A stretch of DNA of 64,000 bases, from assembly GCA_963678705.1 (NCBI GenBank), contig CAVMBN010000145.1, positions 1 to 64,000 of the forward strand, given 5' to 3'. Origin of the DNA: Panorpa germanica (lineage: Eukaryota > Arthropoda > Insecta > Mecoptera > Panorpidae). The notes beneath the pieces were generated by a model. It was not told the origin of the DNA. It did no database searches and saw only the letters and a list, made by a program, of their open reading frames with translations. The position numbers were made by a program, and so were the translations under genes. Below are positions 1 through 64,000 of this stretch, piece after piece (the stretch's first letter is position 1; each line of letters opens with the position of its first letter).

Positions 1-60
1 CCACTTTTTTCACCTAAAGTAGCAGGAGCCGATCACACACATAGTAGATAGGAACCACTT
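1..60 (-). repeat. Partial satellite unit at left edge
   Basis: This is the last 60 bases of a unit whose remainder lies outside the window. It carries the conserved CACCTAAAGTAGCAGGAGCC block. On the minus strand this reads IGSCYFR then a stop, which I take as the decayed extreme C-terminus of the RT protein (compare the GHGCFR-type block near the end of R1-clade ORF2). Confidence 0.9.
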
Positions 61-1643
61 GTGTTGCAAAGCAATATTACCGTCCTTGTAAACCAATACG
101 TAGGTCTTCCTTTTTGTATTAAGTCCATCTGTCTTGCCAGAGCTTATGCATATATGCATTCATCTCTTTGGCAATATATTTGGTATCGTCTCTAGACTTT
201 TATCGTACAGCCGCATTAACTTTAAATCCACGAAATTTGTCGCATTAATTTTAAATCATCAAAAATTTGATTTTTTCAGTTGTAGCGTAATTTGTACTTG
301 AGTAAGTGCATGAGTGACTTTTAAATCTTAAGGAATTGTCCCCAATATCACTTGCACCACTTCTGTAGATACAGTTCTGCAACAACGCGTCATCGTCAAT
401 AACATAGTTCTTTGCATAAAAGATCTGGAAGATTGATCCTGTAATACCATGCCGAAGCACAATACACAACTATTAGCATAAATGCCCCCTTGTATAGTGT
501 CGGCATAGTTGCCGAGTTTAAGCTTCATTCCGTCCTTGTGACACGCGCAAGGTGTGTTACAAGTTTATCATTCGTTGTTACTGTATTTGTTTCGTAGCTT
601 TGTAGCTTCAAGAAACTACAGATTTTATATATAGCAGGTCGAGAACGCTTTCTAGGGTTTCTGTACTATTTGCACCGATTAGGATCACATTATCGTTAGC
701 AAAACATATGTCTACACAACCTTTCGAGTGAGAAACACAGTTCTCGTCGAATACCATGTTCCAGAGCTCAGGCCCCATTACAGATCGCTGAGGACAACCT
801 TTAGATAGTTGCCTTTTCATGGAACGGTAATCGGTTTGTAAAATAATGTTCGACAATGAAAATAGTTCTCCATAGCGCAGTAGACGTACCTATAGGTTTT
901 TGCCGGTCTAATTCTTTGAAGGTCACTTGGCCACCGGACATCAACAAAGGCACACTGAATTTCTATAAATATCTCATATACATACTTGTACTTATGCCTA
1001 CTTACTTACCATTTGTTTGTTACCATTGAATGTTCATGAACGATCAATCACTATTTCCAAGAAAACCGCATATATTGTTCACTTAATCACTTATAACAAT
1101 TAATACACTCTCATTATTATTTAAAACACGCATTATATAAACTAATTCTTGTGTTTTAATATTATTTATAGTTAATGTTATTCGACTTACTTGATAGTGG
1201 GCGGCAACCTTTTGTCTTCCGTAAATTTGTAGTGTTTATATGAGGTCCTCCTTATATATCTCTACAGATTTCTTGAATTTTAAACCACTTGATGTTTTAG
1301 CACTAACACTAACCTAATTCTCATCACTTTTTTTGTCTATCGCACTTATTAATGTCTTATATCAAACATCAAAGTTACAAATTTGAGGTTATGTTTATAA
1401 GACTGCGTGTACGCGTAATTAAAAATTCGTTTTTAACACTGGTTTCCAACTGTCAAACTTTTGTAAAAACACTTTGTTTAGGGTAAATTAACACAAATTT
1501 AAAACAAACTTAAATACTTTTCGTTTGAAAAAGTATTCATATAATTATTTAATTATTTTCCATAATTAATTTCTCACTTTTAATCACTTTTTTCACCTAA
1601 AGTAGCAGGAGCCGATCACACACATAGTAGATAGGAACCACTT
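61..1643 (-). repeat. Satellite unit 1 (1,583 bp)
   Basis: The head shares TCTCTAGAC and ATCGTACAG with units 5 and 8. One base is missing near 647 (GAGAACGCTTTC instead of GAGAACGGCTTTC), which shifts the RT frame and leaves only an 82-residue open stretch at 608-856 on the minus strand. Confidence 0.95.
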
Positions 1644-3220
1644 GTGTTGCAAAGCAATATTTACGTCCTTTTTAACCAATACGTAGGTCTTCCTTTTTGT
1701 ATTAAGTCCCATCTGTCTTGCCAGAGCTTATGCATATATGCATTCATCTCTTTGTCAATATATTTAGTAGCGTCTCCAGACTTTTATCCTACAGCCGCAT
1801 TAACTTTAAATCCTCGAAATTTGTCGCATTAATTTTAAATTATCAAAATTTGATTTTTTCAGTTCTAGCGTAATTTGTACTTGAGTAAGTGCATGAGTGA
1901 TTTTTATATCTAAAGGAATTGTCCCCAATATCACTTGCACCACTTCTGTAGATACAGTTCTGCAACAACGCGTCATCGTCAATAACATAATTCTTTGCAT
2001 GGAAGATCTGGAAGATGATCCTGCAATACCATGCCGAAGCACAATACACAACTATTAGCATAAATGCCCCCTTGTATAGTGTCGGCATAGTTGCCGAGTT
2101 TAGGCTTCATTCCGTCCTTGTGACACGCGCAAGGTGTGTTACAAGTTCGTTGTTACTGTATTTGTTTCGTAGCTTTGTAGCTTCAAGAAACTACAGATTT
2201 TATATATAGCAGGTTGAGAACGGCTTTCTAGGGTTTCTGTACTATTTGCACCGATAAGGATCACATTATCGTTGGCAAAACATATGTCTACACAACCTTT
2301 CGAGTGAGAAACACAGTTCTCGTCGAATACTATGTTCCAGAGCTCAGGCCCCATTACAGATCGCTGAGGACAACCTTTAGATAGTTGCCTTTTCATGGAA
2401 CAATAATCGGTTTGTAAAATAATGTTCGACAATGAAAATAGTTCTCCATAGCGCAGTAGACGTACCTATAGGTTTTTGCCGGTCTAATTCTTCGAAGGTC
2501 ACTTGGCCACCGGACATCAACAAAGGCACACTGAATTTCTATAAATATCTCATATACATACTTGTACTTATGCCTACTTACTAACCATTTGTTTGTTACC
2601 ATTGAATGTTCATGAACGATCAATCACTATTTCCAAGAAAACCGCATATATTGTTCACTTAATCACTTATAACAAATAATACACTCTCATTATTATTTAA
2701 AACACGCATTTATATAAACTAATTCTTGTGTTTTAATATTATTTATAGTTAATGTTATTCGACTTACTTGATAGTGGGCGGCAACCTTTTGTCTTACGTA
2801 TATTTGTAGTGTTTATATGAGGTCTTCCTTATATATCTCTACAGATTTCTTGAATTTTAAACCACTTGATGTTTTAGCACTAACACTAACCTAATTCTTA
2901 TCACTTTTTTTGTCTATCGCACTTACTAATGTCTTATATCAAACATCAAAGTTACAAATTTGAGGTTATGTTTATAAGACCGCGTGTACGCGTAATGAAA
3001 AATTCGTTTTTAACACTGGTTTCCAACTGTCAAACTTTTGTAAAAACACTTTGTTTAGGGTAAATTAACAAAAATTTAAAACAAACTTAAATACTTTTCG
3101 TTTGAAAAGTATTCATATAATTTATTTAATTTTTTTCCATAATTAATTGCTTACTTTTAATCACTTTTTTCACCTAAAGTAGCAGGAGCCGATAACACAC
3201 ATAGTAGATAGGAACCACTT
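1644..3220 (-). repeat. Satellite unit 2 (1,577 bp)
   Basis: Seven bases are missing near 2145 (ACAAGTTCGTTG), just downstream (minus-strand sense) of the RT block, so the open stretch at 2139-2432 ends in a different frame. The motif A remnant is open at 2393-2623 and begins at an unrelated upstream Met. One T is also missing near 2014 (GAAGATGATCC). Confidence 0.95.
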
Positions 3221-4804
3221 GTGTTGCAAAGCAATATTAACGTCCTTGTAAACCAATACGTAGGTCTTCCTTTTTGTATTAAGTCCCATCTGTCTTGCCA
3301 GAGCTTATGCATATATGCATTCATCTCTTTGGCAATATATTTGGTATCGTCTCCAGACTTTTATCCTACAGCCGCATTAACTTTAAATCCTCGAAATTTG
3401 TCGCATTAATTTTAAATCATCAAAATTTGATTTCTTTAGTTCTAGCGTAATTTGTACTTGAGTAAGTGCAGGAGTAATTTTTAAATCTAAAGGAATTGTC
3501 CCCAATATCACTTGTACCACTTCTGTAGATACAGTTCTGCAACAACGCGTTATCGTCAATAACATAGTTCTTTGCATGGAAGATCTGGAAGATTGATCCT
3601 GTAATACCATGCCGAAGCACAATACACAACTATTAGCATAAATGCCCCCTTGTATAGTGTCGGCATAGTTGCCGAGTTTAAGCTTCATTCCGTCCTTGTG
3701 ACACGCGCAAGGTGTGTTACAAGTTTATCATTCGTTGTTACTGTATTTGTTTCGTAGCTTTGTAGCTTCAAGAAACTACAGATTTTATATATAACAGGTC
3801 GAGAACGGCTTTCTAGGGTTTCTGTACTATTTGCACCGATAAGGATCACATTATCGTTAGCAAAACATATGTCTACACAACCTTTCGAGTGAGAAATACT
3901 GTTCTCGTCGAATACTATGTTCCAGAGCTCAGGCCCCATTACAGATCGCTGAGGACAACCTTTAGATAGTTGCCTTTTCATGGAACGGTAATCGGTTTGT
4001 AAAATAATGTTCGACAATGAAAATAGTTCTCCATAGCGCAGTAGACGTACCTATAGGTTTTTGCCGGTCTAATTCTTTGAAGGTCACTTTGCCACCGGAC
4101 ATCAACAAAGGCACACTGAATTTCTATAAATATCTCATATACAAACTTGTACTTATGCCTACTTACTTACCATTTGTTTGTTACCATTGAATGTTCATGA
4201 ACGATCAATCACTATTTCCAAGAAAACCGCATATATTGTTTACTTAATCACTTATAACAATTAATACACTCTTATTATTATTTAAAACACGCATTTATAT
4301 AAACTAATTCTTGTGTTTTAATATTATTTATAGTTAATGTTATTCGACTTACTTGAAAGTGGGCGGCAACCTTTTGTCTTCCGTATATTTGTAGTGTTTA
4401 TATGAGGTCTTCCTTATATATTTCTACAGATTTCTTGAATTTTAAACCACTTGATGTTTTAGCACTAACACTAACCTAATTCTTATCACTTTTTTTGTCT
4501 ATCGCACTTACTAATGTCTTATATCAAACATCAAAGTTACAAATTTGAGGTTATGTTTATAAGACCGCGTGTACGCGTAATGAAAAATTCGTTTTAACAC
4601 TGGTTTCCAACTGTCAAACTTTTGTAAAAACACTTTGTTTAGGGTAAATTAACACAAATTTAAACAAACTTAAATACTTTTCGTTTGAAAAAGTATTCAT
4701 ATAATTTATTTAATTATTTTCCATAATTAATTTCTCACTTTTAATCACTTTTTTCACCTAAAGTAGCAGGAGCCGATCACACACATAGTAGATAGGAACC
4801 ACTT
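3221..4804 (-). repeat. Satellite unit 3 (1,584 bp)
   Basis: It carries the RT variant FDENSISHS at 3685-4017, which recurs in units 10, 11, 17-19, 22, 23, 26, 30, 33 and 36. The LWQDRWD/KGRPTYWFT C-terminal block is legible on the minus strand at 3247-3306. Confidence 0.95.
3247..3306 (-). pseudogene. C-terminal LWQDRWD...KGRPTYWFT block (unit 3)
   Basis: On the minus strand this reads LWQDRWDLIQKGRPTYWFT, resembling the WQ-RWD----GRWT-RL block near the ORF2 C-terminus in R1-clade LINEs. It is intact in the consensus head, but G-type units carry a stop at the Arg of KGRP and L-type units a stop after LIQ. Further downstream a CVIGSCYFR remnant precedes the stop at the end of the previous unit. 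Confidence 0.7.
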
Positions 4805-6389
4805 GTGTTGCAAAGCAATATTTACGTCCTTGTAAACCAATACGTAGGTCTTCCTTTTTGTATTAAGTCCCATCTGTCTTGCCAGAGCTTATGCATATAT
4901 GCATTCATCTCTTTGTCAATATATTTGGTAGCGTCTCCAGACTTTTATCCTACAGCCGCATTAACTTTAAATCCTCGAAATTTGTCGCATTAATTTTAAA
5001 TTATCAAAATTTGATTTTTTCAGTTCTAGCGTAATTTGTACTTGAGTAAGTGCATGAGTGATTTTTATATCTAAAGGAATTGTCCCAAATATCACTTGCA
5101 CCACTTCTGTAGATACAGTTCTGCAACAACGCGTCATCGTCAATAACATAATTCTTTGCATGGAAGATCTGGAAGATTGATCCTGCAATACCATTCCGAA
5201 GCACAATACACAACTATTAGCATAAATGCCCCTTGTATAGTGTCGGCATAGTTGCCGAATTTAGGCTTCATTCCGTCCTTGTGACACGCGCAAGGTGTGT
5301 TACAAGTTTATCATTCGTTGTTACTGTATTTGTTTCGTAGCTTTGTAGCTTCAAGAAACTACAGATTTTATATATAGCAGGTCGAGAACGGCTTTCTAGG
5401 GTTTCTGTACTATTTGCACCGATAAGGATCACATTATCGTTGGCAAAACATATGTCTACACAACCTTTCGAGTGAGAAACACAGTTCTCGTCGAATACCA
5501 TGTTCCAGAGCTCAGGCCCCATTACAGATCGCTGAGGACAACCTTTAGATAGTTGCCTTTTTATGGAACAATAATCGGTTTGTAAAATAATGTTCGACAA
5601 TGAAAATAGTTCTCCATAGCGCAGTAGACGTACCTATAGGTTTTTGCCGGTCTAATTCTTCGAAGGTTACTTGGCCACCGGACATCAACAAAGGCACACT
5701 GAATTTCTATAAATATCTCATATACATACTTGTACTTATGCCTACTTACTTACCATTTGTTTGTTACCATTGAATGTTCATGAACGATCAATCACTATTT
5801 CCAAGAAAACCGCATATATTGTTCACTTAATCACTTATAACAATTAATACACTCTCATTATTATTTAAAACACGCATTTATATAAACTAATTCTTGTGTT
5901 TTAATATTATTTATAGTTAATGTTATTCGACTTACTTTATAGTGGGCGGCAACCTTTTGTCTTCCGTATATTTGTAGTGTTTATATGAGGTCTTCCTTAT
6001 ATAGCTCTACAGATTTCTAGAATTTCCAAATCACTTCATGTTTTAGCACTAACACTAACTTGATTATTATTACTTTTTTTGTCTATCGCACTTATTAATG
6101 TCTTATATCAAACATCAAAGTTACAAATTTGAGGTTATGTTTATAAGACCGCGTGTACGCGTAATGAAAAATTCGTTTTTAACACTGGTTTCCAACTGTC
6201 AAACTTTTGTAAAAACACTTTGTTTAGGGTAAATTAACACAAATTTAAAACAAACTTAAATACATTTCGTTTGAAAAAGTATTCATATAATTTATTTAAT
6301 TTTTTTCATAATTAATTTCTCACTTTTAATCACTTTTTTCACCTAAAGTAGCAGGAGCCGATCACACACATAGTAGATAGGAACCACTT
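4805..6389 (-). repeat. Satellite unit 4 (1,585 bp)
   Basis: The RT block is open at 5268-5600 with the FDENCVSHS variant. The spacer has private changes near 6018-6065 (TTTCTAGAATTTCC, ACTTGATTATTATTAC). The head resembles unit 2. Confidence 0.95.
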
Positions 6390-7974
6390 GTGTTGCAAAG
6401 CAATATTGCCGTCCTTGTAAACCAATACGTAGGTCTTCCTTTTTGTATTAAGTCCCATCTGTCTTGCCAGAGCTTATGCATATATGCATTCATCTCTTTG
6501 GCAATATATTTGGTATCGTCTCTAGACTTTTATCGTACAGCCGCATTAACTTTAAATCCACGAAATTTGTCGCATTAATTTTAAATCATCAAAATTTGAT
6601 TTTTTCAGTTGTAGCGTAATTTGTACTTGAGTAAGTGCATGAGTGATTTTTAAATCTTAAGGAATTGTCCCCAATATCACTTGCACCACTTCTGTAGATA
6701 CAGTTCTGCAACAACGCGTCATCGTCAATAACATAGTTCTTTGCATGGAAGATCTGGAAGATTGATCCTGTAATACCATGCCGAAGCACAATACACAACT
6801 ATTAGCATAAATGCCCCCTTGTATAGTGTCGGCATAGTTGCCGAGTTTAAGCTTTATTCCGTCCTTGTGACACGCGCAAGTGTGTTACAAGTTAATCATT
6901 CGTTGTTACTGTATTTGTTTCGTAGCTTTGTAGCTTCAAGAAACTACAGATTTTATATATAGCAGGTCGAGAACGGCTTTCTAGGATTTCTGTACTATTT
7001 GCACCGATAAGGATCACATTATCGTTGGCAAAACATATGTCTACACAACCTTTCGAGTGAGAAACACAGTTCTCGTCGAATACCATGTTCCAGAGCTCAG
7101 GCCCCATTACAGATCGCTGAGTCCAACCTTTAGATAGCTGCCTTTTCATGGAACGGTAATCGGTTTGTTAAATAATGTTCGACAATGAAAATAGTTCTCC
7201 ATAGCGCAGTAGACGTACCTATAGGTTTTTGCCGGTCTAATTCTTTGAAGGTCACTTGGCCACCGGACATCAACAAAGGCACACTGAATTTCTATAAATA
7301 TCTCATATACATACATGTACTTATGCCTACTTACTTACCATTTGTTTGTTACCATTGAATGTTCATGAACGATCAATCACTATTTCCAAGAAAACCGCAT
7401 ATATTGTTCACTTAATCACTTATAACAATTAATACACTCTCATTATTTTTTAAAACACGCATTTATATAAACTAATTCTTGTGTTTTAATATTATTTATA
7501 GTTAATGTTATTCGACTTACTTGATAGTGGGCGGCAACCTTTTGTCTTCCGTATATTTGTAGTGTTTATATGAGGTCTTCCTTATATATCTCTACAGATT
7601 TCTTGAATTTTAAACCACTTGATGTTTTAGCACTAACACTAACCTAATTATTATCACTTTCTTTGTCTATCGCACTTATTAATGTCTTATATCAAACATC
7701 AAAGTTACAAATTTGAGGTTATGTTTATAAGACCGCGTGTACGCGTTATAAAAAATTCGTTTTTAACACTGGTTTCCAACTGTCATACTTTTGTAAAAAC
7801 ACTTTGTTTAGGGTAAATTAACACAAATTTAAAACAAACTTAAGTACATTTCGTTTGAAAAAGTATTCATATAATTTATTTAATTATTTTCCATAATTAA
7901 TTTCTCACTTTTAATCACTTTTTTCACCTAAAGTAGCAGGAGCCGATCACACACATAGTAGATAGGAACCACTT
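6390..7974 (-). repeat. Satellite unit 5 (1,585 bp)
   Basis: Head and body match unit 8 closely: TCTCTAGAC, ATCTTAAGG, and the motif B variant SKGWTQRSVMGPE at 6892-7149. The start of the RT block is lost to a stop (TTGTTAAATAATG near 7165). Confidence 0.95.
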
Positions 7975-9531
7975 GTGTTGCAAAGCAATATTACCGTCCT
8001 TGTAAAGCAATACGTAGGTCTTCTTTTTTGTATTAAGTCCTATCTGTCTTGCCAGAGCTTATGCATATATGCATTCATCTCTTTGGCAATATATTTGGTA
8101 TCGTCTCCAGACTTTTATCCTACAGCCGCATTAACTTTAAGTCCTCGAAATTTGATTTTTTCAGTTCTAGCGTAATTTGTACTTGAGTAAGTGCATGAGT
8201 GATTTTTAAATCTAAAGGAATTGTCCCTAATATCACTTGCACCACTTCTGTAGATACAGTTCTGCAACAACGCGTCATCGTCAATAACATAGTTCTTTGC
8301 ATGGAAGATCTGGAAGATTGATCCTGTAATACCATGCCGAAGCACAATACACAACTATTAGCATAAATGCCCCCTTGTATAGTGTCGGCATGTTTGCCGA
8401 GTTTAAGCTCCATTTCGTTCTTGTGACAGGCGCAAGGTGTGTTACAACTTTATCATTCGTTGTTACTGTATTTGTTTCGTAGCTTTGTAGCTTCAAGAAA
8501 CTACAGATTTTATATATAGCAGGTCGAGAACGGCTTTCTAGGGTTTCTGTACTATTTGCACCGATAAGGATCACATTATCGTTGGCAAAACATATGTCTA
8601 CACAACCTTTCGAGTGAGAAACACAGTTCTCGTCGAATACCATGTTCCAGAGCTCAGGCCCCATTACAGATCGCTGAGGACAACCTTTAGATAGTTGCCT
8701 TTTCATGGAACAGTAATCGGTTTGTAAAAAAATGTTCGACAATGAAAATAGTTCTCCATAGCGCAGTAGACGTACCTATAGGTTTTTGCCGGTCTAATTC
8801 TTTGAAGGTCACTTGGCCACCGGACATCAACAAAGGCACACTGAGTTTCTATAAATATCTCATATACATACATGTACTTATGCCTACTTACTTACCATTT
8901 GTTTGTTACCATTGAATGTTCATGAACGATCAATCACTATTTCCAAGAAAACCGCATATATTGTTCACTTAATCACTTATAACAATTAATACACTCTCAT
9001 TATTATTTAAAACACGCATTTATATAAACTAATTCTTGTGTATTAATATTATTTATAGTTAATGTTATTCGACTTACTTAATAGTGGGCGGCAACCTTTT
9101 GTCTTCCGTATATTTGTAGTGTTTATATGAGGTCTTCCTTATATATCTCTACTGATTTCTTGAATTTCAAACCACTCGATGTTTTAGCAATAACACTAAC
9201 CTAATTATTATCACTTTTTTTGTCTATCGCACTTATTAATGTCTTATATCAAACATCAAAGTTACAAATTTGAGGTTATGTTTATAAGACTGCGTGTACG
9301 CGTAATGAAAAATTCGTTTTTAACACTGGTTTCCAACTGTCAAACTTTTGTAAAAACACTTTGTTTAGGGTAAATTAACACAAATTTAAAACAAACTTAA
9401 ATACTTTCCGTTTGAAAAAGTATTCATATAATTTATTTAATTTTTTTCCATAATTCATTTCTCACTTTTAATCACTTTTTTCACCTAAAGTAGCAGGAGC
9501 TGATCACACACATAGTAGATAGGAACCACTT
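7975..9531 (-). repeat. Satellite unit 6 (1,557 bp, unique deletion, open stop)
   Basis: It lacks 29 bases near 8147-8154. The missing piece lies between two copies of AAATTTG, so one copy was probably lost by slippage or microhomology joining. It is the only unit in which the usual in-frame TGA after the RT block reads TGG, giving a 153-residue open frame at 8281-8742. Confidence 0.95.
8281..8742 (-). pseudogene. Longest RT remnant, 153 residues (unit 6)
   Basis: Residues 18-29 are motif B (SKGCPQRSVMGP), 52-55 FAND, and 111 is Trp where other units have a TGA stop. The frame therefore runs on into LYKGAFMLIVVYCASAWY (residues 121-138) before ending in the next frameshift. This shows directly that the two blocks belong to one ancestral reading frame. 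It is still catalytically dead and truncated at both ends. Confidence 0.85.
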
Positions 9532-11114
9532 GTGTTGCAAAGCAATATTAACGTCCTTGTAAACCAATACGTAGGTCTTCCTTTTTGTATTAAGTCCCAT
9601 CTGTCTTGCCAGAGCTTATGCATATATGCATTCATGTCTTTGTCAATATATTTGGTATCGTCTCCAGACTTTTATCCTACAGCCGCATTAACTAAATCCA
9701 CGAAATTTGCCGCATTAATTTTAAATCATCAAAATTTGATTTTTTCAGTTCTAGCGTAATTTGTACTTGAGTAAGTGCATGAGTGATTTTTAAATCTAAA
9801 GGAATTGTCCCTAATATCACTTGCACCACTTCTGTAGATACAGTTCTGCAACAACGCGTCATCGTCAATAACATAGTTCTTTGCATGAAAGATCTGGAAG
9901 ATTGATCCTGTAATACCATGCCGAAGCACAATACACAACTATTAGCATAAATGCCCCCTTGTATAGTGTCGGCATAGTTGCCGAGTTTAAGCTTCATTCC
10001 GTCCTTGTGACACGCGCAAGGTGTGTTACAAGTTTATCATTCGTTGTTACTGTATTTGTTTCGTAGCTTTGTAGTTTCAAGAAACTACAGATTTTATATA
10101 TAGCAGGTCGATAACGGCTTTCTAGGGTTTCTGTACTATTTGCACCGATAAGGATCACATTATCGTTGGCAAAACATATGTCTACACAACCTTTGGTGTG
10201 AGAAACACAGTTCTCGTCGAATACCATGTTCCAGAGCTCAGGCCCCATTACAGATCGCTGAGGACAACCTTTAGATAGTTTCCTTTTCATGGAACGGTAA
10301 TCGGTTTGTAAAATAATGTTCGAAAATGAAAATAGTTCTCCATAGCGCAGTAGACGTACCTATAGGTTTTTGCCGGTCTAATTCTTTGAAGGTCACTTTG
10401 CCACCGGACATCAACAAAGGCACACTGAATTTCTATAAATATCTCATATACATACTTGTACTTATGCCTACTTACTTACCATTTGTTTGTTACCATTGAA
10501 TGTTCATGAACGATCAATCACTATTTCCAAGAAAACCGCATATATTGTTCTATTAATCACTTATAACAATTAATACACTCTTATTATTATTTAAAACACG
10601 CATTTATATAAACTAATTCTTTTGTTTTAATATTATTTATAGTTAATGTTATTCGACTTACTTGATAGTGGGCGGCAACCTTTTGTCTTCCGTATATTTG
10701 TAGTGTTTATATGAGGTCTTCCTTATATATCTCTACAGATTTCTTGAATATTATACCACTTGATGTTTTAGCACTAACACTAACCTAATTATTATCACTT
10801 TTTTTGTCTATCGCACTTATTAATGTCTTATATCAAACATCAAAATTACAAATTTGAGGTTATGTTTATAAGACCGCGTGTACGCGTAATGAAAAATTCG
10901 TTTTTAACACTGGTTTCCAACTGTCAAACTTTTGTAAAAACACTTTGTTTAGGGTAAATTAACACAAATTTAAAACAAACTTAAATACTTTTCGTTTGAA
11001 AAAGTATTCATATAATTTATTTAATTTTTTCCATAATTAATTTCTCACTTTTAATCACTTTTTTCACCTAAAGTAGCAGGAGCCGATCACACACATAGTA
11101 GATAGGAACCACTT
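9532..11114 (-). repeat. Satellite unit 7 (1,583 bp)
   Basis: The RT block is open at 9994-10290 and begins SMKRKLSKGCPQ. Three bases are missing in the head (GCATTAACTAAATCC near 9692). The spacer has private changes such as TTGAATATTATACC near 10745. Confidence 0.95.
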
Positions 11115-12701
11115 GTGTTGCAAAGCAATATTACCGTCCTTGTAAACCAATACGTAGGTCTTCCTTTTTGTATTAAGTCCCATCTGTCTTGCCAGAGCTT
11201 ATGCATATATGCATTCATCTCTTTGGCAATATATTTGGTATCGTCTCTAGACTTTTATCGTACAGCCGCATTAACTTTAAATCCACGAAATTTGTCGCAT
11301 TAATTTTAAATCATCAAAATTTGATTTTTTCAGTTGTAGCGTAATTTGTACTTGAGTAAGTGCATGAGTGATTTTTAAATCTTAAGGAATTGTCCCCAAT
11401 ATCACTTGCACCACTTCTGTAGATACAGTTCTGCAACAACGCGTCATCGTCAATAACATAGTTCTTTGCATGGAAGATCTGGAAGATTGATCCTGTAATA
11501 CCATGCCGAAGCACAATACACAACTATTAGCATAAATGCCCCCTTGTATAGTGTCGGCATAGTTGCCGAGTTTAAGCTTTATTCCGTCCTTGTGACACGC
11601 GCAAGGTGTGTTACAAGTTAATCATTCGTTGTTACTGTATTTGTTTCGTAGCTTTGTAGCTTCAAGAAACTACAGATTTTATATATAGCAGGTCGAGAAC
11701 GGCTTTCTAGGATTTCTGTACTATTTGCACCGATAAGGATCACATTATCGTTGGCAAAACATATGTCTACACAACCTTTCGAGTGAGAAACACAGTTCTC
11801 GTCGAATACCATGTTCCAGACCTCAGGCCCCATTACAGATCGCTGAGTCCAACCTTTAGATAGCTGCCTTTTCATGGAACGGTAATCGGTTTGTAAAATA
11901 ATGTTTGACAATGAAAATAGTTCTCCATAGCGCAGTAGACGTACCTATAGGTTTTTGCCGGTCTAATTCTTTGAAGGTCACTTGGCCACCGGACATCAAC
12001 AAGGGCACACTGAATTTCTATAAATATCTCATATACATACATGTACTTATGCCTACTTACTTACCATTTGTTTGTTACCATTGAATGTTCATGAACGATC
12101 AATCACTATTTCCAAGAAAACCGCATATATTGTTCACTTAATCACTTATACCAATTAATACACTCTCATTATTATTTAAAACACGCATTTATATAAACTA
12201 ATTCTTGTGTTTTAATATTATTTATAGTTAATGTTATTTGACTTACTTGATAGTGGGCGGCAACCTTTTGTCTTTTGTATATTTGTAGTGTTTATATGAG
12301 GTCTTCCTTATATATCTCTACTGATTTCTTGAATTTCAAACCACTCGATGTTTTAGCAATAACACTAACCTAATTATTATCACTTTTTTTGTCTATCGCA
12401 CTTATTAATGTCTTATATCAAACATCAAAGTTACAAATTTGAGGTTATGTTTATAAGACTGCGTGTACGCGTAATTAAAAATTTGTTTTTAACACTGGTT
12501 TCCAACTGTCAAACTTTTGTAAAAACACTTTGTTTAGGGTAAATTAACACAAATTTAAAACAAACTTAAAAACTTTTCGTTTGAAAAAGTATTCATATAA
12601 TTTATTTAATTTTTTTTTCATAATTAATTTCTCACTTTTAATCACTTTTTTCACCTAAAGTAGCAGGAGCCGATCACACACATAGTAGATAGGAACCACT
12701 T
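11115..12701 (-). repeat. Satellite unit 8 (1,587 bp)
   Basis: The head is like unit 5. The body from about 11490 is repeated almost exactly as the body of unit 9, including ATGTTTGAC, CAACAAGGGCAC, TTATACCAATT and CTTTTGTAT. The RT block at 11618-11911 carries the SKGWTQ and GPEVWN variants. Confidence 0.95.
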
Positions 12702-14288
12702 GTGTTGCCAAGCAATATTAACGTCCTTGTAAACCAATACGTAAGTCTTCCTTTTTGTATTAAGTCCCATCTGTCTTGCTAGAGCTTATGCATATATGCA
12801 TTCATCTCTTTGGCAATATATTTGGTATCGTCTCCAGACTTTTATCCTACAGCCGCATTAACTTTAAATCCTCGAAATTTGTCGCATTAATTTTAAATCA
12901 TCAAAATTTGATTTTTTCAGTTCTAGCGTAATTTGTACTTGAGTAAGTGCATGAGTGATTTTTTAATCTAAAGCAATTGTCCTTAATATCACTTGCACCA
13001 CTTCTGTAGATACAGTTCTGCAACAACGCGTCATCGTCAATAACATAGTTCTTTGCATGAAAGATCAGGAAGATTGATCCTGTAATACCATGCCGAAGCA
13101 CAATACACAACTATTAGCATAAATGCCCCCTTGTATAGTGTCGGCATAGTTGCCGAGTTTAAGCTTTATTCCGTCCTTGTGACACGCGCAAGGTGTGTTA
13201 CAAGTTAATCATTCGTTGTTACTGTATTTGTTTCGTAGCTTTGTAGCTTCAAGAAACTACAGATTTTATATATAGCAGGTTGAGAACGGCTTTCTAGGAT
13301 TTCTGTACTATTTGCACCGATAAGGATCACATTATCGTTGGCAAAACATATGTCTACACAACCTTTCGAGTGAGAAACACAGTTCTCGTCGAATACCATG
13401 TTCCAGACCTCAGGCCCCATTACAGATCGCTGAGTCCAACCTTTAGATAGCTGCCTTTTCATGGAACGGTAATCGGTTTGTAAAATAATGTTTGACAATG
13501 AAAATAGTTCTCCATAGCGCAGTAGACGTACCTATAGGTTTTTGCCGGTCTAATTCTTTGAAGGTCACTTGGCCACCGGACATCAACAAGGGCACACTGA
13601 ATTTCTATAAATATCTCATATACATACATGTACTTATGCCTACTTACTTACCATTTGTTTGTTACCATTGAATGTTCATGAACGATCAATCACTATTTCC
13701 AAGAAAACCGCATATATTGTTCACTTAATCACTTATACCAATTAATACACTCTCATTATTATTTAAAACACGCATTTATATAAACTAATTCTTGTGTTTT
13801 AATATTATTTATAGTTAATGTTATTTGACTTACTTGATAGTGGGCGGCAACCTTTTGTCTTTTGTATATTTGTAGTGTTTATATGAGGTCTTCCTTATAT
13901 ATCTCTACTGATTTCTTGAATTTCAAACCACTCGATGTTTTAGCAATAACACTAACCTAATTATTATCACTTTTTTTGTCTATCGCACTTATTAATGTCT
14001 TATATCAAACATCAAAGTTACAAATTTGAGGTTATGTTTATAAGACTGCGTGTACGCGTAATTAAAAATTTGTTTTTAACACTGGTTTCCAACTGTCAAA
14101 CTTTTGTAAAAACACTTTGTTTAGGGTAAATTAACACAAATTTAAAACAAACTTAAAAACTTTTCGTTTGAAAAAGTATTCATATAATTTATTTAATTTT
14201 TTTTTCATAATTAATTTCTCACTTTTAATCACTTTTTTCACCTAAAGTAGCAGGAGCCGATCACACACATAGTAGATAGGAACCACTT
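12702..14288 (-). repeat. Satellite unit 9 (1,587 bp, chimeric)
   Basis: The first ~375 bases match unit 10 (GTTGCCAAG start, CTTGCTAGAG, AAAGCAATTGTCC, ATCAGGAAG). From about base 461 onward it matches unit 8 (AAGCTTTATTCC, SKGWTQ). The switch lies between about 13076 and 13162, as expected if one unit length was duplicated with out-of-phase ends. Confidence 0.95.
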
Positions 14289-15874
14289 GTGTTGCCAAGC
14301 AATATTAACGTCCTTGTAAACCAATACGTAAGTCTTCCTTTTTGTATTAAGTCCCATCTGTCTTGCTAGAGCTTATGCATATATGCATTCATCTCTTTGG
14401 CAATATATTTGGTATCGTCTCCAGACTTTTATCCTACAGCCGCATTAACTTTAAATCCTCGAAATTTGTCGCATTAATTTTAAATCATCAAAATTTGATT
14501 TTTTCAGTTCTAGCGTAATTTGTACTTGAGTAAGTGCATGAGTGATTTTTTAATCTAAAGCAATTGTCCTTAATATCACTTGCACCACTTCTGTAGATAC
14601 AGTTCTGCAACAACGCGTCATCGTCAATAACATAGTTCTTTGCATGAAAGATCAGGAAGATTGATCCTGTAATACCATGCCGAAGCACAATACACAACTA
14701 TTAGCATAAATGCCCCCTTGTATAGTGTCGGCATAGTTGCCGAGTTTAAGCTTCATTCCGTCCTTGTGACACGCGCATGGTGTGTTACAAGTTTATCATT
14801 CGTTGTTACTGTATTTGTTTCGTAGCTTTGTAGCTTCAAGAAACTACAGATTTTATATATAACAGGTCGAGAGCGGCTTTCTAGAGTTTCTGTACTATTT
14901 GCACCGATAAGGATTACATTATCGTTGGCAAAACATATGTCTACACAACCTTTCGAGTGAGAAATACTGTTCTCGTCGAATACTATGTTCCAGAGCTCAG
15001 GCCCCATTACAGATCGCTGAGGACAAATTTTAGATAGTTGCCTTTTCATGGAACGGTAATCGGTTTGTAAAATAATGTTCGACAATGAAAATAGTTCTCC
15101 ATAGCGCAGTAGACGTACTTATAGGTTTTTGCCGGTCTAATTCTTTGAAGGTCACTTTGCCACCGGACATCAACAAAGGCACACAGAATTTCTATAAATA
15201 TCTCATATACAAACTTGTACTTATGCCTACTTACTTACCATTTGTTTGTTACCATTGAATGTTCATGAACGATTAATCACTATTTCCAAGAAAACCGCAT
15301 ATATTGTTCACTTAATCACTTATAACAATTAATACACTCTCATTATTATTTAAAACACCCATTTATATAAACTAATTCTTGTGTTTTAATATTATTTATA
15401 GTTAATGTTATTCGACTTACTTGATAGTGGGCGGCAACCTTTTGTCTTCCGTATATTTGTAGTGTTTATATGAGGTCTTCCTTATATATCTCTACAGATT
15501 TCTTGAATATTATATCACTTGATGTTTTAGCACTAACACTAACCTAATTATTATCACTTTTTTTGTCTATCGCACTTATTAATGTCTTATATCAAACATC
15601 AAAGTTACAAATTTGGGGTTATGTTTATAAGACTGCGTGTACGCGTAATTAAAAATTCGTTTTTAACACTGGTTTCCAACTGTCAAACTTTTGTAAAAAC
15701 ACTTTGTTTAGGGTAAATTAACACAAATTTAAAACAAACTTAAATACTTTTCGCTTGAAAAAGTATTCATATTATTTATTTAATTTTTTTCCATAATTAA
15801 TTTCTCACTTTTAATCACTTTTTTCACCTAAAGTAGCAGGAGCCGATCACACACATAGTAGATAAGAACCACTT
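14289..15874 (-). repeat. Satellite unit 10 (1,586 bp)
   Basis: It starts GTTGCCAAG. The RT block at 14753-15085 has the motif B variant SKICPQRS and FDENSISHS. It is nearly identical to unit 18, which lies 12,574 bases downstream. Confidence 0.95.
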
Positions 15875-17460
15875 GTGTTGCAAAGCAATATTAACGTCCT
15901 TGTAAACCAATACGTAAGTCTTCCTTTTTGTATTAAGTCCCATCTGTCTTGCTAGAGCTTATGCATATATGCATTCATCTCTTTGGCAATATATTTGGTA
16001 TCGTCTCCAGACTTTTATCCTACAGCCGCATTAACTTTAAATCCTCGAAATTTGTCGCATTAATTTTAAATCATCAAAATTTGATTTTTTCAGTTCTAGC
16101 GTAATTTGTACTTGAGTAAGTGCATGAGTAATTTTTAAATCTAAAGGAATTGTCCCCAATATCACTTGCACCACTTCTGTAGATACAGTTCTGCAACAAC
16201 GCGTCATCGTCAATAACATAGTTCTTTGCATGGAAGATCAGGAAGATTGATCCTGTAATACCATGCCGAAGCACAATACACAACTATTAGCATAAATGCC
16301 CCCTTGTATAGTGTCGGCATAGTTGCCGAGTTTAAGCTTCATTCCGTCCTTGTGACACGCGCATGGTGTGTTACAAGTTTATCATTCGTTGTTACTGTAT
16401 TTGTTTCGTAGCTTTGTAGCTTCAAGAAACTACAGATTTTATATATAACAGGTCGAGAACGGCTTTCTAGAGTTTCTGTACTATTTGCACCGATAAGGAT
16501 TACATTATCGTTGGCAAAACATATGTCTACACAACCTTTCGAGTGAGAAATACTGTTCTCGTCGAATACTATGTTCCAGAGCTCAGGCCCCATTACAGAT
16601 CGCTGAGGACAACCTTTAGATAGTTGCCTTTTCATGGAACGGTAATCGGTTTGTAAAATAATGTTCGACAATGAAAATAGTTCTCCATAGCGCAGTAGAC
16701 GTACCTATAGGTTTTTGCCGGTCTAATTCTTTGAAGGTCACTTTGCCACCGGACATCAACAAAGGCACACTGAATTTCTATAAATATCTCATATACAAAC
16801 TTGTACTTATGCCTACTTACTTACCATTTGTTTGTTACCATTGAATGTTCATGAACGATCAATCACTATTTCCAAGAAAACCGCATATATTGTTCACTTA
16901 ATCACTTATAACAATTAATACACTCTCATTATTATTTAAAACACGCATTTATATAAACTAATTCTTGTGTTTTAATATTATTTATAGGTAATGTTATTCG
17001 ACTTACTTGATAGTGGGCGGCAACCTTTTGTCTTCCGTATATTTGTAGTGTTTATATGAGGTCTTCCTTATATATCTCTACAGATTTCTTGAATTTTAAA
17101 CCACTTGATGTTTTAGCACTAACACTAACCTAATTATTATCACTTTTTTTGTCTATCGCACTTATTAATGTCTTATATCAAACATCAAAGTTACAAATTT
17201 GAGGTTATGTTTATAAGACCGCGTGTACGCGTAATGAAAAATTCGTTTTTAACACTGGTTTCCAACTGTCAAACTTTTATAAAAACACTTTGTTTAGGGT
17301 AAATTAACACAAATTTAAAACAAACTTAAATACTTTTCGTTTGAAAAAGTATTCATATAATTTATTTAATTTTTTTCCATAATTATTTTCTCACTTTTAA
17401 TCACTTTTTTCACCTAAAGTAGCAGGAGCCGATCACACACATAGTAGATAGGAACCACTT
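15875..17460 (-). repeat. Satellite unit 11 (1,586 bp)
   Basis: RT block at 16339-16671 with FDENSISHS. Diagnostic GATAAGAACC precedes the unit, and TTATAGGTAATG lies near 16981. Matches unit 19 at a shift of 12,574. Confidence 0.95.
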
Positions 17461-19004
17461 GTGTTGCAAAGCAATATTATTGTCATTGTAAACCAATACG
17501 TAGGTCTTCCTTTTTTTATTAAGTCCCATCTGTCTTGCCAGAGCTTATGCATATATGCATTCATCTCTTTGTCAATATATTTGGTATCATCTCCAGACTT
17601 TTATCCTACAGCCGCATTAACTTTAAATCCTCGAAATTTGTCGCATACATTTTAAAACATCAAAATTTGATTTTTTCAGTTCTAGCGTAATTTGTACTTG
17701 AGTAAGTGCATTAGTGATTTTTAAATCTAAAGGAATTGTCCCCAATATCACTTGCACCACTTCTGTAGATACAGTTCTGAAACAACGCGTCATCGTCAAT
17801 ATCATAGTTCTTTGCATGGAAGATCTGGAAGATTGATCCTGTAATTCCATGCCGAAGCACAATACACAACTATTAGCATAAATGCCCCCTTGTATAGTGT
17901 CGGCATAGTTGCCGAGTTTAAGCTTCATTCCGTCCTTGTGACACGCGCAAGGTGTGTTACAAGTTTATTATTCGTTGTTACTGTATTTGTTTCGTAGCTT
18001 TGTAGCTTCAAGAAACTACAGATTTTATATATTGCAGGTCGAGAACGGCTTTCTAGGGTTTCTGTACTATTTGCACCGATAAGGATCACATTATCGTTGG
18101 CAAAACATATGTCTACACAACCTTTCGAGTGAGAAACACAGTTCTCGTCGAATACCATGTTCCAGAGCTCAGGCCCCATTACAGATCGCTGAGGACAACC
18201 TTTAGATAGTTGCCTTTTCATGGAACGGTAATCGGTTTGTAAAATAATGTTCGACAATGAAAATAGTTCTCTATAGCGCAGTAGAAGTACCTATAGGTTT
18301 TTGCCGGTCTAATTCTTTGAAGGTCACTTGGCCACCGGACATCAACAAAGGCACACTGAATTTCTATAAATATCTCATATACATACTTGTACTTATGCCT
18401 ACTTACTTACCATTTGTTTGTTACCATTGAATATTCATGAACGATCAATCACTATTTCCAAGAAAACCGCATATATTGTTCACTTAATCACATATTACAA
18501 TTAATACACTCTCATTATTATTTAAAACACGCATTTATATAAACTAATTCTTGTGTTTTAATATTATTTATAGTTAATGTTAATCGACTTACTTGATAGT
18601 GGGCGGCAACCTTTTGTCTTCCGTATATTTGTAGTGTTTATATGAGGTCTTCCTTATATATCTCTACAGATTTCTTGAATTTTAAACCACTTGATGTTTT
18701 AGCACTTATTAATGTCTTATATCAAACATCAAAGTTACAAATTTGATATTATGTTTATAAGACCGCGTGTACGCGTAATGAAAAATTCGTTTTTAACACT
18801 GGTTTCCAACTGTCAAACTTTTGTAAAAACACTTTATTTAGGGTAAATTAACACAAATTTAAAACAAACTTAAATACATTTCGTTTGAAAAAGTATTCAT
18901 ATAATTTATTTAATTTTTTTCCATTATTAATTTCTCACTTTTAATCACTTTTTTCACCTAAAGTAGCAGGAGCCGATCACACACATAGTAGATAGGAACC
19001 ACTT
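17461..19004 (-). repeat. Satellite unit 12 (1,544 bp, 42-bp deletion)
   Basis: The head has the diagnostic ATTATTGTCATTG and the RT block is at 17925-18257. It lacks 42 spacer bases at 18701-18706 (AGCAC joined to TTATTAATG). In longer units GCAC occurs at both ends of the missing piece. Unit 14 has the same deletion; the otherwise matching unit 20 does not. Confidence 0.95.
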
Positions 19005-20590
19005 GTTTTGCAAAGCAATATTAACGTCCTTGTAAACCAATACGTAGGTCTTCCTTTTTGTATTAAGTCCCATCTGTCTTGCCAGAGCTTATGCATATAT
19101 GCATTCATCTCTTTGGCAATATATTTGGTATCGTCTCCAGACTTTTATCCTACAGCCGCATTACCTTTAAATCCTCGAAATTTGTCGCATTAATTTTAAA
19201 TCATCAAAATTTGAATTTTTCAGTTCTAGCGTAATTTGTACTTGAGTAAGTGCATGAGTGATTTTTAAATCTAAAGGAATTGTCCCCAATATCACTTGCA
19301 CCACTTCTATAGATACAGTTCTGCAACAATGCGTCATCGTCAATAACATAGTTCTTTGCATGAAAGATCTGAAAGATTGATCCTGTAATACCATGCCGAA
19401 GCACAATACACAACTATTAGCATAAATGCCCCCTTGTATAGTGTCGGCATAGTTGCCGAGTTTAAGCTTCATTCCGTCCTTGTGACACGCGCAAGGTGTG
19501 TTACAAGTTTATCATTCGTTGTTACTGTATTTGTTTCGTAGCTTTGTAGCTTCAAGAAACTACAGATTTTATATATAGCAGGTCGAGAACGGCTTTCTAG
19601 GGTTTCTGTACTATTTGCACCGATAAGGATCACATTATCGTTGGCAAAACATATGTCTACACAACCTTTCGAGTGAGAAACACAGTTCTCGTCGAATACC
19701 ATGTTCCAGAGCTCAGGCCCCATTACAGATCGCAGAGGACAACCTTTAGATAGTTGCCTTTTTATGGAACGGTAATCGGTTTGTAAAATAATGTTCTACA
19801 ATGAAAATAGTTCTCTATAGCGCAGTAGAAGTACCTATAGGTTTTTGCCGGTCTAATTCTTTGAAGGTCACTTGGCCACCGGACATCAACAAAGGCACAC
19901 TGAATTTCTATAAATATCTCATATACATACTCGTACTTATGCCTACTTACTTACCATTTGTTTGTTACCATTGAATGTTCATGAACGATCAATCACTATT
20001 TCCAAGAAAACCGCATATATTGTTCACTTAATCACTTATAACAATTAATACACTCTCATTATTATTTAAAACACGCATTTATATAAACTAATTCTTGTGT
20101 TTTAATATTATTTATAGTTAATGTTATTCGACTTACTTGATAGTGGGCGGCAAACTTTTGTCTTCCATATATTTGTAGTGTTTATATGAGGTCTTCCTTA
20201 TATATCTTTACAGATTTCTTGAATTTTAAACCACTTGATGTTTTAGCACTAACACTAACCTAATTATTATCACTTTTTTTGTCTATCGCACTTATTAATG
20301 TCTTATATCAAACATCAAAGTTACAAATTTGAGGTTATGTTTATAAGACCGCGTGTACGCGTAATGAAAAATTCGTTTTTAACACTGGTTTCCAACTGTC
20401 AAACTTTTGTAAAAACACTTTGTTTAGGGTAAATTAACACAAATTTAAAACAAACTTAAATACTTTTCGTTTGAAAAAGTATTCATATAATTTATTTAAT
20501 TTTTTTCCATAATTATTTTCTCACTTTTAATCACTTTTTTCACCTAAAGTAGCAGGAGCCGATCACACACATAGTAGATAGGAACCACTT
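19005..20590 (-). repeat. Satellite unit 13 (1,586 bp)
   Basis: It starts GTTTTGCAAAG. The RT block has GCPLRSVM instead of GCPQRSVM (ATCGCAGAGG near 19733), and the open part is 19469-19723. Matches units 15 and 21. Confidence 0.95.
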
Positions 20591-22134
20591 GTGTTGCAAA
20601 GCAATATTATTGTCATTGTAAACCAATACGTAGGTCTTCCTTTTTTTATTAAGTCCCATCTGTCTTGCCAGAGCTTATGCATATATGCGTTCATCTCTTT
20701 GTCAATATATTTGGTATCATCTCCAGACTTTTATCCTACAGCCGCATTAACTTTAAATCCTCGAAATTTGTCGCATAAATTTTAAAACATCAAAATTTGA
20801 TTTTTTCAGTTCTAGCGTAATTTGTACTTGAGTAAGTGCATGAGTGATTTTTAAATCTAAAGGAATTGTCCCCAATATCACTTGCACCACTTCTGTAGAT
20901 ACAGTTCTGCAACAACGCGTCATCGTCAATAACATAGTTCTTTGCATGGAAGATCTGGAAGATTGATCCTGTAATTCCATGCCGAAGCACAATACACAAC
21001 TATTAGCATAAATGCCCCCTTGTATAGTGTCGGCATAGTTGCCGAGTTTAAGCTTCATTCCGTCCTTGTGACACGCGCAAGGTGTGTTACAAGTTTATTA
21101 TTCGTTGTTACTGTATTTGTTTCGTAGCTTTGTAGCTTCAAGAAACTACAGATTTTATATATTGCAGGTCGAGAACGGCTTTCTAGGGTTTCTGTACTAT
21201 TTGCACCGATAAGGATCACATTATCGTTGGCAAAACATATGTCTACACAACCTTTCGAGTGAGAAACACAGTTCTCGTCGAATACCATGTTCCAGAGCTC
21301 AGGCCCCATTACAGATCGCTGAGGACAACCTTTAGATAGTTGCCTTTTCATGGAACGGTAATCGGTTTGTAAAGTAATGTTCGACAATGAAAATAGTTCT
21401 CTATAGCGCAGTAGAAGTACCTATAGGTTTTTGCCGGTCTAATTCTTTGAAGGTCACTTGGCCACCGGACATCAACAAAGGCACACTGAATTTCTATAAA
21501 TATCTCATATACATACTTGTACTTATGCCTACTTACTTACCATTTGTTTGTTACCATTGAATATTCATGAACGATCAATCACTATTTCCAAGAAAACCGC
21601 ATATATTGTTCACTTAATCACATATTACAATTAATACACTCTCATTATTATTTAAAACACGCATTTATATAAACTAATTCTTGTGTTTTAATATTATTTA
21701 TAGTTAATGTTAATCGACTTACTTGATAGTGGGCGGCAACCTTTTGTCTTCCGTATATTTGTAGTGTTTATATGAGGTCTTCCTTATATATCTCTACAGA
21801 TTTCTTGAATTTTAAACCACTTGATGTTTTAGCACTTATTAATGTCTTATATCAAACATCAAAGTTACAAATTTGATATTATGTTTATAAGACCGCGTGT
21901 ACGCGTAATGAAAAATTCGTTTTTAACACTGGTTTCCAACTGTCAAACTTTTGTAAAAACACTTTGTTTAGGGTAAATTAACACAAATTTAAAACAAACT
22001 TAAATACATTTCGTTTGAAAAAGTATTCATATAATTTATTTAATTTTTTTCCATTATTAATTTCTCACTTTTAATCACTTTTTTCACCTAAAGTAGCAGG
22101 AGCCGATCACACACATAGTAGATAGGAACCACTT
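20591..22134 (-). repeat. Satellite unit 14 (1,544 bp, 42-bp deletion)
   Basis: Copy of unit 12, with the same 42-base loss at 21831-21836. RT block at 21055-21387. Its private ATGCGTTC near 20687 breaks the unit's 14-base palindrome. Confidence 0.95.
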
Positions 22135-23720
22135 GTTTTGCAAAGCAATATTAACGTCCTTGTAAACCAATACGTAGGTCTTCCTTTTTGTATTAAGTCC
22201 CATCTGTCTTGCCAGAGCTTATGCATATATGCATTCATCTCTTTGGCAATATATTTGGTATCGTCTCCAGACTTTTATCCTACAGCCGCATTACCTTTAA
22301 ATCCTCGAAATTTGTCGCATTAATTTTAAATCATCAAAATTTGAATTTTTCAGTTCTAGCGTAATTTGTACTTGAGTAAGTGCATGAGTGATTTTTAAAT
22401 CTAAAGGAATTGTCCCCAATATCACTTGCACCACTTCTATAGATACAGTTCTGCAACAATGCGTCATCGTCAATAACATAGTTCTTTGCATGAAAGATCT
22501 GAAAGATTGATCCTGTAATACCATGCCGAAGCACAATACACAACTATTAGCATAAATGCCCCCTTGTATAGTGTCGGCATAGTTGCCGAGTTTAAGCTTC
22601 ATTCCGTCCTTGTGACACGCGCAAGGTGTGTTACAAGTTTATCATTCGTTGTTACTGTATTTGTTTCGTAGCTTTGTAGCTTCAAGAAACTACAGATTTT
22701 ATATATAGCAGGTCGAGAACGGCTTTCTAGGGTTTCTGTACTATTTGCACCGATAAGGATCACATTATCGTTGGCAAAACATATGTCTACACAACCTTTC
22801 GAGTGAGAAACACAGTTCTCGTCGAATACCATGTTCCAGAGCTCAGGCCCCATTACAGATCGCAGAGGACAACCTTTAGATAGTTGCCTTTTCATGGAAC
22901 GGTAATCGGTTTGTAAAATAATGTTCTACAATGAAAATAGTTCTCTATAGCGCAGTAGAAGTACCTATAGGTTTTTGCCGGTCTAATTCTTTGAAGGTCA
23001 CTTGGCCACCGGACATCAACAAAGGCACACTGAATTTCTATAAATATCTCATATACATACTCGTACTTATGCCTACTTACTTACCATTTGTTTGTTACCA
23101 TTGAATGTTCATGAACGATCAATCACTATTTCCAAGAAAACCGCATATATTGTTCACTTAATCACTTATAACAATTAATACACTCTCATTATTATTTAAA
23201 ACACGCATTTATATAAACTAATTCTTGTGTTTTAATATTATTTATAGTTAATGTTATTCGACTTACTTGATAGTGGGCGGCAAACTTTTGTCTTCCATAT
23301 ATTTGTAGTGTTTATATGAGGTCTTCCTTATATATCTTTACAGATTTCTTGAATTTTAAACCACTTGTTGTTTTAGCACTAACACTAACCTAATTATTAT
23401 CACTTTTTTTGTCTATCGCACTTATTAATGTCTTATATCAAACATCAAAGTTACAAATTTGATATTATGTTTATAAGACCGCGTGTACGCGTAATGAAAA
23501 ATTCGTTTTTAACACTGGTTTCCAACTGTCAAACTTTTGTAAAAACACTTTGTTTAGGGTAAATTAACACAAATTTAAAACAAACTTAAATACTTTTCGT
23601 TTGAAAAAGTATTCATATAATTTATTTAACTTTTTTCCATAATTAATTTCTTACTTTTAATCACTTTTTTCACCTAAAGTAGCAGGAGCCGATCACACAC
23701 ATAGTAGATAGGAACCACTT
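22135..23720 (-). repeat. Satellite unit 15 (1,586 bp)
   Basis: Copy of unit 13 (GTTTTGCAAAG, GCPLRSVM) with the RT block at 22599-22895. The tail carries TTTGATATTATG near 23459, where unit 13 has TTTGAGGTTATG. Confidence 0.95.
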
Positions 23721-23806
23721 GTGTTGCAAAGCAATATTAACGTCCTTGTAAACCAATACGTAGGTCATCCTTTTTGTATTAAGTCCCATCTGTCTTGCCA
23801 GAGCTT

Positions 23807-23820
23807 ATGCATATATGCAT
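23807..23820. repeat. 14-bp perfect palindrome ATGCATATATGCAT
   Basis: Self-complementary over all 14 bases, within the C-terminal RT remnant just upstream of the LWQDRWD block. Found in nearly every unit; units 14 and 39 have single-base breaks. Confidence 0.8.
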
Positions 23821-23882
23821 TCATCTCTTTGTCAATATATTTGGTATCGTCTCCAGACTTTTATCCTACAGCCGCATTAACT

Positions 23883-24188
23883 TTAAATCCTCGAAATTTG
23901 TCGCATTAATTTTAAATCATCAAAATTTGATTTTTTCAGTTCTAGCGTAATTTGTACTTGAGTAAGTGCATGAGTGATTTTTAAATCTAAAGGAATTGTC
24001 CCCAATATCACTTGCACCACTTCTGTAGATACAGTTCTGCAACAACGCGTCATCGTCAATAACATAGTTCTTTGCATGGAAGATCTGGAAGATTGATCCT
24101 GTAATACCATGCCGAAGCACAATACACAACTATTAGCATAAATGCCCCCTTGTATAGTGTCGGCATAGTTGCCTAGTTTGAGCTTCAT
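23883..24188 (-). pseudogene. RT thumb/C-terminal block
   Basis: Open stretch of 101 codons. From residue 38 it reads MQRTMLLTMTRC, then RTVSTEVVQVILGTIPLDL (residues 51-69), which matches the conserved stretch after the RT domain in R1-clade proteins (typically RT[TV]ST-A-QV--G--PLDL). Its first ~35 residues look out of frame: the genuine protein over that stretch is YKGAFMLIVVYCASAWY in the neighbouring frame, so a frameshift lies between them. Confidence 0.8.
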
Positions 24189-24517
24189 TCCGTCCTTGTG
24201 ACACGCGCAAGGTGTGTTACAAGTTTATCATTCGTTGTTACTGTATTTGTTTCGTAGCTTTGTAGCTTCAAGAAACTACAGATTTTATATATAGCAGGTC
24301 GAGAACGGCTTTCTAGGGTTTCTGTACTATTTGCACCGAGAAGGATCACATTATCGTTGGCAAAACATATGTCTACACAACCTTTCGAGTGAGAAACACA
24401 GTTCTCGTCGAATACCATGTTCCAGAGCTCAGGCCCCATTACAGATCGCTGAGGACAACCTTTAGATAGTTGCCTTTTCATGGAACGGTAATCCGTTTGT
24501 AAAATAATGTTCGACAA
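24185..24517 (-). pseudogene. RT motif B-motif C block, 110 residues
   Basis: Residues 18-29 read SKGCPQRSVMGP, the motif B signature (GCPQGSV-GP in active elements), followed by ELWNMVFDE. Residues 52-55 read FAND where active enzymes have [FY]ADD, so the first catalytic aspartate of motif C is replaced by asparagine. The Gly of GCPQGS is Arg. The start is a TTG in a frame that is open further upstream, so 110 residues is a track length and not a protein. The stop TGA overlaps an ATG of the next frame; this is a decayed reading frame, not a coupled gene pair. Equivalent open blocks occur in most units, at the positions given under each. Confidence 0.85.
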
Positions 24518-24691
24518 TGAAAATAGTTCTCCATAGCGCAGTAGACGTACCTATAGGTTTTTGCCGGTCTAATTCTTTGAAGGTCACTTGGCCACCGGAC
24601 ATCAACAAAGGCACACTGAATTTCTATAAATATCTCATATACATACTTGTACTTATGCCTACTAACTTACCATTTGTTTGTTACCATTGAA

Positions 24692-24703
24692 CGTTCATGA
24701 ACG
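24692..24703. repeat. 12-bp perfect palindrome CGTTCATGAACG
   Basis: Most units have the 10-base core GTTCATGAAC; here and in units 25, 27, 29, 31, 34 and 38 a T-to-C change extends it to 12 bases. Units 12, 14 and 20 (ATTCATGAAC) and 24 and 28 (GTGCATGAAC) break it. Confidence 0.75.
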
Positions 24704-25065
24704 ATCAATCACTATTTCCAAGAAAACCGCATATATTGTTCACTTAATCACTTATAACAATTAATACACTCTCATTATTATTTAAAACACGCATTTATAT
24801 AATCTAATTCTTGTGTTTTAATATTCTTTATAGTTAATGTTATTCGACTTACTTGATAGTGGGCGGCAACCTTTTGTCTTCCGTATATTTGTAGTGTTTA
24901 TATGAGGTCTTCCTTATATATCTCTACAGATTTCTTGAATTTTAAACCACTTTATGTTTTAGCACTAACACTAACCTAATTATTATCACTTTTTTTGTCT
25001 ATCGCACTTATTAATGTCTTATATCAAACATCAAAGTTACAAATTTGAGGTTATGTTTATAAGAC

Positions 25066-25077
25066 CGCGTGTACGCG
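25066..25077. repeat. GC-rich near-palindrome CGCGTGTACGCG
   Basis: Four-base CGCG arms around TGTA, in otherwise AT-rich spacer. It is kept in most units; some units have TGCGTGTACGCG or ATGCG variants. It holds most of the CpG sites of the spacer. Confidence 0.75.
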
Positions 25078-25173
25078 TAATGAAAAATTCGTTTTTACAC
25101 TGGTTTCCAACTGTCAAACTTTTGTAAAAACACTTTGTTCAGGGTAAATTAACACAAATTTAAAACAAACTTA

Positions 25174-25198
25174 AATACTTTTCGTTTGAAAAAGTATT
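25174..25198. repeat. 9-bp perfect inverted repeat (hairpin potential)
   Basis: AATACTTTT and AAAAGTATT are exact reverse complements separated by 7 bases. It lies in the spacer and recurs in most units. Units 5, 12-14 and 20 carry TACATTTCG in the left arm, which removes one pair. No function is shown. Confidence 0.8.
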
Positions 25199-25305
25199 CA
25201 TATAATTTATTTAATTTTTTTCCATAATTAATTTCTCACTTTTTATCACTTTTTTCACCTAAAGTAGCAGGAGCCGATCACACACATAGTAGATAGAAAC
25301 CACTT

Positions 25306-26862
25306 GTGTTGCAAAGCAATATTACCGTCCTTGTAAACCAATACGTAGGTCTTCCTTTTTGTATTAAGTCCCATCTGTCTTGCCAGAGCTTATGCATATA
25401 TGCATTTATCTCTTTGGCAATATATTTGGTATCGTCTCCAGACTTTTATCCTACAGCCGCATTAACTTTAAATCCTCGAAATTTGTCGCATTAATTTTAA
25501 ATCATCAAAATTTGATTTTTTCAGTTCTAGCGTAATTTGTACTTGAGTAAGTGCATGAGTGATTTTTAAATCTAAAGGAATTGTCCCCAATATCACTTGC
25601 ACCACTTCTGTAGATACAGTTTTGCAACAACGCGTCATCGTCAATAACATAGTTCTTTGCATGGAAGATCTGGAAGATTGATCCTGTAATACCATGCCGA
25701 AGCACAATACACAACTATTAGCATAAATGCCCCCTTGTATAGTGTCGGCATAGTTGCCGAGTTTAAGCTTCATTCCGTCCTTGTGACACGCGCAAGGTGT
25801 GTTACAAGTTTATCATTCGTTGTTACTGTATTTGTTTCGTAGCTTTGTAGCTTCAAGAAACTACAGATTTTATATATAGCAGGTCGAGAACGGCTTTCTA
25901 GGGTTTCTGTACTATTTGCACCGATAAGGATCACATTATCGTTGGCAAAACATATGTCTACACAACCTTTCGAGTGAGAAATACTGTTCTCGTCGAATAC
26001 TATGTTCCAGAGCTCAGGCCCCATTACAGATCGCTGAGGACAACCTTTAGATAGTTGCCTTTTCATGGAACGGTAATCGGTTTGTAAAATAATGTTCGAC
26101 AATGAAAATAGTTCTCTGTAGCGCAGTAGAAGTACCTATAGGTTTTTGCCGGTCTAATTCTTTGAAGGTCACTTAACCACCGGACATCAACAAAGGCACA
26201 CTGAATTTCTATAAATATCTCATATACATACTTGTACTTATGCCTACTTACTTACCATTTGTTTGTTACTATTGAATGTTCATGAACAATCAATCACTAT
26301 TTCCAAGAAAACCGCATATATTGTTCACTTAATCACTTATAACAATTAATACACTCTCATTATTATTTAAAACACGCATTTATTTTAACTAATTCTTGTG
26401 TTTTAATATTATTTATAGTTAATGTTATTCGACTTACTTGATAGTGGGCGGCAACCTTTTGTCTTCCGTATATTTGTAGTGTTTATATGAGGTCTTCCTT
26501 ATATATCTCTACAGATTTCTTAAATTTTAACCTAATTATTATCACTTTTTTTGTCTATCGCACTTATTAATGTCTTATATCAAACATCAAAGTTACAAAT
26601 TTGAGGTTATGTTTATAAGACCGCGTGTACGCGTAATGAAAAATTCGTTTTTAACACTGGTTTTCAACTGTCAAACTTTTGTAAAAACACTTTGTTTAGG
26701 GTAAATTAACACAAATTTAAAACAAACTTAAAAACTTTTCGTTTGAAAAAGTATTCATATAATTTATTTAATTTTTTTCCATAATTAATATCTCACTTTT
26801 AATCACTTTTTTCACCTAAAGTAGCAGGAGCCGATCACACACATAGTAGATAGGAACCACTT
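25306..26862 (-). repeat. Satellite unit 17 (1,557 bp, T type)
   Basis: First copy of the T type: RT variant FDENSISHS (25770-26102), TTACTATTGAATG with GAACAATCAATC, and a 29-base spacer deletion at 26521-26532 (TTTTAA joined to CCTAATT). The same deletion occurs in units 23, 26, 30, 33 and 36. Confidence 0.95.
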
Positions 26863-28448
26863 GTGTTGCCAAGCAATATTAACGTCCTTGTAAACCAATA
26901 CGTAAGTCTTCCTTTTTGTATTAAGTCCCATCTGTCTTGCTAGAGCTTATGCATATATGCATTCATCTCTTTGGCAATATATTTGGTATCGTCTCCAGAC
27001 TTTTATCCTACAGCCGCATTAACTTTAAATCCTCGAAATTTGTCGCATTAATTTTAAATCATCAAAATTTGATTTTTTCAGTTCTAGCGTAATTTGTACT
27101 TGAGTAAGTGCATGAGTGATTTTTTAATCTAAAGCAATTGTCCTTAATATCACTTGCACCACTTCTGTAGATACAGTTCTGCAACAACGCGTCATCGTCA
27201 ATAACATAGTTCTTTGCATGAAAGATCAGGAAGATTGATCCTGTAATACCATGCCGAAGCACAATACACAACTATTAGCATAAATGCCCCCTTGTATAGT
27301 GTCGGCATAGTTGCCGAGTTTAAGCTTCATTCCGTCTTTGTGACACGCGCATGGTGTGTTACAAGTTTATCATTCGTTGTTACTGTATTTGTTTCGTAGC
27401 TTTGTTGCTTCAAGAAACTACAGATTTTATATATAACAGGTCGAGAGCGGCTTTCTAGAGTTTCTGTACTATTTGCACCGATAAGGATTACATTATCGTT
27501 GGCAAAACATATGTCTACACAACCTTTCGAGTGAGAAATACTGTTCTCGTCGAATACTATGTTCCAGAGCTCAGGCCCCATTACAGATCGCTGAGGACAA
27601 ATTTTAGATAGTTGCCTTTTCATGGAACGGTAATCGGTTTGTAAAATAATGTTCGACAATGAAAATAGTTCTCCATAGCGCAGTAGACGTACTTATAGGT
27701 TTTTGCCGGTCTAATTCTTTGAAGGTCACTTTGCCACCGGACATCAACAAAGGCACACAGAATTTCTATAAATATCTCATATACAAACTTGTACTTATGC
27801 CTACTTACTTACCATTTGTTTGTTACCATTGAATGTTCATGAACGATTAATCACTATTTCCAAGAAAACCGCATATATTGTTCACTTAATCACTTATAAC
27901 AATTAATACACTCTCATTATTATTGAAAACACCCATTTATATAAACTAATTCTTGTGTTTTAATATTATTTATAGTTAATGTTATTCGACTTACTTGATA
28001 GTGGGCGGCAACCTTTTGTCTTCCGTATATTTGTAGTGTTTATATGAGGTCTTCCTTATATATCTCTACAGATTTCTTGAATATTATATCACTTGATGTT
28101 TTAGCACTAACACTAACCTAATTATTATCACTTTTTTTGTCTATCGCACTTATTAATGTCTTATATCAAACATCAAAGTTACAAATTTGGGGTTATGTTT
28201 ATAAGACTGCGTGTACGCGTAATTAAAAATTCGTTTTTAACACTGGTTTCCAACTGTCAAACTTTTGTAAAAACACTTTGTTTAGGGTAAATTAACACAA
28301 ATTTAAAACAAACTTAAATACTTTTCGTTTGAAAAAGTATTCATATTATTTATTTAATTTTTTTCCATAATTAATTTCTCACTTTTAATCACTTTTTTCA
28401 CCTAAAGTAGCAGGAGCCGATCACACACATAGTAGATAAGAACCACTT
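26863..28448 (-). repeat. Satellite unit 18 (1,586 bp)
   Basis: Copy of unit 10 (GTTGCCAAG, SKICPQRS; RT block at 27327-27659). Private differences include GTTGCTTC near 27404 and TATTGAAAAC near 27922. Confidence 0.95.
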
Positions 28449-30034
28449 GTGTTGCAAAGCAATATTAACGTCCTTGTAAACCAATACGTAAGTCTTCCTT
28501 TTTGTATTAAGTCCCATCTGTCTTGCTAGAGCTTATGCATATATGCATTCATCTCTTTGGCAATATATTTGGTATCGTCTCCAGACTTTTATCCTACAGC
28601 CGCATTAACTTTAAATCCTCGAAATTTGTCGCATTAATTTTAAATCATCAAAATTTGATTTTTTTAGTTCTAGCGTAATTTGTACTTGAGTAAGTGCATG
28701 AGTAATTTTTAAATCTAAAGGAATTGTCCCCAATATCACTTGCACCACTTCTGTAGATACAGTTCTGCAACAACGCGTCATCGTCAATAACATAGTTCTT
28801 TGCATGGAAGATCAGGAAGATTGATCCTGTAATACCATGCCGAAGCACAATACACAACTATTAGCATAAATGCCCCCTTGTATAGTGTCGGCATAGTTGC
28901 CGAGTTTAAGCTTCATTCCGTCCTTGTGACACGCGCATGGTGTGTTACAAGTTTATCATTCGTTGTTACTGTATTTGTTTCGTAGCTTTGTAGCTTCAAG
29001 AAACTACAGATTTTATATATAACAGGTCGAGAACGGCTTTCTAGAGTTTCTGTACTATTTGCACCGATAAGGATTACATTATCGTTGGCAAAACATATGT
29101 CTACACAACCTTTCGAGTGAGAAATACTGTTCTCGTCGAATACTATGTTCCAGAGCTCAGGCCCCATTACAGATCGCTGAGGACAACCTTTAGATAGTTG
29201 CCTTTTCATGGAACGGTAATCGGTTTGTAAAATAATGTTCGACAATGAAAATAGTTCTATATAGCGCAGTAGACGTACCTATAGGTTTTTGCCGGTCTAA
29301 TTCTTTGAAGGTCACTTTGCCACCGGACATCAACAAAGGCACACTGAATTTCTATAAATATCTCATATACAAACTTGTACTTATGCCTACTTACTTACCA
29401 TTTGTTTGTTACCATTGAATGTTCATGAACGATCAATCACTATTTCCAAGAAAACCGCATATATTGTTCACTTAATCACTTATAACAATTAATACACTCT
29501 CATTATTATTTAAAACACGCATTTATATAAACTAATTCTTGTGTTTTAATATTATTTATAGGTAATGTTATTCGACTTACTTGATAGTGGGCGGCAACCT
29601 TTTGTCTTCCGTATATTTGTAGTGTTTATATGAGGTCTTCCTTATATATCTCTACAGATTTCTTGAATTTTAAACCACTTGATGTTTTAGCACTAACACT
29701 AACCTAATTATTATCACTTTTTTTGTCTATCGCACTTATTAATGTCTTATATCAAACATCAAAGTTACAAATTTGAGGTTATGTTTATAAGACCGCGTGT
29801 ACGCGAAATGAAAAATTCGTTTTTAACACTGGTTTCCAACTGTCAAACTTTTGTAAAAACACTTTGTTTAGGGTAAACTAACACAAATTTAAAACAAACT
29901 GAAATACTTTTCGTTTGAAAAAGTATTCATATAATTTATTTAATTTTTTTCCATAATTATTTTCTCACTTTTAATCACTTTTTTCACCTAAAGTAGCAGG
30001 AGCCGATCACACACATAGTAGATAGGAACCACTT
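28449..30034 (-). repeat. Satellite unit 19 (1,586 bp)
   Basis: Copy of unit 11 with the RT block at 28913-29245. It shares GATAAGAACC and TTATAGGTAATG with unit 11. A private GCGAAATG near 29803 alters the GC-rich near-palindrome flank. Confidence 0.95.
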
Positions 30035-31620
30035 GTGTTGCAAAGCAATATTATTGTCATTGTAAACCAATACGTAGGTCTTCCTTTTTTTATTAAGTCC
30101 CATCTGTCTTGCCAGAGCTTATGCATATATGCATTCATCTCTTTGTCAATATATTTGGTATCATCTCCAGACTTTTATCCTACAGCCGCATTAACTTTAA
30201 ATCCTCGAAATTTGTCGCATAAATTTTAAAACATCAAAATTTGATTTTTTCAGTTCTAGCGTAATTTGTACTTGAGTAAGTGCATGAGTGATTTTTAAAT
30301 CTAAAGGAATTGTCCCCAATATCACTTGCACCACTTCTGTAGATACAGTTCTGCAACAACGCGTCATCGTCAATAACATAGTTCTTTGCATGGAAGATCT
30401 GGAAGATTGATCCTGTAATTCCATGCCGAAGCACAATACACAACTATTAGCATAAATGCCCCCTTGTATAGTGTCGGCATAGTTGCCGAGTTTAAGCTTC
30501 ATTCCGTCCTTGTGACACGCGCAAGGTGTGTTACAAGTTTATTATTCGTTGTTACTGTATTTGTTTCGTATCTTTGTAGCTTCAAGAAACTACAGATTTT
30601 ATATATTGCAGGTCGAGAACGGCTTTCTAGGGTTTCTGTACTATTTGCACCGATAAGGATCACATTAACGTTGGCAAAACATATGTCTACACAACCTTTC
30701 GAGTGAGAAACACAGTTCTCGTCAAATACCATGTTCCAGAGCTCAGGCCCCATTACAGATCGCTGAGGACAACCTTTAGATAGTTGCCTTTTCATGGAAC
30801 GGTAATCGGTTTGTAAAATAATGTTCGACAATGAAAATAGTTCTCTATAGCGCAGTAGAAGTACCTATAGGTTTTTGCCGGTCTAATTCTTTGAAGGTCA
30901 CTTGGCCACCGGACATCAACAAAGGCACACTGAATTTCTATAAATATCTCATATACATACTTGTACTTATGCCTACTTACTTACCATTTGTTTGTTACCA
31001 TTGAATATTCATGAACGATCAATCACTATTTCCAAGAAAACCGCATATATTGTTCACTTAATCACATATTACAATTAATACACTCTCATTATTATTTAAA
31101 ACACGCATTTATATAAACTAATTCTTGTGTTTTAATATTTTTTATAGTTAATGTTAATCGACTTACTTGATAGTGGGCGGCAACCTTTTGTCTTCCGTAT
31201 ATTTGTAGTGTTTATATGAGGTCTTCCTTATATATCTCTACAGATTTCTTGAATTTTAAACCACTTGATGTTTTAGCACTAACACTAACCTAATTATTAT
31301 CACTTTTTTTGTCTATCGCACTTATTATTGTCTTATATCAAACATCAAAGTTACAAATTTGATATTATGTTTATAAGACCGCGTGTACGCGTAATGAAAA
31401 ATTCGTTTTTAACACTGGTTTCCAACTGTCAAACTTTTGTAAAAACACTTTGTTTAGGGTAAATTAACACAAATTTAAAACAAACTTAAATACATTTCGT
31501 TTGAAAAAGTATTCATATAATTTATTTAATTTTTTTCCATTATTAATTTCTCACTTTTAATCACTTTTTTCACCTAAAGTAGCAGGAGCCGATCACACAC
31601 ATAGTAGATAGGAACCACTT
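30035..31620 (-). repeat. Satellite unit 20 (1,586 bp)
   Basis: Copy of unit 12 (ATTATTGTCATTG head; RT block at 30499-30831) but it keeps the 42 bases missing from units 12 and 14. Motif C here reads FANV because GATAAT became GTTAAT (plus strand CACATTAACG near 30662). Confidence 0.95.
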
Positions 31621-33206
31621 GTTTTGCAAAGCAATATTAACGTCCTTGTAAACCAATACGTAGGTCTTCCTTTTTGTATTAAGTCCCATCTGTCTTGCCA
31701 GAGCTTATGCATATATGCATTCATCTCTTTGGCAATATATTTGGTATCGTCTCCAGACTTTTATCCTACAGCCGCATTACCTTTAAATCCTCGAAATTTG
31801 TCGCATTAATTTTAAATCATCAAAATTTGAATTTTTCAGTTCTAGCGTAATTTGTACTTGAGTAAGTGCATGAGTGATTTTTAAATCTAAAGGAATTGTC
31901 CCCAATATCACTTGCACCACTTCTATAGATACAGTTCTGCAACAATGCGTCATCGTCAATAACATAGTTCTTTGCATGAAAGATCTGAAAGATTGATCCT
32001 GTAATACCATGCCGAAGCACAATACACAACTATTAGCATAAATGCCCCCTTGTATAGTGTCGGCATAGTTGCCGAGTTTAAGCTTCATTCCGTCCTTGTG
32101 ACACGCGCAAGGTGTGTTACAAGTTTATCAATTGTTGTTACTGTATTTGTTTCGTAGCTTTGTAGCTTCAAGAAACTACAGATTTTATATATAGCAGGTC
32201 GAGAACGGCTTTCTAGGGTTTCTGTACTATTTGCACCGATAAGGATCACATTATCGTTGGCAAAACATATGTCTACTCAACCTTTCGAGTGAGAAACACA
32301 GTTCTCGTCGAATACCATGTTCCAGAGCTCAGGCCCCATTACAGATCGCAGAGGACAACCTTTAGATAGTTGCCTTTTCATGGAACGGTAATCGGTTTGT
32401 AAAATAATGTTCTACAATGAAAATAGTTCTCTATAGCGCAGTAGAAGTACCTATAGGTTTTTGCCGGTCTAATTCTTTGAAGGTCACTTGGCAACCGGAC
32501 ATCAACAAAGGCACACTGAATTTCTATAAATATCTCATATACATACTTGTACTTATGCCTACTCACTTACCATTTGTTTGTTACCATTGAATGTTCATGA
32601 ACGATCAATCACTATTTCCAAGAAAACCGCATATATTGTTCACTTAATCACTTATAACAATTAATACACTCTCATTATTATTTAAAACACGCATTTATAT
32701 AAACTAATTCTTGTGTTTTAATATTATTTATAGTTAATGTTATTCGACTTACTTGATAGTGGGCGGCAAACTTTTGTCTTCTATATATTTGTAGTGTTTA
32801 TATGAGGTCTTCCTTATATATCTTTACAGATTTCTTGAATTTTAAACCACTTGATGTTTTAGCACTAACACTAACCTAATTATTATCACTTTTTTTGTCT
32901 ATCGCACTTATTAATGTCTTATATCAAACATCAAAGTTACAAATTTGATATTATGTTTATAAGACCGCGTGTACGCGTAATGAAAAATTCGTTTTTAACA
33001 CTGGTTTCCAACTGTCAAACTTTTGTAAAAACACTTTGTTTAGGGTAAATTAACACAAATTTAAAACAAACTTAAATACTTTTCGTTTGAAAAAGTATTC
33101 ATATAATTTATTTAATTTTTTTCCATAATTAATTTCTCACTTTTTATCACTTTTTTCACCTAAAGTAGCAGAAGCCGATCACACACATATTAGATAGGAA
33201 CCACTT
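31621..33206 (-). repeat. Satellite unit 21 (1,586 bp)
   Basis: Copy of unit 13/15. A new stop in the RT block (TCTACTCAACC near 32275 turns KGCVD into KG-stop) leaves no long RT frame. The motif A remnant is open at 32378-32566 (CAFVDVRLPSDL). Confidence 0.95.
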
Positions 33207-34792
33207 GTGTTGCAAAGCAATATTAACGTCCTTGTAAACCAATACGTAGGTCTTACTTATTGTATTAAGTCCCATCTGTCTTGCCAGAGCTTATGCATAT
33301 ATGCATTCATCTCTTTGTCAATATATTTGGTATCGTCTCCAGACTTTTATCCTAAAGCCGCATTAACTTTAAATCCTCGAAATTTGTCGCATTAATTTTA
33401 AATCATCAAAATTTGATTATTTTAGTTTTAGTGTAATTTGTTCTTGAGTAAGTGCATGAGTGATTTTTAAATCTCAAGGAATTGTCCCCAATATCACTTG
33501 CACCACTTCTGTAGATACAGTTCTGCAACAACGCGTCATTGTCAATAACATAGTTCTTTGCATGGAAGATCTGGAAGATTGATTCTGTAATACCATGCCG
33601 AAGCACAATACACAACTATTAGCATAAATGCCCCCTTGTATAGTGTCGGCATAGTTGCCGAGTTTAAGCTTCATTCCGTCCTTGTGACACGCGCAAGGTG
33701 TGTTACAAGTTTATCATTCGTTGTTACTGTAATTGTTTCGTAGCTTTGTAGCTTCAAGAAACTACAGATTTTATATATAGCAGGTCGAGAACGGCTTTCT
33801 AGGGTTTCTGTACTATTTGCACCGATAAGGATCACATTATCGTTGGCAAAACATATGTCTACACAACCTTTCGAGTGAGAAATACTGTTCTCGTCGAATA
33901 CTATGTTCCAGAGCTCAGGCCCCATTACAGATCGCTGAGGACAACCTTTAGATAGTTGCCTTTTCATGGAACGGTAATCGGTTTGTAAAATAATGTTCGA
34001 CAATGAAAATAGTTCTCTGTAGCGCAGTAGAAGTACCTATAGGTTTTTGCCGGTCTAATTCTTTGAAGGTCACTTGGCCACCGGACATCAACAAAGGCAC
34101 ACTGAATTTCTATAAATATCTCATATACATACTTGTACTTATGCCTACTTACTTACCATTTGTTTGTTACTATTGAATGTTCATGAACAATCAATCACTA
34201 TTTCCAAGAAAACCGCATATATTGTTCACTTAATCACTTATAACAATTAATACACTCTCATTATTATTTAAAACACGCATTTATATAAACTAATTCTTGT
34301 GTTTTAATATTCTTTATAGTTAATGTTATTCGACTTACTTGATAGTGGGCGGCAACCTTTTGTCTTCCGTATATTTGTAGTGTTTATATGAGGTCTATCT
34401 TATATATCTCTACAGATTTCTTGAATTTTAAACCACTTTATGTTTTAGCACTAACACTAACCTAATTATTATCACTTTTTTTGTCTATCGCACTTATTAA
34501 TGTCTTATATCAAACATCAAAGTTACAAATTTGAGGTTATGTTTATAAGACCGCGTGTACGCGTAATGAAAAATTCGTTTTTACACTGGTTTCTAACTGT
34601 CAAACTTTTGTAAAAACACTTTGTTTAGGGTAAATTAACACAAATTTAAAACAAACTTAAATACTTTTCGTTTGAAAAAGTATTCATATAATTTATTTAA
34701 TTTTTTTCCATATATTAATTTCTCACTTTTTATCACTTTTTTCACCTAAAGTAGCAGGAGCCGATCACACACATAGTAGATAGAAACCACTT
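33207..34792 (-). repeat. Satellite unit 22 (1,586 bp, chimeric)
   Basis: The head is L type (CTTACTTATTG near 33253, TAGTGTAATTTGTTC). The middle is T type (FDENSISHS at 33671-34003, GAACAATCAATC). The tail is G type (AATATTCTTTATAG, CCACTTTATGTTTT). So it joins at least three types in one unit. Confidence 0.95.
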
Positions 34793-36349
34793 GTGTTGCA
34801 AAGCAATATTACCGTCCTTGTAAACCAATACGTAGGTCTTCCTTTTTGTATTAAGTCCCATCTGTCTTGCCAGAGCTTATGCATATATGCATTTATCTCT
34901 TTGGCAATATATTTGGTATCGTCTCCAGACTTTTATCCTACAGCCGCCTTAACTTTAAATCCTCGAAAGTTGTCGCATTAATTTTAAATCATCAAAATTT
35001 GATTTTTTCAGTTCTAGCGTAATTTGTACTTGAGTAAGTGCATGAGTGATTTTTAAATCTAAAGGAATTGTCCCCAATATCACTTGCACCACTTCTGTAG
35101 ATACAGTTCTGCAACAACGCGTCATCGTCAATAACATAGTTCTTTGCATGGAAGATCTGGAAGATTGATCCTGTAATACCATGCCGAAGCACAATACACA
35201 ACTATTAGCATAAATGCCCCCTTGTATAGTGTCGGCATAGTTGCCGAGTTTAAGCTTCATTCCGTCCTTGTGACACGCGCAAGGTGTGTTACAAGTTTAT
35301 CATTCGTTGTTACTGTATTTGTTTCGTAGCTTTGTAGCTTCAAGAAACTACAGATTTTATATATAGCAGGTCGAGAACGGCTTTCTAGGGTTTCTGTACT
35401 ATTTGCACCGATAAGGATCACATTATCGTTGGCAAAACATATGTCTACACAACCTTTCGAGTGAGAAATACTGTTCTCGTCGAATACTATGTTCCAGAGC
35501 TCAGGCCCCATTACAGATCGCTGAGGACAACCTTTAGATAGTTGCCTTTTCATGGAACGGTAATCGGTTTGTAAAATAATGTTCGACAATGAAAATAGTT
35601 CTCTGTAGCGCAGTAGAAGTACCTATAGGTTTTTGCCGGTCTAATTCTTTGAAGGTCACTTGGCCACCGGACATCAACAAAGGCACACTGAATTTCTATA
35701 AATATCTCATATACATACTTGTACTTATGCCTACTTACTTACCATTTGTTTGTTACTATTGAATGTTCATGAACAATCAATCACTATTTCCAAGAAAACC
35801 GCATATATTGTTCACTTAATCACTTATAACAATTAATACACTCTCATTATTATTTAAAACACGCATTTATATAAACTAATTCTTGTGTTTTAATAATATT
35901 TATAGTTAATGTTATTCGACTTACTTGATAGTGGGCGGCAACCTTTTGTCTTCCGTATATTTGTAGTGTTTATATGAGGTCTTCCTTATATATCTCTACA
36001 GATTTCTTAAATTTTAACCTAATTATTATCACTTTTTTTGTCTATCGCACTTATTAATGTCTTATATCAGACATCAAAGTTACAAATTTGAGGTTATGTT
36101 TATAAGACCGCGTGTACGCGTAATGAAAAATTCGTTTTTAACACTGGTTTCCAACTGTCAAACTTTTGCAAAAACACTTTGTTTAGGGTAAATTAACACA
36201 AATTTAAAACAAACTTAAATACTTTTCGTTTGAAAAAGTATTCATATAATTTATTTAATTTTTTTCCATAATTAATTTCTCACTTTTTATCACTTTTTTC
36301 ACCTAAAGTAGCAGAAGCCGATTACACACATATTAGATAGGAACCACTT
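34793..36349 (-). repeat. Satellite unit 23 (1,557 bp, T type)
   Basis: T type with the 29-base spacer deletion at 36008-36020 and RT block at 35257-35589. Closely matches unit 17. Confidence 0.95.
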
Positions 36350-37922
36350 GTGTTGCAAAGCAATATTAACGTCCTTGTAAACCAATACGTAGGTCTTACT
36401 TATTGTATTAAGTCCCATCTGTCTTGCCAGAGCTTATGCATATATGCATTCATCTCTTTGTCAATATATTTGGTATCGTCTCCAGACTTTTATCCTAAAG
36501 CCGCATTAACTTTAAATCCTCGAAATTTGTCGCATTAATTTTAAATCATCAAAATTTGATTTTTTTAGTTCTAGTGTAATTTGTTCTTGAGTAAGTGCAT
36601 GAGTGATTTTTAAATCTCAAGGAATTGTCCCCAATATCACTTGCACCACTTCTGTAGATACAGTTCTGCAACAACGCGTCATCGTCAATAACATAGTTCT
36701 TTGCATGGAAGATCTGGAAGATTGATCCTGTAATACCATGCCGAAGCACAATACACAACTATTAGCATAAATGCCCCCTTGTATAGTGTCGGCATAGTTG
36801 CCGAGTTTAAGCTTCATTCCGTCCTTGTGACACGCGCAAGGTGTGTTACAAGTTTATCATTCGTTGTTACTGTATTTGTTTCGTAGCTTTGTAGCTTCAA
36901 GAAACTACAGATTTTATATATAGCAGGTCGAGAACGGCTTTCTAGGGTTTCTGTACTATTTGCACCGATAAGGATCACATAGTTCATAGATCACAACCTT
37001 TCGAGTGAGAAACACAGTTCTCGTCGAATACCATGTTCCAGAGCTCAGGCCCCATTACAGATCGCTGAGGACAACCTTTAGATAGTTGCCTTTTCATGGA
37101 ACGGTAATCGGTTTGTAAAATAATGTTCGACAATGAAAATAGTTCTCTACAGCGCAGTAGACGTACCTATAGGTTTTTGCCGGTCTAATTCTTTGAAGGT
37201 CACTTGGCCACCGGACATCAACAAAGGCACACTGAATTTCTATAAATATCTCATATACATACTTGTACTTATGCCTACTTACTTACCATTTGTTTGTTAC
37301 CATTGAATGTGCATGAACGATCAATCACTATTTCCAAGAAAACCGCATATATTGTTCACTTAATCACTTATAACAATTAATACACTCTCATTATTATTTA
37401 AAACACGAATTTATATAAACTAATTCTTGTGTTTTATTATTATTTATAGTTAATGTTATTCGACTTACTTGATAGTGGGCGGCAACCTTTTGTCTTCCGT
37501 ATATTTGTAGTGTTTATATGAGGTCTTCCTTATATATCCCTACAGATTTCTTGAATTTTAAACCACTTGATGTTTTAGCACTAACACTAATCTAATTATT
37601 ATCACTTTTTTTGTCTATCGCACTTATTAATGTCTTATATCAAACATCAAAGTTACAAATTTGAGGTTATGTTTATAAGACCGCGTGTACGCGTAATGAA
37701 AAATTCGTTTTTAACACTGGTTTCCCACTGTCAAACTTTTGTAAAAACACTTTGTTTAGGGTAAATTTACACAAATTTAAAACAAACTTAAATACTTTTC
37801 GTTTGAAAAAGTATTCATATAATTTATTTAACTTTTTTCCATAATTAATTTCTCACTTTTAATCACTTTTTTCACCTAAAGTAGCAGGAGCCGATCACAC
37901 ACATAGTAGATAGGAACCACTT
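36350..37922 (-). repeat. Satellite unit 24 (1,573 bp, L head, motif C replaced)
   Basis: L-type head. At 36981-36994 the bases encoding FAND and its flank are replaced by a shorter AGTTCATAGATCAC segment (net loss 13 bases), breaking the RT frame. Tail markers GAATGTGCATG, AACACGAATTT, ATATCCCTAC and ACTAATCTAATT are shared with unit 28. Confidence 0.95.
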
Positions 37923-39507
37923 GTGTTGCAAAGCAATATTAACGTCCTTGTAAACCAATACGTAGGTCATCCTTTTTGTATTAAGTCCCATCTGTCTTGC
38001 CAGAGCTTATGCATATATGCATTCATCTCTTTGTCAATATATTTGGTATCGTCTCCAGACTTTTATCCTACAGCCGCATTAACTTTAAATCCTCGAAATT
38101 TGTCGCATTAATTTTAAATCATCAAAATTTGATTTTTTCAGTTCTAGCGTAATTTGTACTTGAGTAAGTGCATGAGTGATTTTTAAATCTAAAGGAATTG
38201 TCCCCAATATCACTTGCAGCACTTCTGTAGATACAGTTCTGCAACAACGCGTCATCGTCAATAACATAGTTCTTTGCATGGAAGATCTGGAAGATTGATC
38301 CTGTAATACCATGCCGAAGCACAATACACAACTATTAGCATAAATGCCCCCTTGTATAGTGTCAGCATAGTTGCCTAGTTTGAGCTTCATTCCGTCCTTG
38401 TGACACGCGCAAGGTGTGTTACAAGTTTATCATTCGTTGTTACTGTATTTGTTTCGTAGCTTTGTAGCTTCAAGAAACTACAGATTTTATATATAGCAGG
38501 TCGAGAACGGCTTTCTAGGGTTTCTGTACTATTTGCACCGAGAAGGATCACATTATCGTTGGCAAAACATATGTCTACACAACCTTTCGAGTGAGAAACA
38601 CAGTTCTCGTCAAATACCATGTTCCAGAGCTCAGGCTCCATTACAGATCGCTGAGGACAACCTTTAGATAGTTGCCTTTTCATGGAACGGTAATCGGTTT
38701 GTAAAATAATGTTCGACAATGAAAATAGTTCTCCATAGCGCAGTAGACGTACCTATAGGTTTTTGCCGGTCTAATTCTTTGAAGGTCACTTGGCCACCGG
38801 ACATCAACAAAGGCACACTGAATTTCTATAAATATCTCATATACATACTTGTACTTATGCCTACTAACTTACCATTTGTTTGTTACCATTGAACGTTCAT
38901 GAACGATCAATCACTATTTCCAAGAAAACCGCATATATTGTTCACTTAATCACTTATAACAATTAATACACTCTCATTATTATTTAAAACACGCATTTAT
39001 ATAAACTAATTCTTGTGTTTTAATATTCTTTATAGTTAATGTTATTCGACTTACTTGATAGTGGGCGGCAACCTTTTGTCTTCCGTATATTTGTAGTGTT
39101 TATATGAGGTCTTCCTTATATATCTCTACAGATTTCTTGAATTTTAAACCACTTTATGTTTTAGCACTAACACTAACCTAATTATTATCACTTTTTTTGT
39201 CTATCGCACTTATTAATGTCTTATATCAAACATCAAAATTACAAATTTGAGGTTATGTTTATAAGACCGCGTGTACGCGTAATGAAAAATTCGTTTTTAC
39301 ACTGGTTTCCAACTGTCAAACTTTTGTAAAAACACTTTGTTTAGGGTAAATTAACACAAATTTAAAACAAACTTAAATACTTTTCGTTTGAAAAAGTATT
39401 CATATAATTTATTTAATTTTTTTCCATAATTAATTTCTCACTTTTTATCACTTTTTTCACCTAAAGTAGCAGGAGCCGATCACACACATAGTAGATAGAA
39501 ACCACTT
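37923..39507 (-). repeat. Satellite unit 25 (1,585 bp, G type)
   Basis: G-type head (GGTCATCC). RT block at 38387-38719 with VMEPE instead of VMGPE. Matches unit 16 and unit 29. Confidence 0.95.
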
Positions 39508-41064
39508 TTGTTGCAAAGCAATATTACCGTCCTTGTAAACCAATACGTAGGTCTTCCTTTTTGTATTAAGTCCCATCTGTCATGCCAGAGCTTATGCATA
39601 TATGCATTTATCTCTTTGGCAATATATTTGGTATCGTCTCCAGACTTTTATCCTACAGCCGCATTAACTTTAAATCCTCGAAATTTGTCGCAATAATTTT
39701 AAATCATCAAAATTTGATTTTTTCAGTTCTAGCGTAATTTGTACTTGAGTAAGTGCATGAGTGATTTTTAAATCTAAAGGAATTGTCCCCAATATCACTT
39801 GCACCACTTCTGTAGATACAGTTCTGCAACAACGCGTCATCGTCAATAACATAGTTCTTTGCATGGAAGATCTGGAAGATTGATCCTGTAATACCATGCC
39901 GAAGCACAATACACAACTATTAGCATAAATGCCCCCTTGTATAGTGTCGGCATAGTTGCCGAGTTTAAGCTTCATTCCGTCCTTGTGACACGCGCAAGGT
40001 GTGTTACAAGTTTATCATTCGTTGTTACTGTATTTGTTTCGTAGCTTTGTAGCTTCAAGAAACTACAGATTTTATATATAGCAGGTCGAGAACGGCTTTC
40101 TAGGGTTTCTGTACTATTTGCACCGATAAGGATCACATTATCGTTGGCAAAACATATGTCTACACAACCTTTCGAGTGAGAAATACTGTTCTCGTCGAAT
40201 ACTATGTTCCAGAGCTCAGGCCCCATTACAGATCGCTGAGGACAACCTTTAGATAGTTGCCTTTTCATGGAACGGTAATCGGTTTGTAAAATAATGTTCG
40301 ACAATGAAAATAGTTCTCCATAGCGCAGTAGACGTACCTATAGGTTTTTGCCGGTCTAATTCTTTGAAGGTCACTTTGCCACCGGACATCAACAAAGGCA
40401 CACTAAATTTCTATAAATATCTCATATACATACTTGTACTTATGCCTACTTACTTACCATTTGTTTGTTACTATTGAATGTTTATGAACAATCAATCACT
40501 ATTTCCAAGAAAACCGCACATATTGTTCACTTAATCACTTATAACAATTAATACACTCTTATTATTATTTAAAACACGCATTTATATAAACTAATTCTTG
40601 TGTTTTAATTATATTTATAGTTAATGTTATTCGACTTACTTGATAGTGGGCGGCAACCTTTTGTCTTCCGTATATTTGTAGTGTTTATATGAGGTCTTCC
40701 TTATATATCTCTACAGATTTCTTAAATTTTAACCTAATTATTATCACTTTTTTTGTCTATCGCACTTATTAATGTCTTATATCAAACATCAAAGTTACAA
40801 ATTTGAGGTTATGTTTATAAGACCGCGTGTACGCGTAATGAAAAATTCGTTTTTAACACTGGTTTCCAACTGTCAAACTTTTGTAAAAACACTTTGTTTA
40901 GGGTAAATTAACACAAATTTAAAACAAACTTAAATACTTTTCGTTTGAAAAAGTATTCATATAATTTATTTAATTTTTTTCCATAATTAATTTCTCACTT
41001 TTTATCACTTTTTTCACCTAAAGTAGCAGGAGCCGATCACACACATATTAGATAGGAACCACTT
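39508..41064 (-). repeat. Satellite unit 26 (1,557 bp, T type)
   Basis: T type with the 29-base deletion at 40721-40736; RT block at 39972-40304. Starts TTGTTGCAAAG, as do units 30 and 33. ACCGCACATATTG near 40514 marks the later T copies. Confidence 0.95.
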
Positions 41065-42636
41065 GTGTTGCAAAGCAATATTAACGTCCTTGTAAACCAA
41101 TACGTAGGTCTTACTTATTGTATTAAGTCCCATCTGTCTTGCCAGAGCTTATGCATATATGCATTCATCTCTTTGTCAATATATTTGGTATCGTCTCCAG
41201 ACTTTTATCCTAAAGCCGCATTAACTTTAAATCCTCGAAATTTGTCGCATTAATTTTAAATCATCAAAATTTGATTTTTTCAGTTCTAGTGTAATTTGTA
41301 CTTGAGTAAGTGCATGAGTGATTTTTAAATCTAAATGAATTGTCCCCAATATCACTTGCACCACTTCTGTAGATACAGTTCTGCAACAACGCGTCATCGT
41401 CAATAACATAGTTCTTTGCATGGAAGATCTGGAAGATTGATCCTGTAATACCATCCCGAAGCACAATACACAACTATTAGCATAAATGCCCCCTTGTATA
41501 GTGTCGGCATAGTTGCCGAGTTTAAGCTTCATTCCGTCCTTGTGACACGCGCAAGGTGTGTTACAAGTTTATCATTCGTTGTTACTGTATTTGTTTCGTA
41601 GCTTTGTAGCTTCAAGAAACTACAGAATTTATATATAGCAGGTCGAGAACGGCTTTCTATGGTTTCTGTACTATTTGCACCGATAAGGATCACATAGTTC
41701 ATAGATCACAACCTTTCGAGTGAGAAACACAGTTCTCGTCGAATACCATGTTCCAGAGCTCAGGCCCCATTACAGATCGCTGAGGACAACCTTTAGATAG
41801 TTGCCTTTTCATGGAACGGTAATCGGTTTGTAAAATAATGTTCGACAATGAAAATAGTTCTCCATAGCGCAGTAGACGTACCTATAGGTTTTTGCCGGTC
41901 TAATTCTTTGAAGGTCACTTGGCCACCGGACATCAACAAAGGCACACTGAATTTCTATAAATATCTTATATACATACTTGTACTTATGCCTACTAACTTA
42001 CCATTTGTTTGTTACCATTGAACGTTCATGAACGATCAATCACTATTTCCAAGAAAACCGCATATATTGTTCACTTAATCACTTATAACAATTAATACAC
42101 TCTCATTATTATTTAAAACACGCATTTATATAAACTAATTCTTGTGTTTTAATATTCTTTATAGTTAATGTTATTCGACTTACTTAATAGTGGGCGGCAA
42201 CCTTTTGTCTTCCGTACATTTGTAGTGTTTATATGAGGTCTTCCTTATATATCTCTACAGATTTCTTGAATTTTAAACCACTTGATATTTTAGCACTAAC
42301 ACTAACCTAATTATTATCACTTTTTTTGTCTATCGCACTTATTAATGTCTTATATCAAACATCAAAGTTACAAATTTGAGGTTATGTTTATAAGACCGCG
42401 TGTATGCGTAATGAAAAATTCGTTTTGACACTGGTTTCCAACTGTCAAACTTTTGTAAAAACACTTTGTTTAGGGTAAATTAACACAAATTTAAAACAAA
42501 CTTAAATACTTTTCGTTTGAAAAAGTATTCATATAATTTATTTAATTTTTTTCCATAATTAATTTCTCACTTTTAATCACTTTTTTCACCTAAAGTAGAA
42601 GGAGCCGATCACACACATAGTAGATAGGAACCACTT
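41065..42636 (-). repeat. Satellite unit 27 (1,572 bp, L head, motif C replaced)
   Basis: L-type head with AAATGAATTG near 41332 and ACCATCCCG near 41453. Motif C is replaced near 41696-41708. Spacer markers ATCTTATATAC and CTTACTTAATAG are shared with units 31, 34 and 38. Confidence 0.95.
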
Positions 42637-44209
42637 GTGTTGCAAAGCAATATTAACGTCCTTGTAAACCAATACGTAGGTCTTCCTTTTTGTATTAAGT
42701 CCAATCTGTCTTGCCAGAGCTTATGCATATATGCATTCATCTCTTTGTCAATATATTTGGTATCGTCTCCAGACTTTTATCCTAAAGCCGCATTAACTTT
42801 AAATCCTCGAAATTTGTCGCATTAATTTTAAATCATCAAAATTTGATTTTTTCAGTTCTAGTGTAATTTGTACTTGAGTAAGTGCATGAGTGATTTTTAA
42901 ATCTAAAGGAATTGTCCCCAATATCACTTGCACCACTTCTGTAGATACAGTTCTGCAACAACGCGTTATCGTCAATAACATAGTTCTTTGCTTGGAAGAT
43001 CTGGAAGATTGATCTTGTAATACCATGCCGAAGCACAATACACAACTATTAGCATAAATGCCCCCTTGTATAGTGTCGGCATAGTTGCCGAGTTTAAGCT
43101 TCATTCCGTCCTTGTGACACGCGCAAGGTGTGTTACAAGTTTATCATTCGTTGTTACTGTATTGGTTTCGTAGCTTTGTAGCTTCAAGAAACTACAGATT
43201 TTATATATAGCAGGTCGAGAACGGCTTTCTAGGGTTTCTGTACTATTTGCACCGATAAGGATCACATAGTTCATAGATCACAACCTTTCGAGTGAGAAAC
43301 ACAGTTCTCGTCGAATACCATGTTCTAGAGCTCAGGCCCCATTACAGATCGCTGAGGACAACCTTTAGATAGTTGCCTTTTCATGGAACGGTAATCGGTT
43401 TGTAAAATAATGTTCGACAATGAAAATAGTTCTCTACAGCGCAGTAGACGTACCTATAGGTTTTTGCCGGTCTAATTCTTTGAAGGTCACTTGGCCACCG
43501 GACATCAACAAAGGCACACTGAATTTCTATAAATATCTCATATACATACTTGTACTTATGCCTACTTACTTACCATTTGTTTGTTACCATTGAATGTGCA
43601 TGAACGATCAATCACTATTTCCAAGAAAACCGCATATATTGTTCACTTAATCACTTATAACAATTAATACACTCTCATTATTATTTAAAACACGAATTTA
43701 TATAAACTAATTCTTGTGTTTTATTATTATTTATAGTTAATGTTATTCGACTTACTTGATAGTGGGCGGCAACCTTTTGTCTTCCGTATATTTGTAGTGT
43801 TTATATGAGGTCTTCCTTATATATCCCTACAGATTTCTTGAATTTTAAACCACTTGATGTTTTAGCACTAACACTAATCTAATTATTATCACTTTTTTTG
43901 TCTATCGCACTTATTAATGTCTTATATCAAACATCAAAGTTACAAATTTGAGGTTATGTTTATAAGACCGCGTGTACGCGTAATAAAAAATTCGTTTTTA
44001 ACACTGGTTTCCAACTGTCAAACTTTTGTAAAATCACTTTGTTTAGGGTAAATTTACACAAATTTAAAACAAACTTAAATACTTTTCGTTTGGAAAAGTA
44101 TTTATATAATTTATTTAACTTTTTTCCATAATTAATTTCTCACTTTTAATCACTTTTTTCACCTAAAGTAGCAGGAGCCGATCACACACATAGTAGATAG
44201 GAACCACTT
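42637..44209 (-). repeat. Satellite unit 28 (1,573 bp, chimeric)
   Basis: The head is K type (ATCCTAAAGCCG, GCTTGGAAG, ATCTTGTAATACC, TATTGGTTTCG up to 43165) like units 32 and 35. From about 43264 the body, including the motif C replacement, matches unit 24. The join lies between about unit bases 525 and 628. Confidence 0.95.
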
Positions 44210-45795
44210 GTGTTGCAAAGCAATATTAACGTCCTTGTAAACCAATACGTAGGTCATCCTTTTTGTATTAAGTCCCATCTGTCTTGCCAGAGCTTATGCA
44301 TATATGCATTCATCTCTTTGTCAATATATTTGGTATCGTCTCCAGACTTTTATCCTACAGCCGCATTAACTTTAAATCCTCGAAATTTGTCGCATTAATT
44401 TTAAATCATCAAAATTTGATTTTTTCAGTTCTAGCGTAATTTGTACTTGAGTAAGTGCATGAGTGATTTTTAAATCTAAAGGAATTGTCCCCAATATCAC
44501 TTGCACCACTTCTGTAGATACAGTTCTGCAACAACGCGTCATCGTCAATAACATAGTTCTTTGCATGGAAGATCTGGAAGATTGATCCTGTAATACCATG
44601 CCGAAGCACAATACACAACTATTAGCATAAATGCCCTCTTGTATAGTGTCAGCATAGTTGCCTAGTTTGAGCTTCATTCCGTCCTTGTGACACGCGCAAG
44701 GTGTGTTACAAGTTTATCATTCGTTGTTACTGTATTTGTTTCGTAGCTTTATAGCTTCAAGAAACTACAGATTTTATATATAGCAGGTCGAGAACGGCTT
44801 TCTAGGGTTTCTGTACTATTTGCACCGAGAAGGATCACATTATCGTTGGCAAAACATATGTCTACACAACCTTTCGAGTAAGAAACACAGTTCTCGTCGA
44901 ATACCATGTTCCAGAGCTCAGGCTCCATTACAGATCGCTGAGGACAACCTTTAGATAGTTGCCTTTTCATGGAACGGTAATCGGTTTGTAAAATAATGTT
45001 CGACAATGAAAATAGTTCTCCATAGCGCAGTAGACGTACCTATAGGTTTTTGCCGGTCTAATTCTTTGAAGGTCACTTGGCCACCGGACATCAACAAAGG
45101 CACACTGAATTTCTATAAATATCTCATATACATACTTGTACTTATGCCTACTAACTTACCATTTGTTTGTTACCATTGAACGTTCATGAACGATCAATCA
45201 CTATTTCCAAGAAAACCGCATATATTGTTCACTTAATCACTTATAACAATTAATACACTCTCATTATTATTTAAAACACGCATTTATATATACTAATTCT
45301 TGTGTTTTAATATTATTTATAGTTAATGTTATTCGACTTACTTGATAGTGGGCGGCAACCTTTTGTCTTCCGTATATTTGTAGTGTTTATATGAGGTCTT
45401 CCTTATATATCTCTACAGATTTCTTGAATTTTAAACCACTTGATGTTTTAGCACTAACACTAACCTAATTATTATCACTTTTTTTGTCTATCGCACTTAT
45501 TAATGTCTTATATCAAACATCAAAGTTACAAATTTAAGGTTATGTTTATAAGACCGCGTGTACGCGTAATGAAAAATTCGTTTTTAACACTATTTTCCAA
45601 CTGTCAAACTTTTGTAAAAACACTTTGTTTAGGGTAAATTAACACAAATTTAAAACAAACTTAAATACTTTTCGTTTGAAAAAGTATTCATATAATTTAT
45701 TTAATTTTTTTCCATAATTAATTTCTCACTTTTTATCACTTTTTTCACCTAAAGTAGCAGGAGCCGATCACACACATAGTAGATAGAAACCACTT
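44210..45795 (-). repeat. Satellite unit 29 (1,586 bp, G type)
   Basis: G-type head and VMEPE as in unit 25. The RT open stretch (44749-45006) ends early at a private stop (GCTTTATAGC near 44747-44755). Confidence 0.95.
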
Positions 45796-47352
45796 TTGTT
45801 GCAAAGCAATATTACCGTCCTTGTAAACCAATACGTAGGTCTTCCTTTTTGTATTAAGTCCCATCTGTCTTGCCAGAGCTTATGCATATATGCATTTATC
45901 TCTTTGGCAATATATTTGGTATCGTCTCCAGACTTTTATCCTACAGCCGCATTAACTTTAAATCCTCGAAATTTGTCGCATTAATTTTAAATCATCAAAA
46001 TTTGATTTTTTCAGTTCTAGCGTAATTTGTACTTGAGTAAGTGCATGAGTGATTTTTAAATCTAAAGGAATTGTCCCCAAAATCACTTGCACCACTTCTG
46101 TAGATACAGTTCTGCAACAACGCGTCATCGTCAATAACATAGTTCTTTGCATGGAAGATCTGGAAGATTGATCCTGTAATACCATGCCGAAGCACAATAC
46201 ACAACTATTAGCATAAATGCCCCCTTGTATAGTGTCGGCATAGTTGCCGAGTTTAAGCTTCATTCCGTCCTTGTGACACGCGCAAGGTGTGTTACAAGTT
46301 TATCATTCGTTGTTACTGTATTTGTTTCGTAGCTTTGTAGCTTCAAGAAACTACAGATTTTATATATAGCAGGTCGAAAACGGCTTTCTAGGGTTTCTGT
46401 ACTATTTGCACCGATAAGGATCACATTATCGTTGGCAAAACATATGTCTACACAACCTTTCGAGTGAGAAATACTGTTCTCGTCGAATACTATGTTCCAG
46501 AGCTCAGGCCCCATTACAGATCGCTGAGGACAACCTTTAGATAGTTGCCTTTTCATGGAACGGTAATCGGTTTGTAAAATAATGTTCGACAATGAAAATA
46601 GTTCTCCATAGCGCAGTAGACGTACCTATAGGTTTTTGCAGGTCTAATTCTTTGAAGGTCACTTTGCCACCGGACATCAACAAAGGCACACTAAATTTCT
46701 ATAAATATCTCATATACATACTTGTACTTATGCCTACTTACTTACCATTTGTTTGTTACTATTGAATGTTCATGAACAATCAATCACTATTTCCAAGAAA
46801 ACCGCACATATTGTTCACTTAATCACTTATAACAATTAATACACTCTTATTATTATTTAAAACACGCATTTATATAAACTAATTCTTGTGTTTTAATTAT
46901 ATTTATAGTTAATGTTATTCGACTTACTTGATAGTGGGCGGCAACCTTTTGTCTTCCGTATATTTGTAGTGTTTATATGAGGTCTTCCTTATATATCTCT
47001 ACAGATTTCTTAAATTTTAACCTAATTATTATCACTTTTTTTGTCTATCGCACTTATTAATGTCTTATATCAAACATCAAAGTTACAAATTTGAGGTTAT
47101 GTTTATAAGACCGCGTGTACGCGTAATGAAAAATTCGTTTTTAACACTGGTTTCCAACTGTCAAACTTTTGTAAAAACACTTTGTTTAGGGTAAATTAAC
47201 ACAAATTTAAAACAAACTTAAATACTTTTCGTTTGAAAAAGTATTCATATAATTTATTTAATTTTTTTCCATAATTAATTTCTCACTTTTTATCACTTTT
47301 TTCACCTAAAGTAGCAGGAGCCGATCCCACACATATTAGATAGGAACCACTT
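45796..47352 (-). repeat. Satellite unit 30 (1,557 bp, T type)
   Basis: T type; RT block at 46260-46592; 29-base deletion at 47011-47023. Copy of unit 26 at a shift of 6,288. Confidence 0.95.
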
Positions 47353-48924
47353 GTGTTGCAAAGCAATATTAACGTCCTTGTAAACCAATACGTAGGTCTT
47401 ACTTATTGTATTAAGTCCCATCTGTCTTGCCAGAGCTTATGCATATATGCATTCATCTCTTTGTCAATATATTTGGTATCGTCTCCAGACTTTTATCCTA
47501 AAGCCGCATTAACTTTAAATCCTCGAAATTTGTCGCATTAATTTTAAATCATCAAAATTTGATTTTTTCAGTTCTACTGTAATTTGTACTTGAGTAAGTG
47601 CATGAGTGATTTTTAAATCTAAATGAATTGTCCCCAATATCACTTGCACCACTTCTGTAGATACAGTTCTGCAACAACGCGTCATCGTCAATAACATAGT
47701 TCTTTGCATGGAAGATCTGGAAGATTGATCCTGTAATACCATCCCGAAGCACAATACACAACTATTAGCATAAATGCCCCCTTGTATAGTGCCGGCATAG
47801 TTGCCGAGTTTAAGCTTCATTCCGTCCTTGTGACACGCGCAAGGTGTGTTACAAGTTTATCATTCGTTGTTACTGTATTTGTTTCGTAGCTTTGTAGCTT
47901 CAAGAAACTACAGATTTTATATATAGCAGGTCGAGAACGGCTTTCTATGGTTTCTGTACTATTTGCACCGATAAGGATCACATAGTTCATAGATCACAAC
48001 CTTTCGAGTGAGAAACACAGTTCTCGTCAAATACCATGTTCCAGAGCTCAGGCCCCATTACAGATCGCTGAGGACAACCTTTAGATAGTTGCCTTTTCAT
48101 GGAACGGTAATCGGTTTGTAAAATAATGTTCGACAATGAAAATAGTTCTCCATAGCGCAGTAGACGTACCTATAGGTTTTTGCCGGTCTAATTCTTTGAA
48201 GGTCACTTGGCCACCGGACATCAACAAAGGCACACTGAATTTCTATAAATATCTTATATACATACTTGTACTTATGCCTACTAACTTACCATTTGTTTGT
48301 TACCATTGAACGTTCATGAACGATCAATCACTATTTCCAAGAAAACCGCATATATTGTTCACTTAATCACTTATAACAATTAATACACTCTCATTATTAT
48401 TTAAAACACGCATTTATATAAACTAATTCTTGTGTTTTAATATTCTTTATAGTTAATGTTATTCGACTTACTTAATAGTGGGCGGCAACCTTTTGTCTTC
48501 CGTACATTTGTAGTGTTTATATGAGGTCTTCCTTATATATCTCTACAGATTTCTTGAATTTTAAACCACTTGATATTTTAGCACTAACACTAACCTAATT
48601 ATTATCACTTTTTTTGTCTATCGCACTTATTAATGTCTTATATCAAACATCAAAGTTACAAATTTGAGGTTATGTTTATAAGACCGCGTGTATGCGTAAT
48701 GAAAAATTCGTTTTGACACTGGTTTCCAACTGTCAAACTTTTGTAAAAACACTTTGTTTAGGGTAAATTAACACAAATTTAAAACAAACTTAAATACTTT
48801 TCGTTTGAAAAAGTTTTCATATAATTTATTTAATTTTTTTCCATAATTAATTTCTCACTTTTAATCACTTTTTTCACCTAAAGTAGCAGGAGCCGATCAC
48901 ACACATAGTAGATAGGAACCACTT
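47353..48924 (-). repeat. Satellite unit 31 (1,572 bp, L head, motif C replaced)
   Basis: Copy of unit 27 at a shift of 6,288; motif C replaced near 47984-47996. No long RT frame. Confidence 0.95.
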
Positions 48925-50509
48925 GTGTTGCAAAGCAATATTAACGTCCTTGTAAACCAATACGTAGGTCTTCCTTTTTGTATTAAGTCCCATCTGTCTT
49001 GCCAGAGCTTATGCATATATGCATTCATCTCTTTGTCAATATATTTGGTATCGTCTCCAGACTTTTATCCTAAAGCCGCATTAACTTTAAATCCTCGAAA
49101 TTTGTCGCATTAATTTTAAATCATCAAAATTTGATTTTTTCAGTTCTAGTGTAATTTGTACTTGAGTAAGTGCATGAGTGATTTTTAAATCTAAAGGAAT
49201 TGTCCCCAATATCACTTGCACCACTTCTGTAGATACAGTTCTGCAACAACGCGTCATCGTCAATAACATAGTTCTTTGCTTGGAAGATCTGGAAGATTGA
49301 TCTTGTAATACCATGCCGAAGCACAATACACAACTATTAGCATAAATGCGCCCTTGTATAGTGTCGGCATAGTTGCCGAGTTTAAGCTTCATTCCGTCCT
49401 TGTGACACGCGCAAGGTGTGTTACAAGTTTATCATTCGTTGTTACTGTATTGGTTTCGTAGCTTTGTAGCTTCAAGAAACTACAGATTTTATATATAGCA
49501 GGTCGAGAACGGCTTTCTAGGGTTTCTGTACTATTTACACCGATAAGGATCACATTATCGTTGGCAAAACATATCTCTACACAACCTTTCGAGTAAGAAA
49601 CACAGTTCTCGTCGAATACCAAGTTCCAGAGTTTAGGCCCCATTACAGATCGCTGAGGACAACCTTTAGATAGTTGCCTTTTCATGGAACGGTAATCGGT
49701 TTGTAAAATAATGTTCGACAATGAAAATAGTTCTCCATAGCGCAGTAGACGTACCTATAGGTTTTTGCCGGTCTAATTCTTTGAAGGTCACTTGGCCACC
49801 GGACATCAACAAAGGCACACTGAATTTCTATAAATATCTCATATACATACTTGTACTTATGCCTACTTACTTACCATTTGTTTGTTACCATTGAATGTTC
49901 ATGAACGATCAATCACTATTTCCAAGAAAACCGCATATATTGTTCACTTAATCACTTATAACAATTAATACACTCTCATTATTATTTAAAACACGCATTT
50001 ATATAAACTAATTCTTTTGTTTTAATATTATTTATAGTTAATGTTATTCGACTTACTTTATAGTGGGCGGCAACCTTTTGTCTTCCGTATATTTGTAGTG
50101 TTTATATGAGGTCTTCCTTATATATCTCTACAGATTTCTTGAATTTTAAACCACTTGATGTTTTAGCACTAACACTAACCTAATTATTATTACTTTTTTT
50201 GTCTATTGCACTTATTAATGTCTTATATCAAACATCAAAGTTACAAATTTGAGGTTATGTTTATAAGACCGCGTGTACGCGTAATGAAAAATTCGTTTTT
50301 ACACTGGTTTCCAACTGTCAAACTTTTGTAAAAACACTTTGTTTAGGGTAAATTAACACAAATTTAAAACAAACTTAAATACTTTTCGTTTGAAAAAGTA
50401 TTCATATAATTTATTTAATTTTTTTCCATAATTAATTTCTCACTTTTTATCACTTTTTTCACCTAAAGTAGCAGGAGCCGATCACACACATAGTAGATAG
50501 AAACCACTT
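48925..50509 (-). repeat. Satellite unit 32 (1,585 bp, K type)
   Basis: K-type head. RT block at 49389-49721 with GPKLWNLVFDE and IGVNSTE variants, shared with units 35 and 37. Motif C is present as FAND. Confidence 0.95.
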
Positions 50510-52066
50510 TTGTTGCAAAGCAATATTACCGTCCTTGTAAACCAATACGTAGGTCTTCCTTTTTGTATTAAGTCCCATCTGTCTTGCCAGAGCTTATGCA
50601 TATATGCATTTATCTCTTTGGCAATATATTTGGTATCGTCTCCAGACTTTTATCCTACAGCCGCATTAACTTTAAATCCTCGAAATTTGTCGCATTAATT
50701 TTAAATCATCAAAATTTGATTTTTTCAGTTCTAGCGTAATTTGTACTTGAGTAAGTGCATGAGTGATTTTTAAATCTAAAGGAATTGTCCCCAATATCAC
50801 TTGCACCACTTCTGTAGATACAGTTCTGCAACAACGCGTCATCGTCAATAACATAGTTCTTTGCATGGAAGATCTGGAAGATTGATCCTGTAATACCATG
50901 CCGAAGCACAATACACAACTATTAGCATAAATGCCCCCTTGTATAGTGTCGGCATAGTTGCCGAGTTTAAGCTTCATTCCGTCCTTGTGACACGCGCAAG
51001 GTGTGTTACAAGTTTATCATTCGTTGTTACTGTATTTGTTTCGTAGCTTTGTAGCTTCAAGAAACTACAGATTTTATATATAGCAGGTCGAGAACGGCTT
51101 TCTAGGGTTTCTGTACTATTTGCACCGATAAGGATCACATTATCGTTGGCAAAACATATGTCTACACAACCTTTCGAGTGAGAAATACTGTTCTCGTCGA
51201 ATACTATGTTCCAGAGCTCAGGCCCCATTACAGATCGCTGAGGACAACCTTTAGATAGTTGCCTTTTCATGGAACGGTAATCGGTTTGTAAAATAATGTT
51301 CGACAATGAAAATAGTTCTCCATAGCGCAGTAGACGTACCTATAGGTTTTTGCCGGTCTAATTCTTTGAAGGTCACTTTGCCACCGGACATCAACAAAGG
51401 CACACTAAATTTCTATAAATATCTCATATACATACTTGTTCTTATGCCTACTTACTTACCATTTGTTTGTTACTATTGAATGTTCATGAACAATCAATCA
51501 CTATTTCCAAGAAAACCGCACATATTGTTCACTTAATCACTTATAACAATTAATACACTCTTATTATTATTTAAAACACGCATTTATATAAACTAATTCT
51601 TGTGTTTTAATTATATTTATAGTTAATGTTATTCGACTTACTTGATAGTGAGCGGCAACCTTTTGTCTTCCGTATATTTGTAGTGTTTATATGAGGTCTT
51701 CCTTATATATCTCTACAGATTTCTTAAATTTTAACCTAATTATTATCACTTTTTTTGTCTATCGCACTTATTAATGTCTTATATCAAACATCAAAGTTAC
51801 AAATTTGAGGTTATGTTTATAAGACCGCGTGTACGCGTAATGAAAAATTCGTTTTTAACACTGGTTTCCAACTGTCAAACTTTTGTAAAAACACTTTGTT
51901 TAGGGTAAATTAACACAAATTTAAAACAAACTTAAATACTTTTCGTTTGAAAAAGTATTCATATAATTTATTTAATTTTTTTCCATAATTAATTTCTCAC
52001 TTTTTATCACTTTTTTCACCTAAAGTAGCAGGAGCCGATCACACACATATTAGATAGGAACCACTT
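50510..52066 (-). repeat. Satellite unit 33 (1,557 bp, T type)
   Basis: Copy of unit 30 at a shift of 4,714; RT block at 50974-51306; 29-base deletion at 51721-51736. Confidence 0.95.
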
Positions 52067-53638
52067 GTGTTGCAAAGCAATATTAACGTCCTTGTAAACC
52101 AATACGTAGGTCTTACTTATTGTATTAAGTCCCATCTGTCTTGCCAGAGCTTATGCATATATGCATTCATCTCTTTGTCAATATATTTGGTATCGTCTCC
52201 AGACTTTTATCCTAAAGCCGCATTAACTTTAAATCCTCGAAATTTGTCGCATTAATTTTAAATCATCAAAATTTGATTTTTTCAGTTCTAGTGTAATTTG
52301 TACTTGAGTAAGTGCATGAGTGATTTTTAAATCTAAATGAATTGTCCCCAATATCACTTGCACCACTTCTGTAGATACAGTTCTGCAACAACGCGTCATC
52401 GTCAATAACATAGTTCTTTGCATGGAAGATCTGGAAGATTGATCCTGTAATACCATCCCGAAGCACAATACACAACTATTAGCATAAATGCCCCCTTGTA
52501 TAGTGTCGGCATAGTTGCCGAGTTTAAGCTTCATTCCGTCCTTGTGACACGCGCAAGGTGTGTTACAAGTTTATCATTCGTTGTTACTGTATTTGTTTCG
52601 TAGCTTTGTAGCTTCAAGAAACTACAGATTTTATATATAGCAGGTCGAGAACAGCTTTCTATGGTTTCTGTACTATTTGCACCGATAAGGATCACATAGT
52701 TCATAGATCACAACCTTTCGAGTGAGAAACACAGTTCTCGTCGAATACCATGTTCCAGAGCTCAGGCCCCATTACAGATCGCTGAGGACAACCTTTAGAT
52801 AGTTGCCTTTTCATGGAACGGTAATCGGTTTGTAAAATAATGTTCAACAATGAAAATAGTTCTCCATAGCGCAGTAGACGTACCTATAGGTTTTTGCCGG
52901 TCTAATTCTTTGAAGGTCACTTGGCCACCGGACATCAACAAAGGCACACTGAATTTCTATAAATATCTTATATACATACTTGTACTTATGCCTACTAACT
53001 TACCATTTGTTTGTTACCATTGAACGTTCATGAACGATCAATCACTATTTCCAAGAAAACCGCATATATTGTTCACTTAATCACTTATAACAATTAATAC
53101 ACTCTCATTATTATTTAAAACACGCATTTATATAAACTAATTCTTGTGTTTTAATATTCTTTATAGTTAATGTTATTCGACTTACTTAATAGTGGGCGGC
53201 AACCTTTTGTCTTCCGTACATTTGTAGTGTTTATATGAGGTCTTCCTTATATATCTCTACAGATTTCTTGAATTTCAAACCACTTGATGTTTTAGCACTA
53301 ACACTAACCTAATTATTATCACTTTTTTTGTCTATCGCACTTAGTAATGTCCTATATCAAACATCAAAGTTACAAATTTGAGGTTATGTTTATAAGACCG
53401 CGTGTACGCGTAATGAAAAATTCGTTTTTACACTGGTTTCCAACTGTCAAACTTTTGTAAAAACACTTTGTTTAGGGTAAATTAACACAAATTTAAAACA
53501 AACTTAAATACTTTTCGTTTGAAAAAGTATTCATATAATTTATTTAATTTTTTTCCATAATTAATTTCTCACTTTTAATCACTTTTTTCACCTAAAGTAG
53601 CAGGAGCCGATCACACACATAGTAGATAGGAACCACTT
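52067..53638 (-). repeat. Satellite unit 34 (1,572 bp, L head, motif C replaced)
   Basis: Copy of unit 31 at a shift of 4,714; motif C replaced near 52697-52710. Private ATGTTCAACAATG near 52840. Confidence 0.95.
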
Positions 53639-55224
53639 GTGTTGCAAAGCAATATTAACGTCCTTGTAAACCAATACGTAGGTCTTCCTTTTTGTATTAA
53701 GTCCCATCTGTCTTGCCAGAGCTTATGCATATATGCATTCATCTCTTTGTCAATATATTTGGTATCGTCTCCAGACTTTTATCCTAAAGCCGCATTAACT
53801 TTAAATCCTCGAAATTTGTCGCATTAATTTTAAATCATCAAAATTTGATTTTTTCAGTTCTAGTGTAATTTGTACTTGAGTAAGTGCATGAGTGATTTTT
53901 AAATCTAAAGGAATTGTCCCCAATATCACTTGCACCACTTCTGTAGATACAGTTCTGCAACAACGCGTCATCGTCAATAACATAGTTCTTTGCTTGGAAG
54001 ATCTGGAAGATTGATCTTGTAATACCATGCCGAAGCACAATACACAACTATTAGCATAAATGCCCCCTTGTATAGTGTCGGCATAGTTGCCGAGTTTAAG
54101 CTTCATTCCGTCCTTGTGACACGCGCAAGGTGTGTTACAAGTTTATCATTCGTTGTTACTGTATTGGTTTCGTAGCTTTGTAGCTTCAAGAAACTACAGA
54201 TTTTATATATAGCAGGTCGAGAACGGCTTTCTAGGGTTTCTGTACTATTTACACCGATAAGGATCACATTATCGTTGGCAAAACATATGTCTACACAACC
54301 TTTCGAGTGAGAAACACAGTTCTCGTCGAATACCAAGTTCCAGAGTTTAGGCCCCATTACAGATCGCTGAGGACAACCTTTAGATAGTTGCCTTTTCATG
54401 GAACGGTAATCGGTTTGTAAAATAATGTTCGACAATGAAAATAGTTCTCCATAGCGCAGTAGACGTACCTATAGGTTTTTGCCGGTCTAATTCTTTGAAG
54501 GTCACTTGGCCACCGGACATCAACAAAGGCACACTGAATTTCTATAAATATCTCATATACATACTTGTACTTATGCCTACTTACTTACCATTTGTTTGTT
54601 ACCATTGAATGTTCATGAACGATCAATCACTATTTCCAAGAAAACCGCATATATTGTTCACTTAATCACTTATAACAATTAATACACTCTCATTATTATT
54701 TAAAACACGCATTAATATAAACTAATTCTTGTGTTTTAATATTATTTATAGTTAATGTTATTCGACTTACTTGATAGTGGGCGGCAACCTTTTGTCTTCC
54801 GTATATTTGTAGTGTTTATATGAGGTCTTCCTTATATATCTCTACAGATTTCTTGAATTTTAAACCACTTGATGTTTTAGCACTAACACTAACCTAATTA
54901 TTATTACTTTTTTTGTCTATCGCACTTATTAATGTCTTATATCAAACATCAAAGTTACAAATTTGAGGTTATGTTTATAAGACTGCGTGTACGCGTAATG
55001 AAAAATTCGTTTTTAACACTGGTTTCCAACTGTCAAACTTTTGTAAAAACACTTTGTTTAGGGTAAATTAACACAAATTTAAAACAAACTTAAATACTTT
55101 TCGTTTGAAAAAGTATTCATATAATTTATTTAATTTTTTTTCATAATTAATTTCTCACTTTTAATCACTTTTTTCACCTAAAGTAGCAGGAGCCGATCAC
55201 ACACATAGTAGATAGGAACCACTT
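53639..55224 (-). repeat. Satellite unit 35 (1,586 bp, K type)
   Basis: Copy of unit 32 at a shift of 4,714, with the GPKLWNLV RT variant at 54103-54435. Confidence 0.95.
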
Positions 55225-56781
55225 GTGTTGCAAAGCAATATTAACGTCCTTGTAAACCAATACGTAGGTCTTCCTTTTTGTATTAAGTCCCATCTGTCTT
55301 GCCAGAGCTTATGCATATATGCATTCATCTCTTTGTCAATATATTTGGTATCGTCTCCAGACTTTTATCCTAAAGCCGCATTAACTTTAAATCCTCGAAA
55401 TTTGTCGCATTAATTTTAAATCATCAAAATTTGATTTTTTCAGTTCTAGTGTAATTTGTACTTGAGTAAGTGCATGAGTGATTTTTAAATCTAAAGGAAT
55501 TGTCCCCAATATCACTTGCACCACTTCTGTAGATACAGTTCTGCAACAACGCGTCATCGTCAATAACATAGTTCTTTGCATGGAAGATCTGGAAGATTGA
55601 TCCTGTAATACCATGCCGAAGCACAATACACAACTATTAGCATAAATGCCCCCTTGTATAGTGTCGGCATAGTTGCCGAGTTTAAGCTTCATTCCGTCCT
55701 TGTGACACGCGCAAGGTGTGTTACAAGTTTATCATTCGTTGTTACTGTATTTGTTTCGTAGCTTTGTAGCTTCAAGAAACTACAGATTTTATATATAGCA
55801 GGTCGAGAACGGCTTTCTAGGGTTTCTGTACTATTTGCACCGATAAGGATCACATTATCGTTGGCAAAACATATGTCTACACAACCTTTCGAGTGAGAAA
55901 TACTGTTCTCGTCGAATACTATGTTCCAGAGCTCAGGCCCCATTACAGATCGCTGAGGACAACCTTTAGATAGTTGCCTTTTCATGGAACGGTAATCGGT
56001 TTGTAAAATAATGTTCGACAATGAAAATAGTTCTCCATAGCGCAGTAGACGTACCTATAGGTTTTTGCCGGTCTAATTCTTTGAAGGTCACTTTGCCACC
56101 GGACATCAACAAAGGCACACTAAATTTCTATAAATATCTCATATACATACTTGTTCTTATGCCTACTTACTTACCATTTGTTTGTTACTATTGAATGTTC
56201 ATGAACAATCAATCACTATTTCCAAGAAAACCGCACATATTGTTCACTTAATCACTTATAACAATTAATACACTCTTATTATTATTTAAAACACGCATTT
56301 ATATAAACTAATTCTTGTGTTTTAATTATATTTATAGTTAATGTTATTCGACTTACTTGATAGTGGGCGGCAACCTTTTGTCTTCCGTATATTTGTAGTG
56401 TTTATATGAGGTCTTCCTTATATATCTCTACAGATTTCTTAAATTTTAACCTAATTATTATCACTTTTTTTGTCTATCGCACTTATTAATGTCTTATATC
56501 AAACATCAAAGTTACAAATTTAAGGTTATGTTTATAAGACCGCGTGTACGCGTAATGAAAAATTCGTTTTTAACACTGGTTTCCAACTGTCAAACTTTTG
56601 TAAAAACACTTTGTTTAGGGTAAATTAACACAAATTTAAAACAAACTTAAATACTTTTCGTTTGAAAAAGTATTCATATAATTTATTTAATTTTTTTTCA
56701 TAATTAATTTCTCACTTTTTATCACTTTTTTCACCTAAAGTAGCAGGAGCCGATCACACACATATTAGATAGGAACCACTT
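55225..56781 (-). repeat. Satellite unit 36 (1,557 bp, chimeric)
   Basis: K-type head up to at least 55450 (CTAGTGTAATTTG), then T-type body with FDENSISHS (55689-56021) and the 29-base deletion at 56441-56452. The switch lies between unit bases ~226 and ~353. Confidence 0.95.
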
Positions 56782-58367
56782 GTGTTGCAAAGCAATATTA
56801 ACGTCCTTGTAAACCAATACGTAGGTCTTACTTATTGTATTAAGTCCCATCTGTCTTGCCAGAGCTTATGCATATATGCATTCATCTCTTTGTCAATATA
56901 TTTGGTATCGTCTCCAGACTTTTATCCTAAAGCCGCATTAACTTTAAATCCTCGAAATTTGTCGCATTAATTTTAAATCATCAAAATTTGATTTTTTCAG
57001 TTCTAGTGTAATTTGTACTTGAGTAAGTGCATGAGTGATTTTTAAATCTAAATGAATTGTCCCCAATATCACTTGCACCACTTCTGTAGATACAGTTCTG
57101 CAACAACGCGTCATCGTCAATAACATAGTTCTTTGCTTGGAAGATCTGGAAGATTGATCTTGTAATACCATGCCGAAGCACAATACACAACTATTAGCAT
57201 AAATGCCCCCTTGTATAGTGTCGGCATAGTTGCCGAGTTTAAGCTTCATTCCGTCCTTGTGACACGCGCAAGGTGTGTTACAAGTTTATCATTCGTTGTT
57301 ACTGTATTGGTTTCGTAGCTTTGTAGCTTCAAGAAACTACAGATTTTATATAAAGCAGGTCGAGAACGGCTTTCTAGGGTTTCTGTACTATTTACACCGA
57401 TAAGGATCACATTATCGTTGGCAAAACATATGTCTACACAACCTTTCGAGTGAGAAACACAGTTCTCGTCGAATACCAAGTTCCAGAGTTTAGGCCCCAT
57501 TACAGATCGCTGAGGACAACCTTTAGATAGTTGCCTTTTCATGGAACGGTAATCGGTTTGTAAAATAATGTTCGACAATGAAAATAGTTCTCCATAGCGC
57601 AGTAGACGTACCTATAGGTTTTTGCCGGTCTAATTCTTTGAAGGTCACTTGGCCACCGGACATCAACAAAGGCACACTGAATTTCTATAAATATCTCATA
57701 TACATACTTGTACTTATGCCTACTTACTTACCATTTGTTTGTTACCATTGAATGTTCATGAACGATCAATCACTATTTCCAAGAAAACCGCATATATTGT
57801 TCACTTAATCACTTATAACAATTAATACACTCTCATTATTATTTAAAACACGCATTTATATAAACTAATTCTTGTGTTTTAATATTATTTATAGTTAATG
57901 TTATTCGACTTACTTGATAGTGGGCGGCAACCTTTTGTCTTCCGTATATTTGTAGTGTTTATATGAGGTCTTCCTTATATATCTCTACAGATTTCTTGAA
58001 TTTTAAACCACTTGATGTTTTAGCACTAACACTAACCTAATTATTATTACTTTTTTTGTCTATCGCACTTATTAATGTCTTATATCAAACATCAAAGTTA
58101 CAAATTTGAGGTTATGTTTATAAGACCGCGTGTACGCGTAATGAAAAATTCGTTTTTAACACTGGTTTCCAACTGTCAAACTTTTGTAAAAACACTTTGT
58201 TTAGGGTAAATTAACACAAATTTAAAACAAACTTAAATACTTTTCGTTTGAAAAAGTATTCATATAATTTATTTAATTTTTTTTCATAATTAATTTCTCA
58301 CTTTTAATCACTTTTTTCACCTAAAGTAGCAGGAGTTGATCACACACATAGTAGATAGGAACCACTT
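56782..58367 (-). repeat. Satellite unit 37 (1,586 bp, chimeric)
   Basis: L-type head through AAATGAATTG (57049-57058), then unit-35-type body starting by GCTTGGAAG (57136), with GPKLWNLV at 57246-57578. The switch lies between unit bases ~271 and ~355. Confidence 0.95.
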
Positions 58368-59939
58368 GTGTTGCAAAGCAATATTAACGTCCTTGTAAAC
58401 CAATACGTAGGTCTTCCTTTTTGTATTAAGTCCCATCTGTCTTGCCAGAGCTTATGCATATATGCATTCATCTCTTTGTCAATATATTTGGTATCGTCTC
58501 CAGACTTTTATCCTAAAGCCGCATTAACTTTAAATCCTCGAAATTTGTCGCATTAATTTTAAATCATCAAAATTTGATTTTTTCAGTTCTAGTGTAATTT
58601 GTACTTGAGTAAGTGCATGAGTGATTTTTAAACCTAAAGGAATTGTCCCCAATATCACTTGCACCACTTCTGTAGATACAGTTCTGCAACAACGCGTCAT
58701 CGTCAATAACATAGTTCTTTGCATGGAAGATCTGGAAGATTGATCCTGTAATACCATCCCGAAGCACAATACACAACTATTAGCATAAATGCCCCCTTGT
58801 ATAGTGTCGGCATAGTTGCCGAGTTTAAGCTTCATTCCGTCCTTGTGACACGCGCAAGGTGTGTTACAAGTTTATCATTCGTTGTTACTGTATTTGTTTC
58901 GTAGCTTTGTAGCTTCAAGAAACTACAGATTTTATATATAGCAGGTCGAGAACGGCTTTCTAGGGTTTCTGTACTATTTGCACCGATAAGGATCACATAG
59001 TTCATAGATCACAACCTTTCGAGTGAGAAACACAGTTCTCGTCGAATACCATGTTCCAGAGCTCAGGCCCCATTACAGATCGCTGAGGACAACCTTTAGA
59101 TAGTTGCCTTTTCATGGAACGGTAATCGGTTTGTAAAATAATGTTCGACAATGAAAATAGTTCTCCATAGCGCAGTAGACGTACCTATAAGTTTTTGCCG
59201 GTCTAATTCTTTGAAGGTCACTTGGCCACCGGACATCAACAAAGGCACACTGAATTTCTATAAATATCTTATATACATACTTGTACTTATGCCTACTAAC
59301 TTACCATTTGTTTGTTACCATTGAACGTTCATGAACGATCAATCACTATTTCCAAGAAAACCGCATATATTGTTCACTTAATCACTTATAACAATTAATA
59401 CACTCTCATTATTATTTAAAACACGCATTTATATAAACTTATTCTTGTGTTTTAATATTCTTTATAGTTAATGTTATTCGACTTACTTAATAGTGGGCGG
59501 CAACCTTTTGTCTTCCGTATATTTGTAGTGTTTATATGAGGTCTTCCTTATATATCTCTACAGATTTCTTGAATTTTAAACCACTTGATGTTTTAGCACT
59601 AACACTAACCTAATTATTATCACTTTTTTTGTCTATCGCACTTATTAATGTCTTATATCAAACATCAAAGTTACAAATTTGAGGTTATGTTTATAAGACC
59701 GCGTGTACGCGTAATGAAAAATTCGTTTTTACACTGGTTTCCAACTGTCAAACTTTTGTAAAAACACTTTGTTTAGGGTAAATTAACACAAATTTAAAAC
59801 AAACTTAAATACTTTTCGTTTGAAAAAGTATTCATATAATTTATTTAATTTTTTTCCATAATTAATTTCTCACTTTTAATCACTTTTTTCACCTAAAGTA
59901 GCAGGAGCCGATCACACACATAGTAGATAGGAACCACTT
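58368..59939 (-). repeat. Satellite unit 38 (1,572 bp, chimeric)
   Basis: K-type head through AAAGGAATTG (near 58637), then unit-34-type body from ACCATCCCG (near 58755) with motif C replaced near 58998-59010. The switch lies between unit bases ~270 and ~390. Confidence 0.95.
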
Positions 59940-61525
59940 GTGTTGCAAAGCAGTATTAACGTCCTTGTAAACCAATACGTAGGTCTTCCTTTTTGTATTA
60001 AGTCCCATCTGTCTTGCCAGAGCTTAAGCATATATGCATTCATCTCTTTGGCAATATATTTGGTATCGTCTCCAGACTTTTATCTTACAGCCGCATTAAC
60101 TTTAAATCCTCGAAATTTGTCGCATTAATTTTAAATCATCAAAATTTGATTTTTTCAGTTCTAGCGTAATTTGTACTTGAGTAAGTGCATGAGTGATTTT
60201 TAAATCTAAAGGAATTGTCCCCAATATCACTTGCACCACTTCTGTAGATACAGTTCTGCAACAACGCGTCATCGTCAATAACATAGTTCTTTGCTTGGAA
60301 GATCTGGAAGATTGATCTTGTAATACCATGCCGAAGCACAATACACAACTATTAGCATAAATGCCCCCTTGCATAGTGTCGGCATAGTTGCCGAGTTTGA
60401 GCTTCATTCCGTCCTTGTGACACGCGCAAGGTGTGTTACAAGTTTATCATTTGTTGTTACTGTATTGGTTTCGTAGCTTTGTAGCTTCAAGAAACTACAG
60501 ATTTTATATATAGCAGGTCGAGAACGGCTTTCTAGGGTTTCTGTACTATTTACACCGATAAGGATCACATTATCGTTGGCAAAACATATGTCTACACAAC
60601 CTTTCGAGTGAGAAACACAGTTCTCGTCGAATACCAAGTTCCAGAGCTCAGGCCCCATTACAGATCGCTGAGGACAACCTTTAGATAGTTGCCTTTTCAT
60701 GGAACGGTAATCGGTTTGTAAAATAATGTTCGACAATGAAAATAGTTCTCCATAGCGCAGTAGACGTACCTATAGGTTTTTGCCGGTCTAATTCTTTGAA
60801 GGTCACTTGGCCACCGGACATCAACAAAGGCACACTGAATTTCTATAAATATCTCATATACATACTTGTACTTATGCCTACTTACTTACCATTTGTTTGT
60901 TACCATTGAATGTTCATGAACGATCAATCACTATTTCCAAGAAAACCGCATATATTGTTCACTTAATCACTTATAACAATTAATACACTCTGATTATTAT
61001 TTAAAACACGCATTTATATAAACTAATTCTTGTGTTTTAATATTATTTATAGTTAATGTTATTCGACTTACTTGATAGTGGGCGGCAACCTTTTGTCTTC
61101 CGTATATTTGTAGTGTTTATATGAGGTCTTCCTTATATATCTCTACAGATTTCTTGAATTTTAAACCACTTGATGTTTTAGCACTAACACTAACCTAATT
61201 ATTATTACTTTTTTTGTCTATCGCACTTATTAATGTCTTATATCAAACATCAAAGTTACAAATTTGAGGTTATGTTTATAAGACCGCGTGTACGCGTAAT
61301 GAAAAATTCGTTTTTAACACTGGTTTCCAACTGTCAAACTTTTGTAAAAACACTTTGTTTAGGGTAAATTAACACAAATTTAAAACAAACCTAAATACTT
61401 TTCGTTTGAAAAAGTATTCATATAATTTATTTAATTTTTTTCCATAATTAATTTCTCACTTTTAATCACTTTTTTCACCTAAAGTAGCAGGAGCCGATCA
61501 CACACATAGTAGATAGGAACCACTT
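59940..61525 (-). repeat. Satellite unit 39 (1,586 bp)
   Basis: RT block at 60404-60736 with GPELWNLV and IGVNSTE, so between the consensus and the K type. AGCTTAAGCATATATGCAT near 60023 breaks one arm of the 14-base palindrome. Confidence 0.95.
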
Positions 61526-63098
61526 GTGTTGCAAAGCAATATTACCGTCCTTGTAAACCAATACGTAGGTCTTCCTTTTTGTATTAAGTACCATCTGTCT
61601 TGCCAGAGCTTATGCATATATGCATTCATCTCTTTGTCAATATATTTGGTATCGTCTCCAGACTTTTATCCTAAAGCCGCATTAACTTTAAATCCTCGAA
61701 ATTTGTCGCATTAATTTTAAATCATCAAAATTTGATTTTTTCAGTTCTAGTGTAATTTGTACTTGAGTAAGTGCATGAGTGATTTTTAAATCTAAAGGAA
61801 TTGTCCCCAATATCACTTGCACCACTTCTGTAGATACAGTTCTGCAACAACGCGTCATCGTCAATAACATAGTTCTTTGCATAGAAGATCTGGAAGATTG
61901 ATCCTGTAATACCATGCCGAAGCACAATACACAACTATTAGCATAAATGCCCCCTTGCATAGTGTCGGCATAGTTGCCGAGTTTAAGCTTCATTCCGTCC
62001 TTGTGACACGCGCAAGGTGTGTTACAAGTTTATTATTCGTTGTTACTGTATTTGTTTCGTAGCTTTGAAGCTTCAAGAAACTACAGATTTTATATATAGC
62101 AGGTCGAGAACGGCTTTCTAGGGTTTCTGTACTATTTGCACCGATAAGGATCACATAGTTCATAGATCACAACCTTTCGAGTGAGAAACACAGTTCTCGT
62201 CGAATACCATGTTCCAGAGCTCAGGCCCCATTACAGATCGCTGAGGACAACCTTTAGATAGTTGCCTTTTCATGGAACGGTAATCGGTTTGTAAAATAAT
62301 GTTCGACAATGAAAATAGTTCTCTATAGCGCAGTAGACGTACCTATAGGTTTTTGCCGGTCTAATTCTTTGAAGGTCACTTGGCCACCGGACATCAACAA
62401 AGGCACACTGAATTTCTATAAATATCTCATATACATACTTGTACTTATGCCTACTTACTTACCATTTGTTAGTTACCATTGAATGTTCATGAACGATCAA
62501 TCACTATTTCCAAGAAAACCGCATATATTGTTTACTTAATCACTTATAACAATTAATACACTCTTATTATTATTTAAAACACGAATTTATATAAACTTAT
62601 TCTTGTGTTTAAATATTATTTATAGTTAATGTTATTCGACTTACTTGATAGTGGGCGGCAACCTTTTGTCTTCCGTATATTTGTAGTGTTTATATGAGGT
62701 CTTCCTTATATATCTCAACAGATTTCTTGAATTTTAAACCACTTGATGTTTTAGCACTAACACTAACCTAATTATTATCACTTTTTTTGTCTATCGCACT
62801 TATTAATGTCTTATATCAAACATCAAAGTTACAAATTTGAGGTTATGTTTATAAGACCGCGTATACGCGTAATGAAAATTTCGTTTTTAACACTGGTTTC
62901 CAACTGTCAAACTTTTGTAAAAACACTTTGTTTAAGGTAAATTAACACAAATTTAAAACAAACTTAAATACTTTTCGTTTGAAAAAGTATTCATATAATT
63001 TATTTAACTTTTTTCCATAATTAATTTCTCACTTTTAATCACTTTTTTCACCTAAAGTAGCAGGAGCCGATCACACACATAGTAGATAGAAACCACTT
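61526..63098 (-). repeat. Satellite unit 40 (1,573 bp, motif C replaced)
   Basis: Motif C is replaced near 62155-62168. The tail has AACACGAATTT as in units 24 and 28, and like them it is followed by a G-type unit. The GC-rich site is altered to GCGTATACGCG near 62860, which happens to be a perfect palindrome core. Confidence 0.95.
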
Positions 63099-64000
63099 GT
63101 GTTGCAAAGCAATATTAACGTCCTTGTAAACCAATACGTAGGTCATCCTTTTTGTATTAAGTCCAATCTGTCTTGCCAGAGCTTATGCATATATGCATTC
63201 ATCTCTTTGTCAATATATTTGGTATCGTCTCCAGACTTTTATCCTACAGCCGCATTAACTTTAAATCCTCGAAATTTGTCGCATTAATTTTAAATCATCA
63301 AAATTTGATTTTTTCAGTTCTAGTGTAATTTGTACTTGAGTAAGTGCATGAGTGATTTTTAAATCTAAAGGAATTGTCCCTAATATCACTTGCACCACTT
63401 CTGTAGATACAGTTCTGCAACAACGCGTCATCGTCAATAACATAGTTCTTTGCATGGAAGATCTGGAAGATTGATCCTGTAATACCATGCCGAAGCACAA
63501 TACACAACTATTAGCATTAATGCCCCCTTGTATAGTGTCGGCATAGTTGCCGAGTTTAAGCTTCATTCCGTCCTTGTGACACGCGCAAGGTGTGTTACAA
63601 GTTTATCATTCGTTGTTACTGTATTCGTTTCGTAGCTTTGTAGCTTCAAGAAACTACAGATTTTATATATAGCAGGTCGAGAACAGCTTTCTAGGGTTTC
63701 TGTCCTATTTGCACCGATAAGGATCACATTATCGTTGGCAAAACATATGTCTACACAACCTTTCGAGTGAGAAAAACAGCTCTCGTCGAACACCAAGTTC
63801 CAAAGCTCAGGCTCCATTACAGATCGCTGAGGACAACCTTTAGATAGTTGCCTTTTCATGGAACGGTAATCGGATTGTAAAATAATGTTCGACAATGAAA
63901 ATAGTTCTCCATAGCGCAGTAGACGTACCTATAGGTTTTTGCCGGTCTAATTCTTTGAAGGTCACTTGGCCACCGGACATCAACAAAGGCACACTGAATT
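63099..64000 (-). repeat. Partial satellite unit 41 at right edge (902 bp, G type)
   Basis: The G-type head (GGTCATCC) and the whole RT block (63563-63895) are present; the window ends inside the motif A remnant. Several private residues (FDESCFSHS, VMEPELWN, GANRTE) make this one of the more diverged RT copies. Confidence 0.95.

What the first reader, a model, noticed from the sequence alone, without database searches (positions are those of the whole stretch)
1..64000. Macrosatellite built from an RT fragment of an R1-like LINE plus an AT-rich spacer
At least 64 kb consists of nothing but a 1.58 kb unit, about 60% of which is a recognisable RT-to-C-terminus remnant on the minus strand. LINE-derived satellites are known, but a unit this long, kept this uniform over 40 copies in one orientation, may be an undescribed satellite family and could be a major heterochromatin component. 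The R1 clade includes elements specialised for rDNA and telomeric repeats, so a tandem descendant is of interest.
Basis: partly seen in the sequence, partly recalled or inferred. Interest (0 to 1): 0.7.

Follow-up and report, generated by a model that had tools for sequence, protein, structure and literature searches.

The report
Satellite DNA grown from dead LINE

Summary
The whole window is one head-to-tail array: 40 whole monomers plus one cut one, 1,544-1,587 bp, one orientation, mean pairwise identity 97.4%. The minus strand carries a decayed LINE reverse transcriptase. Of five LINE RTs taken from the same genome, the palm is closest to X2, an R1-like one with an open frame of 1,111 aa: 45/99 residues for a diverged copy, against 35/98, 21/103, 21/103 and 24/97. 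Motifs extend the LINE remnant over unit 93-957, about 55%. No coding constraint is visible. The window begins a 282-kb contig of a 464-Mb assembly; an exact 27-mer of the unit occurs 3,810 times, roughly 4,800 units or 7.6 Mb (1.6%). Blocks lie in C1:12.1-14.8 Mb and on C3, C6, C11, C15 and other contigs. Two diverged relatives (units of 1,184 and 1,105 bp, about 80-89% alike) have a different internal deletion, which suggests a longer common ancestor. Best explained as a LINE-derived satellite spread by unequal exchange: a new member of a known kind. Dfam/Repbase, species, centromere role and spacer origin could not be tested.

The parts
1..64000 (.). Satellite array, 40 whole monomers and one cut monomer (m41, 63039-64000), unit consensus 1,586 bp
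1..1583 (.). First monomer (m01), used here for unit numbering
93..957 (-). LINE-like part of the unit by motif span (GRPTYW at the 93 end, CAFVDVRWP at the 957 end), frames broken; coordinates are consensus-unit positions, about the same in m01
   Evidence: motif positions; frames
666..848 (-). RT palm core (IILQTD..GCPQRSVMGPELWN..CFANDN..GANS), the part of the consensus shown by alignment to X2, an R1-like LINE of the same genome; unit positions
985..1583 (.). AT-rich spacer (26.9% GC) of unknown origin, with a short palindrome at 1025-1048
212..269 (.). 29-bp tandem duplication inside the LINE-like part; Tandem Repeats Finder reports it in 38 of 41 monomers (not in m06, m12, m23)
8281..8775 (-). 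Longest minus-strand open frame within any of the 40 whole monomers (164 aa, m06); the other 39 have 78-121 aa
14229..20530 (.). Four-monomer block m10-m13, repeated as m18-m21 (26803-33146) at 99.2-99.7% identity
45736..52006 (.). Block m30-m33, repeated at offset 3 as m33-m36 at 99.2-99.7% identity

Best explanation
It is a non-coding satellite DNA family whose unit froze a piece of a dead R1-like LINE (minus strand, from the RT palm towards the C-terminal side) next to an AT-rich stretch. Shown: the tandem array, the palm homology, the lack of visible coding constraint, the near-identical block duplications and the diverged length variants. Inferred: a broken LINE copy and its flank were duplicated once in tandem; unequal crossing-over, gene conversion or re-insertion of excised circles then spread and homogenised the unit inside heterochromatin of several chromosomes. 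The 1,586-bp form is the one that dominates the copies seen; a longer LINE-bearing repeat was probably the common ancestor of it and of the shorter variants.
For: Array anatomy. Block duplications of 2-4 monomers at 99.2-99.7% against a mean of 97.4%, the mark of local unequal exchange or conversion. RT palm nearest to X2 (tree of 7 rows and 114 columns joins X2 with the satellite, support 91 in IQ-TREE and 0.946 in FastTree). Codon-position diversity 0.032, 0.025, 0.034; nonsynonymous/synonymous changes per site 0.83 (59 and 21 changes); spacer 0.024, whole unit 0.026. The family lies on C1, C3, C6, C11, C15 and others, 38 contigs by my count of the 150 scored places; 27-mer count 3,810, reversed control 0. 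On C179 a Jockey-like LINE insert is repeated with its satellite flanks: insert copies 99.2% alike over 5,065 bp, same junctions, about 8.1 kb apart. The one 1,184-bp unit translated keeps GAFDNVWWP, FADD and SKTKMM motifs that the 1,586-bp consensus has lost or changed; the 1,105-bp unit keeps CKTKMM.
Against: No single dispersed parent element with the same boundaries was seen; the nearest LINE compared is only 45% identical in protein over 99 residues, and only four RT cores (three families) plus one Jockey-type ORF2 were compared, so the founding element is inferred. The spacer's origin is unknown (its search did not complete). No cytology: 'heterochromatin' is inference. The thumb piece does not align to the Jockey-type ORF2 better than chance (score 29, shuffle mean 28.8, 228 of 500 shuffles reach it). 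The nonsynonymous/synonymous ratio is slightly under 1 and was not tested for significance.
Confidence: 0.85

Rival explanations
1. The array was built by repeated target-primed insertion of a site-specific R1-type LINE into its own copies, as described for tandem R1 elements in Drosophila rDNA, not by unequal exchange.
For: R1 elements can form tandem arrays by inserting into target-site copies (passages of PMC2718515). The RT is R1-like.
Against: The unit lacks most of an element and carries the same broken frames and internal deletion in its consensus. Block duplications of several monomers at 99% fit exchange, not insertion. No Rfam family, so no rRNA, reached threshold in the window.
Confidence: 0.05
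2. It is the centromeric satellite of this species, kept long and uniform because it recruits the kinetochore.
For: Blocks over about 2.7 Mb in the middle of C1 (12.1-14.8 of 30.6 Mb), and places inside C3 (17.7-17.9 of 27.8 Mb) and C6. Two orientation switches among the sampled points on C1. TE insertions in arrays.
Against: Not shown on most chromosomes; two places 4.2 Mb apart on C6 and 0.6-1.0 Mb from one end of C11. Within the C1 stretch some sampled points hold none (12.2 Mb) or a diverged relative (13.2 Mb). No CENP-A data; taxon and centromere type unknown.
Confidence: 0.25
3. The LINE resemblance is chance or too decayed to name.
For: Window ORFs reach Pfam RVT_1 only under its cut-off; no solved-structure match for two queries; the thumb piece fails against the Jockey-type ORF2.
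Against: Scores 219 and 179 against X2, with shuffle maxima 44 and 39 in 200 shuffles, and motifs in the order expected for an RT (order recalled).
Confidence: 0.03

Closest known systems
LINE ORF2-derived satellites (PROsat of Phodopus roborovskii; Pvc20 of harbour seal; HinfI/SCR1 of chicken from CR1), as listed in the review PMC9659126 (passages and part of a table seen)
   Same: Satellite monomers that contain part of a LINE ORF2
   Different: Those are vertebrate L1/CR1 cases (in PROsat only a small region is LINE-like); here the RT is R1-like and the remnant spans about half of a 1,586-bp unit
Tandem R1 arrays, and an R1/R2 fusion array outside rDNA, in Drosophila (PMC2718515, passages seen)
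   Same: R1-type LINE sequence in tandem, one case outside rDNA
   Different: The tandem R1 copies there sit at the 28S site, separated by a 14-bp target-site copy; here a broken internal piece alternates with an AT-rich spacer
TE-related satDNAs of oysters, monomers up to 8,637 bp in C. angulata (PMC11136912, passages seen)
   Same: Satellites with long units and similarity to mobile elements; 51 of 61 C. angulata satDNAs resembled Repbase repeats
   Different: The passages name Helitrons, other DNA transposons and retrotransposons; I saw no R1-type case in them
Celine, a centromeric LINE of poplar (PMC11288735, abstract and passages seen)
   Same: LINE sequence concentrated in one chromosomal domain
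   Different: Celine is a mobile element that inserts there; this is a dead fragment amplified in tandem

Membership tests
Satellite DNA | Head-to-tail tandem repeats in long arrays | tested here: met
   40 whole + 1 cut monomer, one strand; continues in C161:64001-74000 and 90001-100000
Satellite DNA | Copies homogenised by concerted evolution | tested here: met
   97.4% mean identity and near-identical blocks
Satellite DNA | High copy number at several places in the genome | tested here: met
   3,810 exact 27-mers; 150 scored places on 38 contigs by my count
Satellite DNA | Location in constitutive heterochromatin | not testable with these tools
   needs FISH or chromatin data
R1 clade LINE (as source of the fragment) | RT nearest to R1-type RTs | tested here: inconclusive
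   nearest of five in-genome LINE RTs is X2, whose motifs I name R1-like from recall; no reference R1/TRAS/SART/LOA proteins available
R1 clade LINE (as source of the fragment) | APE-type endonuclease and C-terminal CCHC motif (recalled) | tested here: inconclusive
   not seen by eye in the translated consensus unit, which is a fragment; no profile was run for them and X2's own ends were not fetched
R1 clade LINE (as source of the fragment) | Site-specific insertion in 28S or telomeric repeats (recalled; true of some members) | not tested
   28S search and telomere pattern search did not complete
Centromeric satellite | Binds CENP-A / sits at the primary constriction | not testable with these tools
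   no ChIP or cytology
Centromeric satellite | One main array on every chromosome | tested here: inconclusive
   only the best 150 of 13,773 candidates were scored; C1 has the most listed places and C6 has two regions

The most novel reading that the evidence does not exclude
An R1-like LINE fragment became the main centromeric or pericentromeric satellite of this species, with the 1,586-bp version replacing related 1,184- and 1,105-bp versions, as in layered centromere evolution.
Probability: 0.2. Interest if true: 0.5.

Novelty: new member of a known kind. Interest (0 to 1): 0.3.

Why it matters
It gives a clear case, with related variants on one chromosome, of a dead LINE turned into a multi-megabase satellite. 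If it marks centromeres, the three length variants would let layered replacement of a LINE-derived centromere repeat be tested. Otherwise it matters mainly for repeat annotation of this genome.

Tried and rejected
Rejected: rRNA or other Rfam RNA in the window (0 matches at gathering score). A working RT gene: longest minus-strand frame 164 aa in 1 of 40 monomers, the other 39 at 78-121 aa, no visible constraint. Jockey-type origin: score 57 against a shuffle maximum of 57. Solved-structure match: none at E 1 for two queries. Thumb piece against the Jockey-type ORF2: no better than shuffles; against my own composed R1-like query: 76 with shuffle maximum 44, which is weak evidence, since I wrote that query after reading the satellite. 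Telomere motifs in seven 500-bp pieces from ends of four contigs: uninformative. Literature: seven searches; no listed title or shown start of abstract names this unit, which is no proof of absence. Never answered: spacer DNA search, 24-mer shared with the variants, 28S family, telomere pattern. On re-reading my calls I withdrew these wordings: that the 1,586-bp form is the youngest branch (ages were not established), that the variants are dated, that oyster satellites are mostly Helitron-like, and that the genome is an insect's.
Full report
What is there. The window is the first 64,000 bases of contig C161 (281,829 bp) of a 464,208,970-bp assembly in 249 contigs with no name attached. It is one array of a single repeat: 40 whole monomers and one cut one, on one strand, 1,544-1,587 bp long, with a 1,586-bp consensus. 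Mean pairwise identity of the 40 whole monomers is 97.4%, range 95.8-99.7%. The array goes on in both later stretches of C161 that were fetched (64,001-74,000 and 90,001-100,000).

Anatomy of the unit. On the minus strand, unit positions 93-957 hold RT-like motifs in LINE order (order recalled): a GAFDNVWWP remnant (CAFVDVRWP), GCPQRSVMGPELWN, CFANDN in place of FADD, a thumb-like piece with LARV..YKG..YCASAW, then LWQDRW and GRPTYW. The frame breaks several times. Positions about 985-1586 are AT-rich (26.9% GC against 37.4% and 40.6% in the two LINE-like parts) and of unknown origin. A 29-bp tandem duplication lies in the LINE-like part; Tandem Repeats Finder reports it in 38 of 41 monomers. 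The main length classes come from shared indels at alignment columns 702-714 (13 bp, 7 of 40 monomers) and 1285-1345.

The RT link. Pfam alone is weak: RVT_1 at E 0.019 and 0.049 for two of four window ORFs, neither above the cut-off, and 5.7e-5 for a diverged copy at C1:11.75 Mb (L032), read with X at two stops, still under the cut-off. The genome was then searched with an R1-like RT query that I composed from memory; it found 151 matches, by their scores and frame lengths of several LINE families. Against these and a Jockey-type ORF2 found inside an array on C179, the diverged copy aligns best to X2 (C1:718,392, open frame 1,111 aa): 45 of 99 residues, score 219. X1 gives 35/98 and 164; X3 21/103 and 60; X5 21/103 and 65; Jockey type 24/97 and 57. 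The window consensus gives 33 of 61 and 179 with X2, 126 with X1, 91 and 94 with X3 and X5, and 50 with the Jockey type. A small tree joins X2 with the satellite (91 / 0.946). The name 'R1-like' rests on recalled motifs; no reference R1, TRAS, SART or LOA protein was available. The thumb piece fails against the Jockey-type ORF2 and scores 76 against the composed query (shuffle maximum 44), which is weak because I wrote that query after seeing the satellite.

No visible coding role. In the 121-codon frame piece, diversity at codon positions 1, 2, 3 is 0.032, 0.025, 0.034; the ratio of nonsynonymous to synonymous changes per site is 0.83 (59 and 21 changes, significance not tested); the spacer is at 0.024 and the whole unit at 0.026. 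One of 40 monomers has a 164-aa minus-strand frame; the others have 78-121 aa.

How it grows. Blocks of monomers recur at 99.2-99.7%: m10-m13 as m18-m21, m12-m13 as m14-m15, m14-m15 as m20-m21, m25-m27 as m29-m31, m26-m27 as m33-m34, m30-m33 as m33-m36. That is what unequal exchange or conversion leaves. On C179 a 5.7-kb Jockey-like LINE sits in the array in two blocks about 8.1 kb apart, with the same junctions; the two inserts are 99.2% alike over 5,065 bp, so inserts are amplified along with the repeat.

Genome picture. The protein query gave 13,773 first-look candidates, of which 150 were scored; the 150 listed places are satellite-like at 94-100% identity, on 38 contigs by my count, among them C1, C3, C6, C11 and C15. 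An exact 27-mer (unit 455-481, absent from the shorter variants) occurs 1,715 + 2,095 = 3,810 times, reversed control 0. In my sample of fetched loci 99 of 124 copies of that segment carry it exactly (the sample was chosen around hits). That suggests about 4,800 units, 7.6 Mb, 1.6% of the assembly; the figure is rough. On C1 (30.6 Mb), of 20 sampled 3-kb points between 10.0 and 16.5 Mb, 8 carry the family, all between 12.1 and 14.8 Mb, 3 carry diverged relatives (11.0, 11.75, 13.2 Mb), and 9 carry none, one of them (12.2 Mb) inside the stretch. Orientation is minus at the family points at 12.1-12.9 Mb, plus at 13.04-14.0, minus at 14.2-14.8.

Relatives. At C1:11.0 Mb the unit is 1,184 bp and at C1:13.2 Mb 1,105 bp, about 80-89% alike to the window's unit over the larger shared parts. 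They lack unit positions of about 144-600, with 45-48 bp of other sequence there. The 1,184-bp unit translated keeps GAFDNVWWP, FADD and SKTKMM; the 1,105-bp unit has a further deletion that removes FADD and keeps CKTKMM. The 1,586-bp form lacks the SKTKMM stretch but keeps the thumb-like piece. Both therefore seem to descend from one longer LINE-bearing repeat by different internal deletions (inference). Their relative ages are not settled: fetched copies of the 1,105-bp unit are as alike (about 96-99%) as those of the window's unit, those of the 1,184-bp unit less so (about 90-99%).

Comparison and verdict. LINE ORF2-derived satellites are known (PMC9659126, passages seen). R1-type tandem arrays, one outside rDNA, are known in Drosophila (PMC2718515, passages). 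Long TE-related satellites are known in oysters (PMC11136912, passages). This is a new member of that kind, with a nice series of variants. Whether it is catalogued, which species it is and whether it is centromeric remain open.

Noticed in passing
L011 3025-8767 and L012 4936-10000 (C179): A Jockey-like LINE (291-aa frame with CCHC-like motifs by eye; ORF2 of 833 aa with endonuclease and RT by Pfam; a further 347-aa frame) sits in the satellite; a second copy of insert and flanks lies about 8.1 kb away.
   Followed up: partly
L023 1-3861 (C6, array edge at about 18,508,861): The satellite array on C6 ends next to a stretch with frames that look Polinton-like (YIDTDS polymerase motif, named from recall).
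   Followed up: no
L027 1633-4769 (C229): A Ty3-like gag/protease piece (named from recall) interrupts the satellite array.
   Followed up: no
C8 about 0.14-3.5 Mb and C1 about 1.8-2.2 Mb (one search places): A second R1-like LINE group (X1, open frames up to about 1,083 aa, grouped by score only) is clustered in these regions, as if it had a preferred target such as rDNA or subtelomeric repeats; the 28S and telomere searches did not complete.
   Followed up: partly
C1:718392, C5:12279316, C6:6109169, C7:10877023, C8:478102, C17:315732, C21:1646491: Seven places give the same score (203 bits) with no stop inside, so the X2 family looks recently active; only the first was fetched, in part.
   Followed up: no
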